Source of the DNA: Halomontanus rarus
GTDB taxonomy: Archaea > Halobacteriota > Halobacteria > Halobacteriales > Natrialbaceae
NCBI RefSeq assembly: GCF_017357405.1
Contig: NZ_CP071597.1
Span: 806,001 to 870,000, forward strand
Reading direction: 5' to 3'
Length of the DNA: 64,000 nucleotides
The notes below the pieces were generated by a model that searched no databases, had not been told where the DNA came from, and was given only the letters and a program-made list of their open reading frames with translations. Below, piece by piece: positions 1-64,000 of the stretch (positions are counted from its first letter, which is position 1; each line of letters opens with the position of its first letter). Made by a program: the position numbers and the translations under genes.

Positions 1-2
1 AG

Positions 3-1112
3 AATTATCTCCCTTTTGAACAGGCTAAACGGGGTCATGAAGTCCACATTCTCACATCTAATTCTTCTCGTGTATCGATACATAATGATGATATTTCTCT
101 TCCAGATGTTGGAACATACAGACGAAATAATGTCACTATTCACAGGATTCCATCCTACTCAATCGATCAATTAGGTGTCAAAATATTCTCACCCCATTTG
201 GAAAGTCGACTAGTGAAAGAAAAACCCGATATTATTCACTCACATGAAATAACGAATATCAGTAGTCTTCGAGCATCTCTTTCTGCCTCATTTTTAGGCT
301 GCAAATCTATAGTAGATGTACACATAGACAATGATAACTTCAAACTGGATAGTTGTTTGAAGAAATGCTTATTTAACACCTATCGGAAAATCATAGTTCC
401 AGTAATGATGGAATCAACAGATGGATTTTTGGCTGTGAATCCGGAAGCAAAAATATTTCTGGAGGAGGAGCTCTCCATTCCCAGAGATAGAATTGATTTT
501 CTCCCATTAGGAGTGGATATAGATGAATTCCCAGATATGAGTAGTAGTTCTCAGATTACCCGAGAAGACCTTGGAATACCTCAAGAAGATCTTCTCGCTA
601 TAACTGTCGGGAACTTAAATGAAACGAAGGACATAGATATTTTATTAGAGTCAATGAAAAAACTCTCAGATGAGTCACTGCACTTACTGATAATTGGAAC
701 AGGACCAAAAGAATATATGAAAGAACTAAAACATCGTGTGAAATCGAATGGAATCGATGAGAAAGTAACTTTCCTAGGTGTAGTACCACATGAAGAGTTA
801 CACCAGTATTATAATGCTGCAGATATCGGGATCTGGCCGGGTAAATTAGGTGTATCAATTATAGAAGCAATTTCAACTGGCTTACCAATAATTGTGTGTA
901 GTTCGCCAGCAACAGAATATTATGCATCTTATGATAATGGCCTCACTTTTGATAGAGGCAATCAAAAAGAGCTACGCGATAGAATATCAAAATATATGAG
1001 GTGTGAGGAGTTACGCCAAAAACATGCGAAGAACTCACGCGAATTTGCTGCCGAGAACCTTGCTTGGCCAGAAATAGCGGAAAAAAGCCTTAATATCTAT
1101 AAGGGACATTAA
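3..1112 (+). CDS. GT4 glycosyltransferase, 5'-truncated by window edge
   Basis: The reading frame is open from base 3, so the N-terminus lies outside the window. The first visible residues are the end of a GT-B N-terminal domain. The C-terminal half has family GT4 landmarks: PLGVDIDEF linker, ITVGNLNETKD start of the donor-binding domain, and GIWPGKLGVSIIEAISTGLP, the E-x7-E type donor motif. It probably transfers a sugar from a nucleotide donor during surface glycan (N-glycan or exopolysaccharide) assembly at the inner membrane face. Its stop codon shares one base with the next start, so the two are translationally coupled. The DNA is AT-rich compared with the rest of the window. Donor and acceptor are unknown. 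Confidence 0.85.
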   Translation, partial: NYLPFEQAKRGHEVHILTSNSSRVSIHNDDISLPDVGTYRRNNVTIHRIPSYSIDQLGVKIFSPHLESRLVKEKPDIIHSHEITNISSLRASLSASFLGCKSIVDVHIDNDNFKLDSCLKKCLFNTYRKIIVPVMMESTDGFLAVNPEAKIFLEEELSIPRDRIDFLPLGVDIDEFPDMSSSSQITREDLGIPQEDLLAITVGNLNETKDIDILLESMKKLSDESLHLLIIGTGPKEYMKELKHRVKSNGIDEKVTFLGVVPHEELHQYYNAADIGIWPGKLGVSIIEAISTGLPIIVCSSPATEYYASYDNGLTFDRGNQKELRDRISKYMRCEELRQKHAKNSREFAAENLAWPEIAEKSLNIYKGH

Positions 1113-2164
1113 TGCACGTTCTAATGCTTCCATTCAGCGATAAGAATCCATATCAAGAACAACTATCTCAGGCGCTCCAAAAACAGGGTGTTACTATCAC
1201 CACTACTAGTGATAATCCCTTACAGATAACCACTAATCTACTCCAGAATGGAATGTTTGATATAATTCACCTTCATTGGTTATATCCGATCATTAATGGT
1301 GGTGGTAAGAAGATTTCTATTCTTAGAGCTCTAATGCTTTATTCTGTGCTAAAAATATGTAGTGTTATTGGGATACAGATAGTTTGGACGGTCCACAATC
1401 TATCTGGACATGATAGTGATATGAAGGATTTCGAGATGGATTTTTATAGTTGCTTAGCAAAGGAGATAGCAGATCGGTTAATTGTTCATTCTTGTAATTC
1501 AAAAGAAATAGTAGCCCGAGAATACAGTATCCAGACGAAAGAAAAGATTCTGGTGATCCCCCACGGTAATTACATAAACTATTACAAAAATACCATAGCA
1601 AAGAAAGATGCCCGACTTCAATTAGGTGTCCAAGAAGATACATTTGTATATCTCTTCTTAGGCCAAATTCGGAGCTACAAAAACGTCCCACAGCTTATTA
1701 ATGTGTTTAAATCAATAGAGAAGGATCATGCACGGCTATTAATAATAGGGAAACCAGAATCGGAAGAATATGGGTTATATATCAAAGGACTGTGTGAAAA
1801 CGATGATCGAATTATCCCTCGTTTAGAATTCATTCCGGACGATGAAATTCAAATATTCATGAACGCTGCAGATGTACTTGTCCTTCCTTATGATGAAATT
1901 CTCACATCAGGTTCAGCTATCTTAGGAATGTCTTTTTCTACACCGATAGTTGCTCCTACCCAAGGATGTCTATCCGAAATACTCTCTGATGAGAATAACT
2001 TTTTATACGATAGTGATGAGGAAGACTTTAGAAGAGCTATGACGGGTGCTGTTGACAAATGTTCTTCTATTTCTGATTTTGGTGACGCTAATTTTAATAA
2101 GGTCACGCAATGGTCATGGGAATATGTAGGGAAAAAGACAATGGAGGCATATTCATCAGCATGA
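1112..2164 (+). CDS. GT4 glycosyltransferase
   Basis: This 350-aa protein has GT-B organisation: an N-terminal acceptor domain (HLHWLYP near residue 54, VWTVHN near 112) and a C-terminal donor domain (FLGQIRSYKNV near 198, ADVLVLPYDEILTSGSA near 261). The family is GT4-like. It overlaps the upstream glycosyltransferase by one base and has the same low-GC composition. It is probably a second transferase of the same glycan pathway. The sugar specificity cannot be read from the sequence. Confidence 0.85.
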   Translation: MHVLMLPFSDKNPYQEQLSQALQKQGVTITTTSDNPLQITTNLLQNGMFDIIHLHWLYPIINGGGKKISILRALMLYSVLKICSVIGIQIVWTVHNLSGHDSDMKDFEMDFYSCLAKEIADRLIVHSCNSKEIVAREYSIQTKEKILVIPHGNYINYYKNTIAKKDARLQLGVQEDTFVYLFLGQIRSYKNVPQLINVFKSIEKDHARLLIIGKPESEEYGLYIKGLCENDDRIIPRLEFIPDDEIQIFMNAADVLVLPYDEILTSGSAILGMSFSTPIVAPTQGCLSEILSDENNFLYDSDEEDFRRAMTGAVDKCSSISDFGDANFNKVTQWSWEYVGKKTMEAYSSA

Positions 2165-2405
2165 GAGATGGAACTAAGTAATTGGCACAAAGAAAGATAA
2201 CTAGTGTAGCTTCAATCGCGACTTGAGTGCTTTTCTCCCAGATTTTCGCAAGAGTTTGAGACACGACTAAATTGTTCAGGAGAGAGCTTCGCGGGATGCC
2301 AAGGAAGCGCCATCATGAGGCCAAGCCCGACTACCTCCTGGACAGTCAGGTGACGACCTCCAATAGGTGTAGATCCCTTCATGCATTACCATCTCAGAGA
2401 AAGCC

Positions 2406-3180
2406 ATGTACTGCCTCGGAATCGACGTTCATAAACGTGACTCGTACATCGCTGTGTTGGACGACGATGGTGATGTGATCGAAGAGGTTTGCATTGAAAA
2501 CGCGAACCTCGACGACTTCGCTCAGCAAGACGCTGGGTCAGAAGCAGCGATTGAAGCAACTATTACACGATCTACGACACTCTCAGCCACCATCTTGATC
2601 CGTGGTTGCTGATCCGTATCAGACCAAAGCGATAGGTAGTGACGATGTCAAAAATGACCGCTTCGACGCGAAGTTACTCGCGTAACTTCGCCGAGCCAAG
2701 ATGATTACGGAGAGTTACGTCCCGCCAGATGAGATCCGCGAGCGCCGCGCACTTATGCGCAAGCGCAAGCGGCTAGTCAAGAAGCGGACAGACTTCAAAA
2801 ACGAAGTTCACGCTGTACTTGATCACCATGGGATCGAGTATTCGTGGAGCCAGTTCAGTAAGGTGGGTCGAGAGATCCTTGCTGGCGAGGATCTCTCGCT
2901 GGGTATTGTCGGAAAGAACTTGATCAAGTCGTACCTCGCAGTGATTGACGAACTCACTGACCAAATCCAGAGACTCGAAGATGTTATCGAAGACTGCGTT
3001 GCGTCTCCTCCAGAGACGCAACTACTGATGACAATTCTTAGAGCGAGTTCCCATTCATCTATATTAATCATAATAAAGGTTAATGAAAGCAATTGGTTTG
3101 ACGTTGCAAAGCAGGTTGCGAGTTATGCTGGAATAACGACGAGGGGGTTAGAATTAAACTCCTTTGCGAGAGATACCTGA
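2406..3180 (+). pseudogene. Decayed IS110-family transposase
   Basis: The first ~45 codons (YCLGIDVHKRDSYIAVLDDD) are the N-terminus of an IS110-type DEDD transposase. That frame ends near 2612. Homologous sequence resumes in another frame at 2701 (VPPDEIRERRALMRKRKRLV, then LPIQ-less helical region and SYAG). It stops before the conserved C-terminal transposase_20 part. At least one frameshift and a 3' truncation make it inactive. It separates the two glycosyltransferase genes from the sulfatase-like/GT10 pair and shows past IS activity in the glycan locus. Confidence 0.8.
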
Positions 3181-3251
3181 ACAGTTAACCTTCATACGAA
3201 ACATTTTAATGATCAGTAGCGTAATGAAGTGTAACGTTATCCTACCAATTT

Positions 3252-4157
3252 ATGATCGGCAAAATAAGCACGGCAATTAAAGAGCCATTCAAAGCATATA
3301 GGGAAATAAATAGATGTTACCATCAGAGATTAGGCCGACGGATGTTCAACACGGCTGGTATCGACGTTTTTAATCAAGACTGGGATAATCTCATTCTTCT
3401 TGATGCCTGTCGATATGATATCTTCGAAGAAACGAACTCGATCTCGGGACAACTTCAGAAAAAAGAATCAAGGGGGGCGATGACGCGTGAATTCCTACGC
3501 GGGAACCTCATAGATAAGGATCTTACTGATGTGGTATACGTCACAGCGAATCCGATGCTCTATCGGGACTCCTCTGAGATTAGTGTTGAATTTCATAATG
3601 TGATTAATGTATGGCAAGATGATGGTTGGGATGAAACTGAAAGCACCGTTCTACCTGAAACTATGACTCAGCACGCCATCCAAGCCGATCGGAAGTACCC
3701 TAATAAACGGCTATTTATTCATTATCTCCAACCGCATTATCCATTTATTGGACATGATTTAACTTCGGCAATTCCAGATCCAGCCGTAACAGAGAATGAC
3801 ATATGGACAAGAAAGGTACGGGGAGATGATGTCGCAACCAAGGAAGAAATTTGGTCCGCATACCAAAACAACCTTGAATTAGCACTAGAATCTGTCAAGG
3901 AACTTCTTGACGTTATTGAAGGGAAATGTATTGTGACCTCTGACCATGGAAATCTATTCGATGAGAGGGTATGGCCACTCCCGAACAGAGAGTGGGGCCA
4001 TCCAAACGGGATTTATGTATCACAACTCGTTGATGTGCCTTGGCTTGAAGTACCCTTTGATAGTCGGAAATCAATCAAAGCTGAGAAAAGTGAATCGACT
4101 ACCATCACCGAGGAGAGCAAAGTTATTGACCGATTAGAGCAACTTGGATATAAATGA
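3252..4157 (+). CDS. Sulfatase-like / alkaline-phosphatase superfamily protein
   Basis: This 301-aa protein carries the metal-site signatures of the alkaline phosphatase/sulfatase superfamily: LILLDACRYDIFEE (first metal Asp with a Cys/Arg pair) near residue 47, and CIVTSDHGN followed by GHPNG near residue 227. Such proteins are common in haloarchaeal S-layer glycan and exopolysaccharide loci, where they may move phosphate-, sulfate- or ethanolamine-type groups. No signal peptide or TM segment is visible, so a cytosolic location is likely. Its stop overlaps the GT10 start by 4 bases (ATGA). The substrate is unknown. Confidence 0.75.
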   Translation: MIGKISTAIKEPFKAYREINRCYHQRLGRRMFNTAGIDVFNQDWDNLILLDACRYDIFEETNSISGQLQKKESRGAMTREFLRGNLIDKDLTDVVYVTANPMLYRDSSEISVEFHNVINVWQDDGWDETESTVLPETMTQHAIQADRKYPNKRLFIHYLQPHYPFIGHDLTSAIPDPAVTENDIWTRKVRGDDVATKEEIWSAYQNNLELALESVKELLDVIEGKCIVTSDHGNLFDERVWPLPNREWGHPNGIYVSQLVDVPWLEVPFDSRKSIKAEKSESTTITEESKVIDRLEQLGYK

Positions 4158-5368
4158 ACGTTGGAGTTGTTCCATATTATGATAATCTGCTGGAAAACGA
4201 GATATTTAAACATGATGGCTACGATCTGGGGAAGACCTATGGTATCGACCGCTTGGGATATAAAAAACTCCAAGAACTTCTAGAAGAAGAAGGAGATAAG
4301 ATACGCACGTTTGATCAATATGACTCATACGCAGAGATGGATATATGCATTTTTATTGACCCATGCTGGAGTGTTCTGAATGATCTTCTGAAGATAAACA
4401 ATAGACCCAAACTCGTATACATGATGCGAGAATCCCCAGCATACATCCAGTTCAATTCGGTTGCTAACGTCAAGCTTTTTTCTTTGTTTTTTGACGCGGT
4501 ACTAACTTGGAACGGTATGTTAGCAGACCATTCTGATGATTTTTACGAATACAAGTTGCCATATCTCCAACCGGGAAATTCTCTGTCATCAGCTGAATTT
4601 GAAGATAGAGACTTACTCGTCAGCATAGCGGGAGACAAGCGTTCAACACACCCTAACGAACTGTACTCTGCAAGACAAGCCATTATCGAATATTATGGGG
4701 AACAATTCCCAAATTCCTTCTCATTGTATGGGCGTGGCTGGAATAGACAAAGTATTTCCAAATGGTTACGCCCAACTAGGCATGTTTACGTTAATCGAGT
4801 TTATGAAGGATCTATTGAGCGCAAAGAAATAGCGTACCATCAACACAAATTTGCAGTTTGTTTCGAAAATATAACAAATGTCAGAGGTTACGTGACTGAG
4901 AAAATATTTGATTGTTTCAGAGCGGGCGTTGTTCCTATTTACTGGGGTGCTAATGATATTACGGAATACATTCCCTCTGAGTGCTTCATTGACTATCGGA
5001 AACTGAGTGGACCAGAAGCACTCCATAAGCACCTGACTTCAATAGACCAGGCCGAACACACACAATATCTTGAAGCGGCCCAACGATTCCTGAGCAACAA
5101 GGGAGACCCATTCCGTCCCGATACTTTCGCCGAACATATTTACCAAGTGTTAAAAGAAATCGACGAATCAGAGAACGTAGTCGATACTACCCTTCCCTCG
5201 TGGCTCCGTGACGACTTTGAAAGTCGAGTACTCGCAGATCAAATAACATATAACGCGACCCCGGTTAGCAGGAAAGATCATGTTCGAAATCTTGTTGGTA
5301 TCGCTCAGCGTAATCCTAAGTTGTTATTTGAGAATCCATCACTTATTCTGAGCATGTTTAAGAGGTGA
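4154..5368 (+). CDS. GT10 (fucosyltransferase-like) glycosyltransferase
   Basis: Residues ~230-285 contain the hallmark donor-binding block of family GT10: FAVCFENITNVRGYVTEKIF followed by DCFRAGVVPIYWGANDITEYIP. GT10 enzymes normally transfer fucose from GDP-fucose. The family match is clear, but the donor in archaea is inferred. The protein is 404 aa with a variable N-terminus and no obvious TM segment. It is coupled to the upstream sulfatase-like gene by an ATGA overlap and converges on the flippase gene, 22 bases away. Confidence 0.8.
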   Translation: MNVGVVPYYDNLLENEIFKHDGYDLGKTYGIDRLGYKKLQELLEEEGDKIRTFDQYDSYAEMDICIFIDPCWSVLNDLLKINNRPKLVYMMRESPAYIQFNSVANVKLFSLFFDAVLTWNGMLADHSDDFYEYKLPYLQPGNSLSSAEFEDRDLLVSIAGDKRSTHPNELYSARQAIIEYYGEQFPNSFSLYGRGWNRQSISKWLRPTRHVYVNRVYEGSIERKEIAYHQHKFAVCFENITNVRGYVTEKIFDCFRAGVVPIYWGANDITEYIPSECFIDYRKLSGPEALHKHLTSIDQAEHTQYLEAAQRFLSNKGDPFRPDTFAEHIYQVLKEIDESENVVDTTLPSWLRDDFESRVLADQITYNATPVSRKDHVRNLVGIAQRNPKLLFENPSLILSMFKR

Positions 5369-5390
5369 TCCCTGTGCGATATCGATTGAG

Positions 5391-6809
5391 TTAGGTTGAG
5401 ACGAACGAGGTGAGCGTATCAAAGGCCTGTCTTCGGAGTGGTCTGTATCCTAGTGAGATAACTAAATAGACAATAGCACCGAAAGCAATTGCTACAAAGA
5501 CTTCAGGCATTGATCGGATGCTGTTGAGATCCAACCCAATATAAATGGATATTGACATTAAAACTGATGCAACGATACACCAAACTATTTCCTTTACTGG
5601 AATTTTAACAGCCCATACCTTTTTGACGTACAAATAGAGTAGAGTCGTATTGATAATATGGGAAGCCGAAGTAGCGATTGCCGCACCTTCGATTCCATAT
5701 GCTGGGATCAAAAGAATGTTCCCCAGGATGTTGATAATTATAGATATTACTGAAGCTTTTGCAGTGACTTCAGGGCGGTTCATACCTTGGATTATCTGGC
5801 CGAAGAGGAGATGTACTGAATGTATCACTTTTTCAACCATGAAGATGATAAGTACAAATGCTGCTACGCCGAATTCAGGTGTATATACTGCCACCAAGAG
5901 TGCCTCTCCAAGGAGGAAGCTTCCGAATACTGCAGGGATTGTTAGGAATACCACCGGCGTAATGTATCGCGATAATAGGTTTGCTATCCGCTTAGCGCTC
6001 TCTTCTGAAGACCATGAGCTTACCTCTGGGAAGAGGGCAGTCGAAATTGACCTACTTATTAACAAAGCGATACCAGATATCTGCCAAGCACCCTCATACG
6101 CGCCAATGAGAGCATTCGAAACAAAGAAACCAAGGATGAAAATATCTATCCAATTATATAGTTTCCCACTTGTTTGTGATATGAATGCATACTTTGAGAA
6201 CGAGAACAGTGAACGAATTTGAGCGAGAGACGGGAAAGCGATTGACCGATCAAGTTTCAAGAGTCCTATAGCAATTGCTGCTAGATTGCCGCACAGCGAA
6301 GCGACAATGACGCCGAGAGCTCCCCATCCATCGGCAATTAAAAGGACTCCCACGGTAATCCATACCAGTTGACGTATTACTTGGAGGTCAGCAGTTTCAC
6401 CTACTCGGTGGTCAGACCGTAGTATTGATTGAATCAGGCTATCAAATTGTTGGACTATAATGCCAAGTATGAGGAGTCGAGTAATTGGCCCGCCTGCATA
6501 ACTGTTCACATGGTCGTCAATTAGGAATAAGCCGATTGAAGAGCATAGTAATAATAATCCCTTTATTAAGACTGCCGAACCAATCGTTTCAGCACGTGGT
6601 TCTCCTTGACTAATTCGTTTTTCAACCGATTTATTTATCCCCAAGTCAGAGATGAAATATGACAAGCTAACTAGAGTGACATATATGAAGTATAGCCCTA
6701 GCCCAGCGGCTCCAATACGTTTTGAGAAATAGATAATACCAAGAGTACTTACGAATGTAGCTAAAATACTGCTAAGGAAGAGTTTGGCGCTTGCATTGGT
6801 GAGGTTCAT
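5391..6809 (-). CDS. Wzx/AglR-type polysaccharide flippase
   Basis: A 472-aa protein with about 12-14 hydrophobic segments, typical in length and pattern for the MOP exporter family (polysaccharide biosynthesis C-terminal type). It begins with a short amphipathic stretch before TM1 (FLSSILATFVSTLGIIYFSK). It probably flips lipid-linked oligosaccharide across the cytoplasmic membrane for surface glycan assembly, the role proposed for AglR in Haloferax. The 211-base divergent gap to the next gene is AT-rich and has a TATA-like tataaat (6824-6830, forward strand) close to its start. Confidence 0.85.
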   Translation of the reverse strand: MNLTNASAKLFLSSILATFVSTLGIIYFSKRIGAAGLGLYFIYVTLVSLSYFISDLGINKSVEKRISQGEPRAETIGSAVLIKGLLLLCSSIGLFLIDDHVNSYAGGPITRLLILGIIVQQFDSLIQSILRSDHRVGETADLQVIRQLVWITVGVLLIADGWGALGVIVASLCGNLAAIAIGLLKLDRSIAFPSLAQIRSLFSFSKYAFISQTSGKLYNWIDIFILGFFVSNALIGAYEGAWQISGIALLISRSISTALFPEVSSWSSEESAKRIANLLSRYITPVVFLTIPAVFGSFLLGEALLVAVYTPEFGVAAFVLIIFMVEKVIHSVHLLFGQIIQGMNRPEVTAKASVISIIINILGNILLIPAYGIEGAAIATSASHIINTTLLYLYVKKVWAVKIPVKEIVWCIVASVLMSISIYIGLDLNSIRSMPEVFVAIAFGAIVYLVISLGYRPLRRQAFDTLTSFVST

Positions 6810-7020
6810 TGTCTAGGGATAGTATAAATGGGAAGTACTCACCCACCAAACTTTATTATTAGGTTTTCTGGAGGAACTGATTACTAGTCGACACCCTACA
6901 CAGTACTAGTTAACAAGGACTCGTAATAAATTCATTCAAATAGCAATCCCAATTCCGAGGTACACGCATCTACATTGAGAGAACATAACTACTTAGGCAT
7001 AAGCCTACTTTTGAAAACCC

Positions 7021-8736
7021 ATGATGAGTACTCGATTTAGGCATAAATCTTACCTAACACTCACGTATGTGTCACTCAGCAGTATCGTGCTCCTCTACGT
7101 TCTGGCGCGGTTTGGACACGGCTCAGTTCCTCGCGCGTTCCTGTTTTATCCTCTTGTCCTTGTCGCAGCTTTGTCGACATGGAAGGTGACTTCCGGTGAG
7201 AATTCATGGGCGATCGTGCACTTGGGAGTCTTCCACATCGTGCTTTCTGCCCTGTTTGTCATCCCTCAGTATCGCTTCTATGGGTGGGACTCGCTTGATG
7301 CGTATCGTTTTACGATAATGATCTTTCAGAAGGATGTTACCACAACGGAGGTGATTCCGACACCTCTGCTACATATTCACGTCGGTATGGTTCAAAGCGT
7401 CCTTGGGATCCCTATATCAATAGCTGTGAAATATGTCCCACTGGCGATTTCGACAATTGGAATCATTGCTTTGTGTATCTTTATCTATCAACGATTTTCT
7501 CTCCAATTGACTGTGCTTGGTGGTTTGTTCATGTCATCTGTCTGGTTCCCGACAGCGTTCCACGTTATGTCGGTGAAGGAGTCACTAGCGATACCGATAC
7601 TCCTACTATTCCTGGTAGCAGTACTTCGGTCCTATCAAGACCGGCGTTTCTTCCCACTCGCATTTATTTTGTTGATTGCTATTACCTTTACACATGATAT
7701 GTCTGCATTCTTTTTAGTTATTCTTACAGCTATCATCCTTCTCGCGGAATGGATTATATTAGGAGAAAATTTGTCTATTAGGTCAACCCCTACTATCTTT
7801 CATGGTCAGAGATACGGAATTATGATCTTCATCCTCTCGATGATAGTGTTACTGCTTCACTGGGTTTATTTTCACCAACCCCCGTTATTCCACTTTTTAT
7901 CAATATTCACCGAATATAGTATTAGTCCCGAAGTCACAGACATAAATAGTGATGAACCATTATTATTATTCACATCGTTACGGACAAAATTCCAATTATT
8001 GTGGCGAGGAGGATTAATCCATTTCCCACAGTTTTCTGTTATCTCTGGACAGGTATTGGTGACTGGTGGAGTAATATTATATTATTTGATTTCCCAAATC
8101 AAACGAAAAACCCTCTCAAGCATGAGCATACGAATTCGGACGAACCCAATCATCCTTATTTCAATAGGTGGTTTGCTCTTCTTCATAGTTCTCGCAGGTG
8201 TCGCGTCCTTCGCAGGGTCTGTGGGACCACGGCGGTTTGTTGGCTATTCATGGATTTTCGTTGTTCCTATCCTCATCGGGCTATTTTCTTGGTCTGCCGG
8301 CCAGAATCATATTCAGACGATAATTCTTATGATCATCGTCATAAATTTACTTTCGTTCCCAGTCCACGTACTGTCACCAACGATGCATGCGAACTATGAG
8401 TCTGGAGAACTCGGGTTTGGATATGAAAAATCAGATTACACCACTGCAGAGTGGTTAAGCACATATGGGGAGCAGCAGGTCGCGTCAGATGAGAAATATA
8501 CCAGATTATTCAAAAAATATGATATTAAACTTTATCCTAATTTCAGATTATTATGGCTAGTTGATGATAGCTATAAGGAACCTCCTGGTGTTTATATTTA
8601 CCAATCGAATTCATACAACGAGTTCTTATTGACAAGGGCTGGTTGGACAAGACACCCTGTTGAACTCAAAGAAAACTATGGATATAATCGGGTTTACAAT
8701 AGCGGCGGGGTAGTATATTCCACCCCCTCCAGTTAG
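7021..8736 (+). CDS. Polytopic membrane protein, glycan-locus associated
   Basis: A 571-aa protein with roughly 12 TM segments through residue ~470, then a ~100-aa soluble C-terminal domain that includes a degraded-looking Tyr-rich stretch. The first periplasmic loop carries YGWDSLDAYRF, reminiscent of the acidic catalytic loop of GT-C and O-antigen-polymerase-like enzymes. No family is assigned. Position beside a flippase and glycosyltransferases suggests a GT-C type transferase or glycan polymerase. The start could be either of two adjacent ATG codons (7021 or 7024). Confidence 0.7.
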   Translation: MMSTRFRHKSYLTLTYVSLSSIVLLYVLARFGHGSVPRAFLFYPLVLVAALSTWKVTSGENSWAIVHLGVFHIVLSALFVIPQYRFYGWDSLDAYRFTIMIFQKDVTTTEVIPTPLLHIHVGMVQSVLGIPISIAVKYVPLAISTIGIIALCIFIYQRFSLQLTVLGGLFMSSVWFPTAFHVMSVKESLAIPILLLFLVAVLRSYQDRRFFPLAFILLIAITFTHDMSAFFLVILTAIILLAEWIILGENLSIRSTPTIFHGQRYGIMIFILSMIVLLLHWVYFHQPPLFHFLSIFTEYSISPEVTDINSDEPLLLFTSLRTKFQLLWRGGLIHFPQFSVISGQVLVTGGVILYYLISQIKRKTLSSMSIRIRTNPIILISIGGLLFFIVLAGVASFAGSVGPRRFVGYSWIFVVPILIGLFSWSAGQNHIQTIILMIIVINLLSFPVHVLSPTMHANYESGELGFGYEKSDYTTAEWLSTYGEQQVASDEKYTRLFKKYDIKLYPNFRLLWLVDDSYKEPPGVYIYQSNSYNEFLLTRAGWTRHPVELKENYGYNRVYNSGGVVYSTPSS

Positions 8737-8884
8737 TGAGTGGTATTTTGCTCAAGTATGGTATATAACAGGAGTCGTCTTCTTGGGACTAGTGGACCCT
8801 TCATTAAATTCGCACCCAGTTGCGATCATCACCGAAGATGAGCTTGCGCAGCGGTGTCAAAGCAAATTTTGGGTGATCCTGCGA

Positions 8885-8914
8885 ACGAGCCGTCGATTAC
8901 GCTCGACGGCTCGT
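8885..8914. repeat. Perfect 12-bp-arm hairpin
   Basis: Two perfect 12-base arms (ACGAGCCGTCGA and its complement) flank a 6-base loop, 150 bases downstream of the membrane-protein stop. No T-run follows, so it is not a classical terminator. It may be a transcript end structure or an insertion-sequence end. The surrounding 8737-9216 stretch has no convincing gene. The minus strand at about 9050-9150 encodes a short plausible C-terminus (ARFRDEYAYVAHSKAISE, then stop) of unknown origin. Confidence 0.5.
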
Positions 8915-9216
8915 ATCGCTCGTCACTGTACTTGTAGAAAATAAATATCCACAAGTTAGGATTGCCAGTCCAGGTTAACCGACTCAATTTCGTCGAAGTC
9001 TGCCGGATGCGCTCTTTTTCTTCCCCGCTCGCATCAGGTCATTCAGAGATCGCTTTCGAATGCGCGACGTATGCGTACTCGTCACGGAACCGAGCCTCAA
9101 CACGCGCGCACCGCTCGCTCCACGCGGTGCACGCGTGTCTTTCAAGCTGGTCTTGAAGGTTTCAACGAACGTTCTCAGGAATTGGAGCCATACATTGGAG
9201 ACGCGTCCAACGAGAT

Positions 9217-9441
9217 TTACACTATCGCTGGCTGTTCTTCCATCCGCTGCGTCAGTTGTTCACTTGTGTACGCCCACTCAATCGGTGTTGGATCACGGTT
9301 CCACCGCTCTTCAAAACCATCGATGTTATCACAAAGTGCACTGACTGAGCCAAAGCTCTCGCCGGCGAGAGCTTTGCGAGTCAGCACAGAGAAGTACAGC
9401 TCTATCTGATTCAGCCACGATGATCCGAGTAGGAGATGCAA
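9217..9441 (-). pseudogene. IS630-family transposase C-terminal fragment
   Basis: The peptide SSWLNQIELYFSVLTRKALA followed by PTPIEWAYTSEQL is the conserved C-terminal block of IS630/Tc1-type DDE transposases (SWLNQxE containing the last catalytic Glu). The N-terminal two thirds are absent, and the neighbouring frames are scrambled. It marks an old insertion between the glycan locus and the damaged gene at 9685-10677. Confidence 0.75.
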
Positions 9442-9521
9442 GCCTCCGACGTCGTACTACTTTTCAGCCACCGGGAGAACGTATTTGAATTGTGCGCACC
9501 ACCGTTATAGGTAATCCAGAA

Positions 9522-9551
9522 CACCCGATCTGCTGGCCAGCAGATCGGGTG
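9522..9551. repeat. 30-bp perfect palindrome
   Basis: Thirty bases form an uninterrupted perfect palindrome, with half arm CACCCGATCTGCTGG and no loop. It lies between the IS630 remnant and the damaged RAMP-like gene. Possible roles are a rearrangement junction, an IS end or a dimeric regulator site. No function is assigned. Confidence 0.6.
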
Positions 9552-9684
9552 AGCTATCACCGTCGACGGGCTGAACACCTTTTTATCATTAGTACGATCA
9601 TCTTTATTGTCTTTGGATATCATACCGGAAGCCATCATCGATCAGATAGGGGAGAAGTCTGCTGCAGCGGTTGCTGTTACGTTC

Positions 9685-10677
9685 TCAGCGGCCCTCTTCT
9701 GTGTGGTGCTCGACGGGTGTCACGCGGAGTTCCCCAAACCCGTACTTCGAATGGGTGCCGACCCGCGTGATCGCGTTCGTCGCTGTTCGACTGGGCAATC
9801 GCCGGTATAGCCGACAACCTGGCCGTGATCGATCGTCTCGCACCGATAGACGTCGCCACCCTCGACGATCCGCTCTTCACGCTGGCGCAATTGACGCTCG
9901 CCATCAACGCGCCACCACCACGGCACGTCCATGTCGGTTGTCGCGGGGTAGTCCGACTGGAGGACGTATAATGTGACGAGCTTGAGGACGTGTGCCTCGC
10001 CCTCACGAAGCCGGGAGTAGTCAAGCGCGTTGAGGTCAACCAGTTGCGTGTTCCGCAGCCGAGTCGTCCCGTAGCCGTGATTGCGCTGGCCGCCAAACCG
10101 GAGACCATTGAGTAGTGTTTCCTCGAGTGGCAAGAGACCCGGCTCGTCAGCGTGCAGGTAGGCATGGATGTACCATGTCGTCGTCTGCAGATCCGTTCGG
10201 TCGGCTACCGGTCGGCCCATGATCGTTTCGTGGGCCAGCGCGGGCTGACGGTATTGGGTGCGGATGTCATGGGTGTTGAGCGCGTCTCGCGGGCGTGAGT
10301 CGAGGAGCTACAGCTGCGAGGGGTCACGAAACAGGAACAGGTCATCGTAGACCTCGACATCGGCCAGCGACGACCCGAGAAAAGGCTTGACACCGCTTTC
10401 GGAGTGTTCCTTGGGGAACGTCCCGAACTGGCCAGGGACGAACAGCCCGTGGCTGGCATGAATCGACTGCTGTCACTCATCCGGGAGTGCCAACCCGAGA
10501 GCATGGTAGATGGCGTTCCCCGTCACGTAGTAGGGGTGACCGAGATCGTCCATCTCGAGTTCCCACAGGACCTGCTGGATACGCGTCACGGCCAGCCACC
10601 CCAGTTACGGACGTCTTCGAGGTATTGGAGTGCCGTCAACCAGCTCCGAATGCGGTCTGCTCGAGACGCCCACACGA
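9685..10677 (-). pseudogene. Multi-lesion gene with RAMP-like Gly-rich motifs
   Basis: Frame-corrected reading gives about 330 residues. The N-terminal part has ALQYLEDVRNWGG, then a frameshift, then LEMDDLGHPYYVTGNAIYHA. In-frame stops follow (TGA near 10473, TAG at 10308-10310), then LFLFRDPSQ and LNGLRFGGQRNHGYG. A frameshift near 9795 restores ITRVGTHSKYGFGELRV before the stop at 9685. GxxNxGYG and GxxxxYGFG loops resemble the glycine-rich loops of RAMP/Cas6-like ferredoxin folds, but that is inference. It is clearly a former gene carrying at least four inactivating lesions, now between transposon debris. The start is uncertain (possible GTG). Confidence 0.6.
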
Positions 10678-10730
10678 TACCATGATCTTTTGGAAGTATT
10701 CCTTTCTCGGCTGTCGTCGTCCCACCGGCT

Positions 10731-10910
10731 ATGGGTCTCCACGAGTGGCCAACATTCGCCATCGATCTCTGTGTTCTTTGCACGCTTGGACTCATTTACG
10801 TGACGGGGCTCACGGTGCAAACGATCGTCGCAACTGGGATCCGAACCGGGAAGACGGTCGGGACGCGGCTGCAGATTACACGGCAGGAAGATACCGCGAT
10901 CCACCGGTGA
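10731..10910 (+). CDS. 59-aa single-TM membrane protein
   Basis: ATG at 10731 opens a 59-codon frame. It has a short N-terminus (MGLHEWPTF), one hydrophobic segment (residues ~9-38), then a basic and polar tail (RTGKTVGTRLQITRQ). Third-position GC bias looks haloarchaeal. This kind of one-TM miniprotein is common near haloarchaeal mobile regions. No family is recognised. The remainder of 10911-11178 holds nothing convincing. Confidence 0.5.
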   Translation: MGLHEWPTFAIDLCVLCTLGLIYVTGLTVQTIVATGIRTGKTVGTRLQITRQEDTAIHR

Positions 10911-11178
10911 ACTGTCTGGCGACCGAGTCGGCTGAGCGCCTCGCAAGCTAGACTGGTTGCTCCGTCGTGGAATCGTACACAGAGCGCCGGGGACGGTCTC
11001 GCAGGGACTACGCCATGCGGTGCCGATCGGCTGAGAGACGGCCGCGTCTGTACGGCTCTGGGCGGAGCAGACGCGGCTTACAGTGTACGAACAGCCGTTC
11101 GATCTTCAAAACAGTCCAAAATTCCCACAAACAGACTGGGTGTTCGAGACCGATTCGCCGCGAACCGTGCTCGACGGC

Positions 11179-12423
11179 TCAGTCCTGGCAGTCGGTGACC
11201 GCGCTCAGGTAGAACGCCGAGAACACGGTCTGGAGGCCGAGCACGATCGCCGTGAACGCGACGAGCGAGCCCATGGTGAACGTCATCGAGCCGAACCCGC
11301 TCGAGATCCACTGATAGACCAAGACCCCGGCGTACACGCCACCGACCGCAAACATCGCGACCCCGATCGACGCCCCACGCTCGAGTGAGAGCGATTCGGT
11401 CACCCGGTTCGTGATCGGATCCTCGGGTTTCCGAATGGGGTTACTCGAGACGGAAGCGAAGATGCCGAGTGTGCCGATCTGGTAGCCGACGATCGTCAAC
11501 AGGCTCCCGGCGATCATCGAGTGGAGCCCGAAGTTCACACCGCCGACCGTCATCCCGCTGAACGCGAGCCCCATCACGGCCAGCCCCAGCACGCCGAGAA
11601 CGGCCCCCGGCGCCGAAAACAGGTACCCGGGGGCGTTGACCAGCATGAACCGAACGTGGCGCCAGCCGTCGGCAAAACTCTCGAGGGTCTCTTCTCCCTC
11701 GCGTTCGTGGTAGACGATGGGCACTTCGACGATCTCGAGGCCCTGAGCGCCGGCTTCCATGATCATCTCCGAGGCGAACTCCATTCCGTTGGTCTCGACA
11801 GGCATCGCCTCGTAGGCCTCTTTGGTAAAGATCCGAAAGCCGCTGTGGGCGTCGCTGACGCCAGCACCGTAGAAGACGTTCAGGAACTTCGTCAGAAGCG
11901 GATTCCCAATGTGCTGGTGCAGTGGCGGCATGGCACCGGGTTTGATTTCACCGGCCAGCCGACTCCCCATGACCATATCCGCCTCTTCCTCACGGAGGTG
12001 ACTCAGCAGCCGCGGGATTTGTTCAAAGTCGTATGTGGTGTCCGCATCTCCCATCACGATGTAGTCGCCGCGCGCCCGCTCGAAGGCGTAGCGGTAGGCG
12101 TAGCCGTAGCCCTTCCCGTCGGGTTCGATGACGATCGCGCCCATCTCCCGGCCGATCTCGGGCGTTCGATCGGTCGAACTGTCGCTGAGGATGATCTCGG
12201 CGGTCATCCCGAGTTCAGCGATTGCGTTCTTTGCGCGCTCGATACATTCGCCAACGCCGTCCTCCTCGTTGAGTGTGGGCATGACGACGCTGAGTTGCGG
12301 CGTGGCGTCGCTGTCCTGCTCGCAAAGGAGTGCATCTGCTTCGTGAGTCTGTGCGACGACGCGCTGGTGGTCGCCGGTCTCGGAAACTGCAGCCCCCGTT
12401 GATTTGTCAAGTTCAGTAGCCAT
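11179..12423 (-). CDS. GT2 dolichol-phosphate-sugar synthase-like protein, copy A
   Basis: A GT2 catalytic domain spans residues ~42-260: SVVMPTLNEEDGVGECIERA, a SDSSTDRTPE loop, GDADTTYDF as the DxD metal site, and the acceptor-side YHEREGE. Four C-terminal TM segments follow (residues ~280-410). The layout matches archaeal AglJ/DPM-like enzymes that charge dolichol phosphate with a sugar for N-glycosylation. It is one of two adjacent paralogues on the same strand, with 320 bases between them. An extended hydrophilic N-terminus (~40 aa) precedes the catalytic domain. Confidence 0.85.
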   Translation of the reverse strand: MATELDKSTGAAVSETGDHQRVVAQTHEADALLCEQDSDATPQLSVVMPTLNEEDGVGECIERAKNAIAELGMTAEIILSDSSTDRTPEIGREMGAIVIEPDGKGYGYAYRYAFERARGDYIVMGDADTTYDFEQIPRLLSHLREEEADMVMGSRLAGEIKPGAMPPLHQHIGNPLLTKFLNVFYGAGVSDAHSGFRIFTKEAYEAMPVETNGMEFASEMIMEAGAQGLEIVEVPIVYHEREGEETLESFADGWRHVRFMLVNAPGYLFSAPGAVLGVLGLAVMGLAFSGMTVGGVNFGLHSMIAGSLLTIVGYQIGTLGIFASVSSNPIRKPEDPITNRVTESLSLERGASIGVAMFAVGGVYAGVLVYQWISSGFGSMTFTMGSLVAFTAIVLGLQTVFSAFYLSAVTDCQD

Positions 12424-12744
12424 TAGTATCGCTTATAAATATTGCACACCTGTGTCCGCGTAGACGCCTCCGTTATCCCTGAGAGCGCCCGATTTCACAG
12501 TTGGTGTATGCAAGGGAGAACGACTCAATAAATGTTTGGGTGTTTAGATGTCCCATTAATAACCATGGGAGATGAATAGCCCGTGGACTGGTACCACGAC
12601 TCGGTGTGGGGTCGTCGTGTAGCGAAATTTGCCGCGGATCGGCCGAATGCAGTGTGGGCGCAGAGCTCGGAAGATGGTCTCTTCCGACTGTGGTCACCAA
12701 CCGAATCGACGATGTGTAGAGTCACAGATTCTGGGGGTTTCCGG

Positions 12745-14010
12745 CTATTCACCGTTGATCGCGCTCAGGTAGAACGCCGAAAACACGGTCTGGAGACCGA
12801 TCACGATCGCCGTAAACGCGGCGAGTGCCCCCATCGTGAACAGGACCGACCCGAACCCACCCGAGACCCACTGAGAGAGCAACACGCCAACGTAGATGCT
12901 ACCGACGGCGAAGATGATCGTTCCGGCCGTCGCTCCGTGCTCGAGTGAGAGCGAGTCGGTTGCCCACATCGTGATCGGATCCTCGGGTTTCTGGATCGGA
13001 TCACTCGTGACCGCGGCGAAGATCCCCAGCGTGCCAATCTGGTAGCCGACGATCGTCAACAGGCTCCCGGCAATCATCGAGTGCACGCCGAAGGTCACAC
13101 CACCAACGGAGAGTCCGCTGAGCGCGAGCCCCATCACGACCACCCCGAGCACACCGAGAACGAGCCCCGGCGCCGAAAACAGGTACCCGGGGGCGTTGAC
13201 CAGCATGAATCGAACGTGGCGCCACCCGTCACGAAAGCTCTCGAGCGTTGCTTCGCCTTCCCGTTCGTGATAGGTGATCGGTACCTCTTCGATCGTCATA
13301 TCCTGGGCGCCGGCCTCCATGATCATCTCCGAGGCGAACTCCATTCCGTCGGTCTGCAAGTCGAGGTGCTCGAGTGAGTCGGTTCGAATGATCCGAAAGC
13401 CGCTGTGGGCGTCGCTGACACCGGCGCCGTAGAACACGTTCAGGAACTTCGTGAGGAGCGGATTGCCGACGTACTGGTGCAACGCAGGCATCGCCCCGGG
13501 GGTGATCTCGCCGTCGAGACGGCTTCCCATCACCATGTCGGCGTCCGTCCGTTCCAGTCGAGCTAACAGTTCTGGAATCGCTTCGAAGTCGTACGTCGTG
13601 TCAGCATCGCCGATCACGATGTACTCACCACGGGCACGTTCGAAGGCATACCGGTACGCGTAGCCGTAGCCTGGCGCATCGGGTTCGACGACGATCGTCC
13701 CCATTTCCCGGCCGATTTCCGGCGTGCGGTCGGTCGAGCTATCGCTGAGGATGATCTCGGTGGGTACCCCGAGTTCGGCGATCGCAGTTTTCGCGCGGTC
13801 GATACACTCGCCGACACCCTCCTCTTCGTTGAGCGTGGGCATCACGATGCTGATCGCTGGATCGACGTCGTCCTCCCGGCCCACGAGAAGCTGAGTACCG
13901 TCCTCCACGTCTGTGTCCGTCCTCTCGAATTCGTGGGCTTCGGTTGAGTTGCCTCGTGGAAACGATGCACCAGTATCTTGTCTCGTCGTATGCTGACTCT
14001 GCTTCGTCAT
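12745..14010 (-). CDS. GT2 dolichol-phosphate-sugar synthase-like protein, copy B
   Basis: Near-identical architecture to copy A: SIVMPTLNEEEGVGECIDRA, SDSSTDRTPE, GDADTTYDF, YHEREGE and four C-terminal TM segments. The start at 14010 (MTKQSQHT) gives 421 aa and matches copy A in length; an upstream ATG at 14046 is possible. The two copies differ mostly in the hydrophilic N-terminal ~60 residues and in a patch near residues 215-225 (acceptor-proximal), so they may have diverged in substrate. The tandem arrangement implies local duplication. A TATA-like AT block lies at 14051-14060. Confidence 0.85.
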   Translation of the reverse strand: MTKQSQHTTRQDTGASFPRGNSTEAHEFERTDTDVEDGTQLLVGREDDVDPAISIVMPTLNEEEGVGECIDRAKTAIAELGVPTEIILSDSSTDRTPEIGREMGTIVVEPDAPGYGYAYRYAFERARGEYIVIGDADTTYDFEAIPELLARLERTDADMVMGSRLDGEITPGAMPALHQYVGNPLLTKFLNVFYGAGVSDAHSGFRIIRTDSLEHLDLQTDGMEFASEMIMEAGAQDMTIEEVPITYHEREGEATLESFRDGWRHVRFMLVNAPGYLFSAPGLVLGVLGVVVMGLALSGLSVGGVTFGVHSMIAGSLLTIVGYQIGTLGIFAAVTSDPIQKPEDPITMWATDSLSLEHGATAGTIIFAVGSIYVGVLLSQWVSGGFGSVLFTMGALAAFTAIVIGLQTVFSAFYLSAINGE

Positions 14011-14046
14011 ATTATTCCGTTCACAATTGCGATCACTTATCACCAT

Positions 14047-14401
14047 CTATTAATTTAAACATCTATTCTCGCAATCTTCAGATTATCTCTTGACACGTGT
14101 TCCGTACAGTAGTCCAGTATAAATAGAACGGGGGAACAGATTCAATCCACTTAGTATATTTATACGTATCTTATAGCTATGGAACATGACCTCTCAGACC
14201 TCATATAGATATTGCACCTAATAGAAATTGCCTATGCTTACGTAATAGTTGACACCCTCAATTGTCGCCATCATTCACAAACATGATAATATAATATATT
14301 GTATGTTATCTCAAGACTGGTGAACCATCTGAATCCTGTCTCTAATAAAATCACCATTGATTCTCTCAGGGCGAAAACCGTATACGTCCTTCTATCTCTC
14401 C
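14047..14401. other. AT-rich intergenic region
   Basis: About 355 bases of AT-rich DNA upstream of the GT2 pair contain several TATA-like stretches (for example near 14115 and 14160) and no supported gene. It probably carries the GT2 promoter. Confidence 0.4.
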
Positions 14402-14665
14402 CTAATCAACAAATTCCGTCGCTGTCACGTGACGTATTTCATCTTTCACATTCGAGTTGCTACCCTGTTCATCCTCGTTGAGCAATTGTTCAGGTTTCGC
14501 CTCGAATTTGGCATCTGAGGGTGCCCTCAAGAGATTGTTCCTATGGATCGACTGCTGACGTGTTGTCACGTGCGGACTCAGTATGCTCGGTCCGCTCTGA
14601 CTTGACCGCCAACCAGTCGGTAGCCAGTTCGAAAACGACGGACACTGCGAGCACGGCACCCCCGT
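14402..14665 (-). pseudogene. Decayed copy of the SHOCT-like membrane protein gene
   Basis: The minus strand ends with DAKFEAKPEQLL...DEIRHVTATEFVD, which aligns with the C-terminus of the intact gene at 25557-25955 (DAEFEAELEQLF...DETRRSTEREFAD). Upstream nucleotides at 14581-14660 match the segment encoding the TM2 end and linker in the intact gene, but the frames are broken. It is therefore a frameshifted, 5'-truncated paralogue. Confidence 0.65.
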
Positions 14666-14741
14666 CTGAGGGGCAGACAGCAGTCGACCGTCGTGAACTC
14701 AAGTCGCTCAGTACGGGCGAGACACATAGCTAACTGCGAAG

Positions 14742-14830
14742 AGGTTCTCGGTGACTGCGCTAAAGAGCGTGCGACACTCCTTCAAATTGACGCACTCCAC
14801 GGCCACGCTGTCGTGGCGGGCGGCGAATTC
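14742..14830 (-). pseudogene. Remnant A of an ARHDSV-motif protein
   Basis: Frame-corrected minus-strand reading gives FAARHDSVAVECVN followed by CRTLFSAVTENL. It aligns with the fragment at 15245-15351. The parent family is not recognised. The two remnants flank the small secreted-protein gene at 14942-15181. Confidence 0.4.
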
Positions 14831-14941
14831 TCGAGGAAGCCAGCGGCCAGTGGACGAATCTGCTCGATTAGCACAATAGTCCAGTTAGTTTGGATACGTG
14901 TTTAAGCTGATAGCAGGTCTATATAACGATGGTGAGACATT

Positions 14942-15181
14942 GTGAGAATGACAACCCGATCTATCGTACTGGTAATACTGGTTTTCTGCCTGACTGTCGG
15001 AAGCGTGGGAATAGCCACTGCAGCTCCGACATCGCCGACGGACGTCGGTTGTCCTCCGGCCTTTGATGGAGCCGTTGCGACGCTGGGTGATACGACGGAC
15101 CGTAACTCCGACTCTGTGATCTGTGTGAAAGAGACACCGGCCGAGAAGGTTGTTGCTATTGATAACAACGTGCGCCGGTAA
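14942..15181 (+). CDS. Small secreted protein (79 aa) with signal peptide
   Basis: An N-terminal signal peptide (basic MRMTTR, hydrophobic SIVLVILVFCLTVGSVGIA, then TAAP as a likely cleavage site) precedes a ~50-residue mature part with two Cys (CPPAFDG and VICVKE). They could form one disulfide. The start is GTG at 14942 or ATG at 14948. The function is unknown. It lies between two homologous gene remnants. Confidence 0.5.
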   Translation: MRMTTRSIVLVILVFCLTVGSVGIATAAPTSPTDVGCPPAFDGAVATLGDTTDRNSDSVICVKETPAEKVVAIDNNVRR

Positions 15182-15244
15182 AGACACAAAAGGCATCCTG
15201 AATGTGCGGAATCAATCGCGTCGATGCCCCATTTTTCAATAGCG

Positions 15245-15351
15245 AGGTGCAAGGTGGAAGTAACCGCGCTGAACAACGGCTGCGATTCCTTGACGGACTC
15301 GATGGTCACGCTCTCGTGTCGGGCAGTGAAGCGGTCGTCGTATGTAATCAT
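15245..15351 (-). pseudogene. Remnant B of an ARHDSV-motif protein
   Basis: The minus-strand peptide YDDRFTARHESVTIESVKE then PLFSAVTSTLHLAIEKWGID matches remnant A at 14742-14830. The open frame runs past the homologous part into unrelated sequence, so it is judged a fragment. No family is recognised. Confidence 0.4.
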
Positions 15352-15626
15352 GACATTCGATGTAGTTCCAGCGGAACGACATGTGTCTGTGAAAGGTGAT
15401 CAGAGGAATTCCGGGACGCGACGCGTGTGCCGGTGATGCGATCGGACCAGTTCGACGTTGTACGGTCCAAGACGGCTGCAGTTCGACTTCGGAAGCCATG
15501 TGTCCGTGTCGGGTACGAAGAAGATCAAACGCGAGGAGTTCCTAGCGAGAGAACTCGAGACGGGAGCCTCCCCCCCTCCCCTCTTCGAGGGGAACGTCGA
15601 CCATTACGAGCGCGAAATCTGTGAAA

Positions 15627-15780
15627 TCACTCCTGCTCTCGAGGATCGTCGACGAGTTCGAACAGCCGGGGTCCTTCGTGAATACACTCGACGTGGCCCG
15701 CCGCTTCGAGCACTTCGAGTTGATCATCGTTCATATCTCTCGAGTAGTTCGTCCAGTCGACAGTGGTTGCTGAGTCCACA
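15627..15780 (-). pseudogene. Fragment of a winged-helix regulator
   Basis: The minus strand encodes VDWTNYSRDMNDDQLEVLEA and ECIHEGPRLFELVDDPRE, a close match to the C-terminal half of the intact winged-helix gene at 36428-36670. The N-terminal helix region is replaced by unrelated sequence. It is probably the residue of a lost cassette of the type seen at 36.4-38.4 kb. Confidence 0.65.
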
Positions 15781-15955
15781 GGCTGACTTTCTGCGTCGAC
15801 ATCCCCAAGCAATTCGATCACTGGTATCTCAGATGGGGAGACCACTGAACGCCTGGTGGAGACTCGGTTGGTGTCGAGTTCCCAACCGTTGCGAGACTAC
15901 AGTTGGAATAGACAGACTGTTAATTCTCTTGAACAAGTATCATTGTGTACAGATC

Positions 15956-16192
15956 ATGAGGGTGTATTGGCCTAGCCCGAACCCGCCGTGTAAACCGAAG
16001 ACATGTACCGAGTGTGAAATCGAAATCGACGGGGATGAAACCGAGGGCTGGTGGCTAGAACGGGAACACTGGCAAAATCCAAACACGTATCATCTGCTTT
16101 GTTTAGAGTGTTGCGTCGAGAAGATGAACGACTGGCCGAATCACCCGGATGTCGACGGCACGGACATGGCGAAAGAACTCCTGGGCGAGTAA
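15956..16192 (+). CDS. 78-aa CxxC zinc-finger protein
   Basis: ATG at 15956 gives 78 residues with two Cys pairs, CTEC near residue 17 and CLECC near 49, around an acidic Trp-rich middle (GWWLEREHW). This is a typical haloarchaeal small zinc-ribbon protein, likely binding one zinc and nucleic acid or a protein partner. The longer upstream frame extension crosses the winged-helix remnant and is not credible. It has no operon partner. Confidence 0.6.
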   Translation: MRVYWPSPNPPCKPKTCTECEIEIDGDETEGWWLEREHWQNPNTYHLLCLECCVEKMNDWPNHPDVDGTDMAKELLGE

Positions 16193-16771
16193 CGGGGGGA
16201 AGACGAGACAGAAGCGACCCGCATCGTGAGACAGGTGTCTCCTGCGTCAACCCGGAGAACGGAATGAGACACGACCGCCGGCGAACCGAAATGCTGGCCG
16301 TGCAATTGTGAGACGTATCGCTGGTCGCGTGGCAGTCACGACCACCGGCTGATGTTTCGAGGGACCGACGAGGGCGAGTTCATGGGAACCGTGCGAACTG
16401 GCAAGAAGAGCAGCCCTCGAACGTGGTGTTCAACTACATCGAGGACTAACCAATCGCTGAGCGGTCGCGTCAATTCGAGATACTCAGCCTCAGACAACAG
16501 TTCGGGGAGCCGATTCGGACCGGCTCGCTCGCGCTCCGACCTACTACGTCGAGGGCCTATGAACCGGAATTCTGGTGTTTTGATATATACCTGTCATCTT
16601 TATCATCCCGTCTCTCGTTTATAAACGTATGAGATATAGTGACAAGACAGTGTCTGGCTGTGTGATTGTTATAACAACGTTTGCACGAGGAGAATCCGTC
16701 AAACTGAGTCACGAAACTGGAGGGGGATGCAGTCTCAACCCAGCCGGGCGATCTGCTGTAAACCACAACAC
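16193..16771. other. Intergenic region without a supported gene
   Basis: Only short frames without family features occur here. The AT-richer part at 16570-16680 probably holds the promoter for the downstream kinase. Confidence 0.4.
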
Positions 16772-17719
16772 ATGACTCGCGTTCCCCAAGTGGTCGCAGT
16801 TGGGAGCGCACTCGTAGACGAACAGTATCAGGTTTCGAATCTGCCAGAACCCGACGGAGGTGCCTACGTCTACGAAGAATCACTTGCTTTTGGCGGCGTT
16901 GCGGCGAATGTCGCTGTAGCACTCTCCCGCTTGGGACGCTCAACTGGTGTCATTGTCTGCCTAGGTGATGACGCGAAAGCCGACGAGGTAAAGCACGATC
17001 TCCGAAAGGAAGATGTCGCAATCGATCAGGTACGGACCAATACCGACACTCGTTCGACGTACTGCATGGTGTTCTGTGATCCCAACGGAGAACGGACGAT
17101 CATCACCTGCGGCGGAGCAGCAAAAGACCTCACATTAGTTCCTGAAGATGACGAGTATCTCCGGTCCGCTGATCTCGTTTTCGCCAATAGTTTTTGCCCG
17201 AACCAAGTAACTCAACGATTGAGCACCCTTTCGATGAACGGAGAGATCAAACTAGCATTTGATCTCGCTAGTCCGTTAAAAGAATTGGAAGGTCGGGGAA
17301 CAGAACGCGATACGTTAGATGATTTACTGCCCCACCTCTCACTGTTCACTGCAAACAAAATATCGATCAACTCCTACCTTGGCGTTCAGGGCGAAGAAGC
17401 AGTCGACCTCCTACGGAAGCGCGGCGTTCGTCGAGGAGCGCTCACCTCTGGTGAGCACGGCGCTCTCTTATGGGACTGTGAGAGAAGTATCGACATCCCC
17501 GCTCTCGATGTGGAGGTTGTCGATACCACGGGTGCGGGTGACGCTTTCAGTAGCGGGTTGATACATAAATGGCTGCTTGAGAGAGAGTCCATCGAGAACG
17601 CTGGTCGCTTTGCTGCCGCAGCTGGTGGATATAACTGCACCAAGAAGAGTGCTCGTGGTGGTATGGATGATGAAGAGCAGATAGAAGCCTTCCTGAATTC
17701 GTGTTCTCCTCGATTATAG
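16772..17719 (+). CDS. PfkB-family carbohydrate kinase
   Basis: A 315-aa ribokinase-like protein. The N-terminal substrate region shows FGGVAANVAVALSRLG (near residue 40). The C-terminal PfkB signature DTTGAGDAFSSGLIHKW (near residue 250) contains the catalytic base Asp and the anion hole. It phosphorylates a sugar or nucleoside using ATP. The substrate cannot be told. ATG at 16772 is preferred over 16727 because family alignment begins at VPQVVAVGS. It stands alone, followed by IS605-type hairpin debris. Confidence 0.85.
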   Translation: MTRVPQVVAVGSALVDEQYQVSNLPEPDGGAYVYEESLAFGGVAANVAVALSRLGRSTGVIVCLGDDAKADEVKHDLRKEDVAIDQVRTNTDTRSTYCMVFCDPNGERTIITCGGAAKDLTLVPEDDEYLRSADLVFANSFCPNQVTQRLSTLSMNGEIKLAFDLASPLKELEGRGTERDTLDDLLPHLSLFTANKISINSYLGVQGEEAVDLLRKRGVRRGALTSGEHGALLWDCERSIDIPALDVEVVDTTGAGDAFSSGLIHKWLLERESIENAGRFAAAAGGYNCTKKSARGGMDDEEQIEAFLNSCSPRL

Positions 17720-17773
17720 GCTTTAGCAGCTGCGTAGCTGAGTGTCCGTAGATATTCTAACGAAAACGGAAAC

Positions 17774-17792
17774 CTTGCCCTTCAGGGCGAGA
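17774..17792. repeat. IS605-type hairpin (family A)
   Basis: Arms CTTGCCCT and AGGGCGAG around a 2-base loop are followed by AGGATGTCAA, the same tail as the hairpin at 25482-25519. The reverse complement shows the family loop CTGAAG. It lies directly beside the truncated thermosome gene. Confidence 0.6.
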
Positions 17793-17822
17793 GGATGTCA
17801 AGATCCAGCTAGTCGCCGACCC

Positions 17823-18110
17823 TCACATCGCGCCGCCCATGCCGCCGCCGGGGCCGCCAGCGGGTGGCCCACCCGCGTCGTCATCGGCGGTGTCGACCTG
17901 GCCGCCCTTGAGCTCGCCGGCCACGACGACGTCGTCGATGCGAAGCAGCATGACCGCCGCCTCGGTCGCGCTCTCGATCGCCTGGGTCTTCACGCGCAGC
18001 GGCGTGATGACTCCCTCGTGTTCCGTGTCGATAACGTCGCCAGTGTAGGCGTTGAGACCAGCGGCCGTTATGCCGGTATCGTGCTGGTTCCGGACGACCA
18101 ACATGGGTCG
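17823..18110 (-). pseudogene. Thermosome (group II chaperonin) C-terminal fragment
   Basis: The minus strand reads GLNAYTGDVIDTEHEG, PLRVKTQAIESATEAAVMLL and RIDDVVVAGELKGGQ, ending in a GGPGGGMGGAM tail. This is the conserved apical-to-equatorial C-terminus and Gly/Met tail of haloarchaeal thermosomes. Only about 95 of the usual ~550 residues remain. No start with a proper N-terminus exists. It is probably a stray piece left by recombination or IS activity, with the working gene elsewhere in the genome. Confidence 0.8.
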
Positions 18111-18177
18111 TGTCCATCCGGTCTCGGGTGGCATCGGATCGGCCGGCAGCTCGGAGCCCATCGGATCGGTGCCACGC

Positions 18178-18306
18178 TCACCGGCTCAATCGGTCCCGCC
18201 ACGTGTGACCCGCCGTCAGTAGAGGCATCAGCACATAGAGCCCCAGGAAGCCACCGATGACGAGCAGCAGCAGCACTTCGTCAATCGTGTAGAGGATCCC
18301 CATCAT
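18178..18306 (-). CDS. 42-aa single-TM miniprotein
   Basis: Reading MMGILYTIDEVLLLLVIGGF then LGLYVLMPLLTAGHTWRDRL gives one or two closely spaced hydrophobic stretches and a short basic tail. Two adjacent ATG codons start it. An AT-rich TATA-like run sits about 30 bases upstream (around 18335-18350). No family is recognised. Confidence 0.45.
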   Translation of the reverse strand: MMGILYTIDEVLLLLVIGGFLGLYVLMPLLTAGHTWRDRLSR

Positions 18307-18752
18307 ACGGCCAGAAGAACCGGGTCTTTCATTATAGTTATTACGGCCAGTCCGGTGTGGCGAGCGGTGCCACGCGACCCCGCCGAGTGCGCCTTCCTGT
18401 CCCGTGACGCCCAGCGGGGCGGCGAGACAGAGGACTGAGAGTGGGGACCGGTGACTCCACTTTTTCTGTCTGCGACGATGCCTCCCGAACAGTCGACGGC
18501 GATATCAGAACCCCCAGGTGTGTGAGCATTACGCCTTCAACTGGCCTGTCTCCGACCAGCCGCTTCTCAGCCAGCGGCCAGGTCAGGTATTGATTCCCGT
18601 GGTTGTCGGGGTGGATTTTTGACGTTAATACGGAAGTCTCCACCGGCTGCACTAGTAAAAACGCGCAATCCTCCGCCTAACCAGACGGTTTCAAATCTCG
18701 AGTCACAGTCATAATAGCACCACTTTACCGCTTCCAACCCCACGTCTAGCCC

Positions 18753-18860
18753 GTGTGGCCACTTGGACACGTCGCGGTCGCCTACTGCTGCGACAGTCTC
18801 TCGACTCGAGTCCGCTTTGAAGGTGGAGACACGCTCGAGAGGATCGGAAGGACAACGACC
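18753..18860 (+). pseudogene. 5' remnant of a DUF457-type gene, copy 1
   Basis: From a GTG, the sequence encodes WPLGHVAVAYCCDSLSTRVRF, almost identical to the first ~25 codons of the intact gene at 41080. It then diverges abruptly into GGDTLERI. Homology also covers ~60 bases of upstream promoter region. The same breakpoint occurs in copy 2 (31936). Confidence 0.75.
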
Positions 18861-18904
18861 GGTTATACTACTTCCTTCCCGACTCCGAGGACCCACTGCA
18901 GTAC

Positions 18905-19310
18905 AGTTCCGTTTCCTGAGCCCACGGAGATCTTCTCTCGATTCAGCAACTTGCCCGGACAGATGAGGGTATCCTTGAGTCCATCAGAGATGTCCGTTGT
19001 GACGCCATCAACAACCCCCGACCTCAAGGGTCGGGGCATCCGCTTCGACAGCCTGTGAAACGGCTCGAGTCAGCGGTTGTTATCACCAATGTTAATCACA
19101 CAACAAGTAGCTCCGTATCTCATCCGGACAGGAGTAGGGAGAGAAAGAACCAAATCCGAAACTGCACCACAGTGCGTTCATGTTACCTCTCTCGGTTGTT
19201 TACTGACGATGATGGCGAACTGAGGTCTACATTCATCACCGGTATCTTCAGGAAAACCCTCATCGGCCTGGACAAACACGCATGGTCAGTATGAGTAGTT
19301 GAACGTTGCT
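18905..19310. repeat. Dispersed non-coding repeat R2, copy 1 (longest)
   Basis: About 400 bases include AGATGTCCGTTGTGACGCC and a hairpin with CCCCGACC/GGTCGGGG arms and a TCAAG loop (19016-19036). A block with GTTAATCACACAACAAGTA and a final GAGTAGTTGAACGTTGCTA follow. The first third recurs at 32390-32530 and the last two thirds at 35136-35400. No frame is conserved, so it looks like a non-autonomous element or element scar. The rest of 18307-19598 has no gene. Confidence 0.6.
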
Positions 19311-19598
19311 ACACGAAGAGGTAACGTGTCGGAACACCACCAAAACTTGGTGGTGGCTATCCCTCAAATGATACTTGCTTCCTACCTCTGGTACGATATT
19401 CGCTTTTGAACCACTTTTAAATTCTCGGCTCTGCTGAAACCCTTTTGCAGTCGTGCGGTTTCGTACAGTGGTGTATTTCTTTAGCACCGATCATAACTGG
19501 GAGCAAAGACCTTCTCTTGTATCATATGAAAAAGAAGTTAAAAATCACACAACATCTAAGAGAATAGACAGTGATTGTCCGTATTGGAGAGCTATGAG

Positions 19599-20690
19599 AT
19601 GATTGAGACTTGGGATCTCTTTAATCGGGATGATGTACCTGTGACGGAGGTCGATATTTGGGAAACTGGTGAAGCACTTCCAGAGTCACTCTGGACGACA
19701 AAATTCGAAACAGGGCTGCTCACCCCCTCAGAAGAAGTGCTGGCTGAGATATTCGTCGGGTTAGACGAGCAGGGCGGTTTGGCGAACATTTCAGACGACG
19801 AGATAGAGGAGACGGTTGAGACAGTCGTCAGGAGATGGGACGCTATTGAGGCCGTTGAGACCGAACTGGATGAAGATGTAGAGGAGTGGGAGGATACCAT
19901 CGTTGACTATCTCGAAGAGAGCGATGAGGACGAACTCTTCCATCCAGAAGATATCGGGAAACCCGCGATCGAAGGCGACTCAACTCGTTATCTGACGAGT
20001 AGTCCTTCAAGTGTTCCTCCCGTCCCTGTAGGTCATGGTGACTGGGTTTGGGTCGGCGACCAGTCAGAGAGACAACACACGGGCTCAGGCTTAGAGTTCA
20101 CTCAGTACCGAAGCCAGTTCCTAGAGACAGAGAATGGCTATGATTTCCACGCTATCGCGTTCCCGTTCTGGTATACAAAGAAGAATCCGTTTTTCACGCG
20201 GTACAAGCAGATGTTCATCCGCCTTTCGCTTGCGCCAACTGACTGTCAGGCGTATGACTTACTCCCGCGTCCCCACGAAGTTGGGAGTACGATGGCGACG
20301 GAGTATACGGTCTCGGCAGGACTTAAGTTCACACCGCTGACCGCGGATACCTCAGCATCGTGGTCTATCGAGGTGCCAGTCGTCACCCCAGTCATCTCCC
20401 CTTTCGGACGCTGGGGTCGGCGGTTCGGCTGGTGGTATCATCCAACCGTGATTCAGTCGGGAATGGAAGTTTCCGTCGGGATTACGCCGGGAGACCGAAT
20501 CTGCGGGGTGGTTCTCCGAACGCCGGAGGGAATGGACGAAATATCCGGCACAGTTGTCTATGACTTTGCGTGGCGGCGAAAGGGGCCTGAGTGGGTCACA
20601 AAGAATGCGACAGCGGGGAAGCTGGACTTCAGCTGGGAACTCCCAAGTGAGGGGTACGTGATGGAGGAAATGAATCCGATTGCAAGATGA
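19599..20690 (+). CDS. Hypothetical 363-aa acidic protein
   Basis: ATG at 19599 is chosen over an upstream TTG. Residues 1-125 are strongly acidic and probably helical. The rest (~150-363) is rich in aromatic and beta-prone sequence, including PVVTPVISPFGRWGRRFGWW. No TM segment or signal peptide is visible. It is not recognised as a known family. It has no operon partner and sits between repeat R2 and small-gene debris. Confidence 0.65.
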   Translation: MIETWDLFNRDDVPVTEVDIWETGEALPESLWTTKFETGLLTPSEEVLAEIFVGLDEQGGLANISDDEIEETVETVVRRWDAIEAVETELDEDVEEWEDTIVDYLEESDEDELFHPEDIGKPAIEGDSTRYLTSSPSSVPPVPVGHGDWVWVGDQSERQHTGSGLEFTQYRSQFLETENGYDFHAIAFPFWYTKKNPFFTRYKQMFIRLSLAPTDCQAYDLLPRPHEVGSTMATEYTVSAGLKFTPLTADTSASWSIEVPVVTPVISPFGRWGRRFGWWYHPTVIQSGMEVSVGITPGDRICGVVLRTPEGMDEISGTVVYDFAWRRKGPEWVTKNATAGKLDFSWELPSEGYVMEEMNPIAR

Positions 20691-21059
20691 CCGAGAATGA
20701 ATGAGAGAACCGTGTGGGCAGAGGCGACGTTCTCGTGTTCACGTTAGAAACCTTTCACCGCTTGAGGGTTTCAACAAGGCCAAATTCTCCTATATATCCT
20801 CCCACATAGCACTCATTTCCAATATAATATTTTCTAAAAAATCTCTGAATGGAGGTTTGTGGAAGGTAGCAAAGGGGAATGACAAACAATGGCAAGCACC
20901 GGTGAGGCACGAGAATATTGCTTAGAACGCGGAAAACAGCAGAGGGTTCGCAAAATAGTTCTGGGGCAATCTAATTCGTATATAGTGTGCAGTACAAATA
21001 TCGAACGATAATTGGTGCTACAGATTCTGGTAAACGACTACGAGTTAGGTGACTCACGG
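20691..21059. other. Intergenic region, AT-rich
   Basis: No firmly supported gene. A 40-codon frame from ATG at 20889 (MASTGEAREYCLERGKQQ...) is possible but cannot be confirmed. A weak hairpin with GAAACC/GGTTTC arms lies near 20750-20775. Confidence 0.3.
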
Positions 21060-21199
21060 AACTCGCGCTGATTCCTCGAGAGGAGGAGGATCCGAATGGC
21101 GCGATACAACCCATCGTCCCCTACGAACGCATCGAGATGCACATCGACTATCCGCTCGCCGACAACGATGTCGACACAGCGGCTGCGAGCGCAGTCTGA
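21060..21199 (+). pseudogene. C-terminal fragment of an unknown protein
   Basis: An open frame without a start encodes LALIPREEEDPNGAIQPIV followed by PYERIEMHIDYPLADNDV and a TGA stop. Codon use looks genuinely haloarchaeal. The upstream part is missing. Confidence 0.35.
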
Positions 21200-21252
21200 T
21201 AACCAGCGGATAGGCCCAGCAGTCGTTCTGAAATGAGTACTCTTAGCCTTGA

Positions 21253-21540
21253 TCAATTTTGACAGTTGACGTCGATCAACGTGAATTCGCCTTTGAACGC
21301 GATTTGATCGTCAAATCCCTGTGCTTCGACAGCAGTGACAACACCTCGTCCGGCATCGAGATCTGTCGTCACGAGGAAGACGAAGCCCATCGGAGTGTCG
21401 AATAGGATGCGACCCACAGGTACTGTATCCGCTTTCTCGATCCGATTTTCGGAACGGATGCAGTGTTTGTGTGTTTTGTAATCGAGCGACGAGTAGTGTC
21501 GCTTCAGACCGTGAGTCTCGAGAGTACCATCATACCGAAG
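21253..21540 (-). pseudogene. Start-less fragment of an unknown conserved-looking protein
   Basis: About 95 open codons lack any in-frame start. They read LKRHYSSLDYKTHKHC, then TVPVGRILFDTPMGFVFLV, ending GEFTLIDVNCQN. The regular beta-like pattern and codon bias suggest a former gene that has lost its 5' end. No family is recognised. Confidence 0.4.
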
Positions 21541-21638
21541 TTATCATTGGAGGCGCCAACAGAAGCACGGGGGCTTGCGCTACCGAGACGGTTTCGGATC
21601 TCAAGTCCCCAGATACAATACCCGACCCTCCCCAAATA

Positions 21639-21770
21639 TCAAATACCGTCTTTTAATATCTTGGAGCGGCAGTCGGGGTGGACTGGTTCACCACAGTAAC
21701 GAGATTCGCGGCCATCGATCGGCTGTTGACACACATTGCAAATCGTAGCTGTAGTGAATTGGGTACTCAT
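21639..21770 (-). CDS. 43-aa treble-clef-like zinc protein
   Basis: The frame starts at ATG 21770 and encodes ICNVCQQPIDGRESRYCGE and PVHPDCRSKIL. The CxxC plus Cys and HPDC spacing matches the tiny haloarchaeal zinc-finger proteins. A TATA-like ATAAATTCTTATAG lies about 35 bases upstream. It is probably a nucleic-acid-binding or regulatory miniprotein. Confidence 0.5.
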   Translation of the reverse strand: MSTQFTTATICNVCQQPIDGRESRYCGEPVHPDCRSKILKDGI

Positions 21771-22164
21771 CTGACTGAGCCAAGGTTCACAGAAACACTA
21801 TAAGAATTTATTGTATTAGTAATTACTAATATCTGCTGTTACAGACTTTCAAACAATAGTCACCTTCGTAATCGGCCTAATTTCGCACAGTTTGTTCGGT
21901 ATCTCGAGACTCGTTTGAAACCAACTCGAGTCACTCCGTTCTGTTTTCGACTAGGATAGACACGCCTCGAAATAGGAAGCGACGACGAGTAGAAGCACTC
22001 TACGACGATATCAACTGACCGATCAAATCACCGCGAGTGGGACTGTGAGGGGTGCGGCGCTCAAAGTGCGAAACGACGTAAGCACCGCAACGAAACGAGG
22101 AGCGCCGCGGGACTTTCTGGATAGTTGCGGTCAAATCGAATAATACGATCAGTACCAGAGAAAC
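21771..22164. other. Intergenic region without a gene
   Basis: The promoter of the zinc miniprotein is at 21790-21840. The rest shows no supported coding frame. Confidence 0.35.
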
Positions 22165-22425
22165 CTACTCGTCGATCTCGAGTTCACTCACATCAAGTTC
22201 ACCCTCGAGATACGTCTTCCCAGTTTCTGTGAGCTGATAGAGTCCAGTTTCGACTGCGGTCAACAACCCAGCCTCAGAAAGTACTCTACAACGCTTGCTC
22301 ACGTACTGGCGATCGTACTCGATGTTTGCTGCGAGAACCCGTGGGGAGACCAAGATCGCATGCTCGTCGAAGAAAAGCATGATCTCGTAATCAACAGGTG
22401 CCATCCAGGGAACCCGCTCTACCAT
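22165..22425 (-). CDS. Winged-helix regulator (PhiH1-repressor-like), cassette 1
   Basis: An 86-aa protein with a winged-helix pattern: an N-terminal helix (YEIMLFFDEHAILVSPRVLA), a recognition helix (YDRQYVSKRCRVLSEAGLL) and a wing (YQLTETGKTYLEGEL). It resembles the phage PhiH1 repressor group of haloarchaeal HTH proteins. The start may be ATG 22425 or 22404. It is divergent from the four-gene operon beginning at 22660 and probably represses that operon and itself from the shared ~235-base region. Confidence 0.75.
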   Translation of the reverse strand: MVERVPWMAPVDYEIMLFFDEHAILVSPRVLAANIEYDRQYVSKRCRVLSEAGLLTAVETGLYQLTETGKTYLEGELDVSELEIDE

Positions 22426-22659
22426 CTATTCACAATATCCCGCTAGCAGAACGGAAAAATCAGTACTATCTACAGGAGGGTAGACTATTTTCATTGGTAG
22501 AATTAGACCACGTTCGTAGTCAAGACTTATGTCAAAGGAGTTCATTGTCACATCTACGGAAGTTAAACGTGACTCTCTCGATTGCAGAGTTGCAGAATAG
22601 CGGACCGGTGTTAGCGGCACCAGTCCGCGAGCAGCTCCCGTACACGCACTACGGAAGCC

Positions 22660-23073
22660 ATGTCAGATGACGATTCGCGGGGTTATGAAAGCCCCGACCG
22701 ACCACACGCATCGACCAACGACGATCAATCCCACGCCACCGAAGCCCGCGTCCGCCTCGAGATCATCGACCAACAGGCACAGGCCCTGCTCGAGAACATA
22801 CCTAAAGACAGTGACGCCATCCGCCATTGCCGCGAGATTCGGGCGGAAGTCGACCGGGTCCGACTCTATTTCCTGGGCCCGGAAGCGGTGCTCGAGGGAC
22901 TCCCGCTCGAAGAAGACACGACTGAGTCCGATGGCAGTGACTCGAACGTCCCCTTCCACATCGACTTAGACGAAGACGTTCCGATGGTCGCCCACGAAGG
23001 CAAACGGGTCACGACGTGCCTTGGCCCGGATCCAGACGCCTACGAACGCGAGCACGGTGATCGCGATGCGTAG
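22660..23073 (+). CDS. Cassette 1 gene 1: acidic 137-aa protein
   Basis: An acidic soluble protein with a predicted helical centre (ATEARVRLEIIDQQAQALLE, HCREIRAEVDRVRLYFLG) and a His/Asp-rich tail. There is no recognised family. It has no similarity to the gene in the same position in cassette 2. Its TAG stop overlaps the next start by 8 bases (ATGCGTAG), implying translational coupling. Confidence 0.6.
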   Translation: MSDDDSRGYESPDRPHASTNDDQSHATEARVRLEIIDQQAQALLENIPKDSDAIRHCREIRAEVDRVRLYFLGPEAVLEGLPLEEDTTESDGSDSNVPFHIDLDEDVPMVAHEGKRVTTCLGPDPDAYEREHGDRDA

Positions 23074-23212
23074 TCCGATGGCCCGCTTGCAGGATGGGTC
23101 GTTTCTCGAATCCACCCACCAATACCCGCCACTCGAGAACCGCCCATCCAACCCCTCCCGTCCGAACCCGTCCGATTCCAGCCGAGATACATCCGCGAGG
23201 GGGGTCCGATGA
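23066..23212 (+). CDS. Cassette 1 gene 2: 48-aa linker ORF
   Basis: This 48-codon frame overlaps gene 1 by 8 bases and gene 3 by 4 bases (ATGA). It is rich in Ser, Pro and Arg and has no domain. The exact overlap pattern is mirrored by the 36-aa gene in cassette 2, which supports translation, but the two peptides are not alike. It may act mainly as a coupling ORF. Confidence 0.4.
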   Translation: MRSPMARLQDGSFLESTHQYPPLENRPSNPSRPNPSDSSRDTSARGVR

Positions 23213-23592
23213 CCGGCGGGTTCGACGTCCGGTGGACGCCCGAGTGTGGCTCCCCGCGCGCACTCCTTTTCGAACCGGACGAAACGGACTGGATCCGCAC
23301 GGAGTTCGAGTGGACGGGCGAGGAGTGGCGCGAACTCGGGTGCGAGCGCGTGACCGAGATCGCGTGCTTCGGGAGCGACGGCGAGTACGTCGCGCCGACT
23401 CCTCGAGTGCGGGCCGCGAGCAATGGAGGTGCAGCCGATGGCGAGACCGAGACTGGTGCTCGCGACGAGAGTGCCCCTCGAGACACCGATAGCGAGAGAG
23501 GGAAAACCGGGCGCGAATCCCCCGACGAGAGTGATCACCGACACAGACACCGACAGGACCCCACACCCCGCGGAGGTGACGGCGATGTCTAA
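23209..23592 (+). CDS. Cassette 1 gene 3: conserved 127-aa protein
   Basis: The first ~65 residues (FDVRWTPECGSPRALLFEPD, TEFEWTGEEWRELGCERV, ACFGSDGEY) are very similar to cassette 2 gene 3 (37309-37551). The C-terminal ~60 residues are a low-complexity His/Arg/Asp tail that cassette 2 lacks. The compact Trp-rich beta pattern suggests a small fold. No family is known. It overlaps gene 4 by 8 bases. Confidence 0.65.
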   Translation: MTGGFDVRWTPECGSPRALLFEPDETDWIRTEFEWTGEEWRELGCERVTEIACFGSDGEYVAPTPRVRAASNGGAADGETETGARDESAPRDTDSERGKTGRESPDESDHRHRHRQDPTPRGGDGDV

Positions 23593-24607
23593 CGCCGCGG
23601 ACCGAACGCACGACCTCGAGTCCCTCGCCAGAGAACTCGCGGCCATCCGCGACCGAAACGAACGTTTGGCCGTCCGCGTCGAGGACCTCGAGGACGACTT
23701 GCACCGAGCCACCGACCGGGTCGACACGCTCGAGGACGAGACCGACGTGCTCCGAGACGAAACCGAGACGCTCCGGTCCGAAAACGATCACCTCCGAGAC
23801 CGGCTCGAGGACCTCGAGACCGAGACCACCAGTACGAGCGCGGCGGTCGAGGCCGCCCACAGACGCTCGGGTGCGAACAAACAGCGACTCGAGGAACTCC
23901 AATCGAGAGAACTCGAGAAGGGGGCGCACCTGCTCGAGACCAACGTCGACCGCCACGAGATCGACGTCGACGGCGGCCGACTCGAGAAGATCCGTACGGG
24001 CGACGAGTGCTACTATCGCCTGCCCGACGCCGACGATCCACTCGATCGATCCGACGCGACCCTCGCCCACGCCGACCTCCTCCCGATCCAGCAACTCGCG
24101 CGGATGGACGAGGACATGCTCCGCTCGACGACCAATGCGTTACCCTCGAGACTCGCCGCGAAACTCTGGAAGGCGAGAACCGATCCGTCCGTGGGGGACA
24201 ACCCGTGGCAGTCGGGCTGCAAGAACGTCCGCGAGTACGTCAAAGCGAGCGATCTGAAACACTGGATCCGCAGACGGGAACCCGGGACCAGCGACGCCTA
24301 CGCGAAGAAACTCGTCTCGAGGACGATCGACGCCCTGCTGGATCTCTCCAAGAACCGCCTCGCCGTCCGAAGAAAGCGAGAGCGAAAGAACGGCCTCGAG
24401 TACACCGAACGCCGCGTCCTCCTCACCGCGGACGCGGAGATCCCCGGCGAGACAAGGGGAGCAGCGGACGCTGACGCGGACGACTCGAGCGGAGATCACG
24501 CCGGGACGGAGCTCGCTGGGACGGAGACTCTCGAGGCAGAGACCCCTGGCACGGAAACCGCCGACACACCACTGCCGAAGACACCTGACGTCCACGGAGA
24601 GGACTGA
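23585..24607 (+). CDS. Cassette 1 gene 4: coiled-coil DNA-binding-like protein
   Basis: ATG at 23585 is fixed by the 8-base overlap also seen in cassette 2. Residues ~10-105 are a long coiled coil (ELAAIRDRNERLAVRVEDLE type heptads). Residues ~105-280 form a conserved domain with ADLLPIQQLARMDEDMLRST, ALPSRLAAKLWKAR and NPWQSGCKNVREYVKASDLK, ending in a very basic VRRKRERKNG helix. This suggests a winged-helix or nucleic-acid-binding core. An acidic Glu/Thr tail follows. The family is not named here. It is a paralogue of 37544-38395. Confidence 0.7.
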   Translation: MSNAADRTHDLESLARELAAIRDRNERLAVRVEDLEDDLHRATDRVDTLEDETDVLRDETETLRSENDHLRDRLEDLETETTSTSAAVEAAHRRSGANKQRLEELQSRELEKGAHLLETNVDRHEIDVDGGRLEKIRTGDECYYRLPDADDPLDRSDATLAHADLLPIQQLARMDEDMLRSTTNALPSRLAAKLWKARTDPSVGDNPWQSGCKNVREYVKASDLKHWIRRREPGTSDAYAKKLVSRTIDALLDLSKNRLAVRRKRERKNGLEYTERRVLLTADAEIPGETRGAADADADDSSGDHAGTELAGTETLEAETPGTETADTPLPKTPDVHGED

Positions 24608-24689
24608 CCACGGGCCACGAATCCACCCTCGAGAGAGCCCAACCTCTCACAGGACCACCACAGTTCCCACGCCACCGCCGGTTCACACG

Positions 24690-24800
24690 GGTTCGGTACC
24701 GGTGGGTCCGTCCCTCGAGCGGTCCTCGACGGTAGTACTGAGAGACTCCGACGACCGATGTGTCCGAAGACGACGGTTGTCCACGGGAGCAAGAGTCTGT
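24690..24800. repeat. Conserved 3' flank of cassette, copy 1
   Basis: A segment with TCCCTCGAGCGGTC, then a GACGGT block, then TGTCCGAAGACGACGG and TGTCCACGG recurs downstream of cassette 2 (38500-38600, partly) and alone at 34976-35075. It does not code. It could be a transcript 3' structure or the end of a mobile unit. Confidence 0.55.
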
Positions 24801-24891
24801 GAACAACGACTGCTGACGTACCTATCTCGAATGAACGACTGTGAGCGCAGTCTGCGTAAGTGTTATTGCTACACAAATGCAACACAGATCT

Positions 24892-25185
24892 ATGTCCGAG
24901 GCAGACACACCACCCGATAAAACGACCGTCAATATCCGGATTACGGAGACGTTTCTCGCGGATGTCGATGGGACGTGGGAAGAACTCGGGTATAATAGTC
25001 GGAGTGAGTTCATCAGGGATGTCCTCCGCGATGCCGTGAAACATCCCGAGTTCAACCGAGCAGATCTCAAAGCGATGCTCGCCGGTGAAGTCGATATTCA
25101 AAACGGGCGAACGTACACCAGCGACGAAGTGAAATCCGAGTACGGACTCGGAAGCGAGCAATCGGACCGTCGGAACGATGAGTGA
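24892..25185 (+). CDS. RHH antitoxin of RelE pair
   Basis: A 97-aa protein whose N-terminal half is a ribbon-helix-helix: KTTVNIRITETFLADVDGTW (strand and helix) and NSRSEFIRDVLRDAVK (second helix). The acidic tail would bind and block the toxin. The start at 24892 is chosen because the RHH strand follows a short acidic leader. It overlaps the toxin by 8 bases. It is expected to autorepress its operon. Confidence 0.8.
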   Translation: MSEADTPPDKTTVNIRITETFLADVDGTWEELGYNSRSEFIRDVLRDAVKHPEFNRADLKAMLAGEVDIQNGRTYTSDEVKSEYGLGSEQSDRRNDE

Positions 25186-25462
25186 AGACTGGGACTGGGA
25201 ATTCACGGACAGCGCCAACCGTCGATTCGACGCACTCGACGAATACGCTCGAGAACGTATCAGTTCGAAACTCGACGACATCGTCACTGATCAGTGGCGC
25301 GAGCCAGGTGACTATCTCGAACCGCTCGCTGGTGTACCCCATCAAAAACTTCGCATTGGACCGTTTCGCCTCGGCTGTCGCGCCGATCACGAACAGATGG
25401 TACTTCGGGTCCTGACCATCAAGAAACGTGGTGGCGACGCGTACCGAAGCGATGACGATTGA
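25178..25462 (+). CDS. RelE/ParE-family toxin
   Basis: A 94-aa protein with the compact RelE-type fold pattern: WEFTDSANRRFDALDEYARE helix, YLEPLAGVPHQKLRIGPFRL central strands, and MVLRVLTIKKRGGDAYR C-terminal strand and tail. Members cleave ribosome-bound mRNA or inhibit gyrase; the RelE branch is more likely. It is coupled with the RHH antitoxin. A decayed relative lies at 41621-41700. Confidence 0.8.
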   Translation: MSEDWDWEFTDSANRRFDALDEYARERISSKLDDIVTDQWREPGDYLEPLAGVPHQKLRIGPFRLGCRADHEQMVLRVLTIKKRGGDAYRSDDD

Positions 25463-25481
25463 CGCTATTCACTACTGTTCG

Positions 25482-25519
25482 TTGACATTCTCCCGCCCTG
25501 AAGGGCGGGAGGATGTCAA
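25482..25519. repeat. IS605-type hairpin (family A), best preserved
   Basis: Eighteen-base arms with one mismatch (TTGACATTCTCCCGCCCT and its partner) close on a GA dinucleotide. It starts 20 bases after the relE stop, so it could terminate that operon, but sequence and tail match the other family A hairpins and suggest an IS200/IS605 end or a PATE-like derivative. Confidence 0.7.
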
Positions 25520-25556
25520 TTGCCTGTATCCGTGACTCGTCCCTTGCTGTCCCCCG

Positions 25557-25955
25557 CTAGTCGGCAAACTCCCTCTCGGTTGAGCGACGTGTTTCGTCTC
25601 CCACACTCGAGTCGTCATCCTGTATTCCATCGTCGAACAGTTGCTCGAGTTCCGCCTCGAATTCGGCGTCTGTGAGGGTGCCCTCGAGAGACTGTTCGCG
25701 TTGCTCGACAGCAGAGGTGTCGTCAGGCACGGATTCGGTGTGTTCGTTCCGCTCTGACTCTGCTGTCGACCAGCCGGCAGCCAGCTCGTAGACGATGTAC
25801 ACGGCGAGTACGGCAAATCCGACGAGCACGGCGTACGAAAGCCACCGACTCACGAGTCGAAACACCTGGCCAGCGAGCAGAAGTGCGAGGAACGAACCGC
25901 CGACGAGGAGCGCGAGTTTGACCGCGACCGGGTTGGGACCTGAGGAGGTGCTCAT
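25557..25955 (-). CDS. 2-TM protein with SHOCT-like C-terminus
   Basis: A 132-aa protein. Two TM segments (residues ~12-30 and ~38-58) are followed by an acidic linker and a short C-terminal motif, EGTLTDAEFEAELEQLFDD, which resembles the SHOCT oligomerisation motif of bacterial and archaeal membrane proteins. A broken copy lies at 14402-14665. The function is unknown. It converges with the RelE operon. Confidence 0.7.
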   Translation of the reverse strand: MSTSSGPNPVAVKLALLVGGSFLALLLAGQVFRLVSRWLSYAVLVGFAVLAVYIVYELAAGWSTAESERNEHTESVPDDTSAVEQREQSLEGTLTDAEFEAELEQLFDDGIQDDDSSVGDETRRSTEREFAD

Positions 25956-26174
25956 AGGAACCGGTTGGATATCGTACCTAAAAAACCCCTGCTACAAAAC
26001 AGACGACCTTCGGTTGCACGATCTGTGGTTACAGAGTTAATCGAGACCGTCGAATCTCACATGGCAGATAATCGAATGACTGGTGTCCAGTCGTCTCGGT
26101 TACATTCCAAGACGTGGTGCGTGCTGGGACGTCGTCAGGCGCGGGAAATGGCACGGAGAGAGCAGAGATTCGGA

Positions 26175-26492
26175 TCACTCGTGTTCGTCTTGTGTCGTAG
26201 ACTCGAGTTGTAATCGCTCGAAGTACGCGTATCGCCATTGATAGTACCCCACAACTAGCAGGAGACACACGAGAAGCGCGGCCGTGAGTACGATCCCGAA
26301 CAGAGTCACGACCACCGGTTCTGTGAGAGCGGCAACCGGATCGGTAGCGACGTGGTCAAGGGCCTGTTGTTCAGCCGAGGAGATCCCCGACACGACGATG
26401 TGATACCCGACTGCGGCGGTTGCAAGAATGAGGAGAGACGTCGCCATACCAACGAAGATCCGAAGGCGCTGCCCGTTCGGTTCGTTACGCAT
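26175..26492 (-). CDS. 2-TM membrane protein, 105 aa
   Basis: Two hydrophobic segments (residues ~13-33 and ~60-85) separated by a ~25-residue loop, with a short charged C-terminus (QLESTTQDEHE). No family is recognised. It faces the same direction as the SHOCT-like gene, 219 bases upstream of it. Stretch 25956-26174 shows no gene. Confidence 0.6.
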   Translation of the reverse strand: MRNEPNGQRLRIFVGMATSLLILATAAVGYHIVVSGISSAEQQALDHVATDPVAALTEPVVVTLFGIVLTAALLVCLLLVVGYYQWRYAYFERLQLESTTQDEHE

Positions 26493-26662
26493 TAAGAGCT
26501 ACTTCGAACGTACCCATCACGTACTTTCGCATATACTCGCACCGGGAGACCGTCGTTCGAGGTCGGAGACGGAGGCTTCCAATGTCATGTTCGTATTCGA
26601 GTTCCCACACCAGTTGTGAACCCACTCACTGCGACTGTGCCGCTATCTCGTGACCTTTGGGT

Positions 26663-26692
26663 TGACATCCTCCCGCGCCTGAAGACGCGGGA
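26663..26692. repeat. IS605-type hairpin at TnpB remnant end
   Basis: TTGACATCC precedes arms TCCCGCG/CGCGGGA around CCTGAAGA. It sits just beyond the C-terminal end of the TnpB fragment, where an IS200/IS605 right-end hairpin belongs. Confidence 0.65.
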
Positions 26693-26813
26693 ATCCCGAC
26701 CGCGGTTGGGATATTACGGTCTACGACAATACCTGTTCTCGCGGTGCAAAGCAGCCGCTCTCGGAATCGAACAGGAACGTCGATGGCTGTGCCAACCAGC
26801 CGTTACTCCTATC

Positions 26814-27360
26814 TCACCCAGCACAGGCGAGACTTGGAGATACTTTCTGTCGAATGTTCTCAGCCTCGGTCACATCACCATTCGCAACCACTCCACACTC
26901 ATCACACATGTACAACCCGCGCTCTACGCGATTCGCCTTCCGCTCGCGCCCGCAGTACGTGCATGATTTTGACGTCTCTCGTTCCGATACACGTTCCACA
27001 GAGATGCCCTCGGCCTCAGCCTTGTACTCCAGTACGTTCCTGAATCGGTCGAACGCCCACGAGTGCAGGTCGAGGTTCCCGTGTTTGCCCCAATCCTTCA
27101 CCTCACCATCCTCATCTTCGCGGATTCCACCACGGTCTCCGATGGCGATGGTGCCAACGCTGTCTTCGATACAGCGGTCAACGATGTGCGTGGACAGGAC
27201 GTGGAAGTAGTGGGTTCGACGATTGGACTTCTTCGCGTTCAACCGAGTGGCCTGCTCCGAGGACGAGTCGTCACAGCGAGCGAGACGCTTGCTGAAGTAG
27301 TAGTCGTCCTGCTTCAAGCAGTTCAACGGATACAACTCGGCGTATCCATCCTCATAAGTG
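26814..27360 (-). pseudogene. TnpB (IS1341-type) C-terminal fragment
   Basis: The frame holds GTIAIGDRGGIRED (RuvC-II region), FDRFRNVLEYKAEAEGISVE, the zinc finger CTYCGRERKANRVERGLYMCDECG and NGDVTEAENIRQ (RuvC-III Asp). The N-terminal half with the first RuvC Asp and the DNA-recognition part is missing, and the reading frame breaks after IRQKVSPS. It is therefore a dead RNA-guided nuclease relative of the IS605/IS1341 group. The region out to 26663 carries degenerate C-terminal and right-end sequence. Confidence 0.85.
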
Positions 27361-27431
27361 CAAGAGTTGCACCGCTTAACTGGTCGATAAGGAAGTGTCG
27401 GCGGGTAGATCCCGTATTTGGAGTTGGGGAT

Positions 27432-27575
27432 ATGCCAGAGAGAAATAGCAGACAAGAATATTGTCCACACTGTGATGAAGACCGAGAGATTCGAACAACA
27501 GTCCCGTGGCAGGCGGATTTCTGTCGGCAGTGTGGCGAAGAAGTCCACTTCGAGTTCGTCACGGGGGACGACTGA
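27432..27575 (+). CDS. 47-aa WQAD-type zinc ribbon protein
   Basis: ATG at 27432 gives MPERNSRQEY, then CPHCDEDREI, then TVPWQADFCRQCGEEVHFEF. Two CxxC pairs flank a TVPWQAD core, predicting one zinc ribbon. The same module is present twice in tandem in the protein at 31496-31768. It overlaps no conserved part of the TnpB remnant. It may be a nucleic-acid-binding miniprotein. Confidence 0.55.
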   Translation: MPERNSRQEYCPHCDEDREIRTTVPWQADFCRQCGEEVHFEFVTGDD

Positions 27576-28074
27576 CGGAGAGAGACACTAGGTAGATCAG
27601 TTCTACCTTGGTCAACCGAATCAGCGCGAACATAGTCACGACCTCGAGGAGTAGCCGCGCCACTGTACGATCACGTTCTCAAAGCTGACCTCCCCTCTCG
27701 GCCCATATGATGTCCATTGGGCATTACTAATTAATGCCGATTACATTATTATCAATAGAATTTAGAGTTCAAACGGCGGGAGTGTTGGCTACCGACCCAC
27801 CATCCGTAGACAACGTGATCATCACTCCTCCCGCCCGCTATATTCCATTACTGAGAAGGAGGGGCTCCCTCTCTCAGTGTGCAGGAGGCTTTCTCTAGCG
27901 TTGGTTCTCCCACGACGTCGAAGACTTTGAGCCCAGGATAAGTCATGGTTGCCAGGAGATGTGTTTGAAAGCAATCGAAAGTTCCTGTACACAGTGTCAG
28001 TGCGTGAGCGCGATTTTCGCAAAAATCTCGGCAGCGTCCCAAATCTACTTTGGCGCGCGCCATGACACGAACGC
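27576..28074. mobile_element. IS605-type end remnant in non-coding DNA
   Basis: No gene is supported. Bases ~27770-27860 (GGCGGGAGTG, TACCGACCCACC, GTGATCATCA, TCCCGCC, ATTCCAT) match 30745-30840 nearly step for step, including a GC-rich inverted arm pair around the block. This is probably an IS1341-type element end left behind. Confidence 0.45.
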
Positions 28075-28431
28075 ATGGATCGCTACGAGACGCGCATCAA
28101 TGACGGCACGGTTTATCTCGAGACCGACGACGACGAGCTCGAGATCGGCGACCTCGAGACGATCATCGAGGTCATCGGCGGCGAGACCTACACGGTATCG
28201 TACGATGAGCGCCAGCGCACCCAGTCGTGGCTCGAGACGGACGACGACGGGGCGATGACGGTCGATGTCCGAGAGACCATCGAGGAACTCCCACACCAAC
28301 GGGAGGTCGTCGCGAAACTGCAAGCCGCCGATCACTCGCAGGCGAAGTACGGGCTCCCGGAACGGACCGTCGAGTTTGCGAACGAAATCGTCGCCATCCT
28401 CGACCAACAGGGCGCCTCACAGGCCGACTGA
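28075..28431 (+). CDS. Hypothetical acidic 118-aa protein
   Basis: Strong haloarchaeal codon bias and an even acidic composition (MDRYETRINDGTVYLETDDD, YTVSYDERQRTQSWLETDDD). The N-terminal half is probably beta-rich and the C-terminal half helical (EVVAKLQAADHSQAKYG). There is no TM segment or known motif. No operon partner. Unrecognised. Confidence 0.65.
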   Translation: MDRYETRINDGTVYLETDDDELEIGDLETIIEVIGGETYTVSYDERQRTQSWLETDDDGAMTVDVRETIEELPHQREVVAKLQAADHSQAKYGLPERTVEFANEIVAILDQQGASQAD

Positions 28432-28798
28432 CGATCGATTGCCGTTCTCTTTCGTGCACCCGATTTAGCATCGGCTACGGGCTCGTGACACACCCGTGGA
28501 CCGGCTAGCAAGCGCGGAGCTGCAGCCACAGTCGTCTTCCGCTCGGCCGGTCCATTCGGTCATGTGGGAACGGTATCGCCGCTCGAGACTGGTCAACAAT
28601 CCCGACCTCAAGGGTGGGTGTCTGTTTCGACCACCGATGAAATCCGTGCCACCTACGATGACGGTGAATCCGATTCGATGCTGAATACGCTCAAAACCGA
28701 CCGGGTTCAGGAACAGGTGGCCCCGCATATATCTGCCCCAGTAACGTAGTACCGAATCGCGACGATATCAAGATCCCACTGACCCCGCTAAGGATAGT

Positions 28799-29173
28799 AT
28801 GACCGAACCGAACACAGGCCGAGACGAACGAGAGCGTACTGGAGACCGCCAGCGAGAGCATCACCGTGAACAAGAGCGAGACCATGTTGACGAGGCCGAT
28901 CCACCACGTGAGGCGGTGGATGTCGCCCAACGCGAGGCGGACGACGATTCGGACGCACCTCGTGAGTGCCACCGTCGCAACTGCACCGAGCGCGCGTCGT
29001 TTGTCGTCCTCGAACGATACCAAGAAGAAACAGGGCACGGGGCAGTTGAAGCAGAGGTTGCCCTGTGTCGAGAGCACACCGCCGAAGAAAGTCCGACGAA
29101 CCTCGATGGCGCCTATATGGACTACGTGTTTCGCGTCGAGCCGCTCCCGGAGACCGTCCCGGCCTCACCATAA
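28799..29173 (+). CDS. Hypothetical 124-aa Cys/His protein
   Basis: Residues 1-60 are very hydrophilic and rich in Arg, Glu and Asp, likely disordered. Residues ~60-118 form a compact domain, CHRRNCTERASFVVLERYQE, EVALCREHTAEESPTN, AYMDYVFRVEPLP. The CxxxxC and CxxH residues could bind zinc. The plus-strand frame is preferred over the opposite hydrophobic frames because of codon bias and this pattern. Gap 28432-28798 contains only a degenerate TCAAG-loop hairpin near 28601-28618. Confidence 0.6.
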   Translation: MTEPNTGRDERERTGDRQREHHREQERDHVDEADPPREAVDVAQREADDDSDAPRECHRRNCTERASFVVLERYQEETGHGAVEAEVALCREHTAEESPTNLDGAYMDYVFRVEPLPETVPASP

Positions 29174-29342
29174 CAGATGGCATACTTCAGGCGAGCACCT
29201 GATGCCAGTATTCGTCGAGACGCTCGCCTCTGTGGCGAGTCGATTCGCGGTGGCGAGGCCGTGAGCGCTAGAACTGGATCGAAAGCAACGAACGGTGGCC
29301 CTGCACGTCCAACGGGCACCGAGGGAGCGGCCGTCAAACCTC

Positions 29343-29356
29343 GCGCCTGAAGGCGC
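29343..29356. repeat. IS605-type hairpin (family A), short
   Basis: GCGCCT and AGGCGC arms close on GA (CTGAAG loop core). The surrounding 29174-29672 has no supported gene and looks like element debris. Confidence 0.5.
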
Positions 29357-29672
29357 AGGTTTCCGCCTTGCAGTCATTATGAGAGCACCATCGCCTCGAG
29401 GTCTGCAACTGTTGTGTGACAAAGCGCAGCACAGTTGCTTCTGCGTCGGGTACCACGGAGAGCGCGACCGACTGACCGACAGCGCTGCGCGTCGTGATCA
29501 CGGATCCTGGGGTCCTGTGACACCGTCGCGACGGCACCCACCGACGGCGGAGGCCGTGTTCATGTCACCTCCACACAGCGGGGTGAATCTCCCGTTACAA
29601 TAGACTATGATCTGTAGGTGAACGAAAACTATGGAGGATACTTGCCCTCCTCTATCAGAGGTGTCACGAGAG

Positions 29673-30323
29673 ATGCAAGAATTTGATACCAGTCGACGAA
29701 CAGCGCTCAAAGTACTCGCCTTGCTCGGTGTCGGGGCCACCGGTGGGGCCGGCGCGACAGTGGGCGACGACAATCACGATGGCGACGACGCAGAGGACGA
29801 CCAGCATGACGACGGAGAGCCAGACCCCGCCGAGCTCTTCGTCGCCTTTCTCGAGCCCCAGGACGGCGTCGAATCGAACGCGCGCGGCGCCGCGGCCGTA
29901 CAGGCACGCCAGGGTGCCCTGAAGTTCGCTGTCGGCGTCTCGAACCTCGAGAACACGATGATGGGCCACATTCACGAGAACGAGGCGCTCGGCCCGGTCG
30001 CCGTCTGGCTGTACGACTTCGCGACGCAGGCTGAACGGCTCGAGGAGGGGCAGTTCACTGGTCTCTTGGATGTCGGGACGATTACCGACGAGGTCATCGC
30101 AGAGGGACGCGCCCCCGACGCCGAATCGGAGACCGTCGACGACCTGCTCGGCAAGATCGACGCCGGGGACGCATACGTGAATATCCATACCGAAGCGCAT
30201 CCGGGCGGCGAAATCGCCGGGCAGCTCGTCCCGTTCGATCCGTCGATGATGCTACCCCCCGTGGATGGTGGCAATGTGACGCCACCGAATGAGTCCAAGG
30301 ACGAATCCGACGACGACTACTGA
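29673..30323 (+). CDS. Tat-exported CHRD-domain protein
   Basis: ATG at 29673 gives a twin-arginine leader (FDTSRRTALKVLALLGVGA). After an acidic linker, residues ~55-200 form a CHRD domain: FLEPQDGVESNARGAA, MMGHIHENEALGPVAVWLYD, AYVNIHTEAHPGGEIAGQL. CHRD proteins are extracellular beta proteins with metal-binding His residues, and their function is poorly known. The acidic tail suits a halophilic cell surface. ATG at 29673 is preferred because Tat leaders start close to the RR pair. Confidence 0.85.
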   Translation: MQEFDTSRRTALKVLALLGVGATGGAGATVGDDNHDGDDAEDDQHDDGEPDPAELFVAFLEPQDGVESNARGAAAVQARQGALKFAVGVSNLENTMMGHIHENEALGPVAVWLYDFATQAERLEEGQFTGLLDVGTITDEVIAEGRAPDAESETVDDLLGKIDAGDAYVNIHTEAHPGGEIAGQLVPFDPSMMLPPVDGGNVTPPNESKDESDDDY

Positions 30324-30509
30324 CGGGCTCACGACCAGCCATCTGTGAGCCTAGCATAGTCCCGGCCGACGGCCAGCCCGCGGGTCACACGAGTGCACCG
30401 AGTGCTGGAACGTTCGATGCGGGGCCGTGTGGCCCGATCGTTACCCGATTTCGGTTCCTGACCCACGACACCGTGAGTGGGACAACCCAGACGACCTGAC
30501 TCAACCATA

Positions 30510-30697
30510 GTCGGCAGCGACCTCGTCGGGGCCGGCGAGCGGATCCAACGCGCCCTCTCGGCAAAGACGCTCGCCGTAGGCGCCGTCTCGAGGGATTGAT
30601 CATCGCCAGCAGTCGAACCGTCCTCAAGTATCACATATGCGTCGTCTGATGAGACTTCCCCTACCGACACTAGACTGTCTTCTTGGCTGTTTGTCAC
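30510..30697 (-). pseudogene. Frameshifted small hypothetical gene
   Basis: The minus strand begins MTNSQEDSLVSVGEVSSDDA with acidic haloarchaeal composition, then a +1 shift is needed to continue into ERLCREGALDPLAGPDEVAA and a stop near 30511. Both parts have proper codon bias. It is probably a once-intact ~60-aa protein. No family is recognised. Confidence 0.35.
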
Positions 30698-30744
30698 CAG
30701 TAGTAATTCGTGAAACTATCCCAACACTTTATTATAAATACTTG

Positions 30745-31340
30745 TGAGAGTTCAGATGGCGGGGTTGTCTACCGACCCACAAGACCACGTGATCATCACA
30801 TCACCCCCGCCTACCAAATTCCATAATCGGAGGAGGAGGGAACTTCCCTTCTTCGTGTCCTCGGAAACCGAGAGTGGCGATACTGTGGTTGTTCTTGCAG
30901 AACTTCGAGGACCAGTGTGTAGGTGATTGTCCGATAATTGGCATCGCGATCTTGAATTGAGGTGACCCTGTCTTGGGTGACCTCCTCCTCGCCGTAAACA
31001 GAGAGGGACAGACGGTCCCTCAGGCAGTCGGGCGTTGCCCGACGACGACGAGGCTTCCCACGGCATCGCACCGCTGGGTTGGGATAGTTGCTGATTTACG
31101 ACCTGTCGGCATGACAGGCCGATGGCGTTCACGAGAACAGAGTTCTCGTGCACCCCATCAGAAATCGAAGATTTCTGAGGACGGGGCCACACCGCCGTTA
31201 CTCCTATCCCGGTTGGGGACTCGGAGTTATCTTGTGACCGAGACACCACAGCGGTTCGGGAGGATGTCTCGAACGTTCTGGCTCTCGGAGTCCCGATATT
31301 GTGCATTTGAGTGGGCGGTGTAACCGCCTCGGTATACGTT
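30745..31340 (-). mobile_element. Degenerate IS1341/IS605-type element 3' part
   Basis: The minus strand retains a TnpB-like C-terminal trace (ESQNVRDILPNRCGVS, KITPSPQPG). Several hairpins follow, then an end block matching 27770-27860. All frames are broken. Region 30324-30744 shows only the frameshifted gene. Confidence 0.5.
31102..31178. repeat. Three consecutive perfect hairpins
   Basis: CCTGTC/GACAGG (31102-31118), CACGAGAAC/GTTCTCGTG with an AGA loop (31130-31150) and TCAGAAATC/GATTTCTGA with a GAA loop (31158-31178) follow one another within 77 bases. They lie inside the degenerate IS605-type element and may be part of its guide-RNA or end structure. Confidence 0.6.
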
Positions 31341-31415
31341 ATGCTACGGGGTAAACTCACTTAAATATCTGTATTGCTGCTGAACATTAATTGTGGCGGT
31401 CCTGTCGGATTCACG

Positions 31416-31490
31416 CCCGTCGTAAACGACGGGATTCTCTCCTCGCAGAAAGATAGATGAGGCGAGAAAACCCACGACTGAAGTCGTGGG
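31416..31490. repeat. Two IS605-type hairpins (CCCGTCG and CCCACGACT arms)
   Basis: 31416-31433 has arms CCCGTCG/CGACGGG with a TAAA loop. 31471-31490 has perfect 9-base arms CCCACGACT/AGTCGTGGG with GA at the turn, followed by GAATGTCAC, the family A tail. The second hairpin abuts the stop of the zinc-ribbon gene and could also end its transcript. Confidence 0.6.
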
Positions 31491-31495
31491 GAATG

Positions 31496-31768
31496 TCACT
31501 CGAGATTATTTCCGCATACTTTACAAATATCAGCCTGCCATTCCACTGTTTGTATCACCTCCTGAGTTCCATTACAGTTCTGGCAAAAGGACCGAAACAG
31601 TTGTGGACTGCTTTCCTTTTTTCTATCAACACCACCGTCCGTTCGCTTCTCGACTACTTCTTTCCCACATGTTTGACAGTGATCTGGTTGCCATTTTATT
31701 GTTTTTACTACCCTTTGTTCTTTCTTACAAGAGCAGAAGCTCTGTCGGCTTTGTTTTCTTCCCCCCAT
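31496..31768 (-). CDS. 90-aa tandem zinc-ribbon protein
   Basis: Two copies of one module are joined by a charged linker: FCSCKKEQRVVKTIKWQPD with CQTCGKEV, then FCQNCNGTQEVIQTVEWQAD with CKVCGNNLE. Each should bind a zinc through Cys pairs, although the first pair of copy 1 is CxC. The single-module relative is at 27432-27575. The gene is AT-rich compared with its neighbours. A nucleic-acid-binding role is plausible; it is not proven. Confidence 0.65.
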   Translation of the reverse strand: MGGRKQSRQSFCSCKKEQRVVKTIKWQPDHCQTCGKEVVEKRTDGGVDRKKESSPQLFRSFCQNCNGTQEVIQTVEWQADICKVCGNNLE

Positions 31769-31935
31769 ATCTCCCGGTTAGAAATATTTAGTCCATACTC
31801 ATAATACTTTCCTAGAATATAATTTGGGAACAATTATAATATCTACTATTCATAAATCCCAAAGATGATCGGTGTGAAGACTACGGCTATTGAGTTCACG
31901 GGTCATTTTATCGCGTCTAACCCGCCGTCTAGCCC

Positions 31936-32030
31936 GTGTGGCCACTTGGACACGTCGCGGTCGCCTATTGGTGCGACAGTCTCTCGACTCGAGTCCGCTT
32001 CGAAGGTAGAGACACGCTCGAGAGGAACCA
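31936..32030 (+). pseudogene. 5' remnant of a DUF457-type gene, copy 2
   Basis: From a GTG the frame encodes WPLGHVAVAYWCDSLSTRVRF-like sequence, then leaves homology at the same position as copy 1 (18753), continuing with a shared GAGACACGCTCGAGAGGA. The intact relative starts at 41080. The shared junction means one truncated version was copied to both places. Confidence 0.7.
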
Positions 32031-32070
32031 GAAGGACGATGATTGGTTATCTAGTTGGACAGACGCAAAA

Positions 32071-32380
32071 CCTCGCCCTTTAGGGCGGGGATACGCGCCG
32101 TAAGTTTGATTGAGCTTCCTTTCGTTGGTCTGTTTGTGCGCGGAAAACTGGCGGTTGACTCGGTGTTCGCCACGGTTCGTAGCCGAAACCAAAGGTAAGC
32201 CGGCCGCGCTAGCCGACGCAAAATAATCAGGTAACTCGCTACCCCTCGCGGGGAACGAGTAACGGTAGCGTGGCACTGCCAGTGGCTCGTCGGACCACGA
32301 ACCTTAGATTCCCAACCTTCAGGAGTGACCTGCCCGGCCAACACCGGGTGGGAAGCCCCGTCCTTTAGGGCGGGGAGGAT
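32071..32380. mobile_element. IS605-type end sequence with two hairpins
   Basis: Hairpins at 32071-32090 (CCTCGCCCT, TT, AGGGCGGGG) and 32356-32375 (CCCCGTCCT, TT, AGGGCGGGG, then AGGATGTCAC) bracket ~270 bases without a gene. This spacing and orientation could be a complete small non-autonomous (PATE-like) unit. Gap 31769-32565 otherwise holds the DUF457 remnant and repeat R2. Confidence 0.5.
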
Positions 32381-32389
32381 GTCACCTCC

Positions 32390-32530
32390 CGATTCAGCGA
32401 CTCGCCCGAATAAACGAGAACATCCTTGAGCCCACCAGAGATGTCCGTTGCGACGGTGTCAACAACCCGACCTCAAGGGTCGGGGCGTCCGCCTCGATAG
32501 TCTGTGAGACGGCTCGAGTCACTCTGCCGA
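32390..32530. repeat. Dispersed repeat R2, copy 2 (first third)
   Basis: Matches 18935-19075, including the AGATGTCCGTTGCGACG block and the TCAAG-loop hairpin at 32466-32484, and ends at GGCTCGAGTCA. Confidence 0.55.
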
Positions 32531-32565
32531 CAGTGGCGCGACGAACGGGTGGGCGAGCGTGAGCC

Positions 32566-32781
32566 CTACTCGTCGGCGAGTGCGTCGTAGATATCACGAT
32601 GTTCGTCCCGTTTGTGTTTCGCCAAGCGACGAAGAATCGACTCACGAGCCTCCGCTATGAGTTCGTCCGGTGGCTCTTCGCCGTGTTCCTCCACGTACTG
32701 CTCTCGAGCGCGTTCGAGCATCGTGTCGAGCAGGTTCCCGCGACTGCCGTCGGAGGAATGAGAGTCGTTTTCAGCCGCCAT
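32566..32781 (-). CDS. Hypothetical 71-aa helical protein
   Basis: Starts at ATG 32781, overlapping the stop of the upstream gene by 11 bases. It is an acidic, mostly helical peptide (NLLDTMLERAREQYVEEHGE, LIAEARESILRRLAKHKRDE). No known domain. Translational coupling to 32771-33001 suggests joint function. Confidence 0.55.
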   Translation of the reverse strand: MAAENDSHSSDGSRGNLLDTMLERAREQYVEEHGEEPPDELIAEARESILRRLAKHKRDEHRDIYDALADE

Positions 32782-33001
32782 TTGTGGATTGGTCTTTGTC
32801 GTGGTCAGTGTTAACGGTTCCGTCAGAACCCGTGGTAAGTCCCCACTTCCGTCTCGAGAACCCCTGTTTGGAGTCTGGAAGGTATTCGTTGAGGTCGATA
32901 TCGAGTGATTCCGCAAGCGCGACCGTCGCGACCACGACGAGGAGGGCTAGCGGATCGGTATCGTCGTCGGTCTTGAGCGCTGTGGTTTGAGTAGCGTTAA
33001 C
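32771..33001 (-). CDS. 5'-truncated hypothetical gene
   Basis: The supported part reads TALKTDDDTDPLALLVVVAT, VALAESLDIDLNEYLPDSKQ and an Asp/Gly tail. Upstream of ~33001 the frame runs antisense through a decayed TnpB, so its real N-terminus was probably removed by that insertion. No start codon is convincing. It is coupled to the 71-aa gene. Confidence 0.4.
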   Translation of the reverse strand, partial: VNATQTTALKTDDDTDPLALLVVVATVALAESLDIDLNEYLPDSKQGFSRRKWGLTTGSDGTVNTDHDKDQSTNGG

Positions 33002-33200
33002 CCTGATGGTGATGAGTTCGAGTGCCTGAAGCGGAGCAAAGAACTCTACGCGGATCATACTGCGGCGCGGAATGTGCCGTCTCGTCCAGAACTGGCTCAC
33101 GTCTGGGTCTGGACGGACCACCGGTCAACTGGCCCTGAAGTCAGAAACGGTGAACGCGAACGGCGATTTCAACGCCTCCGCATAGTTGCGGCACAGCGGG
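32998..33200 (+). pseudogene. Decayed TnpB C-terminal end
   Basis: Plus-strand GDEFECLKRSKELYADHTAA matches the TnpB zinc-finger/RuvC-III block (normally ECLKCGKELHADxNAA), with zinc Cys lost. After a frameshift, LVQNWLTSGSGRTTGQLALK and VNANGDFNAS follow. It is the downstream end of an IS1341-type element. Confidence 0.7.
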
Positions 33201-33500
33201 TGTTCACTGACAAGCCTTGGAATAATACGAAAATTGATGATTTCTGCGATGGCGTCTCGAACCACTTGACCCGAGGCGGTTGACCGGGAGACGTGGAGGA
33301 CGACATCGCGTACCGCGGTCGTCGTCACCGACTATGTGATCGCCGGCGCCGAACCCATACCCGTCACGTCGGTGCGCTCGAGAAAACGGGTCACTCAGAG
33401 GTCAAGCCGCTACGAAGTTGGTGGGTTCCGTCGTCGTTTCTAAAGACTTCACCAGTCGTTTCGCCACATTGGAACGAATGCGTCGAGGCATTCTCGAGAG

Positions 33501-33806
33501 TCAAAACGGCAGGAGGGACTGGAGACGGTCGGCGAGAGTCGTCTCATTCGCACGGAGCCAGCGCATCTCGTATGTTTGCCCCTTCCCGGCGCTGATGAAG
33601 GGCACGGTCGTTGCCGGTTCATCGTGAAAGGCTTCAACCGCGTACACGAGGTTCGTACGTGCCGCTTTCTCGAAATCCCCGATGCCGCGACAGTCCGTTT
33701 CGGGGTCGGTAGCGACCCACAACGGTTCCTCCGACCTCCCGGGAAGGAGGTCAACCGGTTCACGGGTCACGTCAGCCCGTTCAAAGACGGTTTCCGGATC
33801 CATGTA
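33501..33806 (-). CDS. Hypothetical 101-aa protein
   Basis: A frame with good haloarchaeal bias from ATG 33806 (MDPETVFERADVTREPVDLL, LWVATDPETDCRGIGDFEKA, TYEMRWLRANETTLAD). No family is recognised. It may be the surviving part of a longer gene, because the sequence after the stop continues in another frame with basic helical character. It lies just downstream of the acetamidase gene, on the same strand. Confidence 0.45.
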   Translation of the reverse strand, partial: YMDPETVFERADVTREPVDLLPGRSEEPLWVATDPETDCRGIGDFEKAARTNLVYAVEAFHDEPATTVPFISAGKGQTYEMRWLRANETTLADRLQSLLPF

Positions 33807-33887
33807 CATAGATAGCACGGGTAGACAATAGTCTGTTCTCCCTGATGTCCACGAATCGAGTGACTCAACTGGATCGCCCGTCCCGTC

Positions 33888-34832
33888 TCACTTGTCTGGA
33901 AACAGCTGTCTGGCCAGATACGCCGACACCACCCAGTTCGGCTCGTCAACGACCTCGTTGATCTTGAGATCGGCAGCGACTGAACAAAGGACGTAGGCCT
34001 CCTCGCGGGTGAGGTCGTAGTGTTCGTGAAGGTGGTCGATCATCCCCAGCATAGCGATTTTCGTCGCCTCCATGAGGTCGTTGTCGATCCCCGTCGTCGC
34101 GTACATCGGTTCGTCCTGGCCCGACGGCGTGAACGGGCCCGTCGTCTCGAATTGGGGGTATTCGATATCGAGGTCCGTGCGCACATCGAACCGAACCGTG
34201 ATCGTCGTCGGCGTCTCGATGGCGCTGACGCACACCTCGCCGTCGCCTTGGGCGGCGTGACCATCGCCGATACTGAAGAGTGCATCCTCGACTGCGATAG
34301 GAAGGTAGACGGTGGATCCTGCCGTCAAGTGCTTGATGTCCATGTTCCCGCCGACGCGTCGGGGTGGCCCCGTAGAGTGGACACCCTTCTGCGTGGGTGC
34401 AACTCCCACCACACCGGGGAAGGGAGCAAGTGGTACCTCGATCCCCGCCTCGAAATATCCAACGTCGTCGTCGAGGTCCCAGTGGTACAGGAACGGATCG
34501 GGAAATTCTTCGGGAAGTAACCCCGCACCGCGCTTACCCGACCGAATCAATGTGTATCCCCAGTCGTGATGCTCGATGTCGAGGATCTCGATTTGGAGCA
34601 CGTCTCCCGGCTCGGCACCTTCGATGGCGACTGGACCAGTGAGGTGGTGGCCGACGAACTCGATTTCGGGAAGTTCCTCAGCGTCGGTCTCGGGGGTGAT
34701 TCGGGGACCGCTATCGTTGAGACACTCGAAGCGAACGACGTCACCTGGTTCGACGTGAAGCGCTGGGGACAACCTCTTGTCCCACGATGTATGAAGTGCC
34801 TCCTCGTGACTGAGCGCGTGATCAATATTCAT
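33888..34832 (-). CDS. Acetamidase/formamidase family protein
   Basis: A 314-aa member of the FmdA/AmdA family, which hydrolyses acetamide or formamide to ammonia and the acid. Family features include HVEPGDVVRFECLNDSGPRI near residue 26, GPVAIEGAEPGDVLQIEILD near 67, FPGVVGVAP near 140, GGNMDIKHL near 162 and GDGHAAQGDGEV near 191 with its metal-site residues. It is cytosolic and supplies nitrogen. Length is normal for the family. Start ATG 34832 is consistent with the family N-terminus. Confidence 0.9.
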   Translation of the reverse strand: MNIDHALSHEEALHTSWDKRLSPALHVEPGDVVRFECLNDSGPRITPETDAEELPEIEFVGHHLTGPVAIEGAEPGDVLQIEILDIEHHDWGYTLIRSGKRGAGLLPEEFPDPFLYHWDLDDDVGYFEAGIEVPLAPFPGVVGVAPTQKGVHSTGPPRRVGGNMDIKHLTAGSTVYLPIAVEDALFSIGDGHAAQGDGEVCVSAIETPTTITVRFDVRTDLDIEYPQFETTGPFTPSGQDEPMYATTGIDNDLMEATKIAMLGMIDHLHEHYDLTREEAYVLCSVAADLKINEVVDEPNWVVSAYLARQLFPDK

Positions 34833-34943
34833 GAACAGGTAGGGAATTCTCAGCAGTTATCTTACGCTTTTTGTCGATAGGGATGTCCTTGTGGTGCTCA
34901 TCGTGAAAATCTCTCTCCGTCATCTGCAAGTACGTCGTCAACT

Positions 34944-34966
34944 GCCTCGGGGTCAAGCCCCGAGGC
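34944..34966. repeat. TCAAG-loop hairpin (family B)
   Basis: GCCTCGGGG and CCCCGAGGC arms enclose TCAAG. The same hairpin occurs in inverse orientation at 51413-51434. Gap 34833-35486 holds only this hairpin and the repeats listed next. Confidence 0.6.
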
Positions 34967-34975
34967 TTGTCAGCC

Positions 34976-35075
34976 GGTAGGTCCGTTCCTCGAGCGGTCG
35001 TCAGCGGTCTCTCGTATCGACCGTTCCACCGACTGTATCCGAAGACGACGGCTGTCCACGGAAGAACTGAGAGGG
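34976..35075. repeat. Orphan copy of the cassette 3' flank
   Basis: GGTCCGTTCCTCGAGCGGTC, then TGTATCCGAAGACGACGG and TGTCCACGG, match 24698-24790. No cassette genes precede it, so it looks like the end left by a lost cassette. Confidence 0.5.
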
Positions 35076-35094
35076 ACGGACCTGAGTGAGCTGT

Positions 35095-35112
35095 CCACGG
35101 CTGAAGTCGTGG
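35095..35112. repeat. IS605-type hairpin (family A)
   Basis: CCACGGCT and AGTCGTGG arms (one G-T pair) with GA at the turn, sharing the CTGAAG core. Confidence 0.5.
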
Positions 35113-35135
35113 CGATTCTGATTGAACAGGTGAAC

Positions 35136-35400
35136 CCAAGATGTCCGTTGCGACGCCGTGGTACAGTTCGAGTCAGCGGTTGCTATCACCAATGTTAATC
35201 ACGCAACAAGTATATCCGTATATCATCTGGACGGGGGTACGGGAGAGGAGGAACCGAATCCGAAACCGCACCACAGTGCGTCCATGTTACCTCTCCCATT
35301 CGTTTACTGACGATGATGGCGAACCGAGGTCTACATCGTCACCGGTCTCTTCAGGAAACTCTTCGGCCCGACAAACACGCACGCCAGTACGAGTAGTTGA
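35136..35400. repeat. Dispersed repeat R2, copy 3 (last two thirds)
   Basis: Matches 18995-19310 over ~260 bases, including AGATGTCCGTTGCGACGCC, CACCAATGTTAATCACGCAA, ACTGACGATGATGGCGAAC and GAGTAGTTGAACGTTGCTAT, but lacks the TCAAG-loop hairpin. Confidence 0.6.
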
Positions 35401-35486
35401 ACGTTGCTATACAAAAGAAAAGAAAGAGACGCCTCACTGTTTATGAGTCACGGGCGAATAGTACGATGTACGAGGCCCTGTGAGTC

Positions 35487-35777
35487 ATGGTTGACGTCGA
35501 AGAAAACATCGAACTCCTCCGGAAGTCAGGTCGTTTCAGTTCCGAAGAAGAGTTTCTCGAGGAAGCGGTTCGGGCATTACTCGAAAAACGGCCCGAACTT
35601 CGCATCGAACTGGCCGTCGAACAGTACAAAACGGGCTCCGTGAGTCTCAACCGTGCCGCAGAGATCGCAGGCTACAGTCCAGAAGAGTTCAAGTCAATAC
35701 TCAGTGATCGGAACATTAGTCGGGATATCGGATTTCTCGAGGACGAGCAACGCGACGAGTATCTGGACGGGTTGTAG
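35487..35777 (+). CDS. UPF0175-family antitoxin
   Basis: A 96-aa protein with an N-terminal RHH-like part (RKSGRFSSEEEFLEEAVRAL) and the UPF0175 core helix-turn-helix ELAVEQYKTGSVSLNRAAEI then AGYSPEEFKSIL. UPF0175 proteins are paired with PIN/DUF3368 toxins, exactly as here (5-base gap). Expected to neutralise the PIN RNase and autoregulate. Confidence 0.85.
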   Translation: MVDVEENIELLRKSGRFSSEEEFLEEAVRALLEKRPELRIELAVEQYKTGSVSLNRAAEIAGYSPEEFKSILSDRNISRDIGFLEDEQRDEYLDGL

Positions 35778-35782
35778 TTCGA

Positions 35783-36310
35783 ATGGTTGTCGTCGATAAC
35801 AACGTGTTGAGTTCGCTGGCGAAGATCGATCGACTGGATCTGTTACGACGGATCTTCGATGATGTTGCAACAGTTCCATCAGTATTCGATGAGCTACACA
35901 GAGACGAGGTTGCCGGGTACGAGTTCGTCGACCGAATCGACGACATCAAGGGATATCGGGATGGATGGCTCCGCGTTCGGTCGGTCTCCGAGGCAGATCT
36001 CGAACTCGCGGACGAAATCGTCGATTCGTCGCTCTCGTTCACTGATGCGGAGTGTATCGCGATCGCTCAGCGTCGCGATGAACGACTGCTTACGGACGAC
36101 AGTCATGCGGGTGAAATGGCGTCACAACGCGGTGTCGAAGTCTGGGATCTCAAACTCTGTCTCGAGGCAGCAATCGTCACCGAATGTATCTGCTCTCGGT
36201 CCGAATTGGACTCGGTCATCGAAGCATTGCGAGAGAAAGACGGCTATCGGTTCTCCACGACTGATCGGCAGGATCTTCACGATCGGCTCGAATCAACAAC
36301 TCGCGACTAG
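35783..36310 (+). CDS. PIN-domain (DUF3368-like) toxin
   Basis: A 175-aa PIN-fold RNase. Acidic catalytic residues are seen in VVVDNNVLSSLAKI (N-terminal Asp), SVFDEL (Glu), LSFTDAECIAIA (Asp/Glu) and ERLLTDDSHAG (Asp pair). The length and position after UPF0175 fit the DUF3368 subgroup. It probably cleaves RNA when free of antitoxin. It immediately precedes cassette 2, tail to tail with the winged-helix gene. Confidence 0.85.
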   Translation: MVVVDNNVLSSLAKIDRLDLLRRIFDDVATVPSVFDELHRDEVAGYEFVDRIDDIKGYRDGWLRVRSVSEADLELADEIVDSSLSFTDAECIAIAQRRDERLLTDDSHAGEMASQRGVEVWDLKLCLEAAIVTECICSRSELDSVIEALREKDGYRFSTTDRQDLHDRLESTTRD

Positions 36311-36427
36311 CGTCTCTCCACAGCCTGAATCCGAAGCCGATGGTCAAACCGACCTCTGGGGTGACGCCGACAGAACTGACGATCGAACGACCAGAAACCA
36401 GCACTGGTGGTCGGATTCGAAGGCAGA

Positions 36428-36670
36428 TCAATCCTGCTCTCGAGGATCGTCGACCAGTTCGAACAGGCGAGTCCCTTCGTGGATACACTCGACGTGGCCA
36501 GCCGCTTCGAGGACCTCGAGTCGATTGTAAATTGTATTTCTCGAGTAACTAGTCCAGTCGACGAGTGCCCCCTTCGTTGCTCGGCCATGAAGTAGCATAT
36601 CGAGGATTTCTTCGTCAGCTGGCCGTAGATCGTCGGGTTCCATCGGTTTGCTGTGTTGTGCAGCCGCCAT
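36428..36670 (-). CDS. Winged-helix regulator, cassette 2
   Basis: Residues LRPADEEILDMLLHGRATKG, VDWTSYSRNTIYNRLEVLEA, GHVECIHEGTRLFELVDDPR form a winged helix of the MarR/ArsR-like haloarchaeal type. ATG 36670 is preferred; 36685 and 36643 are alternatives. It is divergent from the cassette 2 operon, as the unrelated winged-helix gene is in cassette 1. A truncated copy exists at 15627-15780. Confidence 0.75.
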   Translation of the reverse strand: MAAAQHSKPMEPDDLRPADEEILDMLLHGRATKGALVDWTSYSRNTIYNRLEVLEAAGHVECIHEGTRLFELVDDPREQD

Positions 36671-36845
36671 GTGCATATATCCCAACTGTACGCACTTAGA
36701 CTTGGCTTTTAGAACATCATAATTGCATGTGCATATTGCACAAGAGTTAAGAGTGTTCTACGGTAATTGATGAACAGCACGGGATGCCTTCAGAGAATCT
36801 GAGGCCGGTGTTTCAGGCACCGACCCTGTGCTGGAGCAACCAGCA

Positions 36846-37205
36846 ATGGTGACTACGACACACGCACACGAAACGATTTCGGACGAATCATCCAGCGAGA
36901 AGACCATCCTCGAGCGACCGAGATCCGCCTACGGATACCTCGGACGGGACGGCGACGGCTACCATCACCATCTCGACAGGGCAACGAACACAGTATACGT
37001 AACCGAGAGCGAGTACGAGCGGTTTCTCCTGGAGAACGCACTCACGTACTGGGTCCGTGTCTACAACGAGACGGACACCATCGTCGACCTCGAGTCCTCT
37101 GCAGATCTCGAGGCGTGGATCGATAACGTCGACTCAGACGTCGGTTGGGCAGCACAACCGGCTGATCTTCGAGTCCTCCTTACGCCGCGAGGTGACTCCA
37201 CATGA
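36846..37205 (+). CDS. Cassette 2 gene 1: 119-aa protein
   Basis: A soluble acidic protein with SAYGYLGRDGDGYHHHLDRA and VYVTESEYERFLLENALTYW. No family. It is not similar to cassette 1 gene 1, although it occupies the same position. It overlaps the next gene by ATGA. The region 36686-36845 holds AT-rich TATA-like sequence (36710-36760) for both divergent promoters. Confidence 0.6.
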   Translation: MVTTTHAHETISDESSSEKTILERPRSAYGYLGRDGDGYHHHLDRATNTVYVTESEYERFLLENALTYWVRVYNETDTIVDLESSADLEAWIDNVDSDVGWAAQPADLRVLLTPRGDST

Positions 37206-37312
37206 ATCCCGACGAGACCATAGTCACGCTCGAACTGGAACTCGAGCGGCCTGTAACGCCGGGTGATCTCGAGCGGGCGTACTGTGCACTCCTCGAGGAG
37301 GTGGACCGATGA
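37202..37312 (+). CDS. Cassette 2 gene 2: 36-aa peptide
   Basis: ATGA overlaps on both sides fix this 36-codon frame: MNPDETIVTLELELERPVTP then GDLERAYCALLEEVDR. A strand plus amphipathic helix pattern looks like a genuine small protein. Cassette 1 has a 48-codon frame in the same place. Confidence 0.5.
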   Translation: MNPDETIVTLELELERPVTPGDLERAYCALLEEVDR

Positions 37313-37551
37313 CTGACGAGGGTTTTGACGTCCGGTGGACGCCCGAGTATGGCTCTCCGCGAGCGGTCCTCTTCGAACCTCACGACGAGGACTGGAGACG
37401 CACGGAGTTCGAATGGACCGGTGACGGCTGGCGAGAAATTGGATGTGAGCGCGTGACCGGAGTCGCCTGTTTCGGGAGCGACAGTGAGTACAGCGCACCC
37501 GATGGTCTGCGACCGCATCCCGCGAGAGATGACGGTGAGGACGATGCGTGA
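37309..37551 (+). CDS. Cassette 2 gene 3: conserved 80-aa protein
   Basis: FDVRWTPEYGSPRAVLFEPH, TEFEWTGDGWREIGCERV and ACFGSDSEY align closely with the N-terminal half of cassette 1 gene 3. The low-complexity tail of that paralogue is absent, so the common ~65 residues are the functional core. It overlaps gene 4 by 8 bases, as in cassette 1. Confidence 0.65.
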   Translation: MTDEGFDVRWTPEYGSPRAVLFEPHDEDWRRTEFEWTGDGWREIGCERVTGVACFGSDSEYSAPDGLRPHPARDDGEDDA

Positions 37552-38395
37552 CGCACCCGCTCGAACGCGTGACGTTAGCCTCGAGTCACTCGCTGAAGAA
37601 CTCGAGACTCTTTATGAACAGAACGAGCGCCTCGTTGATCGGATCGACACGCTCGAGGACGAGATCGACACGCTTCGAACTGAAAACCACCAACTTCAGA
37701 ACCGTGTCGACGAACTCGAGTCTGAAATCACTCAGAACAGCGCAGCCGTTGATGCCGCTCACAAGCGGTCGGGTGCAAACAAGGAGCGACTCGAGGAACT
37801 TCAGGCCAGAGAACTCGAGAAAGGTGCTCATCTCCTCGAGACCAACGTCGACTCCCACGAGATCGACGTCGACGGCGACCACCTCGAGAAGATACAGAAA
37901 GATGACGACCGATTGTACTACCGTCTTCCAGACTCCGATGATCCACTGCAACGCGGGTCCGTCTCGCTCGCGCACGGGGACCTCCTCCCGATCCAGCAAC
38001 TCGCCAGAATGGACGACGAGATGCTTCGCTCGACCACGAACGCCCTTCCCTCGAGACTCGCGGCCAAACTCTGGAAGGCTCGCACAGATCCTACTACGGG
38101 AGACGACCCGTGGCAGTCGGGCTGCAAGAACGTCCGCGAATACGTCAAGGCCTCAGACCTGAAACACTGGATCCGCCGACAAGAACACGGTATCAACGAC
38201 ACGTACGCGAAGAAGCTCGTCTCAAGGACGATCGACGCGCTCCTCGACCTGACCAAGAATCGGCTGGCCATCCGTAGAAAACGCGAACGGAAGAACGGCC
38301 TCGAGTACACCGAACGCCGCATCCTCCTCACAGCAGATACGGAGGTCCCCCGGAGAAACAGGATCCTCCGACACACCGCCACCGGAGACAGCTGA
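37544..38395 (+). CDS. Cassette 2 gene 4: coiled-coil DNA-binding-like protein
   Basis: A 283-aa paralogue of 23585-24607. A coiled coil (residues ~10-100; ETLYEQNERLVDRIDTLEDE) is followed by the conserved core (GDLLPIQQLARMDDEMLRST, DPWQSGCKNVREYVKASDLK, LAIRRKRERKNGLEYTERRI). The tail is short because an internal deletion changes the frame: the nucleotides that encode PDVHGED and stop in cassette 1 are still present at ~38393-38415 but are non-coding here. Core identity is very high, so the function is probably retained. Confidence 0.7.
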   Translation: MRDAPARTRDVSLESLAEELETLYEQNERLVDRIDTLEDEIDTLRTENHQLQNRVDELESEITQNSAAVDAAHKRSGANKERLEELQARELEKGAHLLETNVDSHEIDVDGDHLEKIQKDDDRLYYRLPDSDDPLQRGSVSLAHGDLLPIQQLARMDDEMLRSTTNALPSRLAAKLWKARTDPTTGDDPWQSGCKNVREYVKASDLKHWIRRQEHGINDTYAKKLVSRTIDALLDLTKNRLAIRRKRERKNGLEYTERRILLTADTEVPRRNRILRHTATGDS

Positions 38396-38499
38396 CGTCC
38401 ACGGAGAGGACTGACCACGGAGCCAACTCGTTCCTCGAGAGAGGCGACACTTTCATTCCAACACCACTTCACACCTCACCATCGACCGTTCACACGGGT

Positions 38500-38600
38500 C
38501 TGGTACCTGCAGGTCAGACTCTCGAGCGGTCGTCGACGGTTGAGAACGGGATCCACCTCGAGTGGAACGTTCAAAGACGACTGCTGTCCAGGGAGATCAC
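38500..38600. repeat. Cassette 3' flank, copy 2
   Basis: TTCACACGGGTCTGGTACC, CTCGAGCGGTCGTCGACGGT and later ACGACTGCTGTCCAGGG align with 24680-24800, more weakly at the far end. No gene is present between 38396 and 38764. Confidence 0.45.
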
Positions 38601-38764
38601 ACGCGAGAGTTGTATCCTCGAACAGTTTGGTTTCGCGATCGGAGGTCTGCATCTGCAAACCGCTGTTTGCGAATGGAGAATCGCATCGGCCTGTCGAGGG
38701 CAGGAACGCGCTGTCGAACGGGTTCAGGCCCGATCCCTTGTGCGGTCCGGTACTGCCGTCGCGG

Positions 38765-40846
38765 TCACACCTCACCACTGGCGTTCTCGTCACCAGCGTC
38801 CGCGTCACTGTCGACAGGTGTTTCTTCCGGCTCTTCGGGTTGCTCTCCTGATTCGTCAGGTGACTCTTCCGGGTTCTCGGCCTCGGCGGGCTCTTCCGGG
38901 TCCTCGGGATCGTCGGTGGACGGATCTTCGGGTTCGTCTGCAGGTTCGGTAGGTGTATCTTCTGGTTCCTCGGGATCGTCTACTGGATCTTCCGGCTCCT
39001 CGGGGTTGGTGGGCGTCTCTTCTGGTTCCTCAGGTTCATCGTCAGCGGGTGGCGCTTCGGGTTCGTCTGTGGGTGGTTCTTCCGGTCCCTCAGGGCCGTC
39101 GTCAGTGGGTGGTTCTTCCGGCACTTCAGGGTCGTCGTCAGTGGGTGGATCTTCCGGCGTCTCGGGACTGTCATCGGTGGCTGATTCTTCCCCCTCATCA
39201 GGCTCTTCCACCTCGTCGGACCCTTCAGATGATTCCGCGGCGATCGGCTGCTCGAGAACGACCACGCCGTCAGCATCGAGCACGATGACGATGTCACTTT
39301 CTTCCCGCCAGATCTGGAAGTCCCCGTCGTACCCCCAGTAGAGCGTGTCAGCCGTGGAATCACCCGTGCCAGTATAGATGGTCACGTCCGCACCTGGGTC
39401 CAACGTGAACCCGTTCGGGAACTGAAACGGAGACGCGTTGGTGCCCACTCGGCCACCATCTTTACGGTCTCGGATAGTCCAGCCAGTCATCTCGAGAGTG
39501 CTCTCGCCAGTGTTACGGAGCGTAATATACTCCTCACTGGCTAACTCTCCCTGAATAGCGAAATCGACGACTGTGAGGGATACGGGAGTATCGTCATCAG
39601 CCGCTGGGTCGTCTTCCGTATCGTCAGATGCATCCTCTTCAGTGGATGAATCGCTCGCTTCATCAGTCGATTGATCCGCGTCGGATGACGGGTCGGGCTC
39701 TGCGACCGGGTCTGGTGCCCGATAGATCGCCACGTGGGCCGTCTCGTCCTCGAGATCCGTGACGATAGTACTCCACGTGCCACCGTCAGACGCAAGTGCA
39801 CCGAATCCGGGACCGATGTCGTGTGACACGGTCCAAATCGGTTCCCCCTCGTCGACGACGACGAACGCGGCCGCGTCGCGGTCGGCAGCGAAGACACGCG
39901 AGCCATCTACAGAGACGCTGAAGTCACCGGCGGGCCACAGGTCGATGTCGGCCGTCCACCGCTCGTCGCCCGTTGTGGACTCGAGCGCGGACAGCGTCCC
40001 GTCCGGAGCCGCAGTGACCACCGTTCCGCCGTCGTCGGAGAGCACCACCCATCCTCCATGGGCGTCCGTCTGCCAGACCACATCGCCCTCGAAGTCGAGG
40101 ACGATAGTGTGGCCATCGTCGGTCCCGGCGACCACGAGTTCGCGCTCGGCGTCGACGCCGACGGCGAGGACAGCCTCGTCGTAGTCGTACCGCCACGACT
40201 CGCTACCAGTGTCGTCGTAGAGTCGAATACCGGGCTGCCCGGTGGGCGCTGTCCCGGCCTCCCAGTAGTGAGTCACCCCAGCCGCGACGTACGCGCCCGC
40301 GTCGGTGATTGCGACGCTCGAGCCGGTCGCGTCGTCGAACGGCGTCTCCCACACTACCGTGCCGTCTCGATCCACAACTCCGACACCGCCCGTGGACGCA
40401 GCCGGAGACGAGACGACGGCCGTGAGCGCGGCGTCGGGCGTCACGGCGAGATCCCATAGATCCCGCCATTCGACGAACGACCCCTCTCTGGCGGACAACT
40501 CGAGCGGTGCAAAGCCATCGGCGTCGATCCATCCGATAACGGCCGTGTCGGTCGCGTCACGCACTTCGACGTGGGTAACGCTGCGGTCGACGGTGATGGG
40601 GATAACGTCGGTGGAGCGGTCGGCGTCGTATACCAGCACGTTCCCGTCGTCGAAACCGAACAGGACGCGATCACCCGACTCCGAGAGCCCTGTGGCGAGT
40701 CCTGGCCCGTCGTACGTGTCGAAGACGACCCGTTCCACAGCGATAGCACCAGCATCCTCAGAATCGGTCCCCTGACCGCGCATCCTGGTGACGATCGGTG
40801 TCACCATTGCACTGAGTCCCGCCCCCATGAGTTGCCTGCGTCGCAT
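38765..40846 (-). CDS. Secreted beta-propeller + lamin-tail protein with acidic Pro-rich tail
   Basis: From ATG 40846, MRRRQLMGAGLSAMVTP is a Tat-like leader. Residues ~40-390 are a PQQ/WD-type beta-propeller with repeated blades (GVGVVDRDGTVVWETPF, IVLDFEGDVVWQTDAHGGWV). An acidic linker leads to a lamin-tail domain (VVDFAIQGELASEEYITLRN, TLEMTGWTIRDRKDGG). A low-complexity tail of ~170 residues built on EEPPTDD/PEEPED repeats completes it. A cell-surface or extracellular scaffold role is likely; no catalytic motif is seen. It stands alone. Confidence 0.8.
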   Translation of the reverse strand: MRRRQLMGAGLSAMVTPIVTRMRGQGTDSEDAGAIAVERVVFDTYDGPGLATGLSESGDRVLFGFDDGNVLVYDADRSTDVIPITVDRSVTHVEVRDATDTAVIGWIDADGFAPLELSAREGSFVEWRDLWDLAVTPDAALTAVVSSPAASTGGVGVVDRDGTVVWETPFDDATGSSVAITDAGAYVAAGVTHYWEAGTAPTGQPGIRLYDDTGSESWRYDYDEAVLAVGVDAERELVVAGTDDGHTIVLDFEGDVVWQTDAHGGWVVLSDDGGTVVTAAPDGTLSALESTTGDERWTADIDLWPAGDFSVSVDGSRVFAADRDAAAFVVVDEGEPIWTVSHDIGPGFGALASDGGTWSTIVTDLEDETAHVAIYRAPDPVAEPDPSSDADQSTDEASDSSTEEDASDDTEDDPAADDDTPVSLTVVDFAIQGELASEEYITLRNTGESTLEMTGWTIRDRKDGGRVGTNASPFQFPNGFTLDPGADVTIYTGTGDSTADTLYWGYDGDFQIWREESDIVIVLDADGVVVLEQPIAAESSEGSDEVEEPDEGEESATDDSPETPEDPPTDDDPEVPEEPPTDDGPEGPEEPPTDEPEAPPADDEPEEPEETPTNPEEPEDPVDDPEEPEDTPTEPADEPEDPSTDDPEDPEEPAEAENPEESPDESGEQPEEPEETPVDSDADAGDENASGEV

Positions 40847-41079
40847 AGAGGACCTGCCACCGTCGAAGATATATACTCGTGACACGATTCTCTGGACTAT
40901 ATTGCTCTGGTGAACGATTAGTGTAGATCGCCATTTACAGAAGATCCTGTCCGAGGCGGATATGCTGGGAAAATCGAGAGGATCGGTGGAGAACGGTCAC
41001 ATCGTCCAAGATCGTTCCTCAGTTCGAGTCCCGAATCACAATAGCGTCACTTTACCGCTTGCAACCCCTCGTCTACTCC

Positions 41080-41619
41080 GTGTGGCCACTCGGACACCTC
41101 GCAGTCGCCTACTGCTGCTACAGTCTCTCGACTCGAGTCCGCTTCGAAACCCCGCCAGCACACGTCCCTGCACTCGTTCTCATCTTCGGGAGTCAATTCC
41201 CGGATTTGCTCGACAAACCGTTCGCGTGGTATCTAGGAATCCTTCCCTCGGGGAGATCGCTCGGACATTCGCTGCTCGTTCTCGTCCCACTCGCGGTCGG
41301 GCTGTCTCTGCTCGCTCGCCGATACGGGCGCGGCGAGTACGCGGCCGCCTTCGCGATCGGCGCACTCCCCCACAGTCTACTCGACAGTACGACCCTCCTC
41401 TGGGATCCGCACTCGAGCGAGCAGTTTCTGTTCTGGCCACTGTCCGTGGTCCCGATTCCTGCGGTTTTCGAGTCCTCCTCGCTACCGTCGTATGAACTCT
41501 TCCTTCTCTCGGAGTTCGTCTTCGCAGCGCTGGCGTACGGCCTCTGGTGGCGTGACGGATTCCCGGGCCTCGAACCAATCCGTTCCGTCTTTGATCGAGA
41601 CGGACACACCGCGAGGTGA
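41080..41619 (+). CDS. DUF457-type membrane-bound metal-dependent hydrolase
   Basis: A GTG start at 41080 is supported by its conservation in two truncated copies. WPLGHLAVAYCCYSL carries the early His; SLGHSLLVLVPLAVGLSLLA and AAFAIGALPHSLLDSTTLLW carry further conserved His/Asp residues in a membrane setting. This fits the YdjM/LexA-regulated DUF457 family, predicted integral-membrane hydrolases with unknown substrate. It is 179 aa with about four TM segments. 5' copies lie at 18753 and 31936. Confidence 0.8.
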   Translation: MWPLGHLAVAYCCYSLSTRVRFETPPAHVPALVLIFGSQFPDLLDKPFAWYLGILPSGRSLGHSLLVLVPLAVGLSLLARRYGRGEYAAAFAIGALPHSLLDSTTLLWDPHSSEQFLFWPLSVVPIPAVFESSSLPSYELFLLSEFVFAALAYGLWWRDGFPGLEPIRSVFDRDGHTAR

Positions 41620-41620
41620 C

Positions 41621-41700
41621 TTCCTCGGGCCGCTCGCTGATGTACCTCATCAAAACTTTGCATTGGACCGTTTCGCTTCGGTTATCGCACAGACCTCGAG
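41621..41700 (+). pseudogene. relE toxin remnant
   Basis: Nucleotides encode DFLGPLADVPHQNFALDRFA, which matches the relE segment YLEPLAGVPHQKLRIGPFRL at 25315-25370 with a one-base deletion after the HQ codons. Only ~80 bases remain. Confidence 0.6.
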
Positions 41701-41782
41701 AATACGTCCAGTACAGACACAACAGAGTCGTCGATATCACCGAAACACACAAGTCATTATCGCAGTAATCATTATCTAGAGT

Positions 41783-43165
41783 ATGACCTTCTACGACCGG
41801 GAAGACGAACTCGCTGCGCTCGAGTCAGCGTTCGACTCACCGGGCCACGATTTTCACGTCATCTACGGGAGACGGCGCGTCGGGAAGACGAAACTGCTCA
41901 AAGAATTTTGCGCTGATCGTCCTCACATCTATTTCCTCGCAGCGCAGGAATCTGAACATCGCCAGCGCGAGAAGTTCGTCGAACACGTTGCCGAGACCGT
42001 CGACGACCGCGTCCCACGTATCGACGGTTGGGACGAGGCGTTCGAGTACCTCGGTGAAACGCTCGCATCGGAGCGACGCGTGGTCGTTATCGACGAATTC
42101 CCCTATTTGGCCGAGGAGAACGACTCGATACCGTCGTACATACAGGCGTTCGTCGACGAACAACTTCAGCATACGAATTCGATGTTCGTACTCTGTGGAT
42201 CGAGCGTTAGTACCATGGAGTCCGAAGTACTCGGCCACGAAAGTCCGTTGTACGGTCGTCGGACGGGTCAGATCGACCTCCAGCCGTTCTCCTTTCGACA
42301 GGCTCGAGACGCTATTTCGTACGATCTCGAGGACGCGATCCGGTCGTATTCGGTTACCGGCGGGACACCGATGTACCTCACACTCTTCGACTACGACGAG
42401 TCGCTTGCCGAGAACATTCGATCACGGATCCTCTCGCCGACTGCCGTGTTGTACAACGAACCGGAGTTCCTGTTGCGTACCGAGTTACGAAATCCCGCCC
42501 GGTACATGAGTATTCTTGAGGCGGTCGCGCTGGGCCATACGACACCGAACGAGATCTCGGGAGCGACGGGAATCGATCCAGGGCCGCTGTCGAAGTATCT
42601 TCAGACGCTCCGGCGGCTTCGGCTCATCGACCGCGAGGTTCCGGTCACGGCATCCGGTCAGAAGTCCAAACGATCCCGGTATCGGGTTGCCGACGAGTTC
42701 TTGCGCTTCTGGTTTCGATACGTCGAACCGAATCGCTCGAGTATCGAAGAAGCACCGACCGTCGTCTTCGACGGGTCGATCGAACCCGACCTTCCCACGC
42801 ACGTTGCACCGACGTTCGAGGATATCTGTCAGGAAGCCGTCTGGGAGGCGATCCGACGCGGCGATCTCGATCCGTACGCTGAAGTCGGTCGATGGTGGTA
42901 CGGGGAAGACGAAATCGATATCGTGGGTCTCGGGCCCGATGACGATCGGCTCTTCCTCGCCGAGTGCAAGTGGACCAGCGATCTCGTCGGACACGCACTC
43001 GTCGAGAACCTTCAGTCCAAGACAGAACGCGTTCGATGGGGGCCGGAAACACGGGAGGAACGGTTCGCACTCTTTTCGAAAAGCGGATTCGCCGACGGTC
43101 TCGAGGACGACCTCGACGACACCTGGTCGCTATTCACGCTCGAGGATCTCGAGATATTGTTCTGA
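41783..43165 (+). CDS. Archaeal AAA ATPase with DUF234-like C-terminus
   Basis: A 460-aa protein. Walker A is GRRRVGKTKL near residue 29 and Walker B is VVVIDEFPYL near 94, typical of the archaeal ATPase group (PF01637). SVSTMESEVLGHESPLYGRR is the characteristic post-Walker stretch. After a winged-helix region (YLQTLRRLRLIDREVPV), the C-terminal domain has DEIDIVGLGPDDDRLFLAEC, which is PD-(D/E)xK-nuclease-like with E-x-K (AECKW). Such ATPases are linked to mobile elements and stress. The cognate partner is unknown. Confidence 0.85.
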   Translation: MTFYDREDELAALESAFDSPGHDFHVIYGRRRVGKTKLLKEFCADRPHIYFLAAQESEHRQREKFVEHVAETVDDRVPRIDGWDEAFEYLGETLASERRVVVIDEFPYLAEENDSIPSYIQAFVDEQLQHTNSMFVLCGSSVSTMESEVLGHESPLYGRRTGQIDLQPFSFRQARDAISYDLEDAIRSYSVTGGTPMYLTLFDYDESLAENIRSRILSPTAVLYNEPEFLLRTELRNPARYMSILEAVALGHTTPNEISGATGIDPGPLSKYLQTLRRLRLIDREVPVTASGQKSKRSRYRVADEFLRFWFRYVEPNRSSIEEAPTVVFDGSIEPDLPTHVAPTFEDICQEAVWEAIRRGDLDPYAEVGRWWYGEDEIDIVGLGPDDDRLFLAECKWTSDLVGHALVENLQSKTERVRWGPETREERFALFSKSGFADGLEDDLDDTWSLFTLEDLEILF

Positions 43166-43231
43166 TCTCCGACCTGGAGTACCACAATGTGCTTCTCGCC
43201 GCATTTATTCATGTATGAGATCTACACATAT

Positions 43232-43607
43232 ATGGAACGTCACAGGAGAACACTCGAGTTAACTTCAACGCGCCCGCACTACTGGTCGAACAGGCTGATC
43301 GTATCGCTAGCCTGCTCGAGGTCTCCGGACGCAACTGCTCATCGATGAGTTCGTCGAAGATGAAGGATTCCGACGTCGACTCCGCAACGCATATTACGCC
43401 GATCAGGTCGAGTTCGAAACAGTCGAATCGATTCTGGGAACTGAAGAAGCAATGCGGATGACGCTCCTTCGGGAGTCGTTCGACCGTGAGCCGCCTGAAC
43501 CGCAACTGGATGGCGACCTTCCAACAGATAAGGAATTTTACGGACGCGAAGACATTCCTGAATGGGCGCCGAATGAGGAATCGGACGACGAGGAGACGCG
43601 GGTGTAG
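43232..43607 (+). pseudogene. Frameshifted RHH-type antitoxin-like gene
   Basis: The first part reads TRVNFNAPALLVEQADRIA then SLLEVSGR in one frame. The continuation LLIDEFVEDEGFRRRLRNAY, VESILGTEEAMRMTLLRESF and EFYGREDIPEWAPNEE is in another, ending at TAG 43607. The N-terminal strand and helix is RHH-like. Haloarchaeal genes of this type often precede PIN toxins; none follows here. The single frameshift may be recent. Confidence 0.65.
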
Positions 43608-43644
43608 GATAGACGAGAAAGCAGTTAGGCACTCGAACGACTTC

Positions 43645-45807
43645 TCATCCCGATTCTCCTCGAGGGGAGCCGTCACGACCATCGAACTGGGGTAGCGAGC
43701 TCGCTCGAGAAGACCCGTCAGTTCCCGTCTCCGAGTATTCGATCACCTCCGTATCCCGCTCCATCCCCGGAAGCTCGCCTCGAGACTGTTCTTTCGGATC
43801 GAAGTCGATCACCCGCTTCTCGCGCTCCATCGCTCGAACCTCGAGCCCGCGCCAGTCACCGTCGATCCCCACGAGAGCCTCCGAGTACCCAGTCTTCTCG
43901 CTGCCCGGAATGGCACCCTGAACGAAGTGCATCTGCGCCGAATTCAGGCCGAACTCGTCGGCCCATCGGGAGTCCATCCCGTCGAGGCGATGGAACTGCT
44001 TGATCGCACACTGATCGAGGATCGCTTCCGCCTCTGGATGTTGGAAGAACTCGTCGACGGTCTGGGTGACCATCCGAATCGACAGATCGTGATGACGGTG
44101 GTGACGGAAGACGATCTCGAGGTACTCGAGGCTCGAGGCGTTTTGCATGAGATACCGTGCTTCGTCGATGACGAAGACGACCTCCTTGTCTGTCTCCTTC
44201 GCCCGCTCGTAGACCAGCGTGATCAGTAACTGCATAACGAGACTCGTACTTCCACCGAGACTCCCTTCCTGCTGGGCGAGGTCGAGGTAGATCACTTTCT
44301 CGTCGCGGATATCGAACTCGGTGTGTTGCCCGAGGTTTTCGTACCGGCCGCCCTCGGCGAACGGACGGAGCTGGTCGATCAGCCACGTCGCGTCGGACTG
44401 GATCTTCCCGGCCTCCTTGTCGGTCCGGACGACGAACGACTCCTGCTCGTCGACCATCTCCTCGAGGATATCGAGGACATCTCGCATCGTCGGACTCTCG
44501 TTGTCGTGAGTCGCGATATCGTCAGTGATTCCGTTCCGAGCGTACGCCGTCTCGATCGCGTTCTCGAGGGTGGTCCGTCGATCGCCGAGTTGAATTCCCC
44601 GGAGGGAAAAGTAGTTCGAGAGGAAGCTCATCACGCTGTCCAGCTTCTCACGGTAGGGACTGGCGTCCTCGCCCATCGCCCGCTGAACGCGTTCCGGCGT
44701 CGGCTTGATCTCGAGCGGGTTCAGACCCATGTTCCCACCGACCGTGATGCGGGTCCCGCCGAGTGCCTCCCCGACACCGGCCCAGTTGTTCAGCGGCTCG
44801 AGGATGATCCCGATCCGGTCTTCGCTCTGTTCGATCGACCGGATGAAGTTCTGCTTGGCGCCGAACGATTTCCCGGATCCGGGGTCGCCAATCGTGAACA
44901 TCGCGTAGCCGTTCTCACGGGCGAACGGATCGATCACGACCGGACTCTCGTTCCTCCAGTGAACGCCGACCTCGACGCCGTCGTCCTCAAGGACCGTCGC
45001 GTTGTGTGGTGACGCGAGCAACGCGCCGATGGCGCCACCGAGCGCGATTGCCTCGCGACCGAAGGGATTCGTTCCAATTGGGGCCGCGGCTTGCAGTGCG
45101 AGATCCTGCTTGCAGATTGCCGTCTTCGGAGAAAGTCCGGCCGGCTGTTCGCGAAGACGACTCCGCACGGTTCGAACCGACTCCCGGAGCTCCGCGTCCG
45201 TGTCCGCCCTGACGGTGATGAATATCCCCTGATCGAAGACGCGACTTCCGTTCTCGACCGCCTTGTACGTCGATATCGCCTCGTTCGCACGCTCCTGAAG
45301 ATACGCCCTGCGAACGCTTCGCTCGAGATCGGCGTCGGCCTGGAGATCGTCGGCGATCCGCTGGAGTTCGTCTCGCGCCTTCCCCTGAGTCTTCGGCTCG
45401 AAGTGAGCCGTCAAATCGAACTCGACGTCGGTCAGCTCGAACAGTTCGTTCAGGTAGCCGTCCATGGGATAGTCCGGATAGTCGGCGATGTACAGCGTCG
45501 AGGTTACCTGCTCGTCGACTTCGGCAATCCGAGTGCCCCACTCAACGGCCGCCGGTGCGATCAAGCTCTTGTGTCGTTCGGCGATGTCCTCGAGGAGTTG
45601 CCCTTCAGCGACACCGGCCTCGAGCGTCTCATCGTCGAGCAGGTCGGACAGTTCGGGCTCGTCGTCGTGCTGCCGGCGACGAGCTACCGTGATTCCGAGA
45701 CCGACGATCAGACCGATCACCACGACCCCGAGAGCACCACGAGTCCATGTGAGATCGCCAAACTGCTCGAGTCCGGCCGCGAGGACGATCCCATTAGTCA
45801 TTGTCAT
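43645..45807 (-). CDS. VirB4/TraC-like conjugation ATPase
   Basis: About 720 aa. An N-terminal TM (residues ~12-30) is followed by a VirB4-like N-domain and a RecA-like motor: Walker A GDPGSGKSFGAKQNF, Walker B VVFVIDEARYLM and the sensor region MVTQTVDEFF. Family role: it energises substrate or pilin transfer in type IV secretion systems. The start at 45807 (or 45801, giving an 8-base overlap ATGACTAA) couples it to the preceding gene. It is the last gene of a six-gene minus-strand operon. Confidence 0.85.
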   Translation of the reverse strand: MTMTNGIVLAAGLEQFGDLTWTRGALGVVVIGLIVGLGITVARRRQHDDEPELSDLLDDETLEAGVAEGQLLEDIAERHKSLIAPAAVEWGTRIAEVDEQVTSTLYIADYPDYPMDGYLNELFELTDVEFDLTAHFEPKTQGKARDELQRIADDLQADADLERSVRRAYLQERANEAISTYKAVENGSRVFDQGIFITVRADTDAELRESVRTVRSRLREQPAGLSPKTAICKQDLALQAAAPIGTNPFGREAIALGGAIGALLASPHNATVLEDDGVEVGVHWRNESPVVIDPFARENGYAMFTIGDPGSGKSFGAKQNFIRSIEQSEDRIGIILEPLNNWAGVGEALGGTRITVGGNMGLNPLEIKPTPERVQRAMGEDASPYREKLDSVMSFLSNYFSLRGIQLGDRRTTLENAIETAYARNGITDDIATHDNESPTMRDVLDILEEMVDEQESFVVRTDKEAGKIQSDATWLIDQLRPFAEGGRYENLGQHTEFDIRDEKVIYLDLAQQEGSLGGSTSLVMQLLITLVYERAKETDKEVVFVIDEARYLMQNASSLEYLEIVFRHHRHHDLSIRMVTQTVDEFFQHPEAEAILDQCAIKQFHRLDGMDSRWADEFGLNSAQMHFVQGAIPGSEKTGYSEALVGIDGDWRGLEVRAMEREKRVIDFDPKEQSRGELPGMERDTEVIEYSETGTDGSSRASSLPQFDGRDGSPRGESG

Positions 45808-46909
45808 CCCTCCGTTCGTGACCGAGAATCGGTTGTTCCCGGATGGCATCGGCCGCGTCGTCGTACTCGAGTTCGTCGCCGGTCCAGAACTCCACCGTGA
45901 GCAGGAACAGTTCGACGGTGGTCAGCCGTCGGGCGGACCACCCGGGTTCTTTTTGGACGAGTTCGGTCTTCACGGTTCGACAGCGCCGATCCAGCTTCTC
46001 GAACATCTTCGCGCGTAACTCGGCGTCACTGAGGTTCTCGCGGCGCGTGACGAACGGATTGAACAGAATGCCGATTACCGGTAGATCCGTCAGTTGTTCG
46101 GCCGGCGATCGTTCGTCTCGGTGGCGACTGTAGACGTCGAACGGACTCACCTGCACGCCAATGAAGTATCGAAATTGCTGGGTCCCCTCGAGATCACGTG
46201 GCCGCTGGTCACGGTATTCACCGAGGAGTTCCTCGAAGATCGGATTCGTCACCACGTCGTCGTCGGTCAATCGATCGTCGATCTGATCGACGAGATCGGC
46301 GACCGGAAACGGCCGGGTCGTCACGTGGAACTTCAGGCGGAAATCGAGTTCCGTGTTCGCGAACTCCGCTGCTTTCTCCTGAGCACGCGCCCAATCGCCG
46401 GACATCGCGAAGTCCATGTTTCCGGGATCGATCTCGAGAAAAGCCTCCATCGAACCATCAGGACGTTCGATCGCTCTGGCGCCGGGCCAGGCGCGTTCGA
46501 CGTTAGTGAGGTCCTGTGTCCGCTCGTCCGGTGCGAACGGCGTGTAGTTGATCAGTCCACCCTCGTTGTGCGTCGTGTCCGGTTGAGTGCGAACATGTCC
46601 GTCTTCGTCGGGAACGTTGTACGTCACCTGCGGCCGCTTGCAGTAGTAGCGATAGACGTCGAGGAGCCACCTCGAACCCGACAGATGTGACGGACTCGCG
46701 TAGACGGCGGCGACGCCGACGACAACGCCGAGCAGGGTGAGCGGCCAGACGAGTGCATCGAGACTGCTCAGTCCGCCGAGTAGCAGTCCCGCGGTCGGAA
46801 AGCCGAGGAGGACGTAAACGTCGCCTTCCTCGAGATTGACGATCGGGATGAGATTCTCTTCGTACAGTTCGTTCATGATCCGCCGTGAAGCTGCGTCTTG
46901 ATCTGTCAT
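45794..46909 (-). CDS. T4SS-associated 2-TM protein (PrgI/VirB3-like)
   Basis: A 371-aa protein with a short cytosolic N-terminus, two close TM segments (residues ~33-50 and ~55-72), then a ~290-aa soluble domain containing AWPGARAIERPDGSMEAFLE and TQQFRYFIGVQVSPFDVYSR. Haloarchaeal conjugation-like loci typically place such a protein next to VirB4, in the position of VirB3/PrgI in bacteria. The assignment rests on context and topology. Confidence 0.7.
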   Translation of the reverse strand: MTDQDAASRRIMNELYEENLIPIVNLEEGDVYVLLGFPTAGLLLGGLSSLDALVWPLTLLGVVVGVAAVYASPSHLSGSRWLLDVYRYYCKRPQVTYNVPDEDGHVRTQPDTTHNEGGLINYTPFAPDERTQDLTNVERAWPGARAIERPDGSMEAFLEIDPGNMDFAMSGDWARAQEKAAEFANTELDFRLKFHVTTRPFPVADLVDQIDDRLTDDDVVTNPIFEELLGEYRDQRPRDLEGTQQFRYFIGVQVSPFDVYSRHRDERSPAEQLTDLPVIGILFNPFVTRRENLSDAELRAKMFEKLDRRCRTVKTELVQKEPGWSARRLTTVELFLLTVEFWTGDELEYDDAADAIREQPILGHERRDDND

Positions 46910-46911
46910 GA

Positions 46912-48069
46912 TCAGTAATATCGAGGATCGTTTCCGGTTCGACGATACGGTGGCACGCCTTGCGGGCCGTAGGCGTCGGAAGCCACGTTATCGTGAGCTG
47001 TGCCATCTCCGCCGCCTCCGCCGCTGCCGCCAGAGTCCGTCTCACTGCCTCCGCTCGAGCCACCTCTGGAACCGAGTTTGTGGCCAGCAACCTGTCCGGC
47101 GGCTGCTTTCGGTCCCCACTGGGCGGCAGTTGCCGCGGCGTAGGGTCCGGCGACTGTCGCGGCGCCGGCGACGGCGCCGACCGTCGCTGCACCCCGCGTC
47201 ACTCCGCCGATGACTTTGGTTGTCAGTGGGCTGGCGTAGGCGAACAGTTTCCAGACGAGGACGAGCGAAAAGACCGGGAGTAAGACCGCGACGAGGTAGC
47301 TGAGAAACGCACTGTCCGGGGCGAGTGCCGCGTCAGTCCCGCTCGAGAAGAGGATTTCGTAGCCTCGAAAGAGGATGGCGACGGGAAGCGGCATGATCGC
47401 CAGCGGGATGAATCGCATGCAGATGCGTTTGGCAATGTGGGAGATGACTGGAAGGCGGCCATAGGCCAACGCGACGCCAAGGGGCATCGCGTACAAGTAG
47501 ATGTACAGCAGGATCTCTCGAATGAAAAAGAGTGCCTGGAGGAGCCACATCGCGAACCCGCCAACCACCGCCATCAACAACGCCAGCATCGGGTTCGTGA
47601 TCGATACCTCGAGAAAATCAAGAAGCGCTTTCATGAGCGAATCAACACCAGGAACCAGCGCAATCGAGAAGCCGTTCACAAGATACAATGTGAGAACAGC
47701 AGCCCAGTACCACGTGACTATGAGAAAAGCGCCGGTCCAAGCTGATCTCCGTGCTTTCCGTGCTTCATATGTGCTTCCAAAATTGAAGATTCGTAGCGTA
47801 TGCCGTCCCTGGACGCAGATCACTAGTGTCAACAATGCGAGCAACGTAATCTCACCTACAACGAGTGCATCGTGGAGGTCAGTCCATGGCTCATTCGTCG
47901 GCAAACCAAACACGAATGAGCCGGTCGTTTCAGGAACGGGCGTTCCGAAGAGACTCTCTGTTATCTCTTCATAGCCCTCTGTGAGACCATCTTGGAACCA
48001 GCCGATAACGGTATCCACAGCGTCTTCGAACCACCGGCGCCCATATTCGGCGAGAGAGAACATGAGCAT
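46912..48069 (-). CDS. VirB6/TrbL-like polytopic membrane protein
   Basis: A 385-aa protein with about seven TM segments (first near residues ~70-90, others spread to ~300) and a Gly/Ser-rich cytosolic tail (KLGSRGGSSGGSETDSGGSG). Size, topology and position between a lipoprotein and the VirB3/PrgI-like gene suggest the inner-membrane channel component of a type IV secretion-like machine. No sequence signature was used beyond topology. Confidence 0.65.
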   Translation of the reverse strand: MLMFSLAEYGRRWFEDAVDTVIGWFQDGLTEGYEEITESLFGTPVPETTGSFVFGLPTNEPWTDLHDALVVGEITLLALLTLVICVQGRHTLRIFNFGSTYEARKARRSAWTGAFLIVTWYWAAVLTLYLVNGFSIALVPGVDSLMKALLDFLEVSITNPMLALLMAVVGGFAMWLLQALFFIREILLYIYLYAMPLGVALAYGRLPVISHIAKRICMRFIPLAIMPLPVAILFRGYEILFSSGTDAALAPDSAFLSYLVAVLLPVFSLVLVWKLFAYASPLTTKVIGGVTRGAATVGAVAGAATVAGPYAAATAAQWGPKAAAGQVAGHKLGSRGGSSGGSETDSGGSGGGGGDGTAHDNVASDAYGPQGVPPYRRTGNDPRYY

Positions 48070-48071
48070 GA

Positions 48072-48860
48072 TCAGGACGAGATATTAATCTGACAGTTGT
48101 CTAGGTCCTCACCGGTGTACTCAATCTCGTACGTTTCAGTGAGATCGTCTCCTCGAACAGCCGTCTCGATAGTTGTGACAAATTCGCCAGAGACCGTATC
48201 GGGGGAACAGGATACTTGACCGTCGATTAATAAAAACGGTCTCGACGAACTGTAGATAGTCACTTCTTCACCAGGAGAGATCAGAATCGAATCAGCGTCA
48301 CTACGGACGTCACTATTTGTGTCATAGATTCCACTCCCCCCGTGATCATCTGAAGTAGGACGGGGTACATCGCCAGTGAACGACAGCTTAGTCACTTGCT
48401 CATAGCCGGTCCCATTATTTTCGAGGATAACAATCACTTCACTCTGAGCAACACGATCACTCGCATCCTCGTACATCGCCTCAGGATGATTCCGCCCGAG
48501 CCGAAGATCGGTGATCTGGACGTCGGGTTCGATCACGATCGACTCTCGAGCGCGCTCCTCACCGTCCTCGAGCCCAAGAATCTCGTACTCACCGGGCTGA
48601 TAGTCGGTGCCGATCTCGATCGTTTCACGACTACTCCCAGCAGGGAGCTCCCGCTCTGCGAAGAGTTCACCGTCGGGCCGGATCACGTTGACCTGCTCGA
48701 CCGGAGACTCCGATGTGAACTCGAGGACGAGTGCCGTCTCTTCGACGAACACATCTTCGAAAACGCCATCGGAAGACCCAGTGCAGCCACTGAGGGCAGT
48801 GATGAGTCCGGTTGCGATACCACCGATAACCGTTCGTCTGGTCCAGTTGTGTGAGTTCAT
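48072..48860 (-). CDS. Lipoprotein, conjugation-operon
   Basis: Start ATG 48860 gives a Tat lipobox leader (WTRRTVIGGIATGLITALSG then CTG). The mature ~230-aa part is beta-rich (YQPGEYEILGLEDGEERARE) with two late Cys (VSCSP, DNCQIN) that may form a disulfide. It is probably lipid-anchored on the outer membrane face. It overlaps the upstream surface-protein gene by ATGA, so it belongs to the operon. A role in the outer channel or in adhesion is inferred. Confidence 0.75.
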   Translation of the reverse strand: MNSHNWTRRTVIGGIATGLITALSGCTGSSDGVFEDVFVEETALVLEFTSESPVEQVNVIRPDGELFAERELPAGSSRETIEIGTDYQPGEYEILGLEDGEERARESIVIEPDVQITDLRLGRNHPEAMYEDASDRVAQSEVIVILENNGTGYEQVTKLSFTGDVPRPTSDDHGGSGIYDTNSDVRSDADSILISPGEEVTIYSSSRPFLLIDGQVSCSPDTVSGEFVTTIETAVRGDDLTETYEIEYTGEDLDNCQINISS

Positions 48861-50569
48861 GGGTATGTTTCTTCGGTGACCTCGAGAAACGAGCCGAGTT
48901 TCAGGCCCGCATAGAGTGCGACGAGAAACGGAATCGAGATCCAGAAGACCTGGACGAGTAACGACAGCCAGCCACTCGCGGTCGCGAGGGGGTGCCAGCC
49001 GAAACTCGTTCTGTCGCCCAGATACGCCGGATCGTGCGTTCGCCACGAGGCCGGGTGATACTCGATCGTGTACGACCCAGGCTCGGCGAGCGTGGCGACT
49101 GCGACACCCGAGGAATTCGTCCAGAGCGGTTGCTCGTTGATCGTCAGATAGCCACGAGTCGTCGCGTGACCGATCGGAATCGCTCGCGGGTCGGCCGTGA
49201 ACGGATACTCGAGCGGAATCGGATCGCCCGTCTCTACATCACGCAGATCGACCTGAACCGTCGCCGCCGATTCGTTCTGCTCGAGGATCTCGACCGACAG
49301 CGCACTCTCACGGATTTCACGAGTGGTGCCGTTCTCGGGTTCGACGAGCTCGGCGTTCGTGCCGCGGACGATGCCCTGGACCTCGAGGTACTCACGCTCG
49401 AGATCCGCATAGTGAATCGCCAGTCCGTACGAACGCGTGTAGGGTTCGTCGATGACGTCGACCTCGACGTTTTCGTGGAAGGTCGAATTTGGCGAAGAAC
49501 TCTCGGAGCCCCACACCTCTTCGATCGACGGGCCGTCGCGAATGGGATCCGCTCGAGGGCCCATCTCTGACGGAAACGCCCGGATGTAGACGGGTCGTGC
49601 CTCCGACTCGACGACGTCCTCATCACCATCGGTCGATCGAACGAGCGTATCCCAGTCAGTGTTACGCGCCGTGTAGTATCGCCAGACGCCGCGAACGGCG
49701 GCGTCACCCTCCTCAGTGAGCGTGTAGCCGTGCCACGGCTGCGATTGGTAGATGGCGACGCCAGCGTCACCGTCCGGATACTCCGCGTGATACACCGACG
49801 CCGTTAGATTGTACACCCGGAGATCGATCTCGCTCGAGACCGTGACGGTGTCCGTGTGGTACTCCGAATACGACGACCCGACGGCCTCTCGAGTGATGTT
49901 CTCCTCGAGACGAGCCTCGATGTCCGCCTCGAACGTGAGGTTCGAATCGCCAGCACCCTCGAGATCGTACTCGATCGTCGGCGTTTGCGATCCGTCCTGT
50001 TCAACGAGGAGATTGTCGTCCTGTTTCAGCCGAACCTCCGACACCTCGTGCTCGAGGAGCGACCACTCGATCGTTCGGTGCGACGTGTTCTCGTCGTCGG
50101 GGACTCGAACGCGATAGTCGACAAGCCCGCGGAGTTCGCCGTCTGGTGGGGCATACAACGCAGTCGTATTATCGTCCTGATGAACCCACGTCGACGGCTG
50201 GACGGCGAAGATTGTCGCGTGGGCGTCTTCGATCATCACCGAATCGTTTCGATCCGCGTGTTCCGGGTACACCGACGTGTTGCTGGGGCCGGCCCCGAGG
50301 GAGTCGAACGCGGAATCAGTCCAGCGTGATGCCGTGTCCGGCGGCTCTTTGAACGTGACGTCAGTACACCGTGCGAGCGATCGAATCGCCGTCTCGTTCT
50401 CGTCGACGTCACACTCGTTGGGGTCTTTCGACCAGAGCGTCGCTGTCTCGTTTTCGTCGAGTTCGTCGGTGTCAACTCCCAGTTCGTGATCAGTACTCCC
50501 GACGGCTAACCCGCTCAGTAGACTGGCGACGAGGAGGAGCAAGCCGATCGTGACTGCCAGGTGGCGCAT
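48857..50569 (-). CDS. Large surface protein with C-terminal TM
   Basis: ATG 50569 starts a Sec-type signal peptide (HLAVTIGLLLLVASLLSGLA). About 500 extracellular residues follow with many N-x-S/T sites (for example DRNDSVMI, DDNTTAL, SNLTFE, EQNESA), and the protein ends with a TM helix (SLLVQVFWISIPFLVALYAG). It is likely a glycosylated envelope component of the secretion or conjugation apparatus, perhaps for mating contact. No recognised domain. Confidence 0.75.
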   Translation of the reverse strand: MRHLAVTIGLLLLVASLLSGLAVGSTDHELGVDTDELDENETATLWSKDPNECDVDENETAIRSLARCTDVTFKEPPDTASRWTDSAFDSLGAGPSNTSVYPEHADRNDSVMIEDAHATIFAVQPSTWVHQDDNTTALYAPPDGELRGLVDYRVRVPDDENTSHRTIEWSLLEHEVSEVRLKQDDNLLVEQDGSQTPTIEYDLEGAGDSNLTFEADIEARLEENITREAVGSSYSEYHTDTVTVSSEIDLRVYNLTASVYHAEYPDGDAGVAIYQSQPWHGYTLTEEGDAAVRGVWRYYTARNTDWDTLVRSTDGDEDVVESEARPVYIRAFPSEMGPRADPIRDGPSIEEVWGSESSSPNSTFHENVEVDVIDEPYTRSYGLAIHYADLEREYLEVQGIVRGTNAELVEPENGTTREIRESALSVEILEQNESAATVQVDLRDVETGDPIPLEYPFTADPRAIPIGHATTRGYLTINEQPLWTNSSGVAVATLAEPGSYTIEYHPASWRTHDPAYLGDRTSFGWHPLATASGWLSLLVQVFWISIPFLVALYAGLKLGSFLEVTEETYP

Positions 50570-50591
50570 GTATCGTGGAGGGCGAAGTCGG

Positions 50592-50993
50592 TCACCAGGG
50601 AACGAGATCGACACAGTCGGCGAGAGGGAGTCCCATGGTCGCACCGGCGACTGTGTATAGCGGGCCGAGGACGACGAGAACGATCGCGGATTTCAGCGTC
50701 GTTTTCTTGTGCTGTTTGAGACGCTTCAGCTGTTCGGGCGACGCGGTGAACATCTCCGCGAGCGAATCCGCCTGCCAGACCACGACGAGTCCGGCGATAC
50801 CGAGAGTGGTCGTGATCTGGAAGAACCCGGATATCATCTCGGGGAGTTGCTCGGCGTCACAAACGACATCGGTCTGTGCGACAGCCGTGTTGACCGCGAG
50901 ACCACTGAACAGGAGCAAAGTAACGCCCGCCCGGAAAACCAGACGCCACGGAACACGGGGTAGATCACACGCCTCAGTAGATGTTCCCGTCAT
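50592..50993 (-). CDS. VirB2/TrbC-like small membrane protein
   Basis: A 133-aa protein with a signal-like N-terminal hydrophobic segment (LVFRAGVTLLLFSGLAVNTA, cleaved near AQTD), then two TM helices (residues ~58-75 and ~100-122) with a basic loop (LKRLKQHKKTTLKS). This is the topology of TrbC/VirB2 pilins. It is the first gene of the operon. The assignment is by topology and position. Confidence 0.6.
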   Translation of the reverse strand: MTGTSTEACDLPRVPWRLVFRAGVTLLLFSGLAVNTAVAQTDVVCDAEQLPEMISGFFQITTTLGIAGLVVVWQADSLAEMFTASPEQLKRLKQHKKTTLKSAIVLVVLGPLYTVAGATMGLPLADCVDLVPW

Positions 50994-51299
50994 TGGGAAT
51001 CACACTCGAGCAAGACGGGATTGCTACGAACACGATCTCGAGTCGATCCACAATCTGCGTCACTACTCTCGAGGACACACTGTTCGTCGGGATCGGAGAT
51101 CGCCTGCACTCGAGTTAGCAAGTCACGGTATCGCTTCGAGACGAACTCTCGTCCCTGCTCGTTCGACGGCTGTGAAAACGCGACTGAACCGTTGCTGTGA
51201 TGATTCCGCGATAAGCTACCGATCCGCTGGGTTGTTAGTGATCGTCGTTGCATACGTGAGGGGTGCACACAGCGTGACTGATTGTCGGCACGTCGTGGT

Positions 51300-51640
51300 C
51301 ATATCTATTGGTTATAAATTTAAACCTGTTGATCAACGAATTGTATGCTGTCCCCCTCCAGTGTGACACGATTAGGATCGAGTTTTCGGTCTACAGGAAG
51401 AGCAGGGCGAGTGCCTCGGGGCTTGACCCCGAGGGAGAAGCCCGTCGGTGGATTTCTCGAGCCACGTGACGTAGCACGGGGCAACGACCAGAACCAACCC
51501 TCAAAGTATGGAGTTGAAGACCTCAATTCCGTTGCTGGTCGTCCGGCAGTTTGGAAATGCGGCTCCTCTCAAAACCCGCTACGGCGGTGAGACGGGAGTT
51601 GTCGGGTCGTGGTGGAGCGTCCGACCCTCACGGACACTAT
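51300..51640. mobile_element. IS605-type end remnant with TCAAG hairpin
   Basis: The hairpin at 51413-51434 (GCCTCGGGG, CTTGA, CCCCGAGG) is the inverse of 34944-34966. The DNA around it (50994-51649) has no supported gene and resembles the non-coding end of an IS1341-type element. Confidence 0.45.
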
Positions 51641-51649
51641 CCAGCCAAG

Positions 51650-52138
51650 TCACTGATTCGAACCGTCGCCGACGGCATCGAGGTTGGGTTCGTCAAATTC
51701 GAGTGCCTCTGCAACCGCCGTTGGAAGCTCCGGACGCGGTGCCGACTCGTGGCGTTCGACCTTCTCGGTTTTGCGGGTATTCTCGTAGAGGGCACGGGCG
51801 ACCGGGAGTCCCCGCAGATACTTGTAGTCGTGGAGAATTTCGACGCCCCGCTCCGTGAACCCGTAGAACTGCGAAGGGAGGTCACGTTTCTCTGCGCTCG
51901 GTTCGTGCGTGTAGCGTGCAACGATCCTCTCCTCGATTAGCGTGTCCAACTGATCTTTGATGGCTGCCTGGCTCTTTCCGGTCATATACTCGAGTTCGGC
52001 GAGCGACATGAGGTGGGCGGGATGGCCAAGGAGTTCTTGAATGATGAGGTGGCGTGTGTCTTGGGACAACAGCTTGAACAGTCGTTGCTGTTCCGCGAAC
52101 GGCCCTACATCGGCTGGTCCGCTGTGACTCTCGCTCAT
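51650..52138 (-). CDS. ArsR-like winged-helix regulator
   Basis: A 162-aa protein. Residues ~15-85 form a winged helix (LFKLLSQDTRHLIIQELLGH, MSLAELEYMTGKSQAAIKDQ, LIEERIVARYTHEP), then FYGFTERGVEILHDYKYLRG and a hydrophilic tail. It is typical of haloarchaeal ArsR/HTH_20 regulators. It is divergent from the 2-TM plus SRA-like unit across only 37 bases, so it could control that unit. Confidence 0.75.
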   Translation of the reverse strand: MSESHSGPADVGPFAEQQRLFKLLSQDTRHLIIQELLGHPAHLMSLAELEYMTGKSQAAIKDQLDTLIEERIVARYTHEPSAEKRDLPSQFYGFTERGVEILHDYKYLRGLPVARALYENTRKTEKVERHESAPRPELPTAVAEALEFDEPNLDAVGDGSNQ

Positions 52139-52175
52139 ACGTGTCTCTACGAACAGCGGCGCTATGAAAACCTAG

Positions 52176-52367
52176 ATGGGAATGATGGTTCTCATTGTCG
52201 GAGGCTCTCTATTGTTTGGCCTCTATATAATGTACCAGATTTTCACCGATCAGCCAATACAGTTTTTAGCAACATTTGGCGGTGCAGTCCTCTTCTTCAT
52301 CTCCTCCTACTACATTGGAGACTACCTCGATCAAATCTTCGAAGACAAGCACAAGAAATCTAGCTAA
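52176..52367 (+). CDS. 63-aa two-TM membrane protein
   Basis: Two hydrophobic helices (MVLIVGGSLLFGLYIMYQIF and FLATFGGAVLFFISSYYIG) joined by a short QPIQ turn, with a charged C-terminus (DQIFEDKHKKSS). The start may be at 52176 or at the ATG codons just inside. It ends 19 bases before the SRA/EVE-like gene and shares its low GC, implying one transferred operon. Small 2-TM proteins act as membrane effectors in several defence systems; that role is only inferred here. Confidence 0.6.
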   Translation: MGMMVLIVGGSLLFGLYIMYQIFTDQPIQFLATFGGAVLFFISSYYIGDYLDQIFEDKHKKSS

Positions 52368-52386
52368 GGGGATCGGCGTAACAACT

Positions 52387-53562
52387 ATGTCTAATGTTAC
52401 ACGAGATAACCTAATGACTAATCCACGCCCGGAGATAGTCCCAGGGCAGCAATTGAACAAGAAACAAATTGAAGAAGTATTTGACACATCATTTGGATAT
52501 CGTATGCATGGTATCAATATACGTCATGCGGAGTCACCCCGTCTGATAATCTTATTCTTTGACTCTGGACAATACGATGACAATCCAAAACCTGGAGACT
52601 CATTCATATATGTCGGAGAGGGAATAGACGGAGACCAAGATAAGGATACAACAGGCAATAAAGCACTCCTTGACGCCCGTTCCGAAAAAACGCCGATATT
52701 TGTCTTCTCTCAGGACAATGATTCATACACCTTTCTCGGACGAGCTGAGGTTATTGATTGCGCAACGGTAAATACAGAAGACCGAAAAGTATTGGAATTT
52801 ACACTACAGCTAATGGGGAGTACAGGCGATGACAAAACACTTCCAAATGTGTTTATCGCCCCAGTCGAAAATCTCTGGCAATATCGGAGCTACGTCAAGG
52901 ATTCAATTGATATAAGCGACTATGAGGATCTTCCCTACCAGCTACATAGTCAGGAAAAGGTCCGACTATGGGCATTTGACAGCAGTAACATTCCTTTGTC
53001 AGTTCATACAGACGTATTTTTTAGAGGAGATTTTGTCTTGTTCTACTATGACGGTGAACTAATCGGCGGGGGAAGAGTAAAACAATATATCCAAAACCCA
53101 TACTTAGGTAACGAATTCTGGGATGACCCATGTTGCCGGCATGTCATTACAATCGAAGAATTTTCAGAGGACGTAATATCGCTTGAAGAACTGTGGGAAG
53201 GACTTCAATTTGATAGCAGGTGGACCGTTGACGGATTTACCAGAATTCCTCCGGCGAAATTGGCCAACCTCAGAGAGATCATTGGAGATCTCCAGCAGGG
53301 GCTGTTAGAGACTCAAGAAAAAAGTAACGACCAGGAATCAGAACTTGATTCTGCCTCGATCAATCTCTGTGACCATGATGAGGAATACAAAGATGCTATT
53401 AATCCCGGGATTACGCTTGGTATCGCAGGATTCTCAATAGGCAGAAATTCAACGAAGATATACTGCCATAAGTGCAATCAAAACTTCCGGACAAATCAAT
53501 CGCTTCTGTCTGTTCTCAAAGCCACTAGTTCTGCGTCGGTATTTGGAAAGTTATCCGACTAA
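52387..53562 (+). CDS. SRA-like + EVE-like + zinc-ribbon protein (modified-DNA reader candidate)
   Basis: A 391-aa protein from ATG 52387. Residues ~10-130 resemble SRA/SAD-type domains: GYRMHGINI, DNPKPGDSFIYVGEGIDGDQ, TTGNKALLDAR. Residues ~155-310 look PUA/EVE-like: VFFRGDFVLFYYDGELIGGG, LEELWEGLQFDSRWTVDGFT. A C-terminal zinc ribbon (CDHDEEY with YCHKCNQNF) ends it. SRA and EVE modules read modified bases in restriction and defence proteins (McrA-like). No HNH or PD-(D/E)xK motif is visible. The longer upstream frame overlaps the 2-TM gene and is not used. Both domain assignments are by pattern only. Confidence 0.65.
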   Translation: MSNVTRDNLMTNPRPEIVPGQQLNKKQIEEVFDTSFGYRMHGINIRHAESPRLIILFFDSGQYDDNPKPGDSFIYVGEGIDGDQDKDTTGNKALLDARSEKTPIFVFSQDNDSYTFLGRAEVIDCATVNTEDRKVLEFTLQLMGSTGDDKTLPNVFIAPVENLWQYRSYVKDSIDISDYEDLPYQLHSQEKVRLWAFDSSNIPLSVHTDVFFRGDFVLFYYDGELIGGGRVKQYIQNPYLGNEFWDDPCCRHVITIEEFSEDVISLEELWEGLQFDSRWTVDGFTRIPPAKLANLREIIGDLQQGLLETQEKSNDQESELDSASINLCDHDEEYKDAINPGITLGIAGFSIGRNSTKIYCHKCNQNFRTNQSLLSVLKATSSASVFGKLSD

Positions 53563-53619
53563 GACAATTCCATCGGTGCTCAAAAATTGATCTCAGCCAG
53601 TGGATAAATGACCTACACG

Positions 53620-54364
53620 GGCACTGTCTAGTTCAGCACCTCCTCCGCTGGTGTCTTTTCATTGAGCGATTGATGCGGTCTCTGGTGGTTATAGTAATGT
53701 ACGAACTGTTCAATCCATTTGCGTGCGCTTGCCCGACTGCCCACCCACGAAGTATAGAAACGGTCGACTCGCATTTTGAGGGTATGAAACCACTTTTCGA
53801 TACGGTTTCGGCCGGTATAGTTCACCCGACCGTTCAATCCTAATCGAGCAAGGGCAGTCCGATAGCCGAATTGATCAACGAGAAACTCAGCGTCCGAGAG
53901 ATGGTGTTTCTCACGGAGTCCATGCAGAAACGCAGCTGCCGGATCAGTGCCGTGCCGACCAAATAACGCGACGTCAAGAATCAACGTTGTCTCGATGTCT
54001 ATTGCAGCATATAACCAAGACCACTCGCCGTTGATCTTGACAGCGGTTTCGTCGACAGCGACCCGCGACGGCGACACCGTCGGCGGGTCGCGTTCGCTGT
54101 CAGCCAGCCGATGCACCCAGTTCCAAACCACACCATGAGACCGTTCAACGCCTAATTCAGCGAGAATCGTTGTTATCTCTCGAATTGAACAACCGGTCTG
54201 ATGGAGGCGGACAGCGAACGCCCTGACGGGCGTCGCCGTCCGCTCGTTCTCCCAAGATTCTTCTAAATCCGCGTCGTAGCTCTCGCTGAGCAGGTCTGCG
54301 AGCATTAGTCCAAATTAACTCAACGACCAGCTCACTTCTCAAACTGGCTCAACTAAACAGTGCC
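53620..54364 (-). mobile_element. IS6-family insertion sequence
   Basis: Imperfect 18-base terminal inverted repeats, GGCACTGTCTAGTTCAGC at 53620-53637 and its counterpart at 54347-54364 (two mismatches), flank a full transposase gene. No target-site duplication is seen (flanks CCTACACG and GATCTTGT), suggesting later rearrangement or cointegrate resolution. Confidence 0.8.
53628..54305 (-). CDS. IS6-family transposase
   Basis: A 225-aa DDE transposase. An N-terminal HTH (GCSIREITTILAELGVERSH) is followed by the catalytic core: first Asp in SRVAVDETAVKINGEWSWLY, second in FLVDQFGYRTAL, and Glu in NRIEKWFHTLKMRVDRFYTS, then HYYNHQRPHQSL. Family length is normal and the frame is intact, so it may be active. 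It moves by replicative transposition within element 53620-54364. Confidence 0.9.
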   Translation of the reverse strand: MLADLLSESYDADLEESWENERTATPVRAFAVRLHQTGCSIREITTILAELGVERSHGVVWNWVHRLADSERDPPTVSPSRVAVDETAVKINGEWSWLYAAIDIETTLILDVALFGRHGTDPAAAFLHGLREKHHLSDAEFLVDQFGYRTALARLGLNGRVNYTGRNRIEKWFHTLKMRVDRFYTSWVGSRASARKWIEQFVHYYNHQRPHQSLNEKTPAEEVLN

Positions 54365-54787
54365 GATCTTGTGAATGTATAATAATATATATGGTTATAT
54401 GCTACCCCACTGAACGCGATAGTTATAAACTTAGCAAGTATATCAAATACATGTTATTGGGAGTATCGTTTCCATCTCTATCCCTTTTCGACAGTGTAGA
54501 ATCAGAAGATGATTTGTGCAACTATTGAGGAGTCATAATCTTTGATAGCGTATTTCTCGGCTAATTCGTTTAGAAAAACACCATCGAGTCCCCTCTTATC
54601 GATTGAGATGTGAGCTGCACTTCGACCGGTATTGCGCCTAGAGTGATCTCAGGATCCAATTGTGAACCGTGTATCATGTTCGCTTAGCACATAGATATTA
54701 AATAGTATAGTAGTATTCTATATAGACAAATCCGATCAAACCAATGGGAGTATTCACGTTACCCGGTCCGGTATTCCGTTCTCGGAG
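54365..54787. other. AT-rich non-coding region with a small ORF fragment
   Basis: The minus strand at ~54510-54650 has an open, start-less frame (AAHISIDKRGLDGVFLNELA, EKYAIKDYDSSIVAQIIF, stop) of unknown origin. Otherwise TATA-like AT tracts only. Confidence 0.3.
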
Positions 54788-55255
54788 CTACATCGTGAGC
54801 GTGAGAGTATCGCCTCGATCGGTATCGACCGCAACAGAACCCGACTCGGAGCGGTCGGCGTCAACTGGCTCGCCGTTCAGAGCGACATCTGCCGTCTCGT
54901 CGATCCTGACGCGACACCGCACACCGGCGAGCGATTCGATCGTCATCTCCTCGAGTTCGCCGTCACGCCATGACATATCGACCTCGAATCCGCCCCGGGC
55001 CCGTAACCCGGACACTGCCCCGTCTGCCCACGCGTCTGGAAGCGCGGGGAGGGGGACGATATCTCCGGACTGGCTCTGAAGAAGCATCTCGGCGATTCCT
55101 GCGGTTCCGCCGAAGTTACCGTCGATCTGGAACGGTGGGTGAAGATCGAACAGGTTCGGGGCAGTCGAGTCTTCCAGTAATTTGATGAGATGGCGGTGCG
55201 CCTCCGTCGCGTCACCGAGTCTGGCGAATTGGGAAATCGACCACGCGCGACTCCA
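54788..55255 (-). pseudogene. GH95 alpha-L-fucosidase C-terminal fragment
   Basis: The minus strand reads [40 protein letters not shown] and [20 protein letters not shown], then [17 protein letters not shown]. This is the conserved C-terminal catalytic-domain end and beta domain of family GH95. Only ~155 of ~750 residues remain. It breaks at the GWSRAW motif, exactly where an IS-end-like sequence begins (55256). It shows that the catabolic locus to the right once handled fucosides. Confidence 0.85.
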
Positions 55256-55300
55256 TCAAATTAGATTCACTTCTCAAATTGGCTTAGCTTTCCACTGTCA
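55256..55300. mobile_element. Solo IS6-like end
   Basis: ATTCACTTCTCAAATTGGCT and CCACTGTC resemble the right end of the intact IS6 element (CTCACTTCTCAAACTGGCTC, ACAGTGCC at 54331-54364). It truncates the GH95 gene and is probably an old, diverged IS end. Confidence 0.45.
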
Positions 55301-55534
55301 GTTATATACACTTTTGCATCTATGAATCATGTATAGAAGTATCGACAACATTATAATTGACAGAATCAGGTTTACCTGAGCTATTACTGCACTTGCAGCA
55401 TTTGGTATACCGAGTGCGATAGACAGTAGCGAAAGGAATAGTAGACTGACTATCATCACGAGCAGAAACCGTAATATTATCCCGAAAGTACATGTTATCT
55501 CCCAGAACCGTTCTCGACGATTGTGTGCCATCAA
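55298..55534 (-). CDS. 78-aa two-TM membrane protein
   Basis: Two TM helices (GIILRFLLVMIVSLLFLSLL and VIAQVNLILSIIMLSILLYM) after a basic N-terminus (HNRRERFWE). AT-rich. No family is recognised. It could be an IS-associated or cargo miniprotein. Confidence 0.45.
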   Translation of the reverse strand: MMAHNRRERFWEITCTFGIILRFLLVMIVSLLFLSLLSIALGIPNAASAVIAQVNLILSIIMLSILLYMIHRCKSVYN

Positions 55535-55664
55535 TTATTAGTATGGAGTCTGCGACTTCATTGCCCCGATTTCTCAACAACCAGATGTCGCCGATTCAAC
55601 TTGTTTTCCAGTGTCAAGAACTCGTCTACTCTGCGACCCCAGATTTGATACCTGGAGATAACAG

Positions 55665-57827
55665 TTACTTACCATCTCCGAGCGGTTCGCTGTCCCAGTA
55701 CTCGTGGTCTTCAACGGCACGGAAGCAAGTTGCTGTATGTCGATCGCTTTCGCCCTGATATCCATCTGGAGCCCTCTCTCGACAGATCTCTCGAGCCTCG
55801 GGACAGCGCGTGTGGAACCGACAGCCGCTCGGTGGATCGATCGGATCTGGGATATCGATCGTCCGGATTGGACGTTCTTCGTCGCGTTCTCCCTCGAGTT
55901 CGGGTGTCGCCCACTTTAGGGCCTTCGTATACGGATGCTGTGGATTCTCGAGAATTTCGTTGACGGGACCAATTTCGACGAGTTCTCCGAGGTACATCAC
56001 GCCGATCCGCCCGTCAGTTTTTTCGGTTATATATCTTGCATTCGACAGGTCATGTGAAATGAACAGGTACGACGTCCCGAATTCCTCTTGAAGCTCGAGC
56101 ATGAGATCCATCATCTCAACCCGAAGTGAAACGTCAAGTGCGCTAATCGGCTCATCGGCGAGAATGAGGTCGGGGTTCATGAGTAATGCGCGGATCAGCG
56201 CGACTCGCTGTTTCTCGCCTCCGCTGAGTTGATGGGGATAGCGTTGAGCGTAGTCTTCTGGCGGGGTGATTCCAACACGCTCTAACATAGTGTACACGTA
56301 GTCTTCACGATCCTGATGGCTCATGTCAGGGTTCCACTTCTTAAGAGGGAGTGAGAGCGTTCGAAGCACTCGATGATATGGATTGAGCGAGCTGCCAGGA
56401 TCCTGATGAATGATCTGCAGCGATCGACGGATCTCATTGTACGGTATCTCTTCGTCGCCTACCCCATCACGCGCATCCCAGATATTCTGTCCACGGTACT
56501 CGACGTTCCCTCCAGTCGGCCGGTGAATTCCTATCGCTGCCTTTCCGAGTGACGTTTTCCCACAACCACTCTCACCAACTAGCGCTACGACATCTTTTTC
56601 ATGTATATCGAGATTGACTCCATCGACGGCTCGAACGATATCCGGTTCCCCGAAGAAGCTATCGATGATGCCGCCGTCACTCTTTTCGAAATGTAACTCT
56701 AGATCGTTCAATCCCATTACTGCCTCTCCTTCGTTACGAGTTGTGTCTACGGTCCTCCCAGTGGTCGTTTCGGGGGAGGTAATCGTATCTGGTTTCGTCG
56801 AGAGTGGAATCTTCTCGGGTACGTCTTCCCAGTAGAAACACGCCGCACTACGCTCGTCGTCGACAGTGAGTAGTTCGGGATCCTCGGTCCGACACTGCTC
56901 GTCGGCGAGCGGGCAACGTGGATGATACGAACAACCGTCCGGTGCATTTACTGGGTCGGGGCTCGCCCCCTCAATCGGTTGCATGTGATCGATGGGCACA
57001 CTAATATTCGGAGTCGCTTTTAGCAGTGCTCTGGTATAGGGATGGCGTGGGTCAGATAGAATCTTCTCCGTCGGTGAGACCTCAGCGAGTTGGAATGCAT
57101 ACATTACCGCGATCCGATCAGCGAGTTCTGTAACGAGTGGTAGATCGTGGGTAATGAAGACGAGTGTCAGATCGTAAGATTCCTTCAACTTTTTCAATAA
57201 ATCGAGAATTGAGCGCTGCATGAGCAAGTCCAGCGCTGCCGTTGGTTCATCCATCACCAAAACGTTCGGTTCGAGAACGAGACTCAACGCGATGAGTGCC
57301 CGCTGTTGCATGCCACCGCTTAGCTCGTGAGGGTACGAATCGAGAACGCGATCGGGTTGTAGATAGAGATCTTCAAGAAGTTGCTTCGCCCGTTCCATCC
57401 CCTCTTCGACGTCCGAATCGTGGGCTCTGAGTGTCTCTTTAAAGTGTTCACGGACGTTCATGACGGGATTGAACGAACTCATCGCCCCCTGAAAGACCAT
57501 CGAAATTTCTTCCCACCGGAACTGCTTCAATTCCTTCTTATCGAATCCCAGAACATCGACCTCTTCGTCAGGGGAGGGATGGTACGTAACCTCTCCACTG
57601 GTTCGACCGGGATCGACGACGGCATCAAGCATCGCTGATGCGAGCATCGACTTACCACTCCCGCTCTCTCCAACGACCCCTAATACTTCACCACGTTGGA
57701 CAGACAGATCGATGTCGTCGACGACTTTGGAGGTACCACGCTCCATTCCGAATGATACTTCGAGATTCCGAACCTCAATGATTGGATCTTCGACTACGGA
57801 ACCCTCTTCATCGAGCATTACACTCAT
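55665..57827 (-). CDS. Fused oligopeptide-type ABC transporter ATPase (DppD-DppF)
   Basis: 720 aa with two complete nucleotide-binding domains. NBD1 has Walker A GESGSGKS near residue 55, signature LSGGMQQRALIAL and Walker B VLVMDEPTAALD. NBD2 has Walker A GESGCGKT, LSGGEKQRVALIRAL and ADEPISALD. Each half ends in the Cys-rich oligopeptide/dipeptide transporter C-terminal domain (CSYHPRCPLADEQC, CRFHTRCPEAREIC). Permeases and the binding protein are not in the window. It probably energises import of oligosaccharides or peptides in the catabolic locus, as such ABC systems often do in haloarchaea. Confidence 0.9.
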   Translation of the reverse strand: MSVMLDEEGSVVEDPIIEVRNLEVSFGMERGTSKVVDDIDLSVQRGEVLGVVGESGSGKSMLASAMLDAVVDPGRTSGEVTYHPSPDEEVDVLGFDKKELKQFRWEEISMVFQGAMSSFNPVMNVREHFKETLRAHDSDVEEGMERAKQLLEDLYLQPDRVLDSYPHELSGGMQQRALIALSLVLEPNVLVMDEPTAALDLLMQRSILDLLKKLKESYDLTLVFITHDLPLVTELADRIAVMYAFQLAEVSPTEKILSDPRHPYTRALLKATPNISVPIDHMQPIEGASPDPVNAPDGCSYHPRCPLADEQCRTEDPELLTVDDERSAACFYWEDVPEKIPLSTKPDTITSPETTTGRTVDTTRNEGEAVMGLNDLELHFEKSDGGIIDSFFGEPDIVRAVDGVNLDIHEKDVVALVGESGCGKTSLGKAAIGIHRPTGGNVEYRGQNIWDARDGVGDEEIPYNEIRRSLQIIHQDPGSSLNPYHRVLRTLSLPLKKWNPDMSHQDREDYVYTMLERVGITPPEDYAQRYPHQLSGGEKQRVALIRALLMNPDLILADEPISALDVSLRVEMMDLMLELQEEFGTSYLFISHDLSNARYITEKTDGRIGVMYLGELVEIGPVNEILENPQHPYTKALKWATPELEGERDEERPIRTIDIPDPIDPPSGCRFHTRCPEAREICRERAPDGYQGESDRHTATCFRAVEDHEYWDSEPLGDGK

Positions 57828-58027
57828 ATCTTCTGAATAAGTATCACCCCTCTCCCCTTAGGCGTTTCGCCTGTGATACTCACGCATGGTGTTATCTTGG
57901 GATGAAATACCCTCTTTCGACCGATTCACGGTTTCAAGTTCGGTACCCGACACGGTTTCCCGTGGGTAAAGAGTGTTCTGTAGGAACCCGCCACAGATTT
58001 ATCACAGTACCTATCCATCGAGAGTAT

Positions 58028-59350
58028 ATGTCTGCACAGAACGTTCTCTTCATCGTCGTCGACGATCAACGTGCCGATACGATCGGATTACATGGTAACG
58101 ATGACATTCATACACCGACGCTCGACCGACTCGCTCGAGATGGGAGTCACTTGCAACCCCACACGAACGTCCCAGTCTGTACACCGTCTCGAGCGGAACT
58201 CCTGAGTGGACGAACTGGCTTTCAAAACGGCGTTCGATGGTTCGGTGAACGGTTCGACGACGACGTAACGCCGTTTCCCGACGTCCTCGCGTCAACGGGA
58301 TATCGAACCTGTTTCACCGGCAAGTGGCACCTCAAGTGCCACCCTTCCGAGGCAGGATACGACGAGGTTCGACGGTACCGCGAGGGCGGAATGATCGAGG
58401 GGGATCACTGGATCGAATTCGAGGAGGACGACGGTACCGTTCGAGGTCATAGCACGGATCTCATCGCCGAAACGGCGATCGACTTCGTTCGCTCGACGAC
58501 GGAACCGTGGTTCTGTCACGTCGGCTTCTTCTCGCCACACGATCCCCGCACACCGCCGGAGCCGTTCGCTGGGATGTACGGTCCCGACGATGTCTCACTC
58601 CCCGAAAACTACATGCCTGAGCACCCGTTTGACAACGGCGAGATGACGATCCGGGACGAACTGCTCGAAGCCTGGCCACGTGATCGGGATGCGATCCGTC
58701 GTCACCTCGCCGACTACTACGGGATGATTACCCATCACGACTATCAGATCGGTCGCATACTCGACACCCTCGAGAAAACCGACCAGCTCGAAGAGACGCT
58801 GATCATCTTCACATCCGATCACGGACTTGGAATCGGAAGTCACGGGTTGATGGGAAAAGAGAACCTCTACGAACATAGTACACGAATTCCACTGTTGCTG
58901 TCGGGACCGGGCGTCCCGAGCGATCGCCAGTTCGACGCACTGGTCGGGCACTGTGACTTCTACCCCACGTTGCTCGATCTTCTCGATATTGACGATCCAG
59001 AGGGGATCGAAGGACGAAGTTACGCGCCGCTGTTACGAGGTGAATCGGATAGTCATCGCGAGGAGATGTGCTGTACGTATCGCGACCGCCAACGGTCGAT
59101 CAGAACCGACCGCTGGAAGTATATCGTCTATCCCGGAATCGACCACGAACAACTGTTCGACCTCGAGAACGACCCGAACGAGTTGTGCAACCTTCTCGAC
59201 GAGTGGCGACTCCGTCCGGACGATCAGTGGGGGTACGAACCGCCGATCGAACCTGACCGCGTCGATACGATCGTCGCTGACCTCCGCGAGCGACTCCACG
59301 AGTGGCAAACCGAGGTCGGGGACGAGTTAGCTCAGATCACGACCGAATAG
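58028..59350 (+). CDS. Type I sulfatase
   Basis: A 440-aa arylsulfatase-family protein. The N-terminal metal Asp pair is in LFIVVDDQRADTIG. The formylglycine motif is CTPSRAELLSGR near residue 45 (Cys-type, needing FGE-like maturation). The later metal and substrate sites are in IIFTSDHGLGIGSHG. There is no signal peptide with the ATG 58028 start, so it is cytosolic. It is likely to desulfate an imported sulfated sugar. It is divergent from the ABC gene across ~200 bases. Confidence 0.9.
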   Translation: MSAQNVLFIVVDDQRADTIGLHGNDDIHTPTLDRLARDGSHLQPHTNVPVCTPSRAELLSGRTGFQNGVRWFGERFDDDVTPFPDVLASTGYRTCFTGKWHLKCHPSEAGYDEVRRYREGGMIEGDHWIEFEEDDGTVRGHSTDLIAETAIDFVRSTTEPWFCHVGFFSPHDPRTPPEPFAGMYGPDDVSLPENYMPEHPFDNGEMTIRDELLEAWPRDRDAIRRHLADYYGMITHHDYQIGRILDTLEKTDQLEETLIIFTSDHGLGIGSHGLMGKENLYEHSTRIPLLLSGPGVPSDRQFDALVGHCDFYPTLLDLLDIDDPEGIEGRSYAPLLRGESDSHREEMCCTYRDRQRSIRTDRWKYIVYPGIDHEQLFDLENDPNELCNLLDEWRLRPDDQWGYEPPIEPDRVDTIVADLRERLHEWQTEVGDELAQITTE

Positions 59351-59375
59351 GACGCAGTTCTCGTCTCGACGTGGA

Positions 59376-60560
59376 CTAAATCCGGTCGGCCGCGTCGATT
59401 GCCGCTCGAATCCACTCGAGATTCCGCTCGGGAACTACCCCGTATCCGTAGAAGGAGAGCTTCTCCGCACCCGCCTCCGCAGCTGCTTCGGCTTGGGCGA
59501 CTAACGCCGCTCGCGAGTCGACGATCGGATGACCGGCCAAGAGGCCCACGTTCACCGGGACGTCGATCAGTGATCTGGCCGTTCGTACGTCGTCTCTGAC
59601 GACCGTCGGATCGGAATGATAGGCGAGCACGGTGACGTAATCGAGCGGTTCGGAAAGGGCGTCGAGATCGAGTCCGTGTTTCCAAGAGTGTTCGACACCC
59701 ATCCGGTCGTCTCCGAGACCACCCATCTTCAGGTAGTATCCGAATGGCGTTGACCCCATCTGTTCGTCGAAATCGTCGAACAGATCGGTCACGACGTCTT
59801 TTCTGATATCGACGTAGCGAGCGAGTGAGGGATGCTCTGCGAGCCATCCTGCGATGTCTGTCTGGGAGCCGATTTGACCCTCGAATCGCATCTCGAGACC
59901 TTTTCGTGCGGACTCGCGAGCGGCTTCGATGTCGACATCTGCTCTCCGAGCGTTTGCCCGGCAGTGCTCACAGAAGCACAGTCCGAAGAGCAACTCTCCG
60001 AGGTCACCTAGGTGGGTGAAGAACTCCTGATGGTGCCAGCCGTAACCGGTTCCGTACTGAAAATCGGCGAGTTCCATCTCGATACCGTCGACGTCGCCGC
60101 GATCGGCGAGTTCCGTGACGAGTGTCGTTCCGTACTCCTGGACATCCGGATTGGATGGACAGAGTCCCCAGACGAGCGAATCGCCGAAGGGATTCTCGAG
60201 GGTCGTCTGGGGATGACGACGGCCCTGCTTCGAGCTATGGAACGGAACCGTCCACGAATTCAGTGACAGAGCGGTGGTCTCCAGTCCGACGGAGATCTCT
60301 GCCAGCCAGTCCGCGTCGCCCATCGTCTCGTTTACGTCTGGTACCAGCTCGCCGTATCGAGATTCGTTGGGCTGAAAGTACGCGGATGCGTCCGCGAAGA
60401 ACGTCTTCCGTTCCGGGTTGTGTGGATTCAGCGTCTGGACGGAGTGCATCGTCGTCGCGAGGTTTACTTCCGTGATTCCGATATCGAGGAGCCGATCGGC
60501 AACGGCCTCCGTTCCTTCGTCGATAATATCCCACGGATGTGCCCAGATCGCAGCGTTCAT
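59376..60560 (-). CDS. TIM-barrel hydrolase-like protein
   Basis: A 394-aa soluble protein. Strand-like starts (AAIWAHPWDII, ITEVNLATTMHS) and a conserved FGLCFCEHCRANARRADVDI motif are typical of a haloarchaeal TIM-barrel group related to glycoside hydrolases. The family has no firm activity known to me. ATG 60560 is fixed by the ATGA overlap with the M81 gene, so the two are cotranslated. It probably acts on the same carbohydrate or derived compound. Confidence 0.65.
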   Translation of the reverse strand: MNAAIWAHPWDIIDEGTEAVADRLLDIGITEVNLATTMHSVQTLNPHNPERKTFFADASAYFQPNESRYGELVPDVNETMGDADWLAEISVGLETTALSLNSWTVPFHSSKQGRRHPQTTLENPFGDSLVWGLCPSNPDVQEYGTTLVTELADRGDVDGIEMELADFQYGTGYGWHHQEFFTHLGDLGELLFGLCFCEHCRANARRADVDIEAARESARKGLEMRFEGQIGSQTDIAGWLAEHPSLARYVDIRKDVVTDLFDDFDEQMGSTPFGYYLKMGGLGDDRMGVEHSWKHGLDLDALSEPLDYVTVLAYHSDPTVVRDDVRTARSLIDVPVNVGLLAGHPIVDSRAALVAQAEAAAEAGAEKLSFYGYGVVPERNLEWIRAAIDAADRI

Positions 60561-61993
60561 ACCGACCACTCCATCGTTTCGTCGAGCGGATAGATCGGCC
60601 TCGGGACCCGGTCGTACGGGAGTGTCGACAACAGCTGGTTGGTATCCCCGGGTGTGAGTGCAAAGAGTCGGCGAGCGGCTACCTCTTTCCACGCTGGACT
60701 CAAGTATCCACTCTTGAGAACGATCATGTCACGCCCATCGATTTCGATATCGAGACGTTCGAAGAGCGACGGATCACGGTGAACGTTCGTTCGTTCAGAC
60801 GAGACGAGGATTTCGGCACCGTCGAGAACGACGTGAGCCAGTTCGGCATCACCGGTCTCGAAGAGCGTCTCTACCGTCCCGGACACGACAAGGGGGTCGC
60901 CGTTGGGAACGGAGCGTCCCAATGACAGCGTGATTGTCTTTTCTTCGCCAGCAGCGATACAGTCACGGTGACTCTTCGAATCCGCGAAAACCGCGACAAC
61001 GGGCGTTCCGACATCGTCTCGCTCGAGTATCGCTTCGAGCAGATTTGTCACGTCCTGTGATGCTCCTGCACCGGGGATGTCACCGGTATCCGCGACAACG
61101 ACCGGACGAGCTTCCGTCGTGGCAGCCTCGTCTAGCGCCTCCTTGAGGCGGTATGCTTCAGTCGTGAAGTCGAAGGCTCGTCGCCGGTTCCAAAACTCGG
61201 TTGCCAGGGATCGAACCGTCTCGTCTATCGTTTCACTCGCGTTCGCGTCGCCCGTGACGAGAGCGTGACAACCCGCGTGAGGGGAGTCCGCCCACGGAAA
61301 TCCGAGGAAGTAGTTTGCATCGTAGATTCCTTCGACCTTGTCCGCCCGCTCGAGTAGTCTGATCAGCGTCTGCATCGGCTCGGCCTCCGTCTCCGACCGC
61401 TCGCCGGCGAGCAATATTGGAAGCCGCACCCAACCGAGTTCGAGGTCGACTTCACCGCGGAGCTGGGAGAGGAGTAACTCGGCAGCCCGGGTGCCGGTTT
61501 CGACGACGTCCGTGTGCGGAGCCGTCCGATAGCCTGCGATACCGTCCGCGTACTCGACCATCGTTTCCGTGATCGTCGCATGCATATCGAGAGCAGCGGT
61601 GATCGGAACATCCGGTCCGACGGCGTCTCGAACCGACGTGAGGATCTCACCTTCCGGATCAGGAACGCCGTCGACGTACATCGACCCGTGAAGATCGAGG
61701 CACACGCCGTCGAGTGATTCACCGTGAAGGCTATCGAGGAGTTCCGTCAAAACTCGATCGAAGACATCGAGTTCTACCGTTCCCGACGGGATCGAAGCCA
61801 TACCCACCGTCGGATGGATCGAGATGTCTTCTTCGGCGCTCCTGAGTACTGTAGCGATGCCCTCGAGCGAACGTCCGCCATCGAACGAGGTAAGGAGATC
61901 GTCACCGGTGACAAGTTCGACGTCCTCGAGCGAGGTGCGCCGTTCGGTAAACGTGTTCGTTTCGTGACTAACCGTCCCCACTGCAATTCGCAT
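60557..61993 (-). CDS. M81-family (MlrC-like) metallopeptidase
   Basis: A 478-aa protein matching MlrC/M81: IAVGTVSHETNTFTERRTS at the N-terminus (HETNTF hallmark), LDLHGSMYVDGVPDPEGE near residue 115, ALDMHATIT near 137 and a C-terminal domain (VVVADTGDIPGAGASQDVTN). MlrC cleaves linearised microcystin, but most family members are of unknown role and often appear in sugar or amino-acid catabolic operons. Start ATG 61993. Confidence 0.85.
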   Translation of the reverse strand: MRIAVGTVSHETNTFTERRTSLEDVELVTGDDLLTSFDGGRSLEGIATVLRSAEEDISIHPTVGMASIPSGTVELDVFDRVLTELLDSLHGESLDGVCLDLHGSMYVDGVPDPEGEILTSVRDAVGPDVPITAALDMHATITETMVEYADGIAGYRTAPHTDVVETGTRAAELLLSQLRGEVDLELGWVRLPILLAGERSETEAEPMQTLIRLLERADKVEGIYDANYFLGFPWADSPHAGCHALVTGDANASETIDETVRSLATEFWNRRRAFDFTTEAYRLKEALDEAATTEARPVVVADTGDIPGAGASQDVTNLLEAILERDDVGTPVVAVFADSKSHRDCIAAGEEKTITLSLGRSVPNGDPLVVSGTVETLFETGDAELAHVVLDGAEILVSSERTNVHRDPSLFERLDIEIDGRDMIVLKSGYLSPAWKEVAARRLFALTPGDTNQLLSTLPYDRVPRPIYPLDETMEWSV

Positions 61994-62098
61994 GTGAAAC
62001 GTCACATTCCCGTGTGCTGTTAAGCCACGGGTGTCGGCAATAGGGACGATCCAATTCCGAATCAGGATCGAAGCGGATGTTGTACGCGTTCGCCTGCC

Positions 62099-63070
62099 TC
62101 AGTACGCCTCGTCGATCCGTTCGAGTTGATCCGCGGACAACGACACGTTGGCCGCTGCCGCGTTCTCCTCCATCTGATCGACGGTACGAGCGCCGATGAT
62201 CGGAACGCACGAAAACTCCCGTTCCATGAGCCAGCGAAGGGAAACCTGCGCGGGCGTCGCATCGACCTCCTCAGCGACGGTCTCGATCGCCTCGAGGACG
62301 GCCCACTGCTGATCCGAGAACTCATCCCAGGATTGCAGGTCGCCGCGCGAGCCGTCGGGTGCGGACGCGTCTCGATCGTACTTGCCGGTGAGGAACCCAC
62401 CCTCGAGCGGCGAATACGGACAGACGGCGAGGTCCTGATCGGCGCAGACGTCGACGTACGCACCGACGTCGATCTCGTACATCTCGCTCGTTCCTCTGAA
62501 CGCGGCATTGTAGCGAGGTTGCGTGACCTCGAATCGCTCCCAGCCGTTGACGTCGCTCTTCCACAGGGCTTTGGTCAACTGCCAGGCGAAGGTCATACTG
62601 GCACCGAGATGGTTGACTTTCCCCTCCGTAACCAGATTGTCTAACGTTGAGAGCGTCTCTTCGATCGGCGTGTCGTCGTCCCAGCGGTGAATGTAGTACA
62701 CGTCGAGGTAGTCCGTCCCCAGTCGCTCGAGCGTTCCGTCGATCTGATCGCGAATGTGTTTCCGGTTCAGACCGCCCCTGTTCGGACCGTCGCCCATGTC
62801 ACCGTAAACCTTCGACGCGATGACAAAATCCTCCCGATCGTAATCGGCGAGCCACTCGCCGATCCACCGCTCGCTGGTACCGTTGGGGTCTCCGTACACG
62901 TTGGCGGTGTCGATGAAATTGATCCCGTTTTCCCGGGCGGCGTCCAACAGTTCGTGCGCCTCGTCACGATCCGTCTCCACGACCCCATCACTCTCTTTCG
63001 CGAAACGCCACGTTCCGAAACAAAGTCGAGAGACGTCAGTACCGGTCGAACCGAGTTTCGTGTACTCCAT
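62099..63070 (-). CDS. Aldo/keto reductase
   Basis: A 323-aa AKR. N-terminal MEYTKLGSTGTDVSRLCFG; catalytic tetrad region FIDTANVYGDPNGTSE (Asp, Tyr) with the Lys in VIASKVYGDM and His in DVYYIHRWDDDTP; C-terminal NADPH-binding VPIIGARTVDQMEENAAA. It is an NADPH-dependent oxidoreductase, probably on a sugar or aldehyde intermediate. ATG 63070 is the canonical family start; the longer frame is rejected. Confidence 0.9.
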   Translation of the reverse strand: MEYTKLGSTGTDVSRLCFGTWRFAKESDGVVETDRDEAHELLDAARENGINFIDTANVYGDPNGTSERWIGEWLADYDREDFVIASKVYGDMGDGPNRGGLNRKHIRDQIDGTLERLGTDYLDVYYIHRWDDDTPIEETLSTLDNLVTEGKVNHLGASMTFAWQLTKALWKSDVNGWERFEVTQPRYNAAFRGTSEMYEIDVGAYVDVCADQDLAVCPYSPLEGGFLTGKYDRDASAPDGSRGDLQSWDEFSDQQWAVLEAIETVAEEVDATPAQVSLRWLMEREFSCVPIIGARTVDQMEENAAAANVSLSADQLERIDEAY

Positions 63071-63164
63071 CGTCCGACTCCTGTACGTCCCCCGTCTTAG
63101 TTGTAGGGATCGGCGACGGGGCGATACTGACGATCGTGTCTGATGCAAGACACCAGAGCATCGA

Positions 63165-63971
63165 TCACTGCAGGTTTCCGCCACCGCTGACCCGAACGAT
63201 CGTCCCCACGACGTACTGCGCCCTGTCGCTTCCGAGCCACAACACGGCGTTCGCGAGGTCAGCAGGCTCGCCGAGACGACCCAGCGGTAGTTCCTCCCCC
63301 AATCCCTCGAGGACGTCTGCCACCGACCGATCGGGATCGTCGTCGGCGATCATTCGCGCTTCCTTCTCGAGTTGGTAGGTTCGAGTGACGTCCGTCGAGA
63401 TCGCGTTCATGCGGATGCCGTGGTGTGCGAGATCGTGGGCCATCCGCCAAGTGAGGCCGTTGATCGACGTCTTCGAGATGCCGTACAGACCGCGACCCCC
63501 GGCGCGTCTGTCGCCGGTCTGGCTGCTGTGGTTGACGATCGCTCCCTCGATACCGTTCTCGATCATGTGCTGGGCGACCAGCTTCGAGGCGTAGAACTGC
63601 GACCTGACGTTCACGTTCATCGTGTACTCCCAGTCCTTGAGCGAGGCCTCGACCATCGACTCTTCCCGCGGCCAGACGGCGGCGTTGTTGACCAAGAGGT
63701 CGATCTCGCCGAACTCGTCGATCGCCGTCGTGACGAGGTCCTCGATCCCCCCGGGCGACCCCATATCCGCGGTCACGCCGATCACCTCTCCGGTCGCATC
63801 GTCCTCGAGTTCCGCGACCGTCGCCTCGACGGCCGCCTCGGTTCGCGAGTTGATCGCGACGTTGGCTCCCGCCTCGACGAGCGCCGCCGCGATCCCGCGG
63901 CCGATCCCTTTCGTTGATCCGGTAACGATCGCCGACTCTCCAGTATAGTCGTAGTTCGCGTGTCCGACCAT
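63165..63971 (-). CDS. Short-chain dehydrogenase/reductase
   Basis: A 268-aa classical SDR. The cofactor motif is TGSTKGIGRG (TGxxxGxG); NNAAVWPRE is the NNAG-type motif. Catalytic Ser is in IVNHSSQTGD and YGISKTSINGL is the YxxxK motif. The C-terminus is GSDRAQYVVGTIVRVSGGG. In a locus with fucosidase and sulfatase genes it may oxidise a sugar or sugar lactone precursor. 94 bases separate it from the aldo/keto reductase. Confidence 0.9.
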   Translation of the reverse strand: MVGHANYDYTGESAIVTGSTKGIGRGIAAALVEAGANVAINSRTEAAVEATVAELEDDATGEVIGVTADMGSPGGIEDLVTTAIDEFGEIDLLVNNAAVWPREESMVEASLKDWEYTMNVNVRSQFYASKLVAQHMIENGIEGAIVNHSSQTGDRRAGGRGLYGISKTSINGLTWRMAHDLAHHGIRMNAISTDVTRTYQLEKEARMIADDDPDRSVADVLEGLGEELPLGRLGEPADLANAVLWLGSDRAQYVVGTIVRVSGGGNLQ

Positions 63972-64000
63972 GAGAAGGTGTGGTCGTGGACGGGACTTAA

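Follow-up and report, generated by a model that had tools for sequence, protein, structure and literature searches.

A predicted coiled-coil/winged-helix protein and its adjacent 212-bp site as possible heads of integron-like toxin–antitoxin arrays in haloarchaea

Two cassettes of one plan

The window, a stretch of 64,000 nucleotides from Halomontanus rarus (contig NZ_CP071597.1), contains two cassettes, each composed of a divergent winged-helix regulator gene, four genes on the opposite strand, and a site at the 3′ end of gene 4 (table 1). The overlaps are identical in the two cassettes (four bases between genes 2 and 3, eight bases between genes 3 and 4), and with the gene coordinates they bear out the parallel layout described in the initial annotation. 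Its view that genes 3 and 4 are paralogues between the cassettes, whereas genes 1 and the regulators are not alike, also holds: the gene 4 products share 75% identity across residues 26–274 and the gene 3 products 68%, and we see no visible likeness between the two genes 1 or the two regulators. Its description of cassette 1 omitted the 212-bp site, none of which was cut by its coordinates. Gene 2 of cassette 2 gains support from another copy (C1:567k) of the same genome, in which its sequence is joined to gene 1; this genome encodes six gene 4 copies and one broken remnant. For the 48-codon gene 2 of cassette 1, inspection by eye revealed no counterpart in the remaining five copies, and it may be a spurious open reading frame (ORF).

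Table 1. Cassettes and neighboring features in the window (sites of cassettes 1 and 2 both belonged to the training set of the site model that scored them)
Feature	Position	Strand	Remarks
Broken gene 4 remnant	18770..18988	+	Two TGA stops; E=1.1e-15
Cassette 1 divergent winged-helix regulator	22165..22425	-	phrog_2440-like, E=2.1e-24
Cassette 1 gene 1	22660..23073	+	Front type A, common to copies c4, c5 and c6 of the same genome
Cassette 1 gene 2	23066..23212	+	48 codons, doubtful
Cassette 1 gene 3	23209..23592	+	Small Trp-containing protein
Cassette 1 gene 4	23585..24607	+	Predicted coiled coil and winged helix
Cassette 1 site	24574..24789	+	~212 bp; starts within the end of gene 4; 126 bits, E=2.5e-37
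RHH-like antitoxin candidate after site 1	24892..25185	+	RHH_1 E=0.0044, below cut-off
ParE/RelE-like toxin candidate	25178..25462	+	PF05016 E=7.1e-4, below cut-off
Orphan 3′ half-site	34960..35064	+	Model positions 120-223, E=7e-13
UPF0175 antitoxin-type protein 3′ of the half-site	35487..35777	+	PF03683 E=7.6e-12
PIN-like toxin candidate	35783..36310	+	No Pfam match; PADLOC PDC-S70 E=1.6e-12
Cassette 2 divergent winged-helix regulator	36428..36685	-	
Cassette 2 gene 1	36828..37205	+	Front type B, common to copy c3 of the same genome
Cassette 2 gene 2	37202..37312	+	36 codons; part of gene 1 by fusion in c3
Cassette 2 gene 3	37309..37551	+	
Cassette 2 gene 4	37544..38395	+	
Cassette 2 site	38378..38596	+	128 bits, E=8e-38

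An AlphaFold2 model of the gene 4 protein (mean pLDDT 86.5, pTM 0.51) places a helix at residues 13–92, and we read the order of predicted elements in residues 168–263 as a winged helix. The protein has no recognised catalytic domain, and fold comparison returned nothing at E ≤ 0.001. Among 89 nonredundant haloarchaeal gene 4 loci, the front is of type A in 35, of type B in 24 and of neither type in 31, with both types in one locus. A regulator-type wHTH accompanies 77 of the loci, and 31 have gene 3; these counts are approximate and refer to HMM matches on either strand within at most 4 kb. Some fronts include a TnpB-like RuvC protein (four loci seen; the one scanned matches Pfam PF07282 at E=6e-12). 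Given that the front varies and that gene 3 is present in part of the loci, the conserved core consists of gene 4 and the site, with gene 3 optional. The modular build proposed in the initial annotation therefore stands for the exchangeable fronts and falls for gene 3 as a member of the conserved core.

The 212-bp site

The non-coding site 3′ of gene 4 has a near-constant length of 212 bp. Inverted arms lie at its outer ends, and a 4-base repeat occurs twice within it at a spacing of 10 bp. Both arms are present after gene 4, with outer ends 209–222 bp apart, in 65 of 88 nonredundant loci (0 of 264 shuffles), and the distance is 210–213 bp in 60 of those 65; some of the remaining loci carry longer versions of the site. 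Downstream regions were compared by anchoring on the arms, which replaced a global alignment that had spread to 992 columns. In each of the 10 plasmid loci outside its training set, a sequence model locates the site just 3′ of gene 4. The position at which the 5′ arm begins, counted from the gene 4 stop codon, varies (−33, −27, −14, −7 or +3), and this shift indicates that the site is not a coding artefact.

The two 4-mers change together. Of 85 sites, 77 carry the same 4-mer twice, where 2000 shuffles gave a mean of 44 and at most 53; so do 20 of the 23 sites that depart from CGGT. Both counts come from related rather than independent sequences. The right end of the site is sharp, with 521 of 771 locus-pair alignments stopping 0–10 bp past the 3′ arm, 167 stopping short of the end of the arm and 83 extending more than 10 bp beyond it; in old sequences, a conserved site beside unconserved DNA would look alike. 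A second copy of the arm was not seen at the left end of the cassette, and arm matches outside the site are mostly other sites of an array. Judging from these sequence features, the element looks like a DNA-binding site rather than an RNA.

Arrays of sites and the genes between them

In many Natrialbaceae genomes, sites lie head-to-tail in same-orientation arrays, and among the matches listed all 42 of 42 neighboring site pairs at most 15 kb apart share one orientation. Of the 14 arrays compared, 12 begin with an intact gene 4, followed by sites joined to truncated gene 4 tails; the polarity is broken in two arrays (G130:C127 and G143:C1), and one gene 4 fragment in an array contig (G272:C4:70444) lies on the opposite strand. 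The site remains in places where gene 4 has been broken. The window has this order in small, with a site, a toxin–antitoxin (TA) pair and, farther on, a half-site, a second TA pair, cassette 2 and its site; the second ORF of the latter pair encodes a candidate PIN-like toxin. The orphan half-site is upstream of the intact cassette 2, against the polarity of the arrays.

TA pairs abound in the inter-site DNA. With the cassette's own genes removed and homologous arrays counted once, a homologue between the sites of another array was found for 44 of 72 inter-site ORFs. The control counts were 18 of 67 for ORFs directly following lone cassettes, 4 of 55 for those 4.5–5.8 kb downstream and 3 of 62 for those 4.7–6.0 kb upstream; they are raised by places in the near and far sets that are the same as arrays and were kept (L088, L113, L118 and L142). 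Six of 78 near-site ORFs (L070, L108 and L111) were left out as part of the next cassette or its tail. These figures replace a first count (64/89, 22/72, 8/57 and 6/68) that included fragments of the cassette itself and homologous arrays. Pfam families in 89 inter-site ORFs include PIN (8), DUF433 (7), nucleotidyltransferase (7), DUF5615 (5), HepT (4), UPF0175 (3), Fic (3), PemK (2) and MazE (2). The TA signal is weaker after lone cassettes than between sites; the control Pfam summaries comprise the 25 commonest families, so that single TA matches there could be hidden.

Gain or loss of a cassette was read in detail in one event between two species, in which one locus (L198) has the order site-cassette-site and the other (L197) has one hybrid site, in which the switch is mosaic; homologous recombination between the ~290-bp repeats would explain the event. 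The boundaries of array units are ambiguous, given that reordered blocks may begin in the gene 4 tail or in the site. A clean empty site was not found in the set searched, which contained no second genome of the genus of G129, the genome with six dispersed gene 4 copies considered below. Copy c5 is present in both H. rarus and its sister species (G296). At the locus of c3, G296 is syntenic and lacks the cassette; this comparison gives no exact ends because the difference also takes in a neighboring gene for an HAD-like protein.

Interpretation and comparison with known systems

We tentatively favor the reading that the coiled-coil/winged-helix protein and its cognate site head integron-like TA arrays. 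The gene 4 protein would bind both the pair of arms at the ends of the site and the repeats within it, which are spaced by one helical turn, and would bridge copies of the site via its coiled coil. Crossovers between same-orientation sites would then add or remove the intervening DNA, often a TA pair, and the divergent regulator and exchangeable front genes would control or assist gene 4. DNA binding, bridging and a share of gene 4 in the exchange are what we infer for the protein; the cutting and joining may be host homologous recombination. The stronger proposal of a haloarchaeal non-integron gene-capture system, in which site-directed recombination collects, reorders and loses TA cassettes while the protein serves as a recombination factor regulated by the front genes, we regard as unlikely.

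The main rival, which we consider doubtful, is a plasmid-maintenance module that would serve plasmids and plasmid-like viruses in segregation, copy control or incompatibility, with the arrays as passive integrated relics, each a site plus a TA pair, shuffled by homologous recombination. The linkage to mobile elements raised in the initial annotation is real: gene 4 occurs in 46 of 72,556 plasmid records and on four viral contigs (one the same as a plasmid record), with 0 of 50,697 phage records. A 49-kb plasmid/virus contig that encodes a terminase small subunit carries both gene 4 and the site, repeats 10 bp apart are compatible with a centromere or iteron site, and the TA pairs near sites are of a kind that usually serves plasmid stability. 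Orc1/Cdc6-like genes, found in 6 of 80 loci where the density in the H. rarus genome predicts about 2, add a weak linkage. However, one ParA query, run to find a Walker-type partner, gave no match of at least 120 aa in 80 loci (flanks up to 8 kb), and the annotated ParA of the 49-kb element is far from gene 4. Many copies are chromosomal, and the six in a 2.66-Mb contig of G129 are all intact and under strong purifying selection (dN/dS 0.03–0.06 in 15 of 15 pairs). Plasmid maintenance also leaves same-orientation sites that outlive gene 4 unexplained.

That gene 4 encodes a replication initiator, with the site as an origin overlapping the end of the gene in a new type of haloarchaeal replicon, is improbable. 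The predicted winged helix, the direct repeats and the occurrence on plasmids and viruses would fit, but genomes carry up to six intact copies, the GC content of the site is 0.49–0.72 among the matches listed with no AT-rich stretch seen by eye, and gene 4 matches no known initiator. The initial annotation had named a match to a known replication or partition protein, with no variable partner, as one result that would count against it; no such match rises above coiled-coil noise.

Very improbable is a mobile insertion element, of which gene 4 would encode the transposase, one that has escaped recognition, and the site would be the right end, with arrays growing via insertion beside older copies. 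Its best case is G129, where six dispersed 1.34-kb units of gene 4 and site, 87–92% identical, have sharp ends and unrelated flanks, all of them lone and none in an array within the 10 kb read; the pile-up of alignments at the right end points the same way. Yet no known transposase family or domain was found for the cassette genes of the window, no terminal inverted repeat was seen by eye between the two ends of the G129 units, all six gene 4 copies are intact with a dS of 0.32–0.78, and the searches gave no clean empty site.

The modular defence, anti-defence or addiction module suggested in the initial annotation draws on the variable fronts and TA neighbors, but a PADLOC scan of eight cassette proteins gave coiled-coil matches and no defence family, and the persistence of sites beside broken gene 4 copies argues against it; a defence or anti-defence role is not supported, and we consider this reading highly improbable. 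We give next to no credence to a structured or guide RNA bound by the gene 4 protein, a reading suggested by the overlap with the 3′ end of the gene, as in TnpB RNAs (sot0042 in the window), and by single loci that fold well (L144, z=−7.9; L026, z=−3.9), since no strand-specific signal emerged from alifold, Rfam or shuffled folding (mean z for 30 loci of −1.4 and −1.5 for the plus and minus strands, respectively), no Rfam match reaches the gathering score at the site, and the strongest like-letter covariation is between the direct repeats.

The favored reading of array-heading protein–site pairs can be set beside several known systems. As far as its published description goes, the plasmid protein KfrA similarly combines a coiled coil with DNA binding and neighbors a repeat-rich site (for gene 4 the binding is predicted); pSK1 Par and AspA-ParB are further plasmid examples of this arrangement. 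In contrast to such partition and plasmid-organising systems, no ParA was found near the cassettes, their sites form arrays with TA pairs, and they also occur on chromosomes in multiple copies. Iteron replicons combine a winged-helix Rep with direct repeats and so resemble gene 4 and its neighboring repeats; they differ in that the cassette repeats have a 10-bp spacing, the site is 3′ of the gene, and its role as an origin is putative. Even as a plasmid-maintenance module, the cassette would represent a widespread, unannotated protein–site pair on haloarchaeal megaplasmids.

Chromosomal (sedentary) integrons and CALINs are similar in having repeated sites of one orientation, intervening gene cassettes among which TA cassettes are common, and a head gene at one end. 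In contrast to integrons and CALINs, the H. rarus cassettes have no nearby integrase: PF00589 has eight matches in the genome, and ~217 kb separate the closest of them from the nearest of the six cassettes. One integrase query gave no match of at least 120 aa in 80 loci with flanks up to 8 kb, and the outer cores of attC, RYYYAAC and GTTRRRY, occur in 0 of 100 sites on either strand (3 of 2000 shuffles). The haloarchaeal site is also distinct in its ~212 bp with co-changing repeats and in the gene 4 tails joined to sites, and gene 4 is not recognised as a tyrosine recombinase. Integrons are the textbook cassette collectors, and haloarchaea appear so far as a gap in the published searches considered here, which target IntI and attC. 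The archaeal integrons described in MAGs are likewise cassette arrays in Archaea, defined by IntI and/or clusters of attC, and "Halobacter" is absent from the main text of that study (PMC9668308). A survey of hypersaline metagenomes and halophile genomes, 47 archaeal genomes among them, used an attC-based tool and reports cassette arrays from salt habitats that are TA-rich like the arrays considered here; an array that it describes belongs to the bacterium Halorhodospira halochloris (PMC7923331). If our favored reading is true, the protein–site pair would provide a marker for gene-exchange hot spots in haloarchaea and a testable DNA-bridging protein, and cassette arrays would have arisen more than once, here from another family of sites and proteins that follows the array logic of integrons and likewise collects TA genes.

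Cassette genes, fronts, and distribution

The two parallel cassettes described in the initial annotation are borne out, with overlaps of 4 and 8 bases between genes 2 and 3 and genes 3 and 4, and genes 3 and 4 are paralogous between the cassettes (68% and 75% identity, respectively). Both regulators belong to the phrog_2440 kind of short winged-helix protein, and searches of genes 1–4 against Pfam, PHROGs, and NCBIfam met no family beyond coiled-coil matches. In the predicted structure of the gene-4 protein, a long helix precedes a domain that we read as a winged helix from the order of its elements; the structure had no significant match among known folds. A leader hairpin (CGGTG-N3..6-CACC) precedes gene 1 in both cassettes. 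Of 74 loci, 18 have the hairpin past the start of the regulator gene, compared with 0.5 of 74 in shuffles.

The genome (5.17 Mb in two contigs) contains six gene-4 copies, c1 to c6, of which c1 and c2 are the window cassettes, and one remnant. The type A front of cassette 1 is common to c1, c4, c5, and c6, and the type B front of cassette 2 to c2 and c3. Among 89 non-redundant loci, 35 have type A, 24 type B, and 31 neither, with one locus holding both. The proposal of conserved genes 3 and 4 combined with a changing front therefore stands for the front but not for gene 3, which is missing from c4 and c6, and the constant part is gene 4 together with what follows it. In four loci inspected (L025, L026, L089, and L099), a TnpB-like RuvC protein is encoded upstream of gene 4 as a front gene of the cassette, and one such protein matches Pfam PF07282. 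These proteins are short, with RuvC motifs and a TNB zinc finger, and their genes have no evident IS element around them. In the window itself, a TnpB-like gene overlaps at its end with a sot0042 RNA, and this pair is an IS200/605-type relic.

Gene-4 matches occur in 137 of 292 genomes of the class at E ≤ 0.001, many of them close to 1e-4 and possibly reflecting the coiled coil only, and in 71 of 292 at E ≤ 1e-20 (counted by hand). Matches were found in 46 of 72,556 plasmid records, none of 50,697 phage records, and four viral contigs; in contigs of 84,980 species, relatives are encoded by 133 stretches, and the analysis retained the 80 best. Gene 4 and the site are also carried by a circular Natrinema element of 49 kb (CP031301, loci L028 and L238; also L144), along with a terminase small subunit, an annotated ParA, and an integrase.

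Coordinates of features in the window
Feature	Position	Strand	Match
Cassette 1	22165-24607		
Leader hairpin, cassette 1	22580-22680		
sot0042 RNA	26671-26845	-	Rfam RF02656
TnpB-like gene	26814-27548	-	PF07282, PF01385
GC-rich hairpin	about 34900-34960		
Orphan 3' half-site	34960-35064	+	
Cassette 2	36428-38395		
Leader hairpin, cassette 2	36800-36850		

The 212-bp site that follows gene 4

The site starts within the final codons of gene 4 or just past the gene, at several fixed offsets, and ends ~190 bp beyond the stop. Both outer arms are present at the expected spacing in 65 of 88 loci, compared with 0 of 264 shuffles. The inner repeats, 10 bp apart, co-vary in 77 of 85 sites, a pattern that first appeared as like-letter covariation. 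Folding is only weakly better than in shuffles and equal on both strands, and an Rfam match is absent; we therefore read the element as a putative protein–DNA site. A structured RNA was rejected on the same grounds.

A sequence model of the site matches all six cassettes of the genome. Beyond these it picks up the window's half-site and, weakly, a piece at 925.8k of contig C1. The model detected the site in 10 of 10 plasmid loci that had not been used to train it and, at E ≤ 0.01, matched 69 of 81 genomes in a family search, the weakest matches among them probably being noise. Directly before the half-site lies a GC-rich hairpin (GCCTCGGGG..CCCCGAGGC), perhaps the end of an insertion element that cut the site.

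Arrays, cargo, and exchange at the sites

Alignments between loci tend to end at the site: of 771 locus-pair alignments reaching its last 60 bp, 521 stop 0–10 bp past the 3' arm, 167 before the arm, and 83 more than 10 bp past it. Genome G129 has six dispersed units of ~1.34 kb (L148–L153) with differing flanks. Apart from gene 4 and the site, each unit contains just a short leader and, by eye, a small reading frame. None of the six gene-4 copies is broken, and their dN/dS is 0.03–0.06. The proteins of these units are nearly identical at dS of 0.32–0.78, and their noncoding ends are more similar than synonymous positions. Elsewhere, two gene-4 cassettes, L075 and L160 (G075:C1), are separated by ~10 kb. 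A partial site follows each of them, as might result from duplication of a larger unit.

Sites within arrays are co-oriented in 42 of 42 neighboring pairs among those listed. Broken units retain the gene-4 tail and the site, and many of their sites still align to nearly the whole model. Among the 14 arrays compared that contain both intact and broken gene 4, the intact copy comes first in 12 (G305, G301, G295, G254, G046, G160, G045, G164, G105, two in G272, and L138), the exceptions being G130:C127 and G143:C1. Toxin–antitoxin genes (Pfam) are found between array sites, and 44 of 72 inter-site reading frames have a homolog in another array, compared with 18 of 67 right after lone cassettes; the two sets of distant controls give 4 of 55 and 3 of 62. 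These counts follow the removal of the cassette's own genes, including frames matching the regulator model, a conservative step since some of those frames encode helix–turn–helix proteins that may be antitoxins. In the window, an RHH/ParE-like pair, both matches under the Pfam cut-off, follows cassette 1, and a UPF0175/PIN-like pair follows the half-site and adjoins cassette 2.

Comparisons of individual loci show, at the level of sequence, that gain, loss, and reordering occur at the repeats. L198 reads site–cassette–site where L197 has a single site. Up to its first quarter this single site matches the first parent; a mosaic stretch comes next, and from there to the end the match is to the second parent. 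L192 and L195 share two blocks, which stand in reversed order in one relative to the other. We propose that the gene-4 protein may bind the sites and would bridge their copies.

Comparison with known systems

The cassettes bear a partial likeness to plasmid partition loci and to iteron loci; they differ from the former in that no ParA was found near them (one query, 80 loci). Two defining tests of an integron failed, as there is no integron integrase near the cassettes of this genome and attC cores occur in 0 of 100 sites on either strand; the likeness to an integron array lies in layout and cargo.
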